DNA from: a virus
Strand: one strand, 5' to 3'
Length of the DNA stretch: 42,755 nucleotides
Virus record (IMG/VR): IMGVR_UViG_3300020734_000006
Coordinates: 1-42,755 of that record
The position numbers were made by a program, and so were the translations under genes. The number at the start of each line of letters is the position of its first letter. Position 1 is the first letter of the stretch. Shown here piece by piece: positions 1-42,755 of the stretch. The notes beneath the pieces were generated by a model. It worked only from the letters and a program-made list of their open reading frames with translations, was not told where the DNA came from and searched no databases.

Positions 1-99
1 TGCCATAACGTAGACAACGCATGGGGTGACGCGTACACAATCGTACGTGTTCAATTATCTGGAACTCAATGGTACGGTGCTTACACCGCTACTGTTTAA
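1..99 (+). CDS. 3' end of a structural-region protein (partial)
   Basis: An open frame runs from the left edge to TAA at 97-99 and encodes the last 32 residues of a protein ending in GAYTATV. The gene begins outside the window. It lies 16 bases upstream of the major capsid protein in the same direction, with a GGAG ribosome site for the next gene between them. That position is commonly held by a scaffold, protease or small head protein, but the fragment is too short to assign. The mixture of Tyr, Thr and Gly suggests a beta-rich structural protein, which is only an inference. Confidence 0.6.
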   Translation, partial: CHNVDNAWGDAYTIVRVQLSGTQWYGAYTATV

Positions 100-115
100 T
101 ATAGGAGACTGACAA

Positions 116-1030
116 ATGGCAGCCCCGATGAGAAGTACGGACTTCCGTTCGATAGTTGAACCTATTTTGAACGAGTCCTTTGATGGTGTGTATGACCAAC
201 GTGCTGACGAATGGAGCACTGTATTCCGTGAGCAAGCTGGTATTCCACGTAACTACCACGAAGAACCAGTGTTGTATGGTTTTGGTGCAGCTCCTCAGTT
301 ACCTGACGGCAGCCCTGTAACCTATCAACAAGGTGGTGTTCTGTTCTTACAACGCTATGTCTACCAAGTATTTGGATTGGCATTTGCTTTGACCAAAGTA
401 TTGGTTGAAGACGGTGATCACATCCGTATTGGTCAGGTATATGCGAAGCACTTGGCACAATCTTTGGTGGAAACCAAAGAATTGCTATGCGCTAACGTAT
501 TGAACCGTGCATTTAACTCTTCATATGTTGGCGGTGATGGCGTATCTTTAATTAACACTGCACACCCAATTGCAGCTGGTTCATTCAGCAATCAGTTAAA
601 TACTGCTGCTGCTTTGTCTCAGACTTCGTTGGAGCAAATGTTAATTCAATTGCGTCTAGCTGTTGACAACAATGGTAAGAAAATCCGTTTGCAACCACTT
701 AAGTTAGTTGTAGCACCGGGTAACGTGTTCCAAGCAGAAGTATTGCTGAAGAGCGTATTACGTACTGGTACTGCTAACAATGACATCAACCCAATTAAAT
801 CGATTGGTTTGTTGCCAGAAGGTGCCTCGGTTATTAGCCGTTTGACATCTTCTACTAACTGGTGGATTCAATCAGATGCGCCAGAAGGTATGAAACTGTT
901 GATGCGTCGTGCATTAGAGAAGACTATGGAAGGCGACTTCGAAACCGACTCTATGCGTTATAAAGCAACTGAGCGTTATCAGGTAGGTTGGACTGATCCA
1001 CGTGCTATGTGGGGAACTCCAGGAGCCTAA
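116..1030 (+). CDS. Major capsid protein, HK97-fold (Mu gpT-like)
   Basis: This 304-residue protein is the likely major head subunit. The length, lack of hydrophobic segments and order of motifs fit the Mu gpT-like branch of HK97-fold capsid proteins. Visible landmarks are a Leu-Ile-Asn-Thr-Ala-His-Pro turn near residues 145-151, the strand KLVVAP at 196-201 followed by a helix rich in Ala and Leu, and a Gly-Trp-Thr-Asp-Pro-Arg end typical of the C-terminal P-domain strand. The start at 116 is set by GGAG at 104-107. It is followed by a strong hairpin and then by another putative virion gene, as expected for a highly expressed head gene. No separate scaffold or protease gene is visible in this window, so these would lie further left. 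The assignment rests on recognised motifs, not on a search. Confidence 0.8.
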   Translation: MAAPMRSTDFRSIVEPILNESFDGVYDQRADEWSTVFREQAGIPRNYHEEPVLYGFGAAPQLPDGSPVTYQQGGVLFLQRYVYQVFGLAFALTKVLVEDGDHIRIGQVYAKHLAQSLVETKELLCANVLNRAFNSSYVGGDGVSLINTAHPIAAGSFSNQLNTAAALSQTSLEQMLIQLRLAVDNNGKKIRLQPLKLVVAPGNVFQAEVLLKSVLRTGTANNDINPIKSIGLLPEGASVISRLTSSTNWWIQSDAPEGMKLLMRRALEKTMEGDFETDSMRYKATERYQVGWTDPRAMWGTPGA

Positions 1031-1035
1031 TGTTC

Positions 1036-1067
1036 TAAGGTTATGTGGGGAGACCTTAACTCCCCAC
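1036..1067 (+). promoter_or_regulatory. Strong RNA hairpin after the capsid gene, with a competing second stem
   Basis: GTGGGGAG at 1045-1052 pairs perfectly with CTCCCCAC at 1060-1067 around a 7-base loop. The loop contains ACCTTA (1053-1058), which is complementary to TAAGGT at 1036-1041, so a second stem can form as an alternative or as part of a pseudoknot. There is no clean U-tract after the stem, so a simple intrinsic terminator is not well supported. An mRNA-stabilising or processing structure for the capsid message is an alternative reading. Confidence 0.55.
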
Positions 1068-1100
1068 TTCATTTGTCATACTTTTCATGGAGCAGACAAC

Positions 1101-2129
1101 ATGCCACAATTTAGTGATGATTTATACTTGGGTTCAGCTCAAGCTTACATGGGTACAGATGCGTACCTTATGTATACAACCGCGGCTACCGCTGCTACCA
1201 TAGTTTCAGGTGGTTCTAGTGGTTATGCAGTTGGTGATACCCTTCAAGTTCTAGGCGGTACAGGTACACCTACAGTATTGACTGTAGCAACCGTATCAGC
1301 TGGAATTGTTCAAACTGTTACCGTTTCAACTGGTGGTGCTTACACAACCCCTCCTATTGGAACACTTAATACAGCTATCCTTAATAGCGCTTCTGGCTCT
1401 GGTACGGTTACTGTAACTTTAACTTTAGGCACACCAATCAATTCTTATCCTTCCCCAATGGGTCAAGGCGTAGGTCCATTAGGTCGTGTTTATGTATTCG
1501 ATATTTGCCCATCTGCTCCTTCTGCAACTGCCTTAGCAGCTTCTCAAGCTACCACAGCAAGCACAGCTATGACATTGTCCGTAGGTTCAGGTACAGGCGT
1601 AACTAAGACTACAAATACTGCTGGTACAACCATTTATCAACTTGATGTAGCTCGTACTATTTCAATTACAACTGGTGGTTCTACAATTACAGCTTCTGTA
1701 TTTACTGTGTCTGGTTATGACATTTACGGTCAAGCAATGACTGAAGCAATTAGCGTTCCTGTAACTGCTTCTACCACCACAAATGGTAAAAAAGCATTCA
1801 AGACTGTTGTTTCCATTACTCCAAGCGTAAGCAATACCAATACTGTTTCCGCTGGCGTATCTAATATCTACGGTTTGCCAGTTCGTGCAACAGATGCGGC
1901 TTATATTGCTGATATTGGTTGGGCTCAATCTATTGCAAACGATGCAGGAACTTTTGTAGCCGCTGTACAAGGTACTGCAACTTCAACCACTGGTGATGTG
2001 CGTGGAACTTATGCTCCTAGCTCAAATGCTAATGGTACTTATCGTTTGGTAATGGGTATTTATATGCCTGCAATTGCAGTAGGTCCAAACGCTACTCAAA
2101 CTGGCGCTCTTGGCGTTACTCAAGCCTAA
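1101..2129 (+). CDS. Putative head decoration or other virion protein
   Basis: The protein has 342 residues from ATG 1101, chosen because GGAG lies at 1089-1092. Longer reading upstream would run through the hairpin behind the capsid gene. It is rich in Thr, Ser, Ala, Val and Gly with very few charged residues, as in beta-sandwich virion proteins. Residues from about 30 to 110 contain alternating TVTV-like strands and Gly turns that look like a small Ig-like or jelly-roll insertion. No enzyme motif is visible. Its place right behind the major capsid gene suggests a capsid-associated protein, perhaps decoration or stabilisation. I do not recognise a named family. Confidence 0.6.
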   Translation: MPQFSDDLYLGSAQAYMGTDAYLMYTTAATAATIVSGGSSGYAVGDTLQVLGGTGTPTVLTVATVSAGIVQTVTVSTGGAYTTPPIGTLNTAILNSASGSGTVTVTLTLGTPINSYPSPMGQGVGPLGRVYVFDICPSAPSATALAASQATTASTAMTLSVGSGTGVTKTTNTAGTTIYQLDVARTISITTGGSTITASVFTVSGYDIYGQAMTEAISVPVTASTTTNGKKAFKTVVSITPSVSNTNTVSAGVSNIYGLPVRATDAAYIADIGWAQSIANDAGTFVAAVQGTATSTTGDVRGTYAPSSNANGTYRLVMGIYMPAIAVGPNATQTGALGVTQA

Positions 2130-2145
2130 TTAGGAGAAATTAATC

Positions 2146-3315
2146 ATGGCAACAAAATTTAGTCGTGAACCAAAAGAAATGACTACCGAGCCTTCTGCTG
2201 ATGAAGCAGGTAAAGGTATGAAAAAAGGTGGTCATGCGCACAAGAAGCATATGGCCATGGGCGGAAATCCAATGATGGCAATGGCACCTCGTCCTGTAAT
2301 GGGACGTCGCCCTCCTATGCCAACTGGTGCCCTTCTTCAGCGCAAAAAAGGTGGTAAAGCTGAAAGTGGTAAAGAGCACAAAGCAGAAATGCATGAAATG
2401 AATAAGATTGAAAAAGAACTTAAGCATCATGAAAGCATGAAAGCTAGTAAAGCTCATCGTGGCTTAAAAGCAGGCGGTAAAGCAGGTATGTACAATCCTC
2501 CGGTTGGCGGTTTGCTAGGTGAAGGTAAACCTCATCACAAAGGCACATCTGGTGGTATTGAAGGACCTGGCTACAAGCACGGTGGTAAAGCTCATCGTAT
2601 TTCTGGTCATCCTGAAGGCTCACATGCACACCACAAAGCAATGGCTAAGCATCACAAAGCTAAACATGCAGAAGGCGGATCTATGCATCATCACAAAATG
2701 CATGAGCATCACAAGCACATGGCTAAAATGGCTGCAGGCGGTACAAGCCCTGTTGATCACGAAGGCGGTAAGCAATTGAAACGTGGCGGTCATGCTAAAC
2801 ATCACTATGCTAAAGGCGGTCAAGCTTTGGCAGCTAAAGGTGATCGTTTTCAAGATCGTGGTGCATTGAAGCCAAAAATTGATGTGCAAGATAAAGTTCA
2901 TGAAGCTAAACAGACTAAGTCTTTTCACACCAAGACAGGTGGAGTAGAAGGTGTTGGTTATAAACATGGCGGTCATAGCAAGAAGCATTATGCAAAAGGC
3001 GGTACTGTATCGCAGAATGTTGCTAAACGCTACTTGAATGACATGAAAGACGGCGCTAAAATGCCTACCAAGAAAGCTGGAACTGGTGAAATTAAAGAAG
3101 GACCAGCTGGCTACAAAAAAGGTGGACATGTTAAGCACCATGGTCATGTTGCTCATCACACTACTCATGGTCATCATGATTCTGGTCATACCCATATGCA
3201 CAAACATGCTGCAAAGCATTCGCATGGTCATGACAAGATCGACGGTCATCCTATGAAACATGGTGGTCATGCTAAACACCATAAAATGGGTGGCAAGGCT
3301 AAGTGTAATTACTAA
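2146..3315 (+). CDS. His/Lys/Gly-rich low-complexity basic protein
   Basis: This 389-residue protein is very low in complexity. His makes up about one residue in seven, and Lys, Gly, Ala and Met make up most of the rest. Short units such as GYKHGG, KHHKA and YAKGG recur throughout, and there are no predicted membrane segments. The single Cys is the third residue from the end. It lies between two virion-type genes and ends at a good intrinsic terminator. The composition suggests metal binding, DNA binding or neutralisation inside the capsid, or phase-separating behaviour, but the function is unknown. It shares the Lys-Lys-Met-Ala-His-Gly-Gly style of motif with the basic protein at 4144-4713. 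The start has AGGAG at 2131-2135 and a spacing of about 10 bases. Confidence 0.75.
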   Translation: MATKFSREPKEMTTEPSADEAGKGMKKGGHAHKKHMAMGGNPMMAMAPRPVMGRRPPMPTGALLQRKKGGKAESGKEHKAEMHEMNKIEKELKHHESMKASKAHRGLKAGGKAGMYNPPVGGLLGEGKPHHKGTSGGIEGPGYKHGGKAHRISGHPEGSHAHHKAMAKHHKAKHAEGGSMHHHKMHEHHKHMAKMAAGGTSPVDHEGGKQLKRGGHAKHHYAKGGQALAAKGDRFQDRGALKPKIDVQDKVHEAKQTKSFHTKTGGVEGVGYKHGGHSKKHYAKGGTVSQNVAKRYLNDMKDGAKMPTKKAGTGEIKEGPAGYKKGGHVKHHGHVAHHTTHGHHDSGHTHMHKHAAKHSHGHDKIDGHPMKHGGHAKHHKMGGKAKCNY

Positions 3316-3321
3316 AAGGTT

Positions 3322-3344
3322 GGGGGAGCAATCCCCCGCTTTTT
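3322..3344 (+). terminator. Intrinsic terminator with GCAA tetraloop
   Basis: GGGGGA at 3322-3327 pairs with TCCCCC at 3332-3337 around a GCAA loop of the GNRA class. GCTTTTT follows at 3338-3344. It lies seven bases after the stop of the His-rich gene and 14 bases before the next start, so it probably reduces transcription from the head genes into the following genes. Confidence 0.75.
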
Positions 3345-3358
3345 AAATTGGAGAATTT

Positions 3359-4141
3359 ATGAGCAATAATAATATTGTCGCTTCAGTCACACGTGCTGGT
3401 CGATATGAACCATTTGATTTGCAAGTGGCTCGTGGTCAGATTATGGGCCATAGTGTGGTAAGTTTGTTTGGTTATCAGTCATCAGTAACTACAACATCAA
3501 TTCCTATTTGGGAAAATGCATCAACTTATACATACATTACATCAGCATCTACTTTAACGCTTGTAAGTACGTCAGCATCTGATGATACAAGTGCTAAAAT
3601 ATTTATTAGTGGATTGGATTCAAGCTTTAATCCAATTTCTGAAACTTTGGCGCTAAACGGTACTGCTGGTGTTACGACAGTTAATAGCTATTTTAGAGTC
3701 AATAGTTTGCTAATGACGTCACCCGGCACAGGTCAAACGACCAATGTAGGTACAATTACTCTTAAGCAATCTTCTAACATAGTTGCACAAATTAATGCAG
3801 GTATAGGTAAGTCACAAAGTACGATATACACTGTTCCTGCCGGTTATACATTTTATTTAGATTTAGCTGAAGTAAATACTTCAAATAGCTATACAGGAAG
3901 TACAATTATTACGTATAAAGTTCAGGCAATTAATAATGTAACTGGTGTGAAGCTAACTGTATTACAACAACCATTTGTTTCAATTTATACGGCATCACGT
4001 GCATCAGACCCATTTGCATATAGTGAAAAGACAGATATTCAATGGCAGTTAATTACTAGTACAGGAACAATTGCTGCTGGAGTAATCGTCACAGGTAAAT
4101 TAATTGCAAATAACAATAACGTTAACCCAGCATTCCCATAA
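3359..4141 (+). CDS. Hypothetical virion-type protein
   Basis: The gene encodes 260 residues rich in Ser, Thr, Asn, Ile and Val, with alternating hydrophobic strands and no charged clusters, which is typical of beta-rich phage structural proteins. It begins at ATG 3359 with GGAG at 3351-3354, just after an intrinsic terminator, so it is either transcribed by read-through or from an undetected promoter. It ends two bases before the next start. No motif allows a specific role. A head-fibre, decoration or head-closure protein is plausible from its place between the capsid genes and the adaptor gene. Confidence 0.55.
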   Translation: MSNNNIVASVTRAGRYEPFDLQVARGQIMGHSVVSLFGYQSSVTTTSIPIWENASTYTYITSASTLTLVSTSASDDTSAKIFISGLDSSFNPISETLALNGTAGVTTVNSYFRVNSLLMTSPGTGQTTNVGTITLKQSSNIVAQINAGIGKSQSTIYTVPAGYTFYLDLAEVNTSNSYTGSTIITYKVQAINNVTGVKLTVLQQPFVSIYTASRASDPFAYSEKTDIQWQLITSTGTIAAGVIVTGKLIANNNNVNPAFP

Positions 4142-4143
4142 TC

Positions 4144-4713
4144 ATGCCACTCATCAAATCTAAATCCCCAAAAGCATTTAGTAAGAATGTAGCTGCAGAA
4201 GTGCATGCAGGTAAACCTGTAAAACAAGCAGTTGCCATTGCTTATTCTGTAAAACGGTCTGTTAAGAAGAAAGACGGTGGCAAACTACCTGGTTTATGGG
4301 CAAATATTCATGCTAAGCAAGAACGGATTAAGCATGGTTCTGGTGAGCATATGAGAAAGCCCGGAAGTAAAGGTGCTCCAACAGATTATGATTTAAAGCA
4401 TTCACAGTCTAAGAAGATGGCTCATGGCGGTGATGTTAAGTTGTCTATTAAACGCGGTGAAAAGAAGCCTACTAATCAAGGTGCTGGCCTTACTGCAAAA
4501 GGTCGAGCAAAAGTGAATCGTGAAACAGGTAGTCATTTAAAACCGCCACAAGCAAGTGGTCCTAGACATGATTCATTTTGTGCCAGAATGTCAGGCATGA
4601 AAGGTCCTATGAAAGATGAAAAAGGACGGCCTACACGAAAAGCAGCATCCTTGAAAAGTTGGCATTGTAAAGACGGTGGTAAACCTAAAAAGCACAACAT
4701 AAAAGGGTGGTAA
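4144..4713 (+). CDS. Small basic phage protein with GLW-NIH-AK and CARMSGM motifs
   Basis: This 189-residue protein is strongly basic and built from three recognisable modules. The N-terminal AFSKNVAAEVHAGKPVKQAV segment (residues 11-30) is followed by a GLWANIHAKQERI block near 50-62 with Met-Arg-Lys-Pro-Gly-Ser after it. At the C-terminus come FCARMSGM and a Pro-Thr-Arg-Lys...Trp-His-Cys ending. These modules recur as small basic proteins in many tailed phage genomes, including cyanophages, where their function is not established. The paired Cys and Lys/Arg content fits nucleic-acid or metal binding, which is an inference. The stop overlaps the next start as TAATG, so translation is probably coupled. 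Confidence 0.65.
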   Translation: MPLIKSKSPKAFSKNVAAEVHAGKPVKQAVAIAYSVKRSVKKKDGGKLPGLWANIHAKQERIKHGSGEHMRKPGSKGAPTDYDLKHSQSKKMAHGGDVKLSIKRGEKKPTNQGAGLTAKGRAKVNRETGSHLKPPQASGPRHDSFCARMSGMKGPMKDEKGRPTRKAASLKSWHCKDGGKPKKHNIKGW

Positions 4714-5771
4714 TGAGTACAAGCGGAACAGTAAGCCAAACCGTTATCACTGTTCAACAACTTATTGATAGTGGTGCTCGGCGAGCAGGTAAATTAGCAG
4801 AAGACTTGACAGTTGAGCAAGTCAATGCTGCTACTCAGAGTCTGTACTATCTATTGTCAAATCTGGCAAATAGAGGTATTCAGTATTGGTGCATTCAAAA
4901 GTATGTACTTGGATTAATTCCTGATCATTATCAGTACTATCTGAATACAGGGGTAGTTGACGTGCTAAATGCCAACTATCGAACTGTTACTCAGAACACT
5001 ACAGGCGGATATTCCACCACTGGTAATGGCTCATATGCATTTGATGGTCAGTACACCAATATTTGCCAATGTACAAATAACACAAGCTCTATTGGAATTA
5101 ACAACGGATCTGGGCAGAATGTCTATATTGGAACTGTAGGTATTTTACCTGCTGTCAGTGGGTCTGTAACAATACAGATTCAATACTCAAATGATGGCAC
5201 CAACTGGACAACTGCGTATAGCCCTGGTGCCACGAACTGGGTCTCAGGGACATGGCTGTATTATGACCTTGATCCTTCTGCTAATGTTCCATATTGGAGA
5301 ATTCAGCAGACATCTGGTATTAATATGGGTGTATATCAAGTAGTGTTTGGATCCAACGCTACTGAAATTCCAATGGCTAGAATGAATCGTGATGATTACA
5401 CCAACTTGCCGAACAAAAATTTTACTAATAACTACCCTTTGCAATACTGGTTTGACAGGAATATTCCTCAACCTGCTATGTACTTATGGCCTGCACCTCA
5501 AATCTATTCGCCACAAATCGTAGTTTGGGCTCACAGATATATTCAAGATGTAGGCGCTTTATCTGGATCTATTGAGATTCCTCAAAGATGGTACTTAGCA
5601 GTACAGAATATGCTAGCTCATCAAATGGCTATGGAATTACCAAATGTAGAGCCTACAAGAATTGTGTATTGTGAACAGCAAGCTGAAAAATACTGGATGA
5701 TGGCTGAGCAAGAAGAGCGTGACAAGTCTCCTATTTACTTTGCACCTAACATAAGTCCTTATACAAAATGA
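4713..5771 (+). CDS. Head-to-tail adaptor-like protein with inserted discoidin-like beta-sandwich
   Basis: The 352-residue protein starts at ATG 4713, overlapping the previous stop; a GTG six bases upstream is less likely. Residues about 10-70 form a helical bundle (LIDSGARRAGKLAED... VNAATQSLYYLL) and the C-terminal 130 residues contain PLQYWFDRNIPQPAMYLWPAP and IEIPQRWYLAVQNMLAHQMA, which match the pattern of phage adaptor or tail-tubular A-like proteins that bind the portal. Between them, at roughly residues 85-210, sits an added region with QYSNDGTNWTTAY and WRIQQTSG motifs resembling an F5/8 type C (discoidin, galactose-binding) fold. A second adaptor-like gene occurs at 14725, so the two may act at successive rings of the connector. 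Confidence 0.6.
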   Translation: MSTSGTVSQTVITVQQLIDSGARRAGKLAEDLTVEQVNAATQSLYYLLSNLANRGIQYWCIQKYVLGLIPDHYQYYLNTGVVDVLNANYRTVTQNTTGGYSTTGNGSYAFDGQYTNICQCTNNTSSIGINNGSGQNVYIGTVGILPAVSGSVTIQIQYSNDGTNWTTAYSPGATNWVSGTWLYYDLDPSANVPYWRIQQTSGINMGVYQVVFGSNATEIPMARMNRDDYTNLPNKNFTNNYPLQYWFDRNIPQPAMYLWPAPQIYSPQIVVWAHRYIQDVGALSGSIEIPQRWYLAVQNMLAHQMAMELPNVEPTRIVYCEQQAEKYWMMAEQEERDKSPIYFAPNISPYTK

Positions 5772-6142
5772 GCATCTGGTTAGACACTCGTGGCAATACA
5801 GTACTCAGTATCGCTATCTGCGATAGGTGTAAGATGAAACGTGCCTATGATGATATTAGTAATGATAGAAATATTCCTGGGTTAAGAGTATGTAATTTTG
5901 GTTGCAATGATGAGCGTGATCCCTATAGACTGCCTGCAAGACAGCCTGAAAAGATCTCGATTCGGTTTCCACGTCCTGATGCACCGCTTAATCCAGATAA
6001 TGATGCATTAACAACTGATCCTAATATTGTAAATGATGTAAATCAAGATCCAACACTTCCGTCTACTGCTGGTGAGTGGGGAATTGCACCTGAGCAGTCA
6101 GAGGATACAATAAGCGGAAACCTCGACAATTTGAGTCCCTAA
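5768..6142 (+). CDS. Small phage protein with zinc-finger-like cysteines
   Basis: The protein has 124 residues. The N-terminal half carries CDRC (Cys18, Cys21) and CNFGC (Cys42, Cys46), a four-cysteine arrangement that could bind zinc. Pro-Gly-Leu-Arg-Val-Cys and Asp-Pro-Tyr-Arg-Leu-Pro-Ala-Arg-Gln-Pro-Glu motifs surround them. Proteins with this layout are frequent beside the adaptor genes of phages, but I know of no demonstrated role. The C-terminal third is acidic and probably disordered. It overlaps the adaptor stop by four bases and is followed two bases later by the fibre gene, so it is expressed in the same late unit. Confidence 0.6.
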   Translation: MSIWLDTRGNTVLSIAICDRCKMKRAYDDISNDRNIPGLRVCNFGCNDERDPYRLPARQPEKISIRFPRPDAPLNPDNDALTTDPNIVNDVNQDPTLPSTAGEWGIAPEQSEDTISGNLDNLSP

Positions 6143-6144
6143 TT

Positions 6145-8460
6145 ATGGCAAATATAAGAATCTCGCAGCTTCCACCAGCACAGACTGCCATTACTGGCTC
6201 TGAGTTAGTACCAATAGTCCAAAATGGACAAACGGTACAGACTACTGTTAGTGCAATTACTGCTAGTCCGTCTTTAACTCAAACTTTCTTAACTGTTACT
6301 GCTCAGCCCACTCTTCCAAATAGTCGATACATCGGTACAGGATTAGGCCTAGGATCCTCTGACGGAGGTTCTGGAGGCATTTACAATATCTTCTTGAATG
6401 GAGTATCAGGCAGTTTAGAGAATGCCTCTCAAGGCATCATAGTTAAGAACACAGGCTCAACAGTTGCTAGTAGAACACTAACTGCATCTGGTTCAGGTCT
6501 TAGTATTTCAAATGGTAATGGTGTCAGTGGCAATCCTACATTTGCACTTACGGGATTAGTACAAGCTCTTGCAACTACTTCCGGTACAGGATTATTACAG
6601 ACCAACGGAACTACAATTTCAGTAGCTACTGTTGCAGGAACAACCAATCAGATTTCTGTATTAAACGGAAATACCAATCCGATCATAGGTTTAGCAAGCA
6701 ATCCTGTGCTTCCTGGTGCAGCTAGTGTCACTGTGCCTAGTGGAGGAACTGCAGCAAGAGCGGCAAGCCCTGTCAACGGAATGCTTCGTTACAATACAGA
6801 CTTAAACTCTTTAGAAGCTTATGCAAACAGTAATTGGGGAACCATTATTTCTGGTGCTGGTGTTTCAAGTTTTAGTGCAGGCACTACTGGTTTTACTCCT
6901 AATTTTGCAAGTACTGGTGCTATCGTCCTTGGTGGTACATTAAATGTTGCTAATGGCGGTACAGGGGCAACCACCTTAACTGGTTATGTGTATGGAAATG
7001 GCATATCTGCCATGACTGCATCAACCACAATTCCCACAACTGCTTTAAGCGGCACGGTTACAAATGCTCAGATTGCAAACCCACAAGTCACATACAATGG
7101 TGTAACAGTTGCTTTAGGTGCTAGCGGAACCATTACTGCAACTGCTACAAACCCATTAACTGTTAGCACTGGTTTGCAACTAAATTCTGGAACCACATAC
7201 GATGGTTCTGTAGCTAGAACAATCAGTATTGATAGTACTGTTGCTACTTTGACTGGCACTCAAACATTGACCAATAAGTCAATCAGTGGCTCCACAAATA
7301 CGTTTACTAATATTCCGAATAGTGGATTGACCAATAGTTCAATCACTATTAATGGAAATGCGGTCAGTTTGGGTGGCTCTACAACAGTTACCGCATCAAC
7401 AACAAATGCATTAACAATAGGCACAGGGTTGTCTGGTACGAGCTTTAACGGTTCATCACCGGTTACTATTGCAATTGCAAATAGTGGCGTTACAGCCGGT
7501 ACATACGGCTCATCTTCCGTCATTCCTGTTTTGACAGTTAATGCCCAAGGTCAAGTAACTTCAATCAGCACTCAAGCTAGCAATGCTCCCGCCTATCAAG
7601 GTACATGGAACGCCAACACCAATAGTCCTACTTTGACTTCTAGCGTGGGTACGTCTGGTTATTACTACGTTGTAACGACTGCTGGTAACACTACTTTAAA
7701 CGGCGTATCAGGCTGGAACATTGGTGACTGGGCAATATTCAGTAACGGCGCATGGCAGAAGATTCCTGGCTCAACCACTGAATCATTTACAAACCTAATC
7801 ACTACTAACCTTCAAATCGGGGGTTTGACTGGTTTTGTTTATGCTAACAATACTACTGGTTATGCTACCGCAGCTACTACTGCTCAACTTTTGTCATTAC
7901 TCGGCACGACTCCAGTAGCTAACGGTGGCACAGGTTTAACCAGCTTGACTGCGGGATCATTAGTTTACGGAAATGGCACTTCCGCGTATAACACTTTAGC
8001 AATCGGTACCAACGGTCAGATTCTGACTTCATCAGGTACAGCTCCTCAATGGTCAACATTGAGTGGTGTGGCTGTGACTACATTCAGTGGTGGTACAACT
8101 GGATTGACTCCAGCGACTGCGACTTCAGGTGCAATTACTCTTGGCGGTACTTTAGTAGTTGGCAATGGAGGAACAGGGGTTGTAACTCTTACAGGTCTTG
8201 CTTACGGAAATGGCACTTCTGCATTTACCGCTGCAACCGCTGCTCAAGTAGTATCAGTAATTGGCACAACAGCAGTGACTAATGCAACAAATGCAACAAA
8301 TGCCACGAACCTTGCACTAACGGCTGGGTCAGGTGCTACGAATTACATTACTTATGCGAGTGCTGCTACCGGAAATCAGCCTCAGTATACTAGTACAGGT
8401 CTTACTTACAATGCCACCAATACTGCTATTACAGGTGGTATCAATGGGGGTACTTTTTAA
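6145..8460 (+). CDS. Tail fibre-like protein
   Basis: This 771-residue protein begins with RISQLPPAQTAITGSELVP, a common N-terminal anchor of phage fibre proteins. The rest is made of short beta-repeats such as GTQTLTNKSISGS, ANGGTGATTLTGYVYGNG and TTPVANGGTGLTSLTAG, which are typical of trimeric fibre shafts. It ends in GINGGTF, nearly the same ending as the fibre-like protein at 15384. No S74 chaperone is present. The role is probably to form or extend the receptor-binding fibres. It starts two bases after the zinc-finger-like gene and precedes the larger fibre at 8495. Confidence 0.8.
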   Translation: MANIRISQLPPAQTAITGSELVPIVQNGQTVQTTVSAITASPSLTQTFLTVTAQPTLPNSRYIGTGLGLGSSDGGSGGIYNIFLNGVSGSLENASQGIIVKNTGSTVASRTLTASGSGLSISNGNGVSGNPTFALTGLVQALATTSGTGLLQTNGTTISVATVAGTTNQISVLNGNTNPIIGLASNPVLPGAASVTVPSGGTAARAASPVNGMLRYNTDLNSLEAYANSNWGTIISGAGVSSFSAGTTGFTPNFASTGAIVLGGTLNVANGGTGATTLTGYVYGNGISAMTASTTIPTTALSGTVTNAQIANPQVTYNGVTVALGASGTITATATNPLTVSTGLQLNSGTTYDGSVARTISIDSTVATLTGTQTLTNKSISGSTNTFTNIPNSGLTNSSITINGNAVSLGGSTTVTASTTNALTIGTGLSGTSFNGSSPVTIAIANSGVTAGTYGSSSVIPVLTVNAQGQVTSISTQASNAPAYQGTWNANTNSPTLTSSVGTSGYYYVVTTAGNTTLNGVSGWNIGDWAIFSNGAWQKIPGSTTESFTNLITTNLQIGGLTGFVYANNTTGYATAATTAQLLSLLGTTPVANGGTGLTSLTAGSLVYGNGTSAYNTLAIGTNGQILTSSGTAPQWSTLSGVAVTTFSGGTTGLTPATATSGAITLGGTLVVGNGGTGVVTLTGLAYGNGTSAFTAATAAQVVSVIGTTAVTNATNATNATNLALTAGSGATNYITYASAATGNQPQYTSTGLTYNATNTAITGGINGGTF

Positions 8461-8470
8461 TGTTTAAAGA

Positions 8471-8476
8471 TATAAT
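8471..8476 (+). promoter_or_regulatory. Possible weak -10 element before the large fibre gene
   Basis: TATAAT followed by G lies 18 bases upstream of the fibre start in the 34-base gap. No good -35 hexamer is found 15-18 bases upstream, so the promoter is doubtful. The core resembles the TATAATG of the - strand promoters. Confidence 0.25.
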
Positions 8477-8494
8477 GACTCAAAAGGATTAAAT

Positions 8495-11131
8495 ATGGCA
8501 CAGACAGGTTATACACCCATTATTCTGTTTCACAGCACAACAGCGTCGGCAACTCCGACTACTGGGAATCTTGCTGTTGGTGAGCTGGGACTAAACAGCA
8601 CCGACGGAAAACTTTACTACAACACTGGTTCTGCTATTGCAGTTTTAGCTGGAGCAGGTGGAGCAGGTATTGCAGGTGGCTCTAACACCCAAGTTCAATA
8701 CAACTCTAGCGGCTCATTGGCTGGTTCTGCCAACATGACCTTTAACGGAACCAACTTAACATTAGCTAATGATGCTTCTATATCAGGTCTTACTGTTGGT
8801 AAGGGTGCTGGAAGTGTAAGTACAAATACAGCGTTAGGCAATAGCGCACTTGCCTCAAACACAACAGGCTCTACAAATACTGCCGTTGGTAGTGGTGCGG
8901 GTCAATCAACTACAACTGGAACTAGATTAACTGTTGTCGGTTATCAAGCTGGGTTTGTAAATACTACAGGCGGTAATTTAACAGCTATTGGTTATGTTGC
9001 TGGTAGGTCTTTTAACACCGCTTCTGATAACTACGCATCTACTTTTGTAGGTCATTCTGCTGGTTCAGCCACCACTACTGGTATTGATAACACAGTATTA
9101 GGTTACGCATTTTATACAAATACTACGGGTTCATTTAACATTGCAATAGGTGGTGGAGCATTGGGTTCAAACACCACCGCATCTAATAACACCGCAGTAG
9201 GTTATCAAGCTGGGTATAGTAATATTACTGCTGGAAACAATACAGCCGTTGGTTTTCAAGCAGGATACGGCAATCAAACAGGTTCTTATTTAGTTGCTAT
9301 TGGTTATCAAGCTGGAAAAGCTTCAACTGCTGATTATAATACTTTTGTTGGTGGTAATGCTGGTTTAGCTACAACTTCTGGTGGAAATAATGTAGGAGTT
9401 GGAACAAGCGCACTTGGAGGAAACACAACTGGCGGTGGAAACACAGGCGTAGGAACAAGCTCTCTTGGAAATACTACAACTGGTGGTAGTAATGCTGCTT
9501 TAGGTTATCAATCTTTAGTTGCTAATACAACTGGTGCAAATAATACTGCTTTAGGTTATTCTGCACTACAAGCCAACACCACCGCATCTAATAACACAGC
9601 AGTAGGTTATCAAGCAGCTTACAGCAATACTACAGGCTCATCTGTTGATGCTTTTGGCTATCAGGCTCTTTATGCAAATACTGGAAACTATAATACCGCT
9701 TTTGGTTACACGGCTTTAAAAGCAAACACTAGCGGAACACAAAACTCTGCTTTTGGTGCTGGAGCTATGCCAGCTAACACAACTGGCTCATACAACATTG
9801 CAATGGGTTTAAATGCAATGAATTTCAGTACAACAGGTTCTTATAATGTTGCTTTAGGAATTCAGGCTTTATATAACAACACCACCGCCTCTAATAACAC
9901 AGCAGTAGGTTATCAGGCTGGGTACTCCAACACAACAGGCACACAAAATACTGCAATTGGTTTAGGTGCTTTATATACAAATAGCACATCAAACGCAAAT
10001 ACAGCAGTAGGATATCAGTCAGCATATTCTACAACTGGTGCAAACAACAGCGCATTTGGTAATGGCGCTTTATATACAAATTCAACTGGTGCAAACAATA
10101 CTGCAATAGGTTACGCAGCATTAGTTTCAAACACCACCGCATCTAATAACACAGCAGTAGGTTATCAGGCTGGTTATAGCAATACTACTGGCACACAAAA
10201 TACGGCAGTTGGTTTAGCTGCTGGTTATGGACTTACAACTGGTTCATATTCGACAGCTATTGGTTATGGTTCATTAGGTTATTTTGCTAGTGCTTATACA
10301 ACTGGTAGCTATAATACTGCCCTTGGTCATTCAGCACTTGGAAACAACACCACCGCATCTAACAACACAGCAGTAGGTTATCAAGCCTTTTATAGTAATA
10401 CTACAAGTATTTCAAATACAGGCGTTGGTTATTTTGCTGGACAACAAACAACTGGACAATACAACACATTTATTGGTGTAGGTTCTGGTTATTTAGTTTC
10501 AACTGGTTCTAAAAATACAATTCTTGGTGCTTATACAGGCAACCAAGGCGGTCTAGACATCCGTACAGCAAGTAACTACATTGTGTTATCTGATGGTGAT
10601 GGTAATCCTAGAATGGTAATTGATGGTAATGGTGCCTTCTTTGTTAATGGTGTTTTTGGTAGTGGTGCTGGCATTTCTTCAACATCAGCAACATCAGCAA
10701 TTCAATGTTTTACAGCATGGAATCAAGGAACATCTGGAACAAGATATTTGCATTATTTTGGTTCAGGAGCAACATTTAGTGCTGTTGGTTCTATTACTTA
10801 CAACGGAACAAATACACTTTACAACGCAACTTCTGACCAACGATTAAAAGAAAATATTGTTGATGCTGGTTCAGGCTTGGCAAAATTAGCAAATGTAAAA
10901 ATTCGCAGTTTTGACTGGATTTCAAATAAACAACAAGTTGATTTTGGACTTATTGCTCAAGAATTAAATGATGTTGCACCTGAAGCTGTAACACAAGGAA
11001 TTGATAATGAAGATGGTTCTATTGATAAACCTTGGCAAGTGGATGCGTCAGCTTTAGTTCCAGCAATGATTAAAGCTATTCAAGAACTCAACGCAAAAGT
11101 AACCGCTTTAGAAGCACAATTAGGAGCATAA
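8495..11131 (+). CDS. Large repeat-shaft tail fibre with C-terminal S74 self-cleaving chaperone
   Basis: The protein has 878 residues. Residues 1-80 form an N-terminal attachment segment with GNLAVGELGLNSTDGKLYY. Residues about 100-690 consist of repeats of the form NNTAVGYQAGYSN-T-G, similar to the head repeats of YadA-like trimeric adhesins and expected to form a left-handed parallel beta-roll trimer. The last 100 residues, from TSDQRLKENI at 779, form a peptidase S74 intramolecular chaperone domain, with Ser780-Asp781 and Lys785 at the expected cleavage site. In characterised members this domain trimerises the fibre and is then released. It ends in a short heptad helix (IKAIQELNAKVTALEAQL). 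It is the best candidate for the receptor-binding protein. Confidence 0.88.
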   Translation: MAQTGYTPIILFHSTTASATPTTGNLAVGELGLNSTDGKLYYNTGSAIAVLAGAGGAGIAGGSNTQVQYNSSGSLAGSANMTFNGTNLTLANDASISGLTVGKGAGSVSTNTALGNSALASNTTGSTNTAVGSGAGQSTTTGTRLTVVGYQAGFVNTTGGNLTAIGYVAGRSFNTASDNYASTFVGHSAGSATTTGIDNTVLGYAFYTNTTGSFNIAIGGGALGSNTTASNNTAVGYQAGYSNITAGNNTAVGFQAGYGNQTGSYLVAIGYQAGKASTADYNTFVGGNAGLATTSGGNNVGVGTSALGGNTTGGGNTGVGTSSLGNTTTGGSNAALGYQSLVANTTGANNTALGYSALQANTTASNNTAVGYQAAYSNTTGSSVDAFGYQALYANTGNYNTAFGYTALKANTSGTQNSAFGAGAMPANTTGSYNIAMGLNAMNFSTTGSYNVALGIQALYNNTTASNNTAVGYQAGYSNTTGTQNTAIGLGALYTNSTSNANTAVGYQSAYSTTGANNSAFGNGALYTNSTGANNTAIGYAALVSNTTASNNTAVGYQAGYSNTTGTQNTAVGLAAGYGLTTGSYSTAIGYGSLGYFASAYTTGSYNTALGHSALGNNTTASNNTAVGYQAFYSNTTSISNTGVGYFAGQQTTGQYNTFIGVGSGYLVSTGSKNTILGAYTGNQGGLDIRTASNYIVLSDGDGNPRMVIDGNGAFFVNGVFGSGAGISSTSATSAIQCFTAWNQGTSGTRYLHYFGSGATFSAVGSITYNGTNTLYNATSDQRLKENIVDAGSGLAKLANVKIRSFDWISNKQQVDFGLIAQELNDVAPEAVTQGIDNEDGSIDKPWQVDASALVPAMIKAIQELNAKVTALEAQLGA
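9170..10405 (+). repeat. Five near-identical copies of a roughly 60-bp unit in the fibre shaft
   Basis: Copies start at 9170, 9575, 9878, 10130 and 10346 and share AACACCACCGC then TCTAA-AACAC-GCAGTAGGTTATCA, encoding NTTASNNTAVGYQ. They agree at most synonymous positions, whereas the other shaft units encode similar residues with divergent codons. The five copies therefore look recently duplicated or homogenised by recombination. Confidence 0.75.
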
Positions 11132-11133
11132 AA

Positions 11134-11484
11134 ATGGCAACAACTTACACAACAACTATTACCAATATGTTTACCCTTAATACACCTGACCCCGATTATG
11201 TGGTTAATGTGTTATTTACTGTATCTGGCACAGACGGCACTCATACCGCTTCTATTGACGGCAATATCCAATTTGCCCAAGAAGCTAAAGAGTCAGGCTT
11301 TATTCCTTACGCTAACCTCACCGAGCAAATCGTATTGGGTTGGATTAACGAAGCTACTGACAATCAGGCTAACTACTATGCCAATATTGACGGACAAATT
11401 GCATCAATGGTGACACCGCCCATTTCACCATCTAACACACCGCTGCCTTGGGCAACACAAGCAACACCAACACCCGCTGCATAA
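11134..11484 (+). CDS. Small protein downstream of the fibre gene
   Basis: The protein has 116 residues and starts three bases after the fibre stop with AGGAG upstream. It contains NVLFTVSGTDGTHTASIDGNIQF, a beta-hairpin-rich segment, followed by PYANLTEQIVLGWINEA and a Pro/Thr-rich disordered tail. Proteins of this type often follow fibre genes in aquatic phages and may assist fibre assembly or belong to the tail, but no function is established. A strong RNA structure lies just after its stop. Confidence 0.5.
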   Translation: MATTYTTTITNMFTLNTPDPDYVVNVLFTVSGTDGTHTASIDGNIQFAQEAKESGFIPYANLTEQIVLGWINEATDNQANYYANIDGQIASMVTPPISPSNTPLPWATQATPTPAA

Positions 11485-11487
11485 TTT

Positions 11488-11516
11488 AGGGCAAGCCGTC
11501 AGCCCTTTTTGACGGC
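11488..11516 (+). ncRNA. Compact H-type pseudoknot candidate in the intergenic gap
   Basis: AGGGC (11488-11492) can pair with GCCCT (11502-11506), and GCCGTCA (11495-11501) with TGACGGC (11510-11516). The two stems interleave, with connecting loops of two bases (AA) and three bases (TTT), lengths that suit a classical H-type pseudoknot. The second stem alone is a hairpin with no U-tract after it, so a terminator is less likely. The AGGAG of the next gene follows seven bases later, so the structure could affect its translation or protect the mRNA. Confidence 0.5.
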
Positions 11517-11533
11517 ACATTTAGGAGAATGAC

Positions 11534-11788
11534 ATGGGAAACGACAAAAAGACCCCCATTACCATTAACGACAAAGAGTATCAATATGAGGACTTAACAG
11601 CGGAGCAACAAACGCTGTTCAATCATTGTATTGACCTTGACCGCAAGATTAGTTCAACCGCTTTTAACCTTGACCAAATGCAAGTAGGCAAACAAGCCTT
11701 CTTTAAATTGCTTGAAGAGTCATTGGCTAAAGCTGTTGAAGTTCCCACTGATGTAGTAGCCTCAGAGCCTGCTCCTGCAGTTCAATAA
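11534..11788 (+). CDS. Small hypothetical protein, helical
   Basis: This 84-residue protein begins ITINDKEYQYEDLTAEQQTLF and continues as a helical region with a conserved-looking Gln/Asp pattern, then an acidic Ala/Pro tail. The pattern (a short beta-strand, then Glu-Asp-Leu-Thr, then a long helix pair) is one I have seen in small phage proteins near fibre or lysis genes, with no known role. The start has AGGAG at 11523-11527. The stop overlaps the next start (TAATG), so it is coupled to the oxygenase gene. Confidence 0.5.
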   Translation: MGNDKKTPITINDKEYQYEDLTAEQQTLFNHCIDLDRKISSTAFNLDQMQVGKQAFFKLLEESLAKAVEVPTDVVASEPAPAVQ

Positions 11789-12420
11789 TGCAAGATAACT
11801 TAGAAACTTCAGCGCATTTTGCCACTGCTGTTTATAGTATCAGCAAGCCTGACTTTTTACCGTCAGTGCTTGCTGTTTTTGATGAAGCAATTAAAAAACA
11901 ACAGCAGTTAAAAGAAATCAATGCACTCTATCCTGTCTATATGACAGGAAATTTGTATATGGATCCACGATTAAATGATTTCAGCACTTATATTGCATCT
12001 ACCGCATGGAATGTGCTGAACTCACAAGGCTATAAGATGGACGATAAGATTACTTATTTCCATTCTATGTGGGGACAAGAGCATCATAAAACATCAAATA
12101 TGGAAGAGCATGCTCATAATGATGGTGTGCAAATTGTAGGCTTTTATTTTCTAGATTGCCCAGAAAATAGTTCGCATATGATCTTTACTGATCCTCGAGT
12201 AGGTAAGAACTTATTAGGAATGGTAGAAGCGGATCCTTCTAAGATCAGTATGGCATCTGCTCATATTAGTTTTAAACCTGAAGTTGGTAAATTGTATTTA
12301 ACCAATGCTTGGTTAGCACATTCTTTTTCACGGCATAACAATGATAAACCATTTAAGTTTATTCATATGAATCTGTCTGTGCAACAAGCGCCTCCTCAGC
12401 AAGAGGTGACAATTGTATGA
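11788..12420 (+). CDS. 2-oxoglutarate/Fe(II)-dependent oxygenase-like protein
   Basis: The protein has 210 residues and the layout of the putative 2OG-Fe(II) oxygenase family found in many aquatic phages. The first half is helical. The double-stranded beta-helix begins with EEHAHNDGVQIVGFYFLDCPE, where His110-Asn-Asp112 fits the HxD iron motif. MIFTDPR follows at 131-137. The distal iron ligand is probably His178 in AWLAHSFSRH. A basic residue near 190 (Lys188 or Lys190) could bind 2-oxoglutarate. The substrate is unknown; such enzymes hydroxylate proteins, nucleic acids or small molecules. Its location among late genes, between fibre and lysis genes, suggests modification of a virion or host-surface component, which is an inference. 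Confidence 0.7.
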   Translation: MQDNLETSAHFATAVYSISKPDFLPSVLAVFDEAIKKQQQLKEINALYPVYMTGNLYMDPRLNDFSTYIASTAWNVLNSQGYKMDDKITYFHSMWGQEHHKTSNMEEHAHNDGVQIVGFYFLDCPENSSHMIFTDPRVGKNLLGMVEADPSKISMASAHISFKPEVGKLYLTNAWLAHSFSRHNNDKPFKFIHMNLSVQQAPPQQEVTIV

Positions 12421-12653
12421 TGAACAAGTACTTGGTCAGATACAACAAAACACGAGGACAACCAGGCAGAGGAACAATTGAACATGTATGGAGAGTATTT
12501 GAAAATGGTAAAGAATTTTTATGCAAGCATATCAAAATTGAAGTTCCTGTCCACGATGAAAGAACTGGTGAAGACTGGTCTCTCTGCGGTTATGGCTATA
12601 TGGAAATCAATAAAGAAGAATCCCTAATCACTATTAAAGCTACTAAGGAGTAA
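12417..12653 (+). CDS. Small hypothetical protein
   Basis: This 78-residue protein overlaps the oxygenase stop by four bases (ATGA), and a second ATG follows directly as an alternative start. It is basic at the N-terminus and acidic at the C-terminus, with GYGYMEINKEESLITIKATKE suggesting a small beta-rich fold. No family is recognised. Coupling to the oxygenase gene suggests related expression, not necessarily related function. Confidence 0.45.
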   Translation: MMNKYLVRYNKTRGQPGRGTIEHVWRVFENGKEFLCKHIKIEVPVHDERTGEDWSLCGYGYMEINKEESLITIKATKE

Positions 12654-12655
12654 TC

Positions 12656-12985
12656 ATGCAATTCTTAAAAGAAATTGAAGCACATTTGGAAAACTTTGAA
12701 TCAAAAGCCAAAGAAGAAATTCAAAAGTTTATTGACCATTTATATACAAAGTATCAACCGGTGACTGATGCAGTAGTGCCACCTCCTGCACCATTGACTG
12801 TTACTACTCCTGTGCCAGCACCTGTTACTTTGGTTCCAGTTTGCGCACCTGCAGCGGATGCAACACCAGAACCAACGCCGGAACCTGTATCAGCACCTGA
12901 GATAACAGTAACGTTACCTGAAGACAATACATCTGAAGTAACAATCACTCCAGCACCAACTACTTGCGCACCTGCAGCTGAATAA
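12656..12985 (+). CDS. Small protein with N-terminal helix and Pro/Thr-rich acidic tail
   Basis: The protein has 109 residues. Residues 1-33 form a charged amphipathic helix (EIEAHLENFESKAKEEIQKFIDHL). The rest is a low-complexity run of Pro, Thr, Val and Ala, with the pair CAPAADA and CAPAAE repeated. It is probably disordered. It comes two bases after the preceding gene and precedes the lysis cassette. Function is unknown. Confidence 0.45.
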   Translation: MQFLKEIEAHLENFESKAKEEIQKFIDHLYTKYQPVTDAVVPPPAPLTVTTPVPAPVTLVPVCAPAADATPEPTPEPVSAPEITVTLPEDNTSEVTITPAPTTCAPAAE

Positions 12986-12995
12986 AGTGTTTATC

Positions 12996-13211
12996 ATGGA
13001 TCCAATAGAACTACAAATTAACGAAACAGACAAGCGTCTAATGGTCCATGAAGCTGTTTGTGCGGAGCGCTATGAAGGTATTCAAGATGCACTTGCTAAA
13101 GGTGTTAAACGTATGCAAAAAATTGAATATCTTTTATACGCAGTCATTGCTGCTGTCCTGTTAGGCCCTAACTTTGCAGCTAAAATGTTAGAAAAGTTTA
13201 TAGGTGGATAA
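12996..13211 (+). CDS. Small membrane protein of the lysis region (XhlA-like layout)
   Basis: The 71-residue protein from ATG 12996 has an N-terminal amphipathic region ending in QKIEYLLYAVIAAVLLGPNFAAKML, with one membrane segment at about residues 43-61. A GTG at 12987 would add three residues; neither start has a strong ribosome site. The layout, a soluble helix followed by a C-terminal membrane anchor, is that of haemolysin XhlA-like phage proteins that assist the holin. Its stop overlaps the next gene (TAATG), which is another membrane protein, so a lysis role is likely. Confidence 0.55.
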   Translation: MDPIELQINETDKRLMVHEAVCAERYEGIQDALAKGVKRMQKIEYLLYAVIAAVLLGPNFAAKMLEKFIGG

Positions 13212-13447
13212 TGCCTGAATTCTTAACTCATCTTGTTACAGGTAAAGACAATAAAACTCATGACATTGGTCGTTGGACTTGGTTAATTGGGTTTATAGCG
13301 GTTATCTGTATTGCTGCATATGAAGTACTTCAAGCCAAGTCTATCAGCTTAACAGAGTTTGCAGAAGCTTTAGGCATTGTCTCTGGAGCTGGTGGGGCTG
13401 CTGTAGCTATGAAACAAAACTCAGAACCTGGAGATAGTAATGGATAA
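13211..13447 (+). CDS. Putative holin
   Basis: This 78-residue protein has one clear membrane segment at residues 22-40 (WTWLIGFIAVICIAAYEVL) and a second weakly hydrophobic, glycine-rich stretch at 52-67, ending AVAMKQNSEP. The combination of a single strong segment, a Gly/Ala-rich helix and a Lys-x-x-x-Glu-Pro end recurs in phage holins located beside endolysins. It lies in a run of membrane proteins upstream of spanin and endolysin genes. Three candidate membrane proteins are present, so which one is the true holin cannot be decided from sequence. Confidence 0.55.
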   Translation: MPEFLTHLVTGKDNKTHDIGRWTWLIGFIAVICIAAYEVLQAKSISLTEFAEALGIVSGAGGAAVAMKQNSEPGDSNG

Positions 13448-13796
13448 TCAATTGGAAACTGCAAAAGAAGTTGCTGGTAAATCAATAGGCAAAAATGGTC
13501 TTGCTTATATTACTGCAATTATTCTTATTTCTGTTGGTGCAAGTATTTTTTTAGATTCAGCAAAAATTGCCGCAGTTATTGGTATGGCTGGTAGTGCATT
13601 AATGGCTATTATCAATATGATGAATGGTGTTGCTGGTACTACCGAAAAAGAAGAAAAGCCAGAGTTTCAAGTTATACAACAACTTATTCAGCGTTTAGAT
13701 CATCTTGCTGAAAAAGAACCTCCAATGTCAGTAAGCGTTGATGGAGATAAAGTAACAGTTACTAAAGGTTCTGACACTATTACTACGAAAAAATAA
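13440..13796 (+). CDS. Two-span membrane protein, alternative holin
   Basis: The 118-residue protein has membrane segments at about 20-38 (GLAYITAIILISVGASIFL) and 42-62, followed by a soluble charged tail of about 55 residues with ENV-like beta-strands (SVSVDGDKVTVTKG). It overlaps the preceding gene by eight bases and the i-spanin start by one base (TAATG). The topology would suit a class II holin or a holin-antiholin partner. The long C-terminal tail is unusual for a holin. Confidence 0.5.
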   Translation: MDNQLETAKEVAGKSIGKNGLAYITAIILISVGASIFLDSAKIAAVIGMAGSALMAIINMMNGVAGTTEKEEKPEFQVIQQLIQRLDHLAEKEPPMSVSVDGDKVTVTKGSDTITTKK

Positions 13797-14212
13797 TGTT
13801 TCCGCTACCTATTTCCACTTATATCTATATTGCCATAGCACTTGGCACTGCATTCATTACTCATAGAGTTGATGGCTATTATTCTGAAAAAGAAAAGTTA
13901 GAAGCTGTGCAGCATGTGGTTGAAGTACAAAATAAAGTGGTCAATGACCAAGCTATGATTAGCCAACAAACACAAAAGGACAAAGATGACCTCCAAACTC
14001 GTTATGATGACGCTATTGCTGAGCTTAGAGGCTTGCGGAACACCCACACCGCAGATGGTAAACCCACCTCCCTTGCAATATCAAATCAAGGACTCAGATT
14101 ACTTGAATCAGATGCAGAAGTTCTTATCGGATTTGCAAGACAATGCCAAACCTCAGAAATAGAGCGGAATGATGTGATTAATAAATATAATGCTTTAATG
14201 GTGACTAAATGA
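13796..14212 (+). CDS. i-spanin (Rz-like inner-membrane spanin)
   Basis: The protein has 138 residues. An N-terminal membrane anchor (residues about 7-23) is followed by a long charged periplasmic coiled coil (SEKEKLEAVQHVVEVQNKVV... DDLQTRYDDAIAELRGLR) and a C-terminal ARQCQTSEIERNDVINKYNAL, the pattern of Rz i-spanins. In known systems the i-spanin binds an outer-membrane lipoprotein, the o-spanin, and fuses the two membranes in the last step of lysis. Here the o-spanin is encoded inside this gene in the +1 frame at 13986-14162. The stop overlaps the endolysin start by four bases. Confidence 0.8.
   Translation: MFPLPISTYIYIAIALGTAFITHRVDGYYSEKEKLEAVQHVVEVQNKVVNDQAMISQQTQKDKDDLQTRYDDAIAELRGLRNTHTADGKPTSLAISNQGLRLLESDAEVLIGFARQCQTSEIERNDVINKYNALMVTK
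13986..14162 (+). CDS. o-spanin (Rz1-like lipoprotein), embedded in the i-spanin gene
   Basis: A 58-residue frame lies wholly inside the i-spanin gene, shifted by +1. It begins MTSKLVMMTLLLSLEAC, a lipoprotein signal peptide with Lys4, a hydrophobic core and the lipobox Leu-Glu-Ala-Cys with Cys17. The mature part starts GTPTPQMVNPPPL, a proline-rich stretch typical of Rz1 proteins, and ends in a short helix. AAAAGGAC lies 5-12 bases upstream of the ATG and provides a ribosome site. The position and size match the embedded Rz1 arrangement of lambda-type lysis cassettes. It would be anchored in the inner leaflet of the outer membrane and bind the i-spanin C-terminus. Confidence 0.85.
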   Translation: MTSKLVMMTLLLSLEACGTPTPQMVNPPPLQYQIKDSDYLNQMQKFLSDLQDNAKPQK

Positions 14213-14721
14213 CCGAGAACTTTGATCATTCATTAGACTTAGTGCTTAAGTCAGAAGGTGGGTTTGTTAACAACCCAAAAGACCCAGGCGGCATGACCAA
14301 CTTAGGCGTAACTGCAAACACATGGGCAAGCTTTAAAGGCAGAAACACTAATGAAAAAGAAATGCGATCTCTTACAAGAGATGATGTTGCCCCTTTATAT
14401 GAAAAGAAATATTGGGATGCTTGTAAATGCGATGACTTACCTTCTGGCATTGACTACCTTGTATTTGATTTTGCAGTAAACTCAGGCCCAGGGCGGTCTG
14501 TCAAAATACTACAAAGAGCTCTTGGTCTGCCTGAAGATGGTGCTGTTGGCCCTGTCACAATTCAGACCATTGATGTCATGGATAAAACAGAACTAATTGC
14601 TAGGTTCTCAGATGCTAAGAAGCAGTTTTATGAATCATTACCGACTTTTGCTACTTTTGGCAATGGTTGGTTAAAACGAGTTGATGAAGCTCGTGTTAAT
14701 GCTAGTAATATGTTAGGATAA
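14209..14721 (+). CDS. Endolysin, glycoside hydrolase family 108
   Basis: The 170-residue protein has the GH108 pattern. FDHSLDLVLKSEGGFVNNPKDPGGMTNLGVT carries the catalytic Glu16 in the Glu-Gly-Gly motif. YWDACKCDDLPSGIDYLVFDFAVNSG is followed by LQRALGLPEDGAVGPVTI, the start of the C-terminal peptidoglycan-binding type 3 module. Members cleave the N-acetylmuramic acid-N-acetylglucosamine bond of peptidoglycan. No export signal is present, so release depends on the holin. It is directly downstream of the spanin pair, completing the lysis cassette, and is followed three bases later by a second adaptor gene. Confidence 0.88.
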   Translation: MTENFDHSLDLVLKSEGGFVNNPKDPGGMTNLGVTANTWASFKGRNTNEKEMRSLTRDDVAPLYEKKYWDACKCDDLPSGIDYLVFDFAVNSGPGRSVKILQRALGLPEDGAVGPVTIQTIDVMDKTELIARFSDAKKQFYESLPTFATFGNGWLKRVDEARVNASNMLG

Positions 14722-14724
14722 AAA

Positions 14725-15381
14725 ATGGCTACCTCCTGTACTCCCGCATGTACCGCAGCAGCGGCAATGACTTACAATAGTCTAATTACTGATGTCACTC
14801 AGTACTTAGAGCGGAATGATACAGCTGTTGTTAATCAGATTCCTCAGTTCATTATGCTGGCTGAGTTTGAAATTGCACAAGAAATCAAAACACTTGGTCA
14901 ATTAAGTGTAGTAGAAAGTACTATGAATGCAGGTAATCCTGTTATTCCTAAGCCAGCAAGATGGAGAAAAACCACATCGTTTAACATTACCAATGCAGGT
15001 GTGAAGCAGCCTGTATATCTTCGTAAGTATGAATATTTAAGAAATTATGCCCCAACTAGTGGCGCAACTAGTGTTCCTTTATACTATTGTGATTATAATT
15101 ATGACAACTGGTTAGTCGCTCCTACGCCTGATCAGGCATACACATTTGAAGTTCTTTACTATGAGAGGATTCCGCCTTTGTCTTCATCAAACCAGACAAA
15201 CTGGATCACACAGAATGCACCAAATGTGATGCTATATGGTACGCTGCTTCAAGCAATGCCATTTTTAAAGAATGACCAAAGACAAATATTTCAACAGAAA
15301 TATACTGAAGGAATGCAAGCTCTCAAGTTGGAAGATCAGCTTCGTATTGCTGACCGTCAAGCAATTGCTCAGGATAGTTAA
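14725..15381 (+). CDS. Phage adaptor / connector protein (SU10 adaptor-like)
   Basis: The protein has 218 residues. TYNSLITDVTQYLERNDTAVVNQIPQFIMLAEFEIAQEI is the helical start characteristic of adaptor proteins that form the ring under the portal in short-tailed phages such as SU10. It continues with WRKTTSFNI, a Tyr-rich beta-region (YLRKYEYLRNYAP, DNWLVAPTPDQAYTFEVLYYERIPPLS) and a C-terminal helix. ATG 14725 has AGGA eight bases upstream; an internal ATG at 14767 begins the conserved part. It lies after the lysis genes and before a nozzle-like gene, and so may connect portal and tail nozzle. Confidence 0.7.
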   Translation: MATSCTPACTAAAAMTYNSLITDVTQYLERNDTAVVNQIPQFIMLAEFEIAQEIKTLGQLSVVESTMNAGNPVIPKPARWRKTTSFNITNAGVKQPVYLRKYEYLRNYAPTSGATSVPLYYCDYNYDNWLVAPTPDQAYTFEVLYYERIPPLSSSNQTNWITQNAPNVMLYGTLLQAMPFLKNDQRQIFQQKYTEGMQALKLEDQLRIADRQAIAQDS

Positions 15382-15383
15382 TT

Positions 15384-16604
15384 ATGACCACATATACAAA
15401 TCCATTCACTGGGCAGACTGTATCACCTGCTCAGGTATCTTATGAATCATTAACCATATCAACAAACACCACATTACAGTGGCCTATAAATGGTACAAGT
15501 TCTTCACTTACGACTGCAAATATTATAGAAGTAACTGCCACTATAGGTGGTTTAGATTTGTTGCTGCCAGTAGCTACTCAAGTCTCTGTAGGTGAAGCTG
15601 TTATTATTCGTAATATTGGGTCAAACTCATTTACTGTCACAAATAATAGTGGCGGAACCATTATTAACATTGCTTCTGGCATTGCAGAATACATCTACTT
15701 AACCGATAATACAACCTCCAATGGTACATGGGCAACTATTACTTTTGGTGCAGGCACATCATCTGCTAATGCTTCAGCTCTTTCTGGATATGGTCTATAT
15801 CCTATTACAACAACGCTGAATCAGCAGTATGTTACGACCAACTATTATGCAAATCAGACTCTTGATGCCACTAATCGAGCTGAGTTTGTAGTTTGGTCAA
15901 GTGGTGCAGGAACCATAACACTTCCTCCTTCAGCATCTGTTGGCAATGGCTGGTTTGTGATGATTGCCAATGACGGTACAGGAATTCTGAACATTGGATT
16001 GCAAGGTACTGACACAATAGATGGTAATACATCTAAGCAATTACAAATTTCTGAGTCATTTGTGGTTGTGTGTAATGGTTCGGGATTTAACAGCTTTGGT
16101 TACGGACAAGCTACTCAGTTTGCATTTACACAGTTAGCACTTGTAGTCTCCGGTGGAACACTGACTGAGACTAATGCACAAGCATCTAACTTAATTCAAG
16201 AGTTTAGCGGTAACTTAACATCAAATCAAATTATTATTCTACCTTCTACTGTTCAGCTATATTCAGTTACCAATAATACAACTGGCTCATTTAACTTAAC
16301 ATTTAAAACTGTATCAGTCGGTGGTGCAACTGTTACTGTGCCTCAATCAACTAGTGTGATTCTAATTTGTGATGGTACTAATGTTTATAATGCGACTTCA
16401 GGAGCAGTTAGCTCAATCACTTCATTGACTTTAGGCAATGGCTCTACGGCAGTTCCTTCTTTGAAGTTTACCGGCGATCTAAATACTGGTATTTATTTAC
16501 CGTCTACTGGAACATTAGGTTTTGTTATTGGAAATACAGAAGCTGGGTATTTAGACTCTACCGGATTACATGTATTTAATGGCATTAGTGGAGGGACATT
16601 TTGA
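15384..16604 (+). CDS. Fibre-like or tail-associated beta-rich protein
   Basis: This 406-residue protein contains beta-repeats and the segment KFTGDLNTGIYLPSTGTLGFVIGNTEAGY, typical of fibre-tip or fibre-attachment modules. It ends FNGISGGTF, matching the GGTF end of the fibre at 6145. The N-terminal TTYTNPFTGQTVSPAQVSYE is an anchor-like start seen in tail-associated proteins. It sits between the adaptor and nozzle-like genes, so it may form short spikes or a fibre base. The stop overlaps the TTG start of the next gene. Confidence 0.6.
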   Translation: MTTYTNPFTGQTVSPAQVSYESLTISTNTTLQWPINGTSSSLTTANIIEVTATIGGLDLLLPVATQVSVGEAVIIRNIGSNSFTVTNNSGGTIINIASGIAEYIYLTDNTTSNGTWATITFGAGTSSANASALSGYGLYPITTTLNQQYVTTNYYANQTLDATNRAEFVVWSSGAGTITLPPSASVGNGWFVMIANDGTGILNIGLQGTDTIDGNTSKQLQISESFVVVCNGSGFNSFGYGQATQFAFTQLALVVSGGTLTETNAQASNLIQEFSGNLTSNQIIILPSTVQLYSVTNNTTGSFNLTFKTVSVGGATVTVPQSTSVILICDGTNVYNATSGAVSSITSLTLGNGSTAVPSLKFTGDLNTGIYLPSTGTLGFVIGNTEAGYLDSTGLHVFNGISGGTF

Positions 16605-18358
16605 CCACTAATGTTATTTCCCTCAATATTCCTGCAGGAATTCAGCGAGATGGTACTCAGTTTGACTCACCGATGTACGTTGATGGGCAATGGGTCAGAT
16701 TTCAGCGCGGTCGTCCTCGTAAGATAGGTGGGTACAAAGGCATCTTTTTAAGCGCGCTTGAAGTAAGTCGTGGTATGACCATGCAATCACAGCAAGGTCT
16801 AAACTATGTCTATTCAGGTTCACAAAATTATTTACAAGCTTGGCAAACTGATAATGATGATGGTGTAGGCTCAGGCCCGATTAATATTACATTAAATAAC
16901 TTTACAGCAAATGAGAATAACTTATGGCAGTTTGATATTGGTTATAACTCTAATGGATCAGGTCAGCTTCAAGTGGTTGCACACCCAGGTCAAAATCTAA
17001 CTGATATTGATAGCACTATTAACGTCCCTGTACTGTCAGGTGATTTTCCATATGGAGCTTTGTCCAAAGTTGGCGTCTTTACAGCCACTGGAACATTAAC
17101 TGGTACATCATTTGTTATTAGCTCTGCCAACTATAAAATCGGACTAGGTCAGACAGTAACAGGTGCTAGCTTACCTGCAAATACGGTAGTGACACTAGTA
17201 TCGATTACAGGTTCTACTACCACTGTGACTTTAAGTAGTGGCGGTGGTTCAGGTACACAAACATTGACATTTGATAATAATATCTCTGTGTCAGGCGGAG
17301 CTTGCATGATTTATCCATACCTTTTTGTGTATGGAAACAATGGCTTAATTCAAAATAACTCAGCAGGTGACTTTACAAACTGGACAGGTGCTGATGCTAA
17401 CTCAAACAATGTGTCAAGCACAAAAGTAGTTAAAGGCATGGCACTTAGAGGCGGAACTACATCGCCTTCTGGTTTATTCTGGTCACTTGATCAGCTTACA
17501 CGTGTGTCATATAGTCCTACCACTGTAGGATCATCTGTATTGTATTGGCGTTATGACATTATTAGCACACAGACATCCATTATGTCTAGTTCTTGTGTTA
17601 TTGAGTATGATGGTATATTCTATTGGTGTGGTGTAGATCGATTCTTAATGTATAACGGTGTTGTACAAGAAATTCCTAACACTACAAATCAAAACTATTT
17701 CTTTGATAACTTGAACTATACGCAGCGACAAAAAGTTTGGGCAATGAAGATTCCTCGTTGGGGTGAGATCTGGTGGTTCTATCCTGCAGGTGATTCTACC
17801 GAGTGTAACAATGCCATTATCTATAATGTACGTGAAAAGACTTGGTATGATGCTGGTTTTGCTCCTGCAGCAAATCGATCAGCAGGTGTGTTCTCTGAAG
17901 TATTCCGTTATCCTATTTGGGCAGAGAATGTGCAGAATATTGCAGGTACATACACATTATGGCAGCATGAAATTGGCACTGATGAAATCTTTTTAAGCAC
18001 AGTAAATGCTGTTGAATCGTATTTTGAAACAAATAGTATTGGTTGGGTAAGAGGTGGTCCTGGGCAAGCATCCATAACAGGACCAAATAAATGGATTCGC
18101 TTAGAACGTATAGAACCTGACTTTGTACAATCTGGACAAATGAGTGTAACAGTCACAGGTAGAGGCTATGCAGATGATACAGATATTACCACTGCGCCTT
18201 ATACATTTGATCCTGACACTTTAAAGATTGATATGCGTGAACAAAGACGTGAAATGAGACTTCGCTTTACAAGTAATACAGAAGGCGGAAACTATCAGCT
18301 AGGTAATGTTCTATTAAGCGCTGATATTGGTGATGAACGCTCTACAGGTAACCCATAA
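16601..18358 (+). CDS. Tail nozzle-like / packaged-DNA stabilisation protein
   Basis: The 585-residue protein begins MTTNVISLNIPAGIQRDGTQ with FQRGRPRKIGGYKG near residues 34-47, a conserved opening of phage proteins related to tail tubular B and P22 gp10-type nozzle proteins. The remainder is a long beta-propeller-like run, consistent with that fold. The start is TTG at 16601, supported by GGAGGG at 16590-16595 and by no better ATG in frame. The start overlaps the previous stop (TTGA). Its place after the adaptor fits a component of the tail tube that seals DNA in the head. The nozzle role is an inference from this motif and context. Confidence 0.6.
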   Translation: MTTNVISLNIPAGIQRDGTQFDSPMYVDGQWVRFQRGRPRKIGGYKGIFLSALEVSRGMTMQSQQGLNYVYSGSQNYLQAWQTDNDDGVGSGPINITLNNFTANENNLWQFDIGYNSNGSGQLQVVAHPGQNLTDIDSTINVPVLSGDFPYGALSKVGVFTATGTLTGTSFVISSANYKIGLGQTVTGASLPANTVVTLVSITGSTTTVTLSSGGGSGTQTLTFDNNISVSGGACMIYPYLFVYGNNGLIQNNSAGDFTNWTGADANSNNVSSTKVVKGMALRGGTTSPSGLFWSLDQLTRVSYSPTTVGSSVLYWRYDIISTQTSIMSSSCVIEYDGIFYWCGVDRFLMYNGVVQEIPNTTNQNYFFDNLNYTQRQKVWAMKIPRWGEIWWFYPAGDSTECNNAIIYNVREKTWYDAGFAPAANRSAGVFSEVFRYPIWAENVQNIAGTYTLWQHEIGTDEIFLSTVNAVESYFETNSIGWVRGGPGQASITGPNKWIRLERIEPDFVQSGQMSVTVTGRGYADDTDITTAPYTFDPDTLKIDMREQRREMRLRFTSNTEGGNYQLGNVLLSADIGDERSTGNP

Positions 18359-18600
18359 TGGTAGTCTATGATCCACGCGGACTAACATGGGACTATTGGT
18401 GTTCCAGAATGGCTGATTTGTTTGCAGCAAATCAGCTAGGCACAGTGTCTGAAGATAAATGGAGAGACTGGGCAGATGGTATGCAAGGTATTGGATATTT
18501 TGTAAACTCTGCTGTACCTGATCCAAGAGGTTTTGATGAATGGTATCAATGGGCTGAATCATTAGTAGGTATTATGAATGTAGATACAAGGCAACTTTAA
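18358..18600 (+). CDS. Small hypothetical virion-region protein
   Basis: This 80-residue protein starts in the overlap TAATG with the nozzle-like gene. It is Trp-rich (YDPRGLTWDYWCSRMADLFAANQLGTVSEDKWRDWADGM) and mostly helical. It resembles small proteins found at the same place, after the nozzle gene, in related phages, but has no known function. A structural or assembly role is possible. Confidence 0.5.
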   Translation: MVVYDPRGLTWDYWCSRMADLFAANQLGTVSEDKWRDWADGMQGIGYFVNSAVPDPRGFDEWYQWAESLVGIMNVDTRQL

Positions 18601-18601
18601 A

Positions 18602-18964
18602 ATGACACCAGAACAAATTATCGCGTATGAAACTGGCCGTAAAGGCATGAACTCTAATGTAATCTTAGCCAAGCTAAGAAAGCATATACATGAGCATGAT
18701 GCTAATTTACTACAAAAGCATGATACATTAATGTACTTAAAAAGAATTGATGATCATAATGCCGACGTGCACTTTATTACAATCGATGCGCCATTGGTTT
18801 TATCCAGCGCAATTAAGTATTTTTTAGACTTAGCTAGAAAGCACGGAATTAAAGTGCTTCATACATCTTCTAAGAACCCTAAAGTAATGCAAGCTTTACA
18901 GTCAAATCATGCTCATGTTATGAGATCTCCACAAAGTCCTTCAAAATTGGCAATCATTTTATAA
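18602..18964 (+). CDS. Hypothetical protein, possibly GNAT-related
   Basis: The protein has 120 residues. It starts with an AYETGRKGMNSNVILAKLRKH helix and a beta-strand DVHFITIDAPLVLSSAIKYFLDLARKHGIKVLHTSS that resembles the second half of an acetyltransferase fold, though the acetyl-CoA loop is not visible. An identifiable GNAT-like gene lies a short way downstream at 19918. The stop overlaps the next start (TAATGG). I would call it unknown. Confidence 0.45.
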   Translation: MTPEQIIAYETGRKGMNSNVILAKLRKHIHEHDANLLQKHDTLMYLKRIDDHNADVHFITIDAPLVLSSAIKYFLDLARKHGIKVLHTSSKNPKVMQALQSNHAHVMRSPQSPSKLAIIL

Positions 18965-19455
18965 TGGCTAAAACTGTAGAACAATTTAAAGATTGGTGGA
19001 TTAAGTCAGGAAGACCGTTTCGTCCTCCATTTAAGAATTGTATTCATACAACTGACATTGCATATTCTTTGTGCTTATACAGAGAAGGACAATATCAAGT
19101 AGAGCTATATGTATGTAAACCTAATACTGAGTCTCCAATGCACAGTCATCCAAATGTAGAATCAATATCTATGTATTTAACAGGTGACTTATCTTTTTCA
19201 GACAGCCAAGGTAATTTTGCTGATTTATCCGCATATCAATACCCGAAACAAGATAGGTCGCATATGCTATTAGGAAAGACTGCTGATAAGAACAATGGAA
19301 CACCTCATGCATTGAAAACTGGATCAAGAGGCGGCTCATTTTTAATTTTTGAGCATTGGTTAAAAGACAATCCATCATCAGTAACTACGCACTGGGAAGG
19401 TGAATATGTAGGACCAATGCATGCAAAAACAATAGAGGTTAATCATGTGGTCTAA
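18964..19455 (+). CDS. Cupin-like protein, copy 1 of a tandem pair
   Basis: The 163-residue protein has a small-beta-barrel layout with PMHSHPNVESISMYLTGDLSF (His60, His62) as cupin motif 1 and His115 in GTPHALKTGSRGG as part of motif 2, followed by Glu-His-Trp at 130-132. These residues could bind a metal. It begins with WWIKSGRPFRPPFK, a conserved opening that the next gene also has. The two proteins align over their whole length, so the pair arose by duplication. Cupins cover many functions; this one may be an enzyme, a sugar-binding protein or a structural protein. It overlaps the next gene by 11 bases. Confidence 0.65.
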   Translation: MAKTVEQFKDWWIKSGRPFRPPFKNCIHTTDIAYSLCLYREGQYQVELYVCKPNTESPMHSHPNVESISMYLTGDLSFSDSQGNFADLSAYQYPKQDRSHMLLGKTADKNNGTPHALKTGSRGGSFLIFEHWLKDNPSSVTTHWEGEYVGPMHAKTIEVNHVV

Positions 19456-19921
19456 TGTTACTGAATTTAAACAATGGTGGTTAAAGAGTCGACCATTACG
19501 TCCTCCGTTTGATCAAGCATCATTTATTACAGATTTAGCTTATTCTCTTTGTTTATATAGAGAAGATGCATTTCAAATTGAGCTGTACATACTTAAACCT
19601 AATAGTACTGCTCCATTTCATTCTCACCCAGGAGTAGATTCTACTTTTATTTATTTAGGCGGCAATCTAGAATTTGGACTAGAAGATGGAACATTTCCTG
19701 ATTTGTCTGAATTTCAAAAAGCTAAAGAGAACGGGGCACATATGCTATTAGGTAAGTCTGCCGATGCACCTGATGGTATGCTACATTCTGTTAGAACATT
19801 TAAAGAAGGCGGTGCATTTTTAAGTTTTGAGCATTGGAAAGAAAAAGAGCCTGATTCAGTAGTGTTAAATTGGACTGGGGAGCCTGATGGTAAAGTACAT
19901 GCACAAATATTAGGAAAATGA
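19445..19921 (+). CDS. Cupin-like protein, copy 2 of a tandem pair
   Basis: The 158-residue protein is a diverged duplicate of the preceding gene. Shared blocks are WWLKSRPLRPPF, TDLAYSLCLYRE, PFHSHPGVDSTFIYLGGNLEF, AHMLLGKSAD and FEHW. The putative metal ligands are kept: His59, His61 and His114. Both copies therefore look functional and not decayed. It overlaps copy 1 by 11 bases and the GNAT-like gene by four bases (ATGA), so the three are translated together. Confidence 0.65.
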   Translation: MWSNVTEFKQWWLKSRPLRPPFDQASFITDLAYSLCLYREDAFQIELYILKPNSTAPFHSHPGVDSTFIYLGGNLEFGLEDGTFPDLSEFQKAKENGAHMLLGKSADAPDGMLHSVRTFKEGGAFLSFEHWKEKEPDSVVLNWTGEPDGKVHAQILGK

Positions 19922-20376
19922 TTACATTTCAGAAAGAACAAGTTGAAACATTTAGCATATGGGAACAAGAAGCAAATGAGTTAATTCTTCAGCATTATGA
20001 AGAACTAGTAACGCAAAAAGAAGTGATGCAGTTAAAATTAAATTTAAAAGCATATAGTCAGTTATATGATAAAGATATTTTGGAAATACATACAGTGAGA
20101 GATGACGGCAAAATGATTGGTTATAGTACATGGATTATTAATAAGCCAATGCAATTTTCTGACACTCTTGTTGCAAATTCAAATGCTTTATTTTTAAGAT
20201 CTGATTATAGAAAAGGCATATTAGGAATGAAGTTTATTAAATGGTCTGTAGAAGAAATTAAGAAGAGAAAACCTTCTAGAATATTTTTACATGTAAAACC
20301 ATTTATGGACTTTAGTCCGATATTGGAAAGAATAGGCGCAAGTCTTTTTGAAACAACATATCTTATTACGGAGTAA
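19918..20376 (+). CDS. GNAT-like acetyltransferase
   Basis: The protein has 152 residues. VRDDGKMIGYSTWII forms the central beta-strands, FLRSDYRKGILGMKFIKWSVEEIKKR carries an Arg-Lys-Gly-x-x-Gly loop (98-103) like the acetyl-CoA binding motif A, and ILERIGASLFETTYLI ends the fold. Members transfer an acetyl group from acetyl-CoA to amines. The target is unknown. Similar GNAT-like genes occur near structural genes of other tailed phages. It overlaps the cupin copy 2 stop by four bases. Confidence 0.6.
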   Translation: MITFQKEQVETFSIWEQEANELILQHYEELVTQKEVMQLKLNLKAYSQLYDKDILEIHTVRDDGKMIGYSTWIINKPMQFSDTLVANSNALFLRSDYRKGILGMKFIKWSVEEIKKRKPSRIFLHVKPFMDFSPILERIGASLFETTYLITE

Positions 20377-20379
20377 ATT

Positions 20380-21594
20380 ATGAGTTGCGTCGTTTGTGTA
20401 CCTATTGTTAGCTGTATTGTTGATTGCGTTGTAGGTGTGTGCATGCCAGGTATTAGCTGTTTACTACCTTGTTGTATTGGCTGTTTAAATCCTTTCTGTG
20501 GGCCTAGTTGTGGGCCTACAAGTACTCCAGGTTGTGGTGCAGTACCTTGTGCACCTGAACCTCCTACATGCACACCTACACCTCCTACATGTCAGCCTGC
20601 TCCTGTTCACTGTTATAGTGCTCCTTATTGTGGACCATATAATGCCAGTGGAACATGTGCTGCTGCACAAGCTGCATTAAAAGCTGCAGGTACAACTGCT
20701 GCTACAACGCTAGGCAAACAAGTTCTTGCAGGCTTATTTTCACCTTGTGCACCTAGTAGAGGCGCAAAAGCACAGTCCAATGTAGGAAGTGCTCTGACTT
20801 CATCAGGTGCAAGCATGGTTGGTGGATCTTCAGGAAGTGGATCTTCAGGTGGCGGTGGTGCTTTACCTACTCCATTACAGAGTGCCGGATTAGCAGCTGC
20901 TCCTGTTTATAACACAAATGCAAATATTCTTAAACCATTGACACAGTTAGAGAATTTAAACGGAACACCTGAGTCTCAATCAGCTACTGCACCTCAGACA
21001 TTAGCAGCTACAAACTTACGAGTAGGCGATCCTACTGGTATGCCTACTCAAGCTATGAGTGCATCAGCACAGCCTAATCCGTATGCTGCTTTATATCAAA
21101 CAATGCTAGGCGGTCTAGGTACATCGAACCCTTCACCGGGTTATCCAGTAGCTGCAGAAGGTGGTAGTCAGGCCGACATTCTCCAAAGATTCCAAGATCA
21201 GAATCAAAGAAATAGATCTGGCGCGCTTATGAATTCCGGATTAAAATTACTCAGTGGACAAAAAGCAGGTGGCGCACAGCATGAAGAGAATGGTGAACAT
21301 AGAGAACATGTACCAGAATTCATTACTGGTGCCACTGGGCATTATGTAAAAGGCAAAGGTGATGGACAATCTGACGATATCCCTGCTATGCTGGCTGACG
21401 GTGAGTATGTTTTTGACGCCGATACTGTTGCTGCTTTGGGTAACGGTTCTAGTGATGCTGGCGCCAAACTTTTAGACCATTTTAGAGAGTCTTTACGTGA
21501 GCATAAACGATCAGCAGCTTCTGACAAAATACCACCAAAAGCATCACCACTGGCATATATGAAAGAAGCGCTTAAACGGCATTCGAAAGGTTAA
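20380..21594 (+). CDS. Virion-region protein with extremely Cys-rich N-terminus
   Basis: The 404-residue protein has 18 cysteines in its first 93 residues, in hydrophobic and proline-rich segments such as CVVCVPIVSC, LLPCCIGCLNPFC and CGPSCGPTSTPGC. The middle is Ser/Gly-rich linker. Residues about 328-375 hold a block conserved in many phages: GDGQSDDIPAMLADGEYVFDADTVAALGNGS followed by AGAKLLDHFRE. The block's function is not known. The Cys-rich head could form disulfide cross-links in an oxidising environment, bind metal, or insert into membranes during DNA ejection; these are inferences. It starts three bases after the GNAT-like stop. Confidence 0.55.
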   Translation: MSCVVCVPIVSCIVDCVVGVCMPGISCLLPCCIGCLNPFCGPSCGPTSTPGCGAVPCAPEPPTCTPTPPTCQPAPVHCYSAPYCGPYNASGTCAAAQAALKAAGTTAATTLGKQVLAGLFSPCAPSRGAKAQSNVGSALTSSGASMVGGSSGSGSSGGGGALPTPLQSAGLAAAPVYNTNANILKPLTQLENLNGTPESQSATAPQTLAATNLRVGDPTGMPTQAMSASAQPNPYAALYQTMLGGLGTSNPSPGYPVAAEGGSQADILQRFQDQNQRNRSGALMNSGLKLLSGQKAGGAQHEENGEHREHVPEFITGATGHYVKGKGDGQSDDIPAMLADGEYVFDADTVAALGNGSSDAGAKLLDHFRESLREHKRSAASDKIPPKASPLAYMKEALKRHSKG

Positions 21595-21596
21595 TT

Positions 21597-22622
21597 ATGG
21601 CACTACCATCAGCATCACCTGCAGTTCCTTGTATTGGCGTAACTGCAGGATCACCACAAGGAGGCACATTTACTCAAGGGGCTGCCCTTCCTAATATTAC
21701 GACTACGCAGACATCAGCAACAGCTGCTCCTCAGTTTTATACTTGCTATTTAAGTAATTTAGCAAGTCAAGGTCAGCAAGCTGCTCAAAATGCTCAGTAC
21801 GTTGGTGCTCAGCCATTGCAGCAACAAGCATTTTGCCAAGTTGCTAAGAATGCAGGCAATTATCAACCCACATTAAATTCTGCAATTTGTGCTGCTAATC
21901 AAGTTAAAGGAACCAATTTAGCATGTGCTGTTGGTAATTATGGTCAGTCTAATATTGCTATGAACTTGGCACCACAGACAACTGCAGGCATAGTTGGCGC
22001 CGGACAGTTTGGATCGACTAGAGGTGCTGGTGCATTAGCACAAAATTTATCTAATGCAGACTTAGGAATTACACAGTTACAAGAGCAAGCATTACAGCAA
22101 TGCCAAGCCAATAAGCTAGCAGCTGCTAATACACTTGAAAACTTGGCTACAACACAGCAGAATTTAGGTATTGGTTGCGTGAATGCGCTTTCTACATTAG
22201 GCGCTCAACAACAAACCATTGCACAGAATCAACAATTATTTCCATTACAGCAACTAACCAATGAGTCGGCATTGTTACGTGGTTATACAATGCCTACATC
22301 ATCTGCATCATCATATACAGGCCCAATTCCTGGTGCTTATGCAGCATCCCCATTACAACAAATTGCGGGTATGGGAGCATTAGCAGCTGGTATCAGTTGT
22401 ACAGCTCTTGGAAAAGCAATTGGCACAGGCGCATCAAAAGCAGTATGCTCTATATCAAATTACTTATTTGGTAAGAACAATTCTACTAATCCTCAGCCAG
22501 GCGTATGTGGCCCAACTCCTTGCATTCCACCGAATGCCGTTTCAGGCGCATGCGGTAACTATGGTCCGACACCTACCGGCGGTAACATAGCTTGTTATTA
22601 TTCATGCTGTGCATTTAATTAA
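21597..22622 (+). CDS. Virion-region protein with Cys-rich C-terminus
   Basis: The 341-residue protein is rich in Ala, Gln and Asn with long helices (e.g. ALQQCQANKLAAANTLENLATTQQNL), followed by a glycine-rich hydrophobic region and a C-terminal tail with six cysteines in the last 40 or so residues, ending CYYSCCAFN. The composition of Ala/Gln helices fits an internal or ejected virion protein. The Cys-rich tail echoes the N-terminus of the preceding protein, suggesting that the two may interact. No motif is recognised. Confidence 0.5.
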   Translation: MALPSASPAVPCIGVTAGSPQGGTFTQGAALPNITTTQTSATAAPQFYTCYLSNLASQGQQAAQNAQYVGAQPLQQQAFCQVAKNAGNYQPTLNSAICAANQVKGTNLACAVGNYGQSNIAMNLAPQTTAGIVGAGQFGSTRGAGALAQNLSNADLGITQLQEQALQQCQANKLAAANTLENLATTQQNLGIGCVNALSTLGAQQQTIAQNQQLFPLQQLTNESALLRGYTMPTSSASSYTGPIPGAYAASPLQQIAGMGALAAGISCTALGKAIGTGASKAVCSISNYLFGKNNSTNPQPGVCGPTPCIPPNAVSGACGNYGPTPTGGNIACYYSCCAFN

Positions 22623-22632
22623 AGGTTAAGTT

Positions 22633-24351
22633 ATGGCAACATCACCACTAAATGCATTAAAAGATGCTCCAGTACCTACAGAAATTGGCGGAGATGAAGA
22701 CTATTCATCAAAATATATCGATGCCTTAAATAAAATTAATGAAACTCTGAATCAACGTACAAGCCAGCCAATGAACTGGTTTAGTGTGGCTGGTGCATTG
22801 CTAAAACCTGGTCGCACAGGAAATGCAGGTGAAGCAATTGGAAATGCAGCTGATGTAGTAGGCCAACAAGTCGAAAGACAAAGACAAGAAGAATTACCAG
22901 TAGCACAGATGAAAGCCGAGATTCTAGGTAAGCAATACCAAGTTGGCAGACAGCTGCAAGGTAATAAGATTCTAGGCAGTATTTTAGGGACTGATCCATC
23001 CACTGCAAGACAGTCATTAGAATCAGGCAACGTACCTGCAGGTATTAGCCGTCTTGCCAATGGTAAGCAACTAGCAGCATTAATGTATTACGACAAAGAT
23101 GCAGGGGCTGCCTTAAAAGCAGGCATTGATGTTGAGCAAAAGCAAATGGAAAATGCCATTAAACTTCTTGACTCAGGCGTTGATATGTCAAAAGCAACTG
23201 CTAATATGAGTCCAGACCAAAAGAAAGAGTTTACTGCTAATATAGATGCATATAGAAATATGCTCGGTATTCCTGGGCCTCATAGCAATAATGCACAGTC
23301 TTTAGTAGAAGATCCTGCAATCGCTGCTAAGAATGCAGGCGTTCCTGTAATTCGTGGTCTTGGCTCTAATGAGAAGTTATATGCTGATAGTGTGGCAAAT
23401 GGTACTCCTGGAATTCAGCCAAATGGGCTACCTGTTGCTAAACCAGGAACCAGTATGCATGAAAAAGGTGCTGCATTGGATGTTGATTCTAAGAGTCTTA
23501 CACCACAAGGCCGTCAATGGTTAGAAGACAATGGCTATAAACAGCCTATGCCGGATCGAGATCCTAATCATTGGGAGCTTGCTTCTGTAACAGCAGCAAA
23601 GCCAACAGTAATTAGTGGCACATTAGTACAACGCCCTGATGAAACTCAAGAACAGTTTAATGCTCGTAAGAAAGAAATTGAAGCACCGCAAATTAAAGAT
23701 GCAGCAGAAGTGGCATCTGGATTAAGTAAGATTGATACTGACAGTTTAACAGCTTCAAACTCTGATTTAAATGAGCTGAAGAAGATTGCAGCTAGACCTG
23801 ATGCTAATAAGATCTTTGCACCGTTGCAATTGCAAGGTGGTGAAACTTATGCTCAAGCAGCTACGAAGGTTGCTATTCAACAGTTTAAAGAAGGCATGAA
23901 TGTTACTGCAGGTAGTATTCATGCTGGTGTTGGTGTAAACTTTGAGCCAGTATATCAGAACTTAAACTTAAGTCCGGATCAAAAAGTAGCTGCTGCTAAA
24001 GCACAACAGATCATTGCGCAACAGGTGATTAATAACATTATTGCCAATAAGACTAAGGCATTTGGTGGATCACGCGTGACTAACTATCAAGACCAACAGT
24101 TATCAGCACTAAATGCTAATATGAATCAGCTGCCTAAGTTTATTGGTGGTTGGGCAACAAGGCGTCAAGTGGATAATGCAGCATTACTAGATGCTCAAAA
24201 TGAATGGACTAACTTTCAAAGACAGTCATTACAAAAGAATCAACCTGCCGATCCTCGTGCATTTATTCTAAGTGATACATACTTAAAAGACTTGCCGCAA
24301 CGGCACAGAGAACACATTGAAAAAGTAAACAAATTCTATGGTGAACAATAG
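22633..24351 (+). CDS. Internal virion (ejection) protein with M15-type peptidase domain
   Basis: The 572-residue protein has helical, Gln/Ala-rich flanks and a zinc-peptidase domain at about residues 235-318. Conserved residues are Ser274-Met-His276, Asp283 in AALDVDS, and His313 in NHWEL, matching the His-x6-Asp and His-Trp signature of M15 peptidases (D-Ala-D-Ala carboxypeptidase / L-Ala-D-Glu endopeptidase family). Such domains in virion proteins cut peptidoglycan to let DNA enter. The helical flanks and the place at the end of the late arm suggest an ejected protein. The peptidase type is a motif-based inference. Confidence 0.7.
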   Translation: MATSPLNALKDAPVPTEIGGDEDYSSKYIDALNKINETLNQRTSQPMNWFSVAGALLKPGRTGNAGEAIGNAADVVGQQVERQRQEELPVAQMKAEILGKQYQVGRQLQGNKILGSILGTDPSTARQSLESGNVPAGISRLANGKQLAALMYYDKDAGAALKAGIDVEQKQMENAIKLLDSGVDMSKATANMSPDQKKEFTANIDAYRNMLGIPGPHSNNAQSLVEDPAIAAKNAGVPVIRGLGSNEKLYADSVANGTPGIQPNGLPVAKPGTSMHEKGAALDVDSKSLTPQGRQWLEDNGYKQPMPDRDPNHWELASVTAAKPTVISGTLVQRPDETQEQFNARKKEIEAPQIKDAAEVASGLSKIDTDSLTASNSDLNELKKIAARPDANKIFAPLQLQGGETYAQAATKVAIQQFKEGMNVTAGSIHAGVGVNFEPVYQNLNLSPDQKVAAAKAQQIIAQQVINNIIANKTKAFGGSRVTNYQDQQLSALNANMNQLPKFIGGWATRRQVDNAALLDAQNEWTNFQRQSLQKNQPADPRAFILSDTYLKDLPQRHREHIEKVNKFYGEQ

Positions 24352-24359
24352 AGGTTAAT

Positions 24360-25568
24360 ATGGCAGACACAAAACAATACAATCCGTATGATACCGTTAC
24401 ATTAGGCGATACGCCTATTACTTCACCTGATGCATCTGATAAGATTAATAATAGCCCATACAGTAATATTACTTATGACAAGCCATCATCTAATGCATCT
24501 GTTACTGTTACAGGCGCACCTGCTGATTATTTAGGTCCTGCATTAGGAGGTGCTGCTGTCGGTACAGCTGCTGCTAAGTATGGTCCTCAGCCATATAATC
24601 TAGCACCTGATTTTCTTAAAGATCAAGAAGCTTTGTCAGGTAAAATTGCAGCGCACAATAAAGCAGCAGACTTACTTGACATGGCAAGAACTGAGCATGC
24701 ATCTACATTTGACACTGCTCATCAGTTACACATGGATAAGTTAGAAGCATTAAAAAATGCAGAAGACATGTTAGCACAAGCTACCGAGCATGCACAACAG
24801 TTAGATGCTATTCCTCCTGAAGGAGCAGGTCAAAAGTGGATTCCTACATCAGCAGCTACAGGAACACCAACAGGCGCAGCAGAAACTACTGTATCAGAAG
24901 CAGGCCAATTATCTAGGCTTGCTAAAGACAGACCGCCTGGGTATAACCTCACAAATTCAGGCATTTGGGTGCAAGGTCAAGGTGATGTTGCACCAATTCT
25001 GACCAAAGAGCAAGAAGCTGCTAAAGCAGCAGCTGCTAGAAATTATATAGCAGCACAGCAATTAAGAGATACACACCAAAAGATTGCAGCTCAGTCAGCA
25101 GCTGAATTAGAGAAAATGAAGAAAGCTGTGCCCTCTAATGTAACTAATTTACAAAAGCGATTAAATGATTTAGCAATTGAACGTGCTGAAATTGAGCAAA
25201 GACTAAAAGCTAAGACACCATCTGCATCTACTGTTCAACAATTTTTATCTGAAAAAGTTCCTTATGCGGATAAAGCAATGGAAGCTCTTGGAGAAGTGAA
25301 TAATTTTATTAACAAAACTCCTGGTCTTAAGTATGCAGCTCCAGCATTAAGTGCAGGTTTAGGTGGTCCTCAAACATTTGCAGGCATGCAACACTACAAT
25401 GAAGGCCAAAAGCTTAAAGGTGCTTTAGAAATGTTAAGTGGTACAGGTGGAGTGATCGGAGCATTTCCTCATCCTGCGACAAGAGCTGTAGGTGCTCTTG
25501 CGCAGGTCCCATATATGGGGTATGAGTTAGGTGAATACTTGCATGATAAGCTTTATCCACCTAAGTAA
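24360..25568 (+). CDS. Putative internal virion protein, coiled coil
   Basis: The 402-residue protein starts with a Ser/Asn/Pro-rich disordered region, a short Gly/Ala stretch (PALGGAAVGTAAA, possibly membrane-active), then long Ala-rich charged helices at about 80-290, and a C-terminal region with PALSAGLGGPQTFAGMQHYNEG and GGVIGAFPHPATRAVGALAQVPYMGYELGEYL. This layout is common for ejected internal proteins that form a channel in the cell envelope. It is the last + strand gene and its end overlaps the convergent - strand gene by 16 bases. Confidence 0.5.
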   Translation: MADTKQYNPYDTVTLGDTPITSPDASDKINNSPYSNITYDKPSSNASVTVTGAPADYLGPALGGAAVGTAAAKYGPQPYNLAPDFLKDQEALSGKIAAHNKAADLLDMARTEHASTFDTAHQLHMDKLEALKNAEDMLAQATEHAQQLDAIPPEGAGQKWIPTSAATGTPTGAAETTVSEAGQLSRLAKDRPPGYNLTNSGIWVQGQGDVAPILTKEQEAAKAAAARNYIAAQQLRDTHQKIAAQSAAELEKMKKAVPSNVTNLQKRLNDLAIERAEIEQRLKAKTPSASTVQQFLSEKVPYADKAMEALGEVNNFINKTPGLKYAAPALSAGLGGPQTFAGMQHYNEGQKLKGALEMLSGTGGVIGAFPHPATRAVGALAQVPYMGYELGEYLHDKLYPPK

Positions 25569-25795
25569 GTCTGATACTTTTTAACTGCTCGATTAACTTC
25601 TTGCTTATGCATACCAAATAACCGAGCTGCATGAGACTGAGACTGTAAGTCAACAACTACTAAATACAAAGCATCCATGAGATGGTCAGACCATCGAGGA
25701 CGTTGTAACCTAAAGTACTTAAAGTAATTAAATCGTTGCTGTTTAGTCATATGACTAAGATTAAATTTAATAGCTGCCCAGTTCTTATTTGCCAT
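25553..25795 (-). CDS. Small DNA-binding protein with KorA/TrfB-like helix-turn-helix
   Basis: The 80-residue protein has a C-terminal segment (AARLFGMHKQEVNRAVKKYQTYLGG) with the spacing of a helix-turn-helix of the KorA/TrfB type, which is preceded by LMDALYLVVVDLQSQSH, the usual lead helix of that group. The N-terminus is basic. It is the last gene of the operon, overlapping the ThyX-like gene by 11 bases. Its end overlaps the last late gene tail to tail. A regulator acting on this phage's own palindromic promoters is possible but untested. Confidence 0.55.
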   Translation of the reverse strand: MANKNWAAIKFNLSHMTKQQRFNYFKYFRLQRPRWSDHLMDALYLVVVDLQSQSHAARLFGMHKQEVNRAVKKYQTYLGG

Positions 25796-26717
25796 GGATA
25801 TGCCTCATTTCAATAGCATCAATTTGTTTTAACAAGTCTTCCCTGATTCTTAAATAAGTCTCACTGCCTGGGAATTCATCACGACCGATTGGATGGTAGA
25901 ACTGATCTTCACACCAATCAAAATTATCATTCTTCTTATTTGGTGGGAATATATTGGTTTTACCTTTGGCAGATTGACGTTGATAGAAAGCATCAGGTTT
26001 ACGGAAATCAACCAATCCTTTTAAGAATGGATAGACTTTTAATACTTCTAACCATAGTTTCATGGCAATAATGTTATCTACTGTTGTTTGAATCTGTTCA
26101 TCACCGCGCATGATGCAGTAACCAATAAGGTCTTTAATTGTACAGCGTACCATATAAAAGTGTTCAAAATTGCGAGGCATAATAGTACGGGTATCAAGGC
26201 CATGAACAAGACCACTATCAAGCATGTCAACATAGAGATCACGAGCCATTGTAGTAATTTGTTTGTATCTTTCGAAAAAATCAGCATTTGCCATAATCCC
26301 CGGTTTAACCATTACTCTGTCATCTCGCATATCCCTGTCACCATGAACTTGGGCCGCAAAACTAAACAGACGATGGCGTATTAAATGAGTTGTATCAATC
26401 ATATCCATACCATTAACCGACCAAGTAATGTTGATCGTCTCCATGGCAGTAGGTAGCAGTTCATAACGGAATAGCTCATCAATGGTTTGGTCAATTTGAT
26501 CCTCTGGAAAGTCCCATTGGATCTTGTCATTCCATGTATTTAATAAAAAGACGGATATAGTTTTTCTAAACTCTGCAACTGTAGGTGCATGAACTAGTTT
26601 AACATCAATACATTCTAATTGATTCATGAACTGGATTGGTTCTGTCTTTTTACCAAACTTCAGTGTTGTATGCATTGGCTGAAGATTTTTCATTTCTGAT
26701 TTATGGATTTTTGGCAT
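25785..26717 (-). CDS. thyX: ThyX-like flavin-dependent thymidylate synthase, divergent
   Basis: The 310-residue protein carries an Arg-His-Arg motif at 114-116 (HLIRHRLFSFAAQVHGDR), which corresponds to the RHRxxSxxxxSxR signature of ThyX, with Ser119 kept and the later part changed. IMPRNFEHFYMV and CIMRGDEQIQ follow at the places of the other conserved ThyX blocks. The enzyme would make dTMP from dUMP with methylenetetrahydrofolate and FAD. It sits in an operon with other nucleotide genes, and dCMP deaminase, which feeds dUMP, is encoded at 35379. The changed motif leaves room for another dUMP-modifying activity. It overlaps the upstream DUF6378-like gene by 17 bases. Confidence 0.65.
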   Translation of the reverse strand: MPKIHKSEMKNLQPMHTTLKFGKKTEPIQFMNQLECIDVKLVHAPTVAEFRKTISVFLLNTWNDKIQWDFPEDQIDQTIDELFRYELLPTAMETINITWSVNGMDMIDTTHLIRHRLFSFAAQVHGDRDMRDDRVMVKPGIMANADFFERYKQITTMARDLYVDMLDSGLVHGLDTRTIMPRNFEHFYMVRCTIKDLIGYCIMRGDEQIQTTVDNIIAMKLWLEVLKVYPFLKGLVDFRKPDAFYQRQSAKGKTNIFPPNKKNDNFDWCEDQFYHPIGRDEFPGSETYLRIREDLLKQIDAIEMRHIHGK

Positions 26718-26991
26718 TTTCTACTCTCTTTAGTAAGTGTAATTCAACAAGGCGTGCATAACCGGCAATATCTCGCCAACTATCCACATGGTCTGGTGTA
26801 ACAGCTAATCTAGATAATTTCATGGCTATCTTAGAAAAATACATTTGATAAACCAATCCCATTTCAAGGCCATAATGATGCTTATAACGGTCTTTTAATA
26901 GCTGAATGATTTGAGCTTCCAATGTAATTCCTTCAAAAAAGTCGCCATAAACTTCACCACGTTCTTTAATGACTTGATCAGTGGTTGTCAT
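26701..26991 (-). CDS. DUF6378-like phage protein
   Basis: The 96-residue protein starts at the ATG of a junction repeat (26989-26991). It contains IKERGEVYGDFFEG and MKLSRLAVTPDHVDSWRDIAGYARLVE, a pattern of small all-alpha phage proteins grouped as DUF6378, whose Asp/Glu helices resemble nucleotide pyrophosphatase folds. No activity is known. A longer start upstream would translate the repeat itself as KKGTREM and is unlikely, since the repeat marks the start codon of the seven other genes. It overlaps the ThyX-like gene by 17 bases. Confidence 0.65.
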   Translation of the reverse strand: MTTTDQVIKERGEVYGDFFEGITLEAQIIQLLKDRYKHHYGLEMGLVYQMYFSKIAMKLSRLAVTPDHVDSWRDIAGYARLVELHLLKRVENAKNP

Positions 26992-27006
26992 TTCTCTTGT
27001 GCCTTT
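26989..27006 (-). repeat. Junction repeat copy 1 (start of DUF6378-like gene)
   Basis: Coding strand AAAGGCACAAGAGAAATG. The ATG is the start of the gene 26701-26991. The 31-residue membrane gene ends one base before the repeat, so this copy is not translated by the upstream gene. Confidence 0.85.
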
Positions 27007-27007
27007 C

Positions 27008-27103
27008 TTAACAATGTTTATTAGCAATAATCATCATAAAAGACTGAAAAATTACAATAATACTTAAAATAGTTATCGTTACTCTGCTCCAAAATGTAGT
27101 CAT
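27008..27103 (-). CDS. 31-residue single-span membrane protein in the junction-repeat array
   Basis: From the ATG of a junction repeat (27101-27103) a frame runs 31 codons to TAA at 27008-27010. It encodes MTTFWSRVT, then the hydrophobic ITILSIIVIFQSFMMIIA, then NKHC, i.e. a short basic start, one membrane helix and a small tail. Its start overlaps the stop of the preceding gene (ATGA) and another repeat begins one base after its stop, which marks it as a cassette of the same array. The function is unknown. The frame is too short to assign by length alone, but the exact fit between two repeats supports it. Confidence 0.6.
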   Translation of the reverse strand: MTTFWSRVTITILSIIVIFQSFMMIIANKHC

Positions 27104-27315
27104 TTCTCTTGTGCCTTTTCTGCAATCCATTTCCAACCAAGCAATTCTTCTGTGTTTTTAATGTGAGTTGGGTTTAATGGCGCATATACCGCAAATCTTG
27201 TTGACCAACCGCCTTCTACGGTAGGTGTAATCTGCCACCATCCAATAGGCTCAGGAGATTTCAAGATTGTGTATTGGCTCATATCTCGGTTGATTGTTAA
27301 ATCGTTACCATTCAT
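27100..27315 (-). CDS. Small hypothetical protein of the junction-repeat array
   Basis: The 71-residue protein starts at a junction repeat (27313-27315) and ends in WIAEKAQEK, where the last codons are the next repeat. It contains EPIGWWQITPTVEGGWSTRF, with an EPIGWW that recalls the EPVAWM of its neighbours. Several Trp and aromatic residues suggest a compact beta-rich fold. The function is not recognised. Stops and starts on both sides overlap as ATGA. Confidence 0.55.
   Translation of the reverse strand: MNGNDLTINRDMSQYTILKSPEPIGWWQITPTVEGGWSTRFAVYAPLNPTHIKNTEELLGWKWIAEKAQEK
27101..27118 (-). repeat. Junction repeat copy 2 (start of 31-residue membrane gene)
   Basis: Identical 18 bases to copy 1. 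It is both the KAQEK tail of the gene 27100-27315 and the start codon of the gene 27008-27103. Confidence 0.85.
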
Positions 27316-27569
27316 TTCTCTTGTGCCTTTTTTAGTATTTCTCTAGCATTATTAAATCCATCAATAAGACCTGTTATATACATATCCATATAACCGCTTT
27401 CTTCAGCATCTTTAACCAATTTATCCAAGTCTTGTTCTGTTAGTGCCTTTGCTGGGTGGGTGTAGAGTGGAATACAAGGCTGTTCAATATCAAAAGATAT
27501 GTTTAATGCTGCACCCAAGCTAGTAAAAAGCACACCATCTACCATCCACGCTACTGGTTCATTGTTCAT
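27312..27569 (-). CDS. EPVAW/PLYTHPA-family small protein, copy B
   Basis: The 85-residue protein starts MNNEPVAWMVDGVLFTSLG and contains CIPLYTHPAKALTEQDLDKLVKDAEESG and a helical end ILKKAQEK. It shares its opening and the PLYTHPAK-LT block with the proteins at 27908-28189 and 37286-37762. EPVAW-PLY proteins occur in many phage early regions with no known function. The N-terminal part is probably beta and the C-terminal part helical. Its start codon is in one junction repeat and its last codons are in the next. Confidence 0.6.
   Translation of the reverse strand: MNNEPVAWMVDGVLFTSLGAALNISFDIEQPCIPLYTHPAKALTEQDLDKLVKDAEESGYMDMYITGLIDGFNNAREILKKAQEK
27313..27330 (-). repeat. Junction repeat copy 3 (start of gene 27100-27315)
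   Basis: Identical 18 bases. It encodes the KAQEK tail of the EPVAW copy B and carries the next start, with ATGA overlap. Confidence 0.85.
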
Positions 27570-27796
27570 TTCTCTTGTGCCTTTTCTTCAGCAATAAAAC
27601 TAACTGGCAGTTCGGTTGGTGGATTTAATACAAAATGCGGAACTGCATAAGGGTTATACAAGTCTTCTTGCGGTCTGGTTAATTCTCTAATTTCATTCAA
27701 TACATCTTCATTTATTGTGCAAGTCCAAACATGGTCTGTTTTATAAAACCGCAAACTAAATTTTCCTATTGGAATTTCTTTGAACGCTATTATCAT
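27566..27796 (-). CDS. Small hypothetical protein of the junction-repeat array
   Basis: The 76-residue protein starts at ATG 27796, in a junction repeat. An upstream in-frame ATG at 27823 would again translate the repeat and is unlikely. It contains IIAFKEIPIGKFSLRFYKTDHVWTC and PHFVLNPPTELPVSFIAEEKAQEK, a beta-rich body and the array's shared tail. No family is recognised. It overlaps the following gene by four bases. Confidence 0.55.
   Translation of the reverse strand: MIIAFKEIPIGKFSLRFYKTDHVWTCTINEDVLNEIRELTRPQEDLYNPYAVPHFVLNPPTELPVSFIAEEKAQEK
27567..27584 (-). repeat. Junction repeat copy 4 (start of EPVAW copy B)
   Basis: Identical 18 bases. It encodes the KAQEK tail of the gene 27566-27796 and carries the next start. 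Confidence 0.85.
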
Positions 27797-27811
27797 TTCT
27801 CTTGTGCCTTT
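27794..27811 (-). repeat. Junction repeat copy 5 (start of gene 27566-27796)
   Basis: Identical 18 bases, following the stop of the 32-residue membrane gene by one base, so it is not translated by that gene. Confidence 0.85.
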
Positions 27812-27812
27812 C

Positions 27813-27911
27813 TCATTTAACACCCCATATCAAATAAGCATTGATAATTCCAATAAAATACATAGCAATAGCCAATAACAATCCTTTGTCTTTGCAATCT
27901 AACTTATTCAT
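27813..27911 (-). CDS. 32-residue single-span membrane protein in the junction-repeat array
   Basis: From ATG 27909-27911 in a junction repeat a frame runs 32 codons to TGA at 27813-27815. It encodes MNKLDCKDK, then GLLLAIAMYFIGIINAYLIW, then GVK: a charged start and a membrane helix. Another repeat begins one base after the stop. The arrangement matches the 31-residue protein at 27008-27103, although the two sequences are not alike. It may act on the host membrane, as many tiny phage early proteins do; this is an inference. Confidence 0.6.
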   Translation of the reverse strand: MNKLDCKDKGLLLAIAMYFIGIINAYLIWGVK

Positions 27912-28189
27912 TTCTCTTGTGCCTTTCTTAGTATTTCTAACACTTCACCACAACACACTTTCACTGCGTTATAGGCTTCTGGCATATTTTCATCAGCACA
28001 CCAATACGCTATCCCCATAATCGCTATACGCACTTGCTCTATTTCCTCATCTGTTAGTGTCTTTGCTGGATGGGTGTAGAGTGGAATAATTGGTTCTTCA
28101 CCTTTTTCTTTAATAATATTTGCAAGATTTTCATCTTTAGTAATTAAATATCCATTTTCTGTCATCCACGCTACTGGTTCATTGTTCAT
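27908..28189 (-). CDS. EPVAW/PLYTHPA-family small protein, copy A
   Basis: The 93-residue protein begins MNNEPVAWMTENGYLITKDENL and has IIPLYTHPAKTLTDEEIEQVRIAIMG, followed by a helical segment with two adjacent cysteines and the ending ILRKAQEK. It is a paralogue of 27312-27569 and of the C-terminal part of 37286-37762. It is the first gene of the array; its start overlaps the HD-phosphatase stop (ATGA) and has no junction repeat, so the repeats begin at its 3' end. Confidence 0.6.
   Translation of the reverse strand: MNNEPVAWMTENGYLITKDENLANIIKEKGEEPIIPLYTHPAKTLTDEEIEQVRIAIMGIAYWCADENMPEAYNAVKVCCGEVLEILRKAQEK
27909..27926 (-). repeat. Junction repeat copy 6 (start of 32-residue membrane gene)
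   Basis: Identical 18 bases. It encodes the KAQEK tail of the EPVAW copy A and carries the next start. Confidence 0.85.
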
Positions 28190-28692
28190 ACTTTGTATGC
28201 CTCCAGTTTATGAGCTAGCACAGCCATGCGCTTTGCACTATTGGTGTATACATCTACCATATAACCAGTATTGCCCATTTTGATTTCATTATCGGCATAT
28301 TGTAGACATTGAAGTGCATCACAATAATGAACCACCAATGCTTCTGGTGTATCATTATGGTACATATCACAGAATTCACGTACCTGTTCTGGAAAGTTTT
28401 CTACTATCTGTGCTTCTGCATCTTTAAGTGCATCGGCAACATGTGGGTAATTCTTTTTGACGAGATGGTTAACATCTGATATTTCCATCTCTGCTAAATC
28501 ATGGCATAAAGCAATCTTTAATGCTATATCAACATCAAATTCATATTCTTTAGACATCATTAAAACACCAAGAGCTACAAAGAAACTATGAGTAGCTACG
28601 GATTCTGGATGAACTACAGGTTTCATAGAGTATCGTTTTGTGTGCTCTAATGAATAACTTCTCATAAAGAAGTCTAGGTCTTTTTCATTCAT
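28186..28692 (-). CDS. HD-domain 5'-deoxynucleotidase, YfbR-like
   Basis: The 168-residue protein starts at ATG 28692, eight bases inside the preceding gene. It has the YfbR layout: RYSMKPVVHPESVATHS with His35, ALCHDLAEME with His64-Asp65, and VHYCDALQCL with Asp125, i.e. the H...HD...D metal site. E. coli YfbR removes phosphate from dNMPs. Here it would recycle or drain deoxynucleotides. The same fold is used by DatZ of phages with diaminopurine DNA, a relation that cannot be decided from sequence alone. A longer start would only add a basic tail encoded within the previous gene. Confidence 0.75.
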   Translation of the reverse strand: MNEKDLDFFMRSYSLEHTKRYSMKPVVHPESVATHSFFVALGVLMMSKEYEFDVDIALKIALCHDLAEMEISDVNHLVKKNYPHVADALKDAEAQIVENFPEQVREFCDMYHNDTPEALVVHYCDALQCLQYADNEIKMGNTGYMVDVYTNSAKRMAVLAHKLEAYKV

Positions 28693-29137
28693 AGTCAATA
28701 GCCTCTTTAGACCAATCCTTACGAGTAAAGCGCTGAGTTTCCAACACATCTTCTAATGCATCACGAAGCTGAGTATATGAAGTGCATACTGATCCAGATG
28801 CAGCTAACATAATATTGAATTTTTGACCTTTTTGTGCCGTTGTCCAAAGATAGATAATCGGAATATTCTTTGCACTACAATAGCCTGCTTCAAAGATTGT
28901 GCCTGTGTCTTTGTCATCAGTAATACAGACCAATAAAGTCGTTTTATCCAATGCAGCCATGTTAGATGCAAAGACTTCTTCAGGGGTTGTAATACCAGGC
29001 ATAAACAAACTTTCATCTTTAGGGCTGAAAAAAGGAATTTGTTTATCTTCTAGAATCTCTTTAACAAACTCTAAACGTCTGATTTGAGTTTCATTAAAAA
29101 ACGGGGCTGCTATATACACATATAAGTTATCCAGCAT
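28685..29137 (-). CDS. Nucleoside 2-deoxyribosyltransferase-like protein
   Basis: The 150-residue protein starts at ATG 29137, with GGAG upstream in the coding strand. It begins MLDNLYVYIAAPFFNETQ and carries IFEAGYC with Glu83 in the place of the catalytic Glu, preceded by DDKDTGT. PFFSPKDES and Asn59 (ASNMAALD) also match the family. Members exchange bases between deoxynucleosides through a covalent glycosyl intermediate. In this operon it probably serves nucleotide salvage or the making of an unusual base. It is followed by the HD 5'-nucleotidase with an eight-base overlap. Confidence 0.75.
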   Translation of the reverse strand: MLDNLYVYIAAPFFNETQIRRLEFVKEILEDKQIPFFSPKDESLFMPGITTPEEVFASNMAALDKTTLLVCITDDKDTGTIFEAGYCSAKNIPIIYLWTTAQKGQKFNIMLAASGSVCTSYTQLRDALEDVLETQRFTRKDWSKEAIDYE

Positions 29138-29327
29138 TGTTTTCTCCAAGTTGTTTTGCTATATTGATTAAAAGATCTTGTGCATCTTTTGGGTTATACA
29201 TCACAACATCGCCATGCTGACTGATATAGTGAAGTTGGCCTGTTTCTTTGGCTTTGTATAGTTCTCGTTGTTGCCATTTTGCATTGGCTTCCATCCATTT
29301 TTGTGCATCTTTATCTGCTTGATTCAT
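29127..29327 (-). CDS. Small hypothetical protein, first gene of the nucleotide operon
   Basis: The 66-residue protein begins MNQADKDAQKWMEANAKWQQRELYKAKE, a charged amphipathic helix, then a short beta-like segment and AQDLLINIAKQLGENNAG. The ATG at 29327 has AAGGA eight bases upstream in the coding strand and lies 30 bases from the predicted -10. It overlaps the deoxyribosyltransferase gene by 11 bases. No function is recognised. Confidence 0.5.
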   Translation of the reverse strand: MNQADKDAQKWMEANAKWQQRELYKAKETGQLHYISQHGDVVMYNPKDAQDLLINIAKQLGENNAG

Positions 29328-29356
29328 GATTTATCCTTTTTAGTTAACAACAAATC

Positions 29357-29388
29357 ATTGTACCATGTGTTTACTTATAAGTAAACAC
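29357..29388 (-). promoter_or_regulatory. Promoter overlapping a perfect 22-bp palindrome
   Basis: On the - strand, TTTACT (complement of 29380-29385) and TACAAT (29357-29362) are separated by 17 bases. A perfect palindrome, arms GTGTTTACTTA and TAAGTAAACAC, occupies 29367-29388, covering the -35 and most of the spacer. It begins right after the stop of the helicase gene. A dimeric regulator bound there would block the promoter. It drives the genes from 29327 to 25553. Confidence 0.65.
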
Positions 29389-30759
29389 TTATTTTTCTTT
29401 TGCATATGCTTTAACTGCATTCATAAGACTTTGTTGCGTCTTATCTTTACCTTCAATTGCTTTAATAATAGCTTCATCAATAGTTTTTCTACCAATAATC
29501 TGGTGAATGATAATGTTATTTCTTTGTCCTTGACGGTAGAGTCGTCTTACAAACTGCTCATAGATTTCTAAGGACCAAGTATTACTAAACCAGATCACAG
29601 CATGACCAGCTCCTTGTAAGTTTAAGCCATGCCCTGCAGATTGTGGATGGGCAAGAAGCACAGGAGTTTTACCTTCATTCCATACATTAATAATCTTAGT
29701 TAGCTTATCACCTGAAACTCCTGATCCAATCACTGGCGCCGATGGAAATGCTTTCTTAAGTCTGTCTAAATCATGCTTAAAATGGTAGCCAATCAAGCAT
29801 GGCTGCCCTGATAATTCTTCTACTATATCAATCACCGCTTCCAGTTTGGCATCGTGTATATGCTGTACTTCGCGCTCTGATCCGTCTAAATAGACTGCCC
29901 CATTAGAAATTTGCTGGCATTTACCAATAGCAACTGCTGCTGTAGATGCAGTAACTTGGCCACTTTCTATATCAAGTAATAGCTTGTCTTCAAGCTCTTT
30001 ATACTTCTTAAATGCTTCAGGCGGAAGATCCACATATACTTTATTGGTGATTAGCTCAGGTAGTTCTAGATAGTCTTCAGCCGACATTCTTAATACTTTA
30101 TCAGCCAATGCTTCATAAATTCGTTCTTCGGCACCTGTTTGTAAAGCCCATGTATAACCGCCATACCCACTAGGATAGAAGTAGTTTGCTCTAAAGTGTG
30201 TTACATATTTACCAAACGTGGCTCCACGGTCAATTACAAGCTGTGGCCCAAATATATCCATTAATCCATTAGATGCTGGAGATCCTGTTAATCCAATTCG
30301 TCTAGGAAAGTGATCTAATAAAGGGCTTAAAGACTTAAATCTTTGTGTACGAGTATTTTTTAAATAGCTTATTTCGTCCACAATAAGCATGTCATAAGGT
30401 AGTTTAACTCCTAACCTTCTAAAGGTATTGGATAACCATGCCAGACCATCAAAGTTAACCACATGAATGGTTGCCTTATCATGGATTTTCTTGTCTTTCT
30501 GAGGGCCATGAAGCACACTGCAAGTAATGTCTTTAAAGTTATCCCATTTTTGTATTTCATCAGGCCAAACTGCATAGCAAGGTCGTAAAGGCGCTATAAC
30601 TAAGACTTTCTTTACTGCATTGGCTTCAATTAATAACTTGATTGTTTCAAGCGTAATTGCGGTTTTTCCTAGCCCTGGGCTTAGCCATAATTGGCCTGAA
30701 CCATTTTCTAGGAGAAACTTAATTGCTTTTGTTTGGTACTCGTGTGGCTTCCAAAGCAT
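29389..30759 (-). CDS. SNF2-type (superfamily 2) DNA helicase
   Basis: The 456-residue protein has the helicase motifs in order: Gln-containing start HEYQTKAIKFL, Walker A SPGLGKTA (27-34), Asp-Glu-Ile-Ser at 128-131 (motif II, DExx), LTGSPA at 157-162 (motif III) and RRLYRQGQ at 405-412 (motif VI). It resembles the compact SNF2-like helicases that phages encode beside a VRR-NUC nuclease. The likely role is DNA remodelling or unwinding during replication or recombination. It overlaps the VRR-NUC gene by 41 bases. Its stop touches the palindromic promoter of the next operon. Confidence 0.85.
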   Translation of the reverse strand: MLWKPHEYQTKAIKFLLENGSGQLWLSPGLGKTAITLETIKLLIEANAVKKVLVIAPLRPCYAVWPDEIQKWDNFKDITCSVLHGPQKDKKIHDKATIHVVNFDGLAWLSNTFRRLGVKLPYDMLIVDEISYLKNTRTQRFKSLSPLLDHFPRRIGLTGSPASNGLMDIFGPQLVIDRGATFGKYVTHFRANYFYPSGYGGYTWALQTGAEERIYEALADKVLRMSAEDYLELPELITNKVYVDLPPEAFKKYKELEDKLLLDIESGQVTASTAAVAIGKCQQISNGAVYLDGSEREVQHIHDAKLEAVIDIVEELSGQPCLIGYHFKHDLDRLKKAFPSAPVIGSGVSGDKLTKIINVWNEGKTPVLLAHPQSAGHGLNLQGAGHAVIWFSNTWSLEIYEQFVRRLYRQGQRNNIIIHQIIGRKTIDEAIIKAIEGKDKTQQSLMNAVKAYAKEK

Positions 30760-31024
30760 TGGTAATTTCCTCTTTTGTTCTTAATACGAGTACGCAATGA
30801 TGATGTAATCGTAATAACATATGTATATGTTCTTGTCTAGCTGATAACTTTCCTGTTAGTGTTTTTAGCTCAATCCATAGCACTTTATTAAACGGCAAAA
30901 CAACAAGACGGTCAGGGTATCCTGTACTGAACTTTAAATGCAGCTTAATTGATGTAGTCTTTAAGCGTTTGCATTCTGCTGAAAAATGTCTTTCCAGATC
31001 TCGTTCAAGTACTTTAGTTACCAT
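30719..31024 (-). CDS. VRR-NUC domain nuclease
   Basis: The 101-residue protein is about the size of a single VRR-NUC domain. GYPDRLVV (Asp38) and IELKTLTGKLSARQ (Glu52, Lys54, Gln64) form the conserved Pro-Asp...Glu-x-Lys...Gln site, and HHHCVLVLRTKEEI ends the fold. This group includes Holliday-junction-type and structure-specific nucleases. It overlaps both neighbours, the helicase and the Cas4-like nuclease, so the three are a unit of DNA processing. Confidence 0.8.
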   Translation of the reverse strand: MVTKVLERDLERHFSAECKRLKTTSIKLHLKFSTGYPDRLVVLPFNKVLWIELKTLTGKLSARQEHIHMLLRLHHHCVLVLRTKEEITNALEATRVPNKSN

Positions 31025-31656
31025 TTACATGGGCCGCCACTTTTCTTACTAAAATTGCAGTAATTACACAAGAATGATGGATTAGGGGCAAAAATCTTAT
31101 CTTTTTCCACATTTTCAAGCCGATGTTTTAACTGGACTTGTAAAGTCGGTAAGTCTACTCTTGTAATTAGTTTGTATTCATCGGTTTTAGCAAGGTCAAG
31201 AAACTCGATAGCAGTTTTGACATATTCAATATGAGGTTTACATGACATAATTAATGCTGCATATACTGATACTTGATCCGAATAATCACGATGCTTACCT
31301 GTTTTAAAGTCAATGATAGTAGCTTCAGGACCATTCTCAATATACAAGTCAATCACACCACGAAACATAGCAGTTGGATCATTGTATAAAACAGGGCTCC
31401 ATGATTTATCGACTGCAATAGTCATTTCAGATGCAGCTTTTAGCTTTAGCCAATTAGATAGTTTATCATCTAAATAAGCAATATCCTCTGATAAGATAGG
31501 CAATCCGCCTTTAAGAATGGCTTCAATCTCTTCATGAATCATTTTGCCTCGATTGGCAGCTTCACCTGATTTATCCTGAAGCTTATCAATACGGACAAAT
31601 TTATATTTACGAGCACATTGCTCATGCATTTTAACTGCGGAGTATGAATGGATCAT
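31018..31656 (-). CDS. Cas4/RecB-like PD-(D/E)XK nuclease with Fe-S cysteines
   Basis: The 212-residue protein has His41 (RGKMIHEEIE), Asp103 (RGVIDLY), Asp116-Phe-Lys118 (IIDFKTGK) and Gln128...Tyr132 (DQVSVYAAL), the motif series of RecB/Cas4-type exonucleases. One cysteine near the N-terminus (Cys14) and three at the end (Cys197, Cys200, Cys210) match the 4Fe-4S arrangement of Cas4 and AddB. It probably trims DNA ends in replication or recombination. There is no cas1, cas2 or CRISPR array nearby, so an adaptation role is not supported. It overlaps its neighbours by a few bases. Confidence 0.8.
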   Translation of the reverse strand: MIHSYSAVKMHEQCARKYKFVRIDKLQDKSGEAANRGKMIHEEIEAILKGGLPILSEDIAYLDDKLSNWLKLKAASEMTIAVDKSWSPVLYNDPTAMFRGVIDLYIENGPEATIIDFKTGKHRDYSDQVSVYAALIMSCKPHIEYVKTAIEFLDLAKTDEYKLITRVDLPTLQVQLKHRLENVEKDKIFAPNPSFLCNYCNFSKKSGGPCKW

Positions 31657-31931
31657 TGTCTTTGACTTGGAATTCGGTTGCGGATTCTTTCGGCTAATTC
31701 ACTAAAGTGCTCTTTATATGGCATGTCTGTATGATTTTCGCCTTCATCATCAACTAATTTGGCGCATGCTTCACGTTCCATTGCAACTGCCATTTTAGAT
31801 GCTTCAATTGCCATAGACATAATTTCAGCTTTAGCCATAACCAAGGCATCATCAAACTCTTTTTGAGTAAATAAAGTACCGCCTGTTCCTTTAGCAAAGA
31901 ACTGTTTTTGAAAATCAGATTGCTCAGCCAT
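31653..31931 (-). CDS. Small phage protein with EREACAKLVDD motif
   Basis: The 92-residue protein starts at ATG 31931, eight bases inside the preceding gene; a start at 31964 would add an unneeded N-terminus. The centre is a long helix (FDDALVMAKAEIMSMAIEASKMAVAMEREACAKLVDD) followed by ELAERIRNRI. The REACA...IRxR ending occurs in many small phage proteins of unknown role. It overlaps the Cas4-like gene by four bases. Confidence 0.55.
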   Translation of the reverse strand: MAEQSDFQKQFFAKGTGGTLFTQKEFDDALVMAKAEIMSMAIEASKMAVAMEREACAKLVDDEGENHTDMPYKEHFSELAERIRNRIPSQRQ

Positions 31932-32433
31932 TGTCAGTTTCCTTAAATGTAGCAATAAAGTCATCTAAAGCTTTATGCAATTGCTTTTGGTTTAATGCGC
32001 CCACTGATTTCTTTTCTGTGGTCATAGTGTCATCAAATAACCATTTTTCAAAATGTGTCTCAGCTTTTACATAAAACATAGATCCTTTAAACTTATCGCC
32101 CCATTGCACATGAGGAGATGTTTGTTTTAAAGATATTCCTAGCTGATGATTTCCAGCCCATTCTTCTTTTTCAGTCATTGACTTGTGCCAATTATTTAAA
32201 ATCTGAAGTAAGTGCTTTCTAAACTGTTCTTTAGTAACAAATTCGCCGGGTTGATACATGTTAATAAATAACTGTAATGGATTACTTTCACCTCTTAATA
32301 AACCATTTGGTTCAGGCAATATATCTGTATCACGATGAGTAGGCTGTTGTGGAATGCCATAAATCATATCGGTTAATGGCGCATCTTTACCTTCCATCAT
32401 TTCTTGTACTTCTTGTTCTGTTTTAATAGACAT
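31924..32433 (-). CDS. Hypothetical protein in the replication operon
   Basis: The 169-residue protein is hydrophilic, with a disordered start (IPQQPTHRDTDILPEPNG), a helical part near 63-96 and a beta-like segment (GMQWGDKFKGSMFYVK-like region at about 109-122) before a final charged helix. It lies between the DNA polymerase and small-protein genes, so a replication accessory role is possible. Its ATG has AGGAG upstream. I recognise no family. Confidence 0.45.
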   Translation of the reverse strand: MSIKTEQEVQEMMEGKDAPLTDMIYGIPQQPTHRDTDILPEPNGLLRGESNPLQLFINMYQPGEFVTKEQFRKHLLQILNNWHKSMTEKEEWAGNHQLGISLKQTSPHVQWGDKFKGSMFYVKAETHFEKWLFDDTMTTEKKSVGALNQKQLHKALDDFIATFKETDNG

Positions 32434-32441
32434 ATTGCTCC

Positions 32442-34262
32442 TTATTTAGTTTCTGCAAAGTTGTTGCCTATTACAGCCTCGGCAATAAAAGGGACATCCA
32501 TTGGAAATGCATTGACCATACTTAATTCTAGTTTTTTAGACTCTTGCTCTTCATACCCTTTTTGACAAGTAATAACAATTTCATCATGCAAAGATAGTAA
32601 AAGCCGTGAATGCGTAGCTACTTTGGCATAATCAATCATAGCTTTCTTTGCCATATCAGCACCAGATCCTTGAATTAATGTATTAAGAGATTTAAATCCG
32701 AATTCCATTAATTTACCATGGATTATCTTTGGCGGTTCGCCTTTTATTAGACGTCCGCCAACTGTCTTAAATGGTATCTTTGCTCTGTATCTAGCTATAA
32801 GATCTTCATTAATTTTAGGCAGACCTGTAGCAACCTCTGTTTTGTAAAGATCCACGAGTTCTTTAGCTTCTTCATACGGAATTCTTAGCATCTCAGATAG
32901 CTTTTTAGGGCCTGCACCATACAAAATACCGAATGATAGAGTCTTTACATAATCACGAGGAATGTCTCTACCCACTTTTTCACTCATTAAGTTTTTACTG
33001 AATGTATGTAGATCAGCTTTAGGGTCTTTAAGGTATTGCTGCTTTAGTTTTCCATCCTCAAAGTAGGCAAACAATCTAAGCTCCTGCGCATTGTAGTCAC
33101 AGGCAATCATGGAATGGCCTTCATCGGGCAGAATGTACTCACGAACCTTAGGTATAATAAGATCACGAATCTCGGAGGGTAGAGGAGTCTTTGGGCCTCG
33201 TGTAGGCATTGTCTGTAGAGTCGGCTTTGATGATAGTCGGCCTGTTCTAGTACCTCCTGCTTCACCTCTCACCGTGTTCCACTCTGTATAAATCCGACCT
33301 GTAGAAGCAGACTGCTCTAACCATGGCTCGATGTATGTGCCTGTCAATTTGACCAACACATCTCGATGCCGTAGAACGGATGATAGCTCAGGATCTGTAA
33401 TCAGATTTGCAAGTGTATCTTTATCTGACAAAGGCGTACCTTTATCACTCGTTGGCCACTTTTTGTTCTTGTCATAACAACCTTTATTTTGAATGATTTG
33501 AACCAGCTGAGCACCAGAATTATAGTTAATATCGTCTGCATTGAAGTATTTATTCAACCAGACCTCACATTGAAAAATATCTGCCTTGGCTTTTTCCAAT
33601 GACTGATTCAGACCATCTCTATCCACTCGGATACCTAACTTAGAGTTTTCCAATAAAACAGGCATTAGCTCAATTTCCCTGAGATAGGCCCGTGGCATAT
33701 GCTGTCTAACAGTTAAGGTAAAGTCCCATAGCTTGGCTGTTAATGCAACGTCGGCCTCTGCATACATTCCTACAAGGTCCGCCGGACCACGGGCAATGTA
33801 AGCTCCAGCGGTCTTAGGTTTTTTGGCAACTGCAGGTATGTGATTGACTAGCCATTCAAAGAGCTGATCACGCTCTTCAGGCTGTATATTAAGCCATTCA
33901 ACACATAGTTCTTTTAATGATAAACTTCTGACATATGGATTGTACAAGAAAGCTAATACCAAGGTATCATGTACCCTTTCTGCAGAAATAAAAGGTAGGT
34001 TAAATTTCTCAGTAATGACTGACATATCAAACATTGCATTATGAAAACAAATAGATCTACCTGATTCCCATATACGAATTAATAGTCTTCTTGCATCTTC
34101 ATAAGTGCAATTATTGTTGCTGTCATGACAAAATGCGTAATATCCAGATTTAAACTGGTTTGTACGATCTAAAACAGCCAAGCCAACGGGTTTAGGCGGA
34201 TACTGTTCCGGTCTTGGCCCGATGGCTTCTGTCTCAAAATCCAAAAAGATTGGATCTGTCAT
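32442..34262 (-). CDS. polA: Family A DNA polymerase with 3'-5' exonuclease domain
   Basis: The 606-residue protein has a 3'-5' exonuclease domain at about 1-185: Exo I Asp8-Phe-Glu10, Exo II around Asn75-Asp79 and Exo III Tyr167...Asp171. The polymerase domain has motif A DYNAQELRL with Asp389, motif B Arg436...Lys440...Phe444-Gly...Tyr448-Gly, and motif C His559-Asp560-Glu561. All catalytic carboxylates are present. Phe444 aligns with E. coli Pol I F762, which in surveys of viral PolA is associated with virulent phages. There is no 5'-3' exonuclease domain. It is the main replicative polymerase. It ends a few bases before the next gene, and one base separates it from the upstream gene. Confidence 0.93.
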   Translation of the reverse strand: MTDPIFLDFETEAIGPRPEQYPPKPVGLAVLDRTNQFKSGYYAFCHDSNNNCTYEDARRLLIRIWESGRSICFHNAMFDMSVITEKFNLPFISAERVHDTLVLAFLYNPYVRSLSLKELCVEWLNIQPEERDQLFEWLVNHIPAVAKKPKTAGAYIARGPADLVGMYAEADVALTAKLWDFTLTVRQHMPRAYLREIELMPVLLENSKLGIRVDRDGLNQSLEKAKADIFQCEVWLNKYFNADDINYNSGAQLVQIIQNKGCYDKNKKWPTSDKGTPLSDKDTLANLITDPELSSVLRHRDVLVKLTGTYIEPWLEQSASTGRIYTEWNTVRGEAGGTRTGRLSSKPTLQTMPTRGPKTPLPSEIRDLIIPKVREYILPDEGHSMIACDYNAQELRLFAYFEDGKLKQQYLKDPKADLHTFSKNLMSEKVGRDIPRDYVKTLSFGILYGAGPKKLSEMLRIPYEEAKELVDLYKTEVATGLPKINEDLIARYRAKIPFKTVGGRLIKGEPPKIIHGKLMEFGFKSLNTLIQGSGADMAKKAMIDYAKVATHSRLLLSLHDEIVITCQKGYEEQESKKLELSMVNAFPMDVPFIAEAVIGNNFAETK

Positions 34263-34263
34263 C

Positions 34264-34998
34264 TTAATACTTTGATGATGTTAATGCAGGCGCTTCTGGT
34301 TCACCTTCTACATCTGGTGAATTGATAGCATTGGCTACTTCTTTCTCACCTCTTGCCAATAAAGCTTTAACAATGTCAATAGACTCAATGGCTTTAACAA
34401 AGGTGAACTGAATCTTAAATTGTGTTTTAGGATCAGGTACCAATGCAATCTTAGTAACAACTCCTGCCAATGGTCGTTTAACTGTTGATGCCACCGTTTG
34501 AACATATGTTGCAAAGCCTTTAACACTAGTTACTGGAATACGAAGAGCTGCCACTTCACTCATATTTACTGCTTCTGGTGTTGCAATAGAATCAGCTGTC
34601 ATTAGGAATAAACGACGCTTTTCACTACAAGCCTTTCCTTTACCGCCATTTGAAGCACTACCCCATTGATTTTTAGGGCATGTTTCACATAGTTCTGATT
34701 GTGGAGTATCCGATAAATGACTTGGTTTTAGTCCTGTTAATGTAGAGCCTAGAGCAAAACATGTAGGAGGTGCATTATTGGTTGGATCATAACGTGATGT
34801 ATAGTACAAACGCTCGATTGGGGATGCCAATACAACGACTTCCAATTCATTCTTTGCAATAGGGTTATCACGATACTTTAGTGTGCCACCGCTGGTTGTA
34901 ATGAATGAAACACCTGCAGAGCTTTTTTCTGCTGCAATACTTTGTTCTGCTAATTTAGCAAGTTCGGATTCAAAAGTTACAATTTCGTTTTTAGCCAT
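34264..34998 (-). CDS. Putative ssDNA-binding protein with cysteine cluster
   Basis: The 244-residue protein has an acidic C-terminal tail (SPDVEGEPEAPALTSSKY), a central beta-rich domain and a cysteine cluster, Cys80, Cys104, Cys107 and Cys124, in PPTCFALG, CETCPKNQWGSA and KACSEKRRL, which could bind zinc. It lies directly upstream of the DNA polymerase and downstream of a small conserved phage protein, as ssDNA-binding proteins do in many such phages. A replication role is probable but is inferred from place and tail. Similar proteins are often annotated only as hypothetical. Confidence 0.6.
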   Translation of the reverse strand: MAKNEIVTFESELAKLAEQSIAAEKSSAGVSFITTSGGTLKYRDNPIAKNELEVVVLASPIERLYYTSRYDPTNNAPPTCFALGSTLTGLKPSHLSDTPQSELCETCPKNQWGSASNGGKGKACSEKRRLFLMTADSIATPEAVNMSEVAALRIPVTSVKGFATYVQTVASTVKRPLAGVVTKIALVPDPKTQFKIQFTFVKAIESIDIVKALLARGEKEVANAINSPDVEGEPEAPALTSSKY

Positions 34999-35007
34999 TT
35001 TAGTTCC

Positions 35008-35382
35008 TTATTTACGTGACTTAGTTAAGTTAATTCCCCATAATTCAGTAGCCGATGAACCGGGGATTTGTTCACCTTGTTCGATTCGATCCTTAAACGC
35101 AGTAGAGCTTAAACGTTTATGGAGTAAATCAAAGCTTTTGGTTTGGGAAACATATTCATAAAAGGATTCCCAATCCGTAATAACGGGTACAGTCTTTTTA
35201 GACATAGTAACAGAATGACCAGCTTCTGATGCAGCCTTGGTTGTACCTGCCTCTGACATGGCATGCATAATATCTGCTTCTAATTGTGCCGCTTGTTTAG
35301 ATAAATCACTATCTTGTAGTGCAAGATCAGCTCTTTGTTGCTTTACTTCTACTAATTGGTTAATTAGCTCTGATAAATTCAT
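35008..35382 (-). CDS. Hypothetical phage replication-region protein
   Basis: The 124-residue protein opens with a coiled-coil helix (LINQLVEVKQQRADLALQDSDLSKQAAQLEADIMHAM), followed by a beta segment and WESFYEYVSQTKSFDLLHKRLSSTAFKDRIEQGEQIPG. The last block, with Asp-Trp and Leu-Leu-x-x-Arg-Leu, recurs in small proteins next to ssDNA-binding genes in tailed phages. The function is unknown. It overlaps the dCMP deaminase gene by four bases. Confidence 0.55.
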   Translation of the reverse strand: MNLSELINQLVEVKQQRADLALQDSDLSKQAAQLEADIMHAMSEAGTTKAASEAGHSVTMSKKTVPVITDWESFYEYVSQTKSFDLLHKRLSSTAFKDRIEQGEQIPGSSATELWGINLTKSRK

Positions 35383-35822
35383 TGGTTTTCCTCATAAAGT
35401 TTTATTTCTACAAATGCTTCTTTAAACATGTCGCTTGCTATTTGAAATGATTTATTCCACCTTTCAGGCCTTTTATTAAAGCTTACATGTCTAGTTATTC
35501 CTGATTGTATCATCATTGCAGCACATTCACTACAAGCTTGCATCGGGTATGTGTACATTGTGCAACCATATAAGTTTTGATGAGCAAAGATAATTGCATT
35601 TCTCTCGGCATGAATTGTCATTGCATACTTTAGTTCACGGTCATGTAAGCGTTCAGGTTTATCATCAACATATACAGGAAAACCATTAAAGCCAACACTA
35701 ACAATATGGTTATTTGGATCCACAATAACCGCACCACATTTGGTTGATGGATCTTTGGACCATGTGGATACCAATTTAGCCATTTCCAAATACCTTAAAT
35801 CCCATTTATTTTTATTAAGCAT
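35379..35822 (-). CDS. Deoxycytidylate (dCMP) deaminase
   Basis: The 147-residue protein has the zinc-deaminase site His71-Ala-Glu73 (TIHAERNAI) and Cys97-Ser-Glu-Cys100 in MQACSECAAMM, though the usual Pro before the first Cys is Ala here. WSKDPSTKCGAVIVDP and GFNGFP are the typical dCMP deaminase substrate loops. It would convert dCMP to dUMP, the substrate of a thymidylate synthase such as the ThyX-like protein at 25785. It overlaps the next gene by eight bases and shares its operon with the replication genes. Confidence 0.85.
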   Translation of the reverse strand: MLNKNKWDLRYLEMAKLVSTWSKDPSTKCGAVIVDPNNHIVSVGFNGFPVYVDDKPERLHDRELKYAMTIHAERNAIIFAHQNLYGCTMYTYPMQACSECAAMMIQSGITRHVSFNKRPERWNKSFQIASDMFKEAFVEIKLYEENQ

Positions 35823-36297
35823 GGTGCCTCATCCAATCAGGTGCATAAGCTTTATCTTTATTCCATTTCATAACCATAATATTTTTCTTATAGCGATAAT
35901 ATTGGCGGTATGCTTGGACCGTATCATTTGTTTTACATTCATCTGGCATGCATTGTGGTGGGTTTTTCCAACCACTAAATGTAAGAGAAGGAGGTGCAAC
36001 TGATAACTCTTTTTTAAGTATGTGTTCTGTTGCATGTGTCTTACCGTAACGTTTTGTGTATTCTTTACACAATGCAATAGCTAGGTCATAGACATAGTTG
36101 TAATGAAGCTTAGATTCTCTAGTCCATACGGCCGATGGATGATTCTTATGTGTTGGTTTATACGAAACTGGATGGCCGTGTTCGTGATGAGCAGTGGCTA
36201 AGAGCTGTGCTGACTCTATAATCATCTTAACCACATGTTTATCACAGTGGAATATAGCAGCCATTTTAGCATTGGAATGCAAAAAGAAAATATTCAT
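35815..36297 (-). CDS. Conserved phage protein with CDKHVVKM motif, first gene of the replication operon
   Basis: The 160-residue protein contains HCDKHVVKMIIESAQLLATAHHEHG, YKPTHKNHPSAVWTRES and EYTKRYGKTHATEHILKK. These conserved blocks, rich in His, occur in one widespread family of phage proteins near replication genes. Some annotations call them pyrimidine-dimer glycosylases, but they do not show the sequence of T4 endonuclease V, so I leave the function open. The ATG at 36297 has AGGAT upstream and follows the promoter at about 36340. Confidence 0.6.
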   Translation of the reverse strand: MNIFFLHSNAKMAAIFHCDKHVVKMIIESAQLLATAHHEHGHPVSYKPTHKNHPSAVWTRESKLHYNYVYDLAIALCKEYTKRYGKTHATEHILKKELSVAPPSLTFSGWKNPPQCMPDECKTNDTVQAYRQYYRYKKNIMVMKWNKDKAYAPDWMRHHA

Positions 36298-36330
36298 TTA
36301 GTATCCTTGTATTTAGTGTTTTGAATTAAG

Positions 36331-36367
36331 TGTTTACATTATACCATACTTTGATAAATAGTAAACA
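36331..36367 (-). promoter_or_regulatory. Promoter flanked by TGTTTAC/GTAAACA inverted repeat
   Basis: On the - strand, TTTACT (complement of 36360-36365) and a perfect TATAAT (36338-36343) are 16 bases apart. The inverted repeat TGTTTAC (36331-36337) and GTAAACA (36361-36367) brackets the -10. The half-site GTTTAC also appears in the palindrome of the promoter near 29370. It would transcribe the ten genes from 36297 to 29389. Confidence 0.65.
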
Positions 36368-36520
36368 TTATTTTTTCCACCATCTTCTAGGTGCAATACG
36401 ACCCCAGTTAATTAGTGTTTTATAAAAATGGTATCGATTAAACTTATCAGTACGAGAAAATCTTCTACGTACTGACATTTTAGTTCTTGATTTACGAGGT
36501 TTAAGTTCACGAAATATCAT
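36368..36520 (-). CDS. 50-residue highly basic protein
   Basis: A frame from ATG 36518-36520 runs to TAA at 36368-36370 and encodes 50 residues, among them MSVRRRFSRTD, a run of Arg and Lys and a closing RRWWKK. The start overlaps the stop of the preceding gene (AAATGA), so it would be translated by coupling. The high positive charge suggests nucleic-acid binding or a host-inhibiting peptide. Its end lies one base before the operator half-site of the next promoter. Confidence 0.55.
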   Translation of the reverse strand: MIFRELKPRKSRTKMSVRRRFSRTDKFNRYHFYKTLINWGRIAPRRWWKK

Positions 36521-36726
36521 TTGATGCGCATGACTTTTGCTTTACGAAGCACTTGTTCGTATTGTTCTTTGGCTGCATCATCTAAATTACGCAAAGGTAA
36601 GTTTTGGAAAAACTTCCATTTGTCTTTGTATTCTTGCAGCTCTGATGGTGGAACCCAACCATACTTTGCACGCCAACGGATTGTAATGTCAGTACCTGCA
36701 GCTGTCCAAATATATGCATTATTCAT
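36517..36726 (-). CDS. Small hypothetical protein
   Basis: The 69-residue protein begins MNNAYIWTAAGTDITIRWRAKYGWVPPSE and continues as a charged helix. The start codon has GGAG nine bases upstream, in the same GGAGAAAACAATG context as the deoxyribosyltransferase gene. It is followed in overlap by the 50-residue basic gene. No family is recognised. Confidence 0.5.
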   Translation of the reverse strand: MNNAYIWTAAGTDITIRWRAKYGWVPPSELQEYKDKWKFFQNLPLRNLDDAAKEQYEQVLRKAKVMRIK

Positions 36727-36735
36727 TGTTTTCTC

Positions 36736-37125
36736 CTATCTACACTGGTTTAACAGCTCTAATGCAATCATGTCTTCAGGGCCTGTCCATCCTTCAGGCT
36801 TAACTGCATCTTGTATATAACCGCGGCTTGTAGTTCCGGGTTCTTTCTTCATATTGGCTTCATGCACAATATTTAGAATTTTAGGTAGGTTAATCCCCAT
36901 ATGATGAGCACAACCCATTGTGACATAGGCCAAATCAGCAATAGCATCAGCAGCATCAACCAAGTTATTTTTTTCATGTGCTTTCATCAATTCACTAAGT
37001 TCTTCCATTAAAAAGCGGGCATAAAAGCTAATATCAACAGGGTCTAAAAGCTGAGCTTTATTAGAAACTGGGAGTTTTAATTTTGTTCTAAACTCTCGGA
37101 CTTTTTGAAATATGTCTTGATTCAT
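36736..37125 (-). CDS. MazG/PRA-PH-like nucleotide pyrophosphohydrolase
   Basis: The 129-residue protein is all-helical and has Glu41-Glu42-x2-Glu45 (FLMEELSELMKAH) and Asp57...Asp60...Asp64 (LVDAADAIADLAYV), the EExxE...ExxD-type metal site of MazG-like enzymes. IVHEANMKKEPG follows as in the phosphoribosyl-ATP pyrophosphohydrolase-like group. Members split (d)NTPs to the monophosphate and pyrophosphate. The start codon lies in a junction repeat (37123-37125). It could clean up or shape the dNTP pool along with the other nucleotide genes. Confidence 0.75.
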   Translation of the reverse strand: MNQDIFQKVREFRTKLKLPVSNKAQLLDPVDISFYARFLMEELSELMKAHEKNNLVDAADAIADLAYVTMGCAHHMGINLPKILNIVHEANMKKEPGTTSRGYIQDAVKPEGWTGPEDMIALELLNQCR

Positions 37126-37298
37126 TTCTCTTGCGCCTTTTCAACCAATGCTTTTGACCAATCAATAGGTTCTCGCTCAACAATTTCCTCATGATGACAA
37201 TGGGTGCATCTATAGATTGTGCAAGTATTACTTCCACCACAAGCACCCATGATTCCATCAAAGTTTTTATTGCAATTTTTACAAGTTATTTGGTGCAT
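37122..37298 (-). CDS. 58-residue zinc-ribbon protein between two junction repeats
   Basis: A frame from ATG 37296-37298, in a junction repeat, to TGA at 37122-37124 encodes 58 residues. CKNC (Cys6, Cys9) and CTHC (Cys31, Cys34) with Cys20 and Cys26 between them form a zinc-ribbon pattern. It ends ALVEKAQEK, the tail encoded by the next repeat, whose copy has GCGC in place of GCAC. Both starts and stops overlap neighbours as expected for the array. The fold suggests DNA or protein binding. Confidence 0.65.
   Translation of the reverse strand: MHQITCKNCNKNFDGIMGACGGSNTCTIYRCTHCHHEEIVEREPIDWSKALVEKAQEK
37123..37140 (-). repeat. Junction repeat copy 7 (start of MazG-like gene)
   Basis: One base differs (GCGC for GCAC). 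The change is synonymous for Ala in the KAQEK tail of the zinc-ribbon gene. It carries the start of the MazG-like gene. Confidence 0.85.
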
Positions 37299-37762
37299 TT
37301 CTCTTGTGCCTTTCTTAGTATTGCATCATGGATTTCTTTTGCCATTTCACGCCAAGACTTTGAAAACCAATCGTGGCGATTGATGATTGCTTCACATTCG
37401 TCATCGGTTAATGGTGTTAGTGTCTTTGCTGGATGGGTGTAGAGTGGAACATAACCTTCTTTTGGGTTTGGAATAATACCGCTTGCCGTTACCCAATAAT
37501 CATGTTCTTCTAAATACTTTCCATACGCTACTGGTTCATTGCTAAAGACTTTTTCAAATTCAGGTATTTCTTTAAACAATAACTCTATTTCAGCTCTCTG
37601 TTTTAAGATAACATCTAAATCAGCCAACCTAGCTAACTTCAATTCTTCTATTTCAGCTTGTTGCTGGCGGAGCATGGCACAGGTTTTAACCATTAAATCT
37701 TCATTAACAAACCAAAGCCTGTCATCGTTTTCCAATACATCAGCTAGTTCATTTGCAGTCAT
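37286..37762 (-). CDS. EPVAY/PLYTHPA-family protein with N-terminal coiled coil, copy C
   Basis: The 158-residue protein starts MTANELADVLENDDRLWFV, has a coiled coil (TCAMLRQQQAEIEELKLARLADLDVILKQRAEIELL, about 28-64) and then NEPVAYGKYLEEHDYW, VPLYTHPAKTLTPLTDDECEAI and ILRKAQEKCTK. The second half is a paralogue of the EPVAW proteins at 27312 and 27908. Here the tail reads through to TAA at 37286, overlapping the next gene by 13 bases. Presumably a fusion or an extended family form. The function is unknown. Confidence 0.6.
   Translation of the reverse strand: MTANELADVLENDDRLWFVNEDLMVKTCAMLRQQQAEIEELKLARLADLDVILKQRAEIELLFKEIPEFEKVFSNEPVAYGKYLEEHDYWVTASGIIPNPKEGYVPLYTHPAKTLTPLTDDECEAIINRHDWFSKSWREMAKEIHDAILRKAQEKCTK
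37296..37313 (-). repeat. Junction repeat copy 8 (start of zinc-ribbon gene)
   Basis: Identical 18 bases. It encodes KAQEK of the EPVAY gene, which reads on for three residues, and carries the start of the zinc-ribbon gene. Confidence 0.85.
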
Positions 37763-37983
37763 TTTAGCTCCTTTAACAGGTCATCCTGTATTGGCTTTGT
37801 ATTATTGGCCACATCATGCTTATGTACAATGCTAAGTGAGATCATGAATGCATGCCTCCATGCCTCATCCCATATTGCTTTCGGGTCTAATAAAAGTTCT
37901 TCGGCTTTTGCAGTTTTAAGTAGCCTTTCCCAATCCTCATAAGCAATTTCCCATTTTTGCTTATTGTACAAAATAACACTCAT
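37759..37983 (-). CDS. Small hypothetical protein
   Basis: The 74-residue protein is helical and acidic in the middle (IAYEDWERLLKTAKAEELLLDPKAIWDEAWRHAFMISLSIV). It overlaps the preceding gene at its start (TAATG-type) and the EPVAY gene by four bases at its end. No function is recognised. Confidence 0.5.
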   Translation of the reverse strand: MSVILYNKQKWEIAYEDWERLLKTAKAEELLLDPKAIWDEAWRHAFMISLSIVHKHDVANNTKPIQDDLLKELK

Positions 37984-38174
37984 TATCTGTCTTTCTTTGT
38001 TTTTAATTGCTGTGCGCTAACTTTATTTGTGCAATTAGCACATTGCCAACGTTTAATATGCTTGTTTGCTGTTTGTATAACTTGTCCTGTTTCTGCAGGT
38101 TGATAAGAAATACATGATGAGCAATAACGTGTTTTTGCTACATTTTCACGATCTTCTGTAGTGAATGAAGTCAT
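37983..38174 (-). CDS. Small protein with zinc-ribbon-like cysteines
   Basis: The 63-residue protein starts at ATG 38172-38174, with GGGAG upstream; a start at 38201 is longer but without such a site. It contains CSSC and CANC separated by about 24 residues, a likely treble-clef or zinc-ribbon site. It overlaps the phosphoribosyltransferase stop by four bases (ATGA). It may act in nucleic-acid binding. Confidence 0.6.
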   Translation of the reverse strand: MTSFTTEDRENVAKTRYCSSCISYQPAETGQVIQTANKHIKRWQCANCTNKVSAQQLKTKKDR

Positions 38175-38605
38175 TCTATCTCCCAAGGAAAGACCAACCA
38201 TTTGTTTAATAATTGTTTTGTGCCGTAAAACTTTAAAGGCGGTAAGTCACTATTATGATATAACACTGCAAAATCCGCAGATGGGTGACATGCTTGCAAA
38301 CGGTTTATGGTTTTACCTGTATCATAAATTTCATCAACAAATAATAAATTAGGTAAACCGTCGCCTAATTGTGAATCAGGCCAAACTACATACATAGGCA
38401 ACTTTAACCGATGACTAAGCATTACTGCAGGCACCAATCCACCTCTAAGGACACCAACAACTGCATCATATTGCTTACCACTTTTACGAATTTGCGTGGT
38501 TAGTTGATCAACTAAAAATTCGATTGTAGACCAATCAATAAAGACTTTTTCTTTCTTCATTCCGGGCTCCCAATACGTGTATTCTATAGTTGAAAAATCA
38601 ACCAT
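38171..38605 (-). CDS. Phosphoribosyltransferase-domain protein
   Basis: The 144-residue protein has VGVLRGGLVPA (51-60), corresponding to the PPi loop, and NLLFVDEIYDTGKT, a PRPP-binding motif with Asp91-Glu92 and Asp95-Thr-Gly-Lys-Thr, as in type I phosphoribosyltransferases for purine salvage (hypoxanthine/xanthine type). It joins a base to PRPP. A second in-frame ATG at 38560 is possible. It overlaps the winged-helix gene by eight bases. Confidence 0.8.
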   Translation of the reverse strand: MVDFSTIEYTYWEPGMKKEKVFIDWSTIEFLVDQLTTQIRKSGKQYDAVVGVLRGGLVPAVMLSHRLKLPMYVVWPDSQLGDGLPNLLFVDEIYDTGKTINRLQACHPSADFAVLYHNSDLPPLKFYGTKQLLNKWLVFPWEIE

Positions 38606-38885
38606 TGTCCGACTCTAAATATTGCGTACCTTTATCAGAGACCGACAACTCTTTAATTCGTAGATTATTATTCGGGTTTTCAACCTTCACATAATCATTG
38701 TTTCGAAGCCAAGTTAGGTTCATGTAAATGTGAGCTCTAGAACCGATTCGTTCTTTTTCAGCTGCTGTAGCTAAGTCTGTGATCTTAATCGGCCCTTGTT
38801 CTCGAATTAAATCAAGAACTATTTCTGCAACATGTGACATTTCTGCCTGTTGACGTTTTTGATGCCATGCTAAAGGTGTTCTCAT
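38598..38885 (-). CDS. Winged helix-type DNA-binding protein
   Basis: The 95-residue protein contains AEIVLDLIREQGPIKITDLATAAEKERIGSRAHIYMNLTWLRNNDYVKVE, a helix-turn-helix followed by a wing-like beta hairpin. The shape fits a small transcription regulator. It is translated after a 35-residue membrane protein gene with a four-base overlap. It may control one of the - strand promoters. Confidence 0.6.
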   Translation of the reverse strand: MRTPLAWHQKRQQAEMSHVAEIVLDLIREQGPIKITDLATAAEKERIGSRAHIYMNLTWLRNNDYVKVENPNNNLRIKELSVSDKGTQYLESDNG

Positions 38886-38989
38886 AGGTCAAGTATCCCA
38901 TAAGCAAACATGCAACCTAGTACAATTCCTGTTACAGCCAAAGCTATAACTTCTAACCATTGTGGAATGTTGTATTTATCTAAAAACAT
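38882..38989 (-). CDS. 35-residue single-span membrane protein
   Basis: From ATG 38987-38989 to TGA at 38882-38884 a 35-residue frame encodes MFLDKYNIPQW, then LEVIALAVTGIVLGCMFAYGIL, then DL. AAAGGA lies upstream as a ribosome site. The stop overlaps the start of the winged-helix gene. It lies directly after a terminator and is the first gene of the following operon. The membrane helix and overlaps support the call. Confidence 0.6.
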   Translation of the reverse strand: MFLDKYNIPQWLEVIALAVTGIVLGCMFAYGILDL

Positions 38990-39004
38990 TCTGTTTCCTT
39001 TCAT

Positions 39005-39040
39005 ATAAACAAAAAGGGGCATAGTGTTTAGCTATACCCC
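39005..39040 (-). terminator. Intrinsic terminator after the DUF932 gene
   Basis: On the - strand GGGGTATAG (complement of 39032-39040) pairs with CTATGCCCC (39016-39024), with one G-T pair, around a 7-base loop, followed by TTTTTGTTT. It lies just after the DUF932 stop at 39047 and before the next start at 38989. The genes after it need read-through or a promoter that I did not find. Confidence 0.8.
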
Positions 39041-39046
39041 ACCATA

Positions 39047-39988
39047 TTAAGCAGCTAGCAATAAGTTATCCAATGCCTTTTGCTTAAGTGTTGCACCATA
39101 ACCAAACCATGCACTACGGATACGTGCATCATCGGTTCTAGCATTTTCCCAATCAACTAATTGTGTAACCGCATTTAATGCACCCCATGCAGTACCATTT
39201 GCTGATTCCAGATCACTGCCAATACCACGACCTTCAAACAAATCCAAGGCACGTAATGCTTGGCGGCTTGGTTTGTCCTCGGTACCACCTAATACATTGA
39301 CAAAGATTTGTTTGGCTTTTGCGGAGTCCAACTTAATCCGTGCTAATGTTTCGGCAGTTGTTTGAAATGCCTTAAAGCCAGCATTAATTTCACCTAATTT
39401 CTTAAGCACATCAGAAGGATCAAAGATGGAATTATGTCTAACTTTAACTGCTTGACCTTGATTTTGTGCAATTTGCATTGTATTGTTGCATACCACACGG
39501 ACCGTAGTCAATCTTGCTTGTGTTGCCAATGAACCATCGGCTGATGAAGCTAATAACAAATACTGCATTACTTTATCGCCTGCAAGGTTAAATTCACCTT
39601 CCATTTTAGCGAGTGCCCAATAATGTGCACCGTTGCGTAATACACCAGCTGTTTCAAGTTGTGCAACAGGGCCAATAATTTCTTTAAAGAAATGTAGGAC
39701 CTCAATAGGTTGTACAATTTTGTAACGGTTGGACACAATACCTAAGGCTTCTGTTGTGTCTTTACGATAGATTACTGTCTTACCGTTATAAACATGGTTA
39801 ATTCTATCTGCAGTAGGTTGAAATAAAATAGGTGTGGTTAATAATTGAAAATCAAGACCGCTTTCTTTTGCCCAAGTATCGATAGGTGCATCAGCGGTTA
39901 ATTGTTGACCAAGACCATGCCATGGTGTTTCACCGACATAGGCAATAGCATCCTTGCCGTCGATTGTTTTGGCTATCATATGTGCCAT
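39047..39988 (-). CDS. DUF932 phage/plasmid-like protein
   Basis: The 313-residue protein begins MAHMIAKTIDGKDAIAYVGETPWHGLGQQL and contains LGIVSNRYKIVQP, TTVRVVCNNT and the Trp-rich C-terminus QLVDWENARTDDARIRSAWFGYGA, the signature of DUF932 (TIGR03299), common in phages and plasmids and often highly expressed. Its biochemical role is unknown; replication-related functions have been suggested. It has its own promoter near 40060 and a terminator after it, so it forms a single-gene unit. GGAG lies upstream of ATG 39988. Confidence 0.8.
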   Translation of the reverse strand: MAHMIAKTIDGKDAIAYVGETPWHGLGQQLTADAPIDTWAKESGLDFQLLTTPILFQPTADRINHVYNGKTVIYRKDTTEALGIVSNRYKIVQPIEVLHFFKEIIGPVAQLETAGVLRNGAHYWALAKMEGEFNLAGDKVMQYLLLASSADGSLATQARLTTVRVVCNNTMQIAQNQGQAVKVRHNSIFDPSDVLKKLGEINAGFKAFQTTAETLARIKLDSAKAKQIFVNVLGGTEDKPSRQALRALDLFEGRGIGSDLESANGTAWGALNAVTQLVDWENARTDDARIRSAWFGYGATLKQKALDNLLLAA

Positions 39989-40050
39989 ATAAAGCTCCTT
40001 ATTAAAGTTAAGAATTACGAATTAAACTTACAACCTGTATTACTAACTAC

Positions 40051-40078
40051 AAGTACATTATACCACATAATTGTACTT
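40051..40078 (-). promoter_or_regulatory. Promoter with near-palindromic operator
   Basis: A TATAAT (complement of 40057-40062) lies about 70 bases upstream of the DUF932 start. AAGTAC (40051-40056) and GTACTT (40073-40078) flank it as an inverted repeat, and ATTAT/ATAAT extends the pairing with one base inserted. A -35 hexamer is poor. The -10 context GTGGTATAATGT matches that of the 36340 promoter. It probably needs an activator or a phage-modified polymerase. Confidence 0.55.
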
Positions 40079-40102
40079 TTGAATATCATCATATGAAATA
40101 AA

Positions 40103-42142
40103 TTAAAAATTTGTTCTCTGAATTAATTTCTCGATTGCAAGGTTGGTTTTGTCTAATACGTCTTTATAGTTCACATTTAAGTCTCTTGCGGTTCTACCTA
40201 ATAAAAGACATCTTACTGGTTGTCCATCATGATTCTTAATCACTTTATTCTGCTGTACAAAACAAAGCTCATTAAATGAATTATTAATGTTGTGACTTGT
40301 GAGTCTTGCTGACTCATAGTCAAAATAACGAATTAATGTGGTCATCATACTCTTACTAAGTGCTGCCACACCATCAAGTTCTAAATCAACCCATTCCCAA
40401 ACATCCTGTGCAAACTGTGCCCATGCCGACTTACTGGCTTGTATTACTTCTTGCTTATGATCGGTCATTGGCGCTGGTGCTCGTGAATCAAATGTAGAAA
40501 GATCTCTTGTTGTGTAAAAATGCATCATGTGCTCAAAGCCTTGCTCTTCTTTACACCATGTTTTAACATCATGAATCATTGCATGGCATGCAATAGGGTC
40601 TAATGAATGGGGAATATAAATGGCTTCCCGCCTTGCACCTTCATTTACTGTAGTCACTTTTGCATGATTGGTTGTAAATGCATAGTTAATGTAATTTGTA
40701 ATTGAGAATACATCTTGGTTTTTAATCTCGATAGGAATCGAGTCATTGGTTACGTAGTTTTTCACTGTATCTGCATGCCTTGCATTGTCAGTGCTTGGCT
40801 CATCTACAATAATCAATATGCGGTTCAATAGAAATGAGTTGAACCTCTCAAATAACCGATCAGGGCCTAATGACAGTGATAATTCTCCCATCATTTCTGC
40901 TATCCAACCTACAGTAAAGCTTTTACCAATGCCTTGCCTTGGACTAATAAACTGAATGGTTGTGTTGTTTCTTTCCCAAGGTTTTTGTAAAAACTGTGCA
41001 ACCCAATTATGGAAAAACTCTTCAAACTCTGGAGCATCTTTAAAAAAGTATTTGCACCAATGCAGCCATGGATCACATGGTCCTGCAAGTGGCTCATATT
41101 TCCAGTTTTTCGTGAAATTATAGTAGCCGTCGGGCGTAATGTTAAACCCTTGGTGTTGTGGAAACATGCCTAATCCTTTTAGATTCAGGCGCTTGCTCCA
41201 AGCGGGATAAGCATCTGCTAATTTTGCGATAGTCATTCGACCATTTGGCCCAGGACGAAGCCACGACTGATTAGCAAGTTCCGTGCGTATTCTTTGACTG
41301 CTCATTTGCATGCCGTCAGATAAGCGTACCCATTGCCCATTAAATATTCCCCATTGTGTTCTAGCGGTGTACAAATAGTATTCCTCACTATTCTTCACCA
41401 TGGTTGGATCTATACAATCATTTAAAACCTCTGATAATGTGCCACCAATTTCTAGGTGATCATCAATTGCATATTTCTGGCCTTTAATGGACTTAAACTT
41501 ACCAATGCGGCATAAATGTACTTTGGCTCCAAGACCTGCAAGTGTAATTGCTAATTTAGTCTCTTCCAATGCAACCTGATCATTGGGCTCACCGTCTTCA
41601 TATTTCCCGTCATAATCAAAGAGAATATACACGTCTCGTGAGGCTAATCCTTTACTGTATAGGATCGCCATTAGGTCTTTGTGTATTGGCAGCTTGGATT
41701 TGTCGGTCCAAGATGATACACCTGCAAGGGCTAAACAGATATGCGGCAATCCTTCTTTTTGAATTGCCTTGGTGATTGCGTGAGCTTTAAACTCACCTTC
41801 TGTAATAATAAGCGGCAATCCTAAATTCGTTCGGGCTGTTGCCCACATCGAGTTCTTAGGAAAATAAATGTGAGAGCCTGAATGCTGCCGTTGGCTATAC
41901 TTTCTTTTTCCGCGCGGATTCAGAACGCGAACGCGAACAAAATCTGTTTCGTTTCCGTCCATATCAAAATACGGAATCTTTACTGATGCCGAAAACTCAG
42001 GAAAACCGAGAAGTGTTTGTGTGTCTTGTTCGCTTAAATATTGTAGACCGAGGGCATTAATATCATCTTGATCAAAATTACGTGATTCTAGGAAGTCCTG
42101 ATATAATTGTTCGGGTCTAATTGTTTGTTCATTGAAACCCAA
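40103..42142 (-). CDS. Primase-helicase (DUF3854 TOPRIM-like plus SF3/DUF5906 helicase)
   Basis: The 679-residue protein has two parts. Residues 1-245 resemble the TOPRIM-like DUF3854 primase: IITEGEFKA (112-120) and LFDYDGK (174-180) with acidic metal residues. Residues 360-560 form a helicase of the DUF5906/P4-like SF3 type, with Walker A PRQGIGKS (401-408), Walker B ILIIVDEPS (442-450) and FTTNH (489-493) as motif C. It would prime and unwind at the origin. The start is TTG at 42142, preceded by AAGGAG. Its promoter region contains three strong hairpins. Confidence 0.85.
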   Translation of the reverse strand: MGFNEQTIRPEQLYQDFLESRNFDQDDINALGLQYLSEQDTQTLLGFPEFSASVKIPYFDMDGNETDFVRVRVLNPRGKRKYSQRQHSGSHIYFPKNSMWATARTNLGLPLIITEGEFKAHAITKAIQKEGLPHICLALAGVSSWTDKSKLPIHKDLMAILYSKGLASRDVYILFDYDGKYEDGEPNDQVALEETKLAITLAGLGAKVHLCRIGKFKSIKGQKYAIDDHLEIGGTLSEVLNDCIDPTMVKNSEEYYLYTARTQWGIFNGQWVRLSDGMQMSSQRIRTELANQSWLRPGPNGRMTIAKLADAYPAWSKRLNLKGLGMFPQHQGFNITPDGYYNFTKNWKYEPLAGPCDPWLHWCKYFFKDAPEFEEFFHNWVAQFLQKPWERNNTTIQFISPRQGIGKSFTVGWIAEMMGELSLSLGPDRLFERFNSFLLNRILIIVDEPSTDNARHADTVKNYVTNDSIPIEIKNQDVFSITNYINYAFTTNHAKVTTVNEGARREAIYIPHSLDPIACHAMIHDVKTWCKEEQGFEHMMHFYTTRDLSTFDSRAPAPMTDHKQEVIQASKSAWAQFAQDVWEWVDLELDGVAALSKSMMTTLIRYFDYESARLTSHNINNSFNELCFVQQNKVIKNHDGQPVRCLLLGRTARDLNVNYKDVLDKTNLAIEKLIQRTNF

Positions 42143-42190
42143 GTCAATGCTCCTTCAAATTGTTAGATGACTTCATTGGTCTATCCTCTT

Positions 42191-42223
42191 AATCCCCGAT
42201 GTTTCTGCATTGGGGATTTTTTT
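42191..42223 (+). terminator. Hairpin with U-tract reading on the + strand
   Basis: AATCCCCGATG (42191-42201) pairs with CATTGGGGATT (42208-42218), with one G-T pair, around TTTCTG, followed by T7 at 42217-42223. It would end + strand transcription. Read on the - strand, the U-tract is missing. No + strand gene ends nearby, so it may block antisense transcripts or form part of a regulatory RNA. Confidence 0.7.
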
Positions 42224-42257
42224 GTTCATAATCTTTACTTAATACTATGCACTATTC

Positions 42258-42281
42258 ACCCGGCACTTTTTTGTGCCGGGT
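42258..42281. repeat. Perfect 9-bp inverted repeat with T6/A6 loop
   Basis: ACCCGGCAC (42258-42266) and GTGCCGGGT (42273-42281) are perfect complements around TTTTTT. The stem is GC-rich in AT-rich surroundings. No U-tract follows on either strand. It lies 40 bases from the + strand terminator hairpin. Confidence 0.7.
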
Positions 42282-42292
42282 AACTATCATAA

Positions 42293-42345
42293 CACCAATT
42301 AGCAGCTTAGCAGTAACTTATCGGTGTTTTGCTAAGTAATTGGTG
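42293..42345. repeat. Long two-step inverted repeat over the stop of the next gene
   Basis: CACCAATTA (42293-42301) pairs with TAATTGGTG (42337-42345), and inside it CTTAGC (42306-42311) with GCTAAG (42331-42336), separated by four bases on one side. The structure covers the end of the gene at 42307-42651. Its transcript would form a long imperfect stem just before the two other hairpins. Confidence 0.65.
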
Positions 42346-42651
42346 AATTCTTAGTACTACATCACGAGATTTTCCACCAATATGCCATGTGCGAATCTCT
42401 TCTTTGTTTTTACCTGAAGGACCGCAATAGTTCTTACCGTCTTTCCAGTTATAAATGGTAGCAACTTCGCCATCGGGAAATTCTATGTACCACTCGGCAT
42501 CACATTTGAAGTCATCAAAATGATCAGAAGGTTCGCCAAACATATCAACCAATGTGGTATATGGCAAATTATGTAAGTAGGCTTGCAATGATGTGCCGTT
42601 GGCTGTGATGGAATCGTCATCATTATGCGTTAAAAAGGGCTTATCGGTCAT
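42307..42651 (-). CDS. Conserved phage hypothetical protein
   Basis: The 114-residue protein has TSLQAYLHNLPYTTLVDMFG, FKCDAEWYIEFPDGEVATIYNWKDGK and a C-terminal TWHIGGKSRDVVLRIHQLL. The combination of FG-x-P...K-x-D-x-EW and ATIYNWK occurs in many small phage proteins of unknown role that look like an alpha-beta fold. Its start overlaps the partial gene at the edge (ATGA) and its stop is inside the hairpin. Confidence 0.6.
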   Translation of the reverse strand: MTDKPFLTHNDDDSITANGTSLQAYLHNLPYTTLVDMFGEPSDHFDDFKCDAEWYIEFPDGEVATIYNWKDGKNYCGPSGKNKEEIRTWHIGGKSRDVVLRIHQLLSKTPISYC

Positions 42652-42755
42652 ACTAACTCCTCATTGAGCCAAGGCTCGTGTTTATATTGATTTGAAATGG
42701 TAATACCGAAATGGTATGCCATTGCTTCTAGGGCTTCTCCAAATGATTGGTCTAG
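42648..42755 (-). CDS. 3' end of a gene entering from the right edge (partial)
   Basis: An open frame from the window edge to TGA at 42648-42650 encodes the last 35 residues, ending HEPWLNEELV. It overlaps the start of the next gene by four bases (ATGA), which supports it. The product is unknown. Confidence 0.6.
   Translation of the reverse strand, partial: LDQSFGEALEAMAYHFGITISNQYKHEPWLNEELV

Follow-up and report, generated by a model that had tools for sequence, protein, structure and literature searches.

Small genes and pieces of genes appear to be swapped at fixed DNA seams, and phages with different cores appear to share a common pool of such parts. The seams quite probably act as short homology hooks for recombination, and one of them, the tail seam, would also carry a ribosome-binding site and a start codon. 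Comparison of related assembled contigs shows that their homology breaks at seams more than elsewhere, and that the segments between seams and the genes behind the tail seam occur in many combinations. The analysis started from the window, that is, the whole stretch of 42,755 nucleotides of viral DNA.

An 18-bp repeat at the starts of small genes

An earlier note had reported an 18-bp repeat, AAAGGCACAAGAGAAATG, in seven exact copies and one with a single change, with six copies in one run (26989-27926) and two further off (37123 and 37296). A scan of the window at up to 3 mismatches returned 8 matches, all on the - strand and at identical positions, compared with a mean of 0.11 and a maximum of 1 in 100 shuffled windows. 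All eight copies lie in the - strand part of the window, alongside the replication genes, and the ATG of each is the start codon of a small ORF, as had been claimed. The ORFs opened at 26989, 27101, 27313, 27567, 27794 and 27909 have 96, 31, 71, 85, 76 and 32 amino acids (aa), respectively, and those opened at 37296 and 37123 have 58 and 129 aa. Also in agreement with the note, six copies sit within the final codons of the upstream gene (..KAQEK), and the other two lie one base past a stop codon (TGA-G at 27794, TAA-G at 26989). At 37296 the next gene begins with ATGC and not ATGA, hence the upstream gene lacks this TGA and continues to KAQEKCTK. The copies, with breakpoints relative to the sister phage G036 (see below), are:

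27909-27926, - strand, 18-bp repeat: last codons of EPVAW gene A and start of 32-aa gene
27794-27811, - strand, 18-bp repeat: one base after TGA of 32-aa gene; start of 76-aa gene
27567-27584, - strand, 18-bp repeat: end of 76-aa gene (..EEKAQEK) and start of EPVAW gene B
27313-27330, - strand, 18-bp repeat: end of EPVAW gene B and start of 71-aa gene
27101-27118, - strand, 18-bp repeat: end of 71-aa gene and start of 31-aa gene
26989-27006, - strand, 18-bp repeat: one base after TAA of 31-aa gene; start of DUF6378 gene; G036 breakpoint
37296-37313, - strand, 18-bp repeat: near end of MTANELAD/EPVAY gene (which continues to CTK) and start of 58-aa gene
37123-37140, - strand, 18-bp repeat with one change: end of 58-aa gene and start of MazG-like gene; G036 breakpoint

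The genes that they connect are:

27908-28189, - strand, EPVAW mosaic gene A, 93 aa
27813-27911, - strand, 32-aa cassette gene
27566-27796, - strand, 76-aa cassette gene (MIIAFKE..)
27312-27569, - strand, EPVAW mosaic gene B, 85 aa
27100-27315, - strand, 71-aa cassette gene (MNGNDLTI..)
27008-27103, - strand, 31-aa cassette gene
26701-26991, - strand, DUF6378 gene, 96 aa; common to G036, where the upstream gene differs
37286-37762, - strand, mosaic gene with extra N-module (MTANELADVLE..LRQQQAEIE) ahead of EPVAY
37122-37298, - strand, 58-aa cassette gene; G036 has a 67-aa gene here
36736-37125, - strand, MazG-like gene (PRA-PH); common to G036, where the upstream gene differs

The description of these genes as mostly unrelated needs qualifying, as those at 27908-28189, 27312-27569 and 37286-37762 form one mosaic family, in which the repeat closes a longer conserved tail; for most copies, the note was right that duplication alone does not account for them. 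No recognised protein family was found for the mosaic small proteins, and an AlphaFold2 model of EPVAW gene B predicts an N-terminal part containing strands and a helical hairpin.

Head, middle and tail seams

The repeat goes beyond a start signal. It forms the 3' boundary of a longer tail seam (FARAILRKAQEK*, consensus TTTGCTAGAGCAATACTAAGAAAGGCACAAGAGAAATGA) that overlaps the next ATG. There are at least three such DNA seams, the head (MNNEPVAW), the middle (IPLYTHPAKTLTDEEI) and the tail, which are largely fixed even at synonymous sites. The reading given in the earlier note was supported in part; it had missed the larger set of seams, some of them intragenic, to which the 18-mer belongs as one edge. 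In the window, they were located as follows:

28163-28189, - strand, head seam ATGAACAATGAACCAGTAGCGTGGATG (MNNEPVAWM), gene A; G036 breakpoint at 28166
28040-28087, - strand, middle seam (IPLYTHPAKTLTDEEI), gene A
27908-27940, - strand, tail seam, gene A (LEILRKAQEK* and overlapping ATG)
27543-27569, - strand, head seam, gene B
27438-27473, - strand, middle seam, gene B; variant, diverging past CTAACA
37415-37447, - strand, middle seam in the 37286-37762 gene; G036 alignment ends at the 3' end of the seam

Considering only loci that had not been fetched by the 18-mer, KAQEK is spelled AAGGCACAAGAGAAATGA in 25/27 loci from a protein scan, 10/14 from a middle-seam scan and 3/5 from a head-seam scan, and IL is spelled ATACTA in 42/47, 22/23 and 10/10, respectively. 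The expectation from codon use is 0.013 for the KAQEK spelling and 4.8e-9 for the middle seam. The downstream edge of the tail seam is sharp and its upstream edge ragged. Within the middle seam, two markers are linked in 115 cases and unlinked in 5 (57 other variants were set aside); as they are mostly linked, few crossovers have occurred between them.

Probable exchange at seams

One comparison is with the sister phage G036, in which the blocks flanking both loci are 94-98.6% identical to the window, compared with 55% identity at capsid fourfold sites. In the early region the two phages differ by two replacements, all four ends of which are at seams, although the second locus has an end at the middle seam under the wider seam pattern and becomes an event with one seam end under the narrower one. 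The first replacement sets six genes of the window against one mosaic gene, and the second comprises a different second segment and a different small gene; sister phages thus differ in gene content between repeats, with the ends at repeats. Across the whole comparison, 4/10 alignment ends are at seams, and two early insertions in G036, near window positions 31660 and 31935, are both away from them.

Among loci gathered via seams, which are not independent, breakpoint density is 6.57 per kb in seam zones and 0.60 elsewhere (11-fold). Of 159 unique replacement or indel events, 8 have both ends at seams, 21 one end and 130 neither, where a random point falls at a seam in 1.8%. Other gene starts are also enriched as breakpoints (28.7% against 10.1%), and together with the 130 events off seams this indicates that general phage mosaicism contributes. 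In three contig pairs a stretch between two seam copies has been gained or lost: one gene in L168/L176 (a close relative of the 71-aa gene, missing from L168), one in L127/L246 (a look-alike of the 76-aa gene, MTAFKEF.., missing from L127) and two in L081/L089. The overlaps at these events are 22-26 nt, and in all three pairs the longer form has a variant as its first repeat copy (1, 1 and 2 changes).

The same parts recur in many arrangements. Among 177 complete mosaic genes, 93 first-segment and 117 second-segment families form 160 combinations, and all families with at least two distinct proteins have at least two partners (32/32 first-segment, 27/27 second-segment). First segments common to genes with different second segments (173 pairs) have a median nucleotide identity of 93% (60-100%). 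Beyond the mosaic genes, 342 distinct exact copies of the 18-mer precede 299 distinct gene starts, which, with the seam-ended swaps in G036, supports the role in cassette exchange that had been suggested before. Going by their IMG numbers, the phages of this pool would be mostly from freshwater samples. Among 50 carriers, the polymerase gene of the window is not shared by 46 and its capsid gene not by 30. Six phages with a common capsid each have the exact 18-mer, although identity at the fourfold sites of that capsid is 40-60%; the capsid comparison may, however, overstate genome divergence.

Proposed mechanism

We propose that small-gene cassettes, interchangeable within a large phage pool, are joined and recombine at the tail seam. 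Exchange would be homologous, of the single-strand-annealing type, over ~20-50 shared bases, and would be carried out by phage- or host-encoded enzymes other than a site-specific recombinase. An ERF annealing protein was found in 14/50 carriers and YqaJ over the cut-off in 4/50, while RecT over the cut-off was found in 0/50; in the window, no annealing protein was recognised, only a PD-(D/E)XK nuclease. The tail seam may further serve as a portable translation adaptor: AAAGG stands 10 nt before the ATG, and two of the three reading frames close the upstream gene, either by the TAA ahead of GAAAGG or by the TGA in ATGA. A swapped-in gene would in this way be translated and its upstream neighbour terminated. 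The form of the seam would be kept partly because of its use as an adaptor, and recombination between identical seams would in turn maintain their identity.

More tentatively, and with slightly less than an even chance of being right, the seams could amount to a decentralised grammar of gene assembly, in which a few DNA seams (MNANEL/LRQQQAEIEALK, EPVAW, YTHPAKTLTDEEI and ILRKAQEK-ATG) let phages with different cores build early proteins and operons combinatorially. Such a system would be integron-like without an integrase, exact seam homology being both the site of recombination and what recombination selects for. Each variable segment would then be a loop that can be exchanged on a constant scaffold and is directed at host or defence targets that change.

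Alternative explanations

The alternative that survives best, although we consider it unlikely, is joint control of a set of early genes through recognition of the stretch between the Shine-Dalgarno sequence and the ATG (CACAAGAGAA) by a protein or RNA of the phage or its host; copies would then persist through regulation, with shuffling being secondary. A start codon does follow AAAGG within 6-18 nt in 456/476 contexts (at 10 nt in 402), the downstream edge is sharp, and among 93 copies lacking the full tail, each of the TAAG bases before AAAGG is still kept in 73-83%. The repeat also resembles the start-associated sequences of cluster K and EF phages. The translation-control or RNA-binding role raised in the earlier note is favoured by six small families (MNGNDLTI, DUF6378, MIYKTFEE, MKYK.FDQ, MT[FL]VKW and MNQDIF; loci L132-L365), in which the repeat or a near copy is present at 18/18 starts, yet 125/160 EPVAW starts have neither, and the same holds for MNANELAD (20/44), MTTFTT (29/37) and MTFLVANIPP (3/5). 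MSFTI starts lack both in 12/12 cases, this being a short pattern that may catch other genes. Moreover, the middle seam is as fixed at synonymous sites but lies inside genes, the spacer tolerates changes and indels (spacings of 6, 7, 8, 9 and 13), anti-SD pairing of the repeat is ordinary, being no stronger than at other starts, and three copies examined have no fold.

It is considerably less probable that the repeat reflects ordinary descent, as the end of an EPVAW..KAQEK family that was duplicated and spread together with adjoining gene starts. In 260/476 contexts the upstream frame has the ending of the family tail, in 161 more it continues in the KAQEK frame, and 3/8 window copies end family genes. 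However, 37 contexts follow another gene that stops just before or at the repeat, segments adjoining a seam are wholly different while the seam retains rare codons, and the breakpoints between sister phages lie at seams.

A site-specific, integron-like system, with a recombinase that recognises the repeat as its site for inserting or excising cassettes, would fit with mostly one small gene per repeat and with the presence or absence of cassettes that have a repeat at both ends, but is very improbable. Tyrosine recombinase (PF00589) was found in 0/50 carrier records (controls 14/14 positive) and resolvase in 0/50 (controls 10/14 positive), where the records may be fragments; by inspection the three seams have no obvious common core; and the ragged upstream edge of the repeat is not that of a fixed site. 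A search for a stable, attC-like fold under RNA parameters found none in the same three copies.

That short-read assemblers fused unrelated contigs at a common 40-mer is scarcely credible, even though the data are all environmental assemblies and the seams are repeats. The six array junctions of the window recur exactly, with 60 nt to either side, under 4 or 5 IMG metagenome numbers, while the junction ahead of DUF6378 in G036 and the L168/L171 and L174/L176 junctions each occur under two. The divergence of the first segments given above is not expected of fresh chimeras, and the public record MW202753.1, itself an environmental genome but from another survey, has the same build.

Comparison with known systems

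Start-associated sequences (SAS) have been described in cluster K mycobacteriophages (PMC3203893) and cluster EF Microbacterium phages (PMC7302621), with a 13-bp consensus of GGGATAGGAGCCC or GGGAAAGGACCCC. In the portions of these papers drawn on here, the cluster K SAS contains AGGAG and is found 3-7 bp upstream of the start, in most cases behind gaps >50 bp; it occurs in the non-structural half, mostly in one orientation (PMC3203893), and about half of the SAS are accompanied by 17-bp inverted repeats (ESAS). The earlier note had named SAS as a precedent of different sequence, which is borne out, as AAAGGCACAAGAGAAATG is not the SAS consensus given there. As far as these portions go, both kinds of repeat are short, asymmetric and nearly invariant, and both occupy the position of the ribosome-binding site in front of many different genes; the non-structural half is their common location (8/8 in the window). 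In contrast to SAS, the repeat spans the ATG, usually overlaps the upstream coding end (6/8, with 2 one base past the stop, rather than after gaps >50 bp) and is linked to intragenic seams. The same portions of PMC3203893 and PMC7302621 describe no exchange at SAS. Mosaic phage proteins built by fragment shuffling (PMC10684548) likewise consist of exchangeable fragments; those treated in the part of that paper used here have assigned functions, whereas the present proteins are small, of no recognised family and divided by seams conserved in DNA.

As in generic homology-driven module exchange, breakpoints lie at short shared sequences. In lambdoid phages, boundary or linker sequences are short conserved crossover sites at gene junctions, each generally tied to particular junctions. 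Here, by contrast, one sequence is re-used at hundreds of junctions. The old idea of phage recombination at shared linkers becomes testable in one system, in which the seams are defined, junctions number in the hundreds, sister genomes are distinguished by swaps at the seams, and contigs that have a particular cassette can be set against contigs that lack it. The analysis also brings to light a large family of early proteins of combinatorial build, as yet unnamed, which may be of use for learning what fast-changing phage genes do and how small genes spread between phages.

The promoter-early stem-loop (PeSL) elements of T4-like phages are reportedly mobile regulatory cassettes, said to go back to work by Arbiol in 2010 and Comeau in 2014. 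PeSL, which is cited in PMC4503421, is reported to recur as a regulatory element between small genes and to promote the shuffling of genes among related phages, and the present repeat is similarly tied to such shuffling, here by comparison only. Unlike PeSL, with its promoter and stem-loop, it consists of a translation start and a coding tail and is unstructured in the three copies examined, and the seams also split genes internally. Window positions 25500-42755 have no excess of promoter-like sites (50, compared with 60.8 in shuffles) or terminator-like sites (12, compared with 11.6). One terminator-like site (37292-37310) overlaps a repeat on the opposite strand.

The repeat at the starts of small genes

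The 18-bp repeat AAAGGCACAAGAGAAATG is found in the window (42,755 bases) as seven exact copies and an eighth with one change, every one of them on the - strand, and shuffled controls (n = 100) gave at most one match at equal tolerance. The ATG of a small gene forms the 3' end of every copy (8/8). Six copies also code for the KAQEK end of the upstream gene, whose frame is closed in five cases by the TGA of ATGA, and the other two copies lie one base after a stop codon. Copy number, strand, positions, start codons and both types of upstream context had been described in this way in the earlier note, and each was confirmed. At the copy at 37296 the next gene opens with ATGC, which leaves the upstream gene without its stop and adds three residues (KAQEKCTK), an extension that would fit a downstream gene attached at the ATG whatever the upstream frame. 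Repeats of another kind lie within a + strand ORF (8495-11131), where internal repeats at 9106-10494 have sub-repeats that are 70-88% alike.

Seams of a mosaic gene family

The features used below are:
27908-28189, - strand, gene A, EPVAW mosaic gene of 93 aa
27312-27569, - strand, gene B, EPVAW mosaic gene of 85 aa
37123-37140, - strand, copy of the 18-bp repeat

A protein scan with gene A yielded 436 relatives. The 80 best were retained; these, and an alignment of 53 members, have a mosaic layout of MNNEPVAW, a variable part, IPLYTHPAKTLTDEEI, a second variable part and FARAILRKAQEK followed by a stop. The constant parts are largely invariant at the DNA level too, and are referred to here as the head, middle and tail seams, the 18-mer being the 3' edge of the tail seam (ILRKAQEK, stop and overlapping ATG). 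At loci fetched otherwise than by the 18-mer, the KAQEK codons read AAGGCACAAGAGAAATGA in 25/27 genes from the protein scan, 10/14 from a middle-seam scan and 3/5 from a head-seam scan, and IL is spelled ATACTA in 42/47, 22/23 and 10/10, respectively. Among genes from the 18-mer scan, 11/13 with the middle-seam peptide have its full spelling and 18/27 have that of the head seam. From codon frequencies in the variable parts, these spellings would be expected with a probability of 0.013 for KAQEK and 4.8e-9 for the middle seam, which fixes a leucine as CTC (1% usage elsewhere). As the middle seam does not lie at a start, translation initiation alone cannot account for seam conservation.

Grouped at 60% identity by single linkage, the variable parts of 177 complete mosaic genes form 93 first-part and 117 second-part families in 160 combinations. 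At least two partners were found for every family with at least two distinct proteins (32/32 first-part, 27/27 second-part), and the second part is shared in 40/213 gene pairs with a common first part, versus 194/15,576 pairs overall. Chao1 puts the pool at about 205 first and 295-340 second parts, rough values from a non-random sample. Within gene B, a middle-seam variant, AAAGGCACTAACAGA (27438-27473), partly resembles the tail AAAGGCACAAGAGAA (27313-27330), possibly by chance. One relative that uses other codons and ends in ARAIERAHGIGE (locus L181) is a possible outgroup of the family.

A gene junction across metagenomes

Scanning IMG/VR with the 18-mer returned at least 120 stretches; among the matches listed and the window, 181 distinct copies (40 bases per side) are followed by 164 different 13-residue gene starts. 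The search for the 18-mer beside different small genes, as proposed in the earlier note, gave 342 distinct exact copies before 299 distinct complete gene starts in the fetched loci (L008-L365) and the window, where 225 non-mosaic starts of at least 45 aa make up 160 groups by a crude 3-mer rule. In 476 distinct contexts anchored on AAAGGCACAA, the start codon lies 10 nt past AAAGG (which is distinct from the stretch CACAAGAGAA of the repeat) in 402 and 6-18 nt past it in 54 more, with no start codon found in 20. On the upstream side, 260 of these contexts have an ILRKAQ-like tail end, 161 are other frames that remain open over 22 codons or more into KAQ, 37 come after a gene whose stop lies just before the repeat or at it, and 18 fit none of these. 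The downstream edge is sharp, as A follows the ATG in 97% and no position beyond exceeds 59%; the upstream edge is ragged, with a contiguous match to the tail consensus of 0-23 nt. At about 5187 in locus L071 the head seam is fused straight to the 18-mer (..gaaccagtagcgtgAAAGGCACAAG..), as if the inter-seam stretch had been deleted.

Replacement, gain and loss between seams

In the blocks around two loci, the sister phage G036 (IMGVR 3300025598_000056) has 94.3, 94.2, 97.5 and 98.6% identity with the window, and the gene-content comparison suggested in the earlier note revealed differences at both, with the replacements ending at seams. At locus 1 the shared blocks reach 28166, taking in the head seam, and 27010, taking in the tail seam; in between, the window has six genes and G036 one 85-aa mosaic gene. 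At locus 2 they reach 37415, taking in the middle seam, and 37143, taking in the repeat at 37123-37140; the intervening stretch has a different second variable part and a different next gene (58 aa in the window, 67 aa in G036). With a narrower middle-seam pattern this event has one seam end only. Altogether, 4/10 window/G036 alignment ends fall at seams, seam zones being 0.7% of the six genomes compared. Two early-region insertions of small genes in G036 (34750-35206 and 35484-35880; window ~31660 and ~31935) lie away from seams, and further differences are found in the structural half. Exact matches to each of the window's six junctions occur under 4 or 5 IMG metagenome numbers; the G036 junction before DUF6378 occurs under two.

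The larger contig set (L008-L333 minus four bin contigs, with the window and G036 added) was gathered through seams, and its loci are not independent. In it, alignment ends have a density of 6.57 per kb in seam zones versus 0.60 elsewhere, and of the 1,375 clustered ends 15.8% lie in such zones, versus 2.2% of random points; other gene starts are more weakly enriched (28.7% versus 10.1%, within 20 nt). Among 159 unique events (replacements or indels with homology on both flanks), scored with the narrower pattern, 8 have both ends at seams, 21 have one and 130 have none, and 1.8% of random points are at a seam. Three contig pairs differ by the presence or absence of what lies between two copies of the repeat: a 71-aa MNGNDLTI gene related to one in the window (L176 present, L168 absent), a 60-aa gene that resembles the 76-aa gene of the window (L246, L127) and two genes (L089, L081). 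The first repeat copy in each longer form is a variant, with 1, 1 and 2 changes, respectively. For the first pair, a junction of the long form (L174, L176) and one of the short form (L168, L171) each occur in two metagenomes.

Carriers of the repeat

Fifty carrier records were picked by us from those fetched, long contigs being favoured, and include the window's own lineage (G036-G038). The exact 18-mer is present in 49/50 and a reversed control in 0/50; a single record, G009, has copies on both strands. As the records may be fragments, matches to the window's DNA polymerase in 4/50 (two at 100%, two at 25-27%) and to its capsid protein in 20/50 (100, 100, 96, 96, 92, 92, 91 and 69%, the rest 29-43%) are to be read with that in mind. 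In six phages whose shared capsid protein has 91-96% amino acid identity, identity at the capsid fourfold sites is 40-60%, and all have the exact 18-mer. The window and G036 are 55% identical at these sites versus 94-98.6% in the early blocks, hence divergence may look greater in the capsid than it is in the genome. When the four capsid-sharing phages added for the fourfold-site comparison were compared over whole records, little of their DNA aligned and no alignment end fell at a seam. It seems that the repeat moves, or is retained, independently of the surrounding genome.

No tRNA was found in the window, and the 20-mer occurs on four contigs (L128-L131) binned with unrelated phyla (Bacteroidetes, a cyanobacterium, a betaproteobacterium and Nitrosotalea), hence no host is named. 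The ORF lists of L130 and L129 look like phage DNA, which makes the bins no guide to the host.

Recombination junction or control site

On these sequence comparisons, the seams are probably recombination junctions between interchangeable small-gene cassettes. They would provide short stretches of homology for DNA exchange, and the tail seam may double as an adaptor that closes the upstream gene and opens the next one. Annealing-type recombination enzymes may work on homologies of 20-50 bp. ERF was matched in 14/50 carriers and YqaJ, above the cut-off, in 4/50, which counts for annealing-type recombination; RecT was matched in 0/50. The window has a PD-(D/E)XK nuclease, and no annealing protein was recognised in it.

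It is rather unlikely, on mixed evidence, that the repeat is instead kept with its genes as a site where a protein or RNA controls a set of early genes. The shared translation-control or RNA-binding role raised in the earlier note agrees with six small families, all 18 starts of which have the repeat or a near copy (loci L132-L365), whereas in the same loci neither the repeat nor a near copy is present at 125/160 EPVAW, 20/44 MNANELAD, 29/37 MTTFTT, 3/5 MTFLVANIPP and 12/12 MSFTI starts. Moreover, three repeat copies show no fold, an excess of promoters or terminators was not found, and Shine-Dalgarno pairing at seam starts is ordinary. For 8 seam starts and 25 other starts hand-picked from the ORF list, mean pairing is -3.3 versus -4.7 kcal/mol with the E. 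coli tail and -6.1 versus -5.3 kcal/mol with a CCUUUCU tail, both taken as anti-Shine-Dalgarno tails; a strong Shine-Dalgarno was rejected as an explanation. A site-specific recombinase acting at the repeat is very improbable, since PF00589 and PF00239 were found in 0/50 carriers (possibly fragments) with positive controls.

Encoded proteins and known systems

The EPVAW protein had no tblastn match in 50,697 phage records at E 0.01, nor had the L181 protein in phage records at E 0.001. Pfam and PHROGs gave nothing convincing (weak matches in 1/53 members per family), and matches to solved structures (calmodulins, RNA polymerase subunits; best E 0.075) were judged to be chance. The AlphaFold2 model of gene B (mean pLDDT 81.5, pTM 0.55) predicts strands at both the head and the middle seam, together with a helical hairpin in which the tail forms the second helix; it has no PDB or BFVD fold match at E <= 0.001 (best BFVD 0.014). 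One may guess that the variable parts are exchangeable surfaces.

The closest known systems are SAS, PeSL cassettes and lambdoid boundary sequences. The repeat shares start association with SAS but not its defining sequence, and shuffling with PeSL cassettes but not their defining parts; lambdoid boundary sequences are among the nearest comparisons. Titles and abstract openings of the papers listed by literature searches showed no description of this repeat.

The 39-nt tail seam had no plasmid match; in phage records it matched MW202753.1 convincingly and two others weakly and in part (E 0.6), and the middle seam matched MW202753.1 in part and two Synechococcus phages weakly. MW202753.1, a public environmental record (Manatee Spring), has the same build as the window's family: MNASELAD..LRQQQAEL..KTLTDEEI..ILRKAQEK and a stop, then MNANELAD.., then MNNEPVAW.., with an antirestriction gene and an exonuclease gene lying at opposite ends. 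Its gene carrying the seam is annotated as hypothetical. At 2700-3230 this record also holds a further probable seam, CTACGCCAGCAACAAGCTGAA.. (LRQQQAEIEALK), which recurs in MNANELAD modules.
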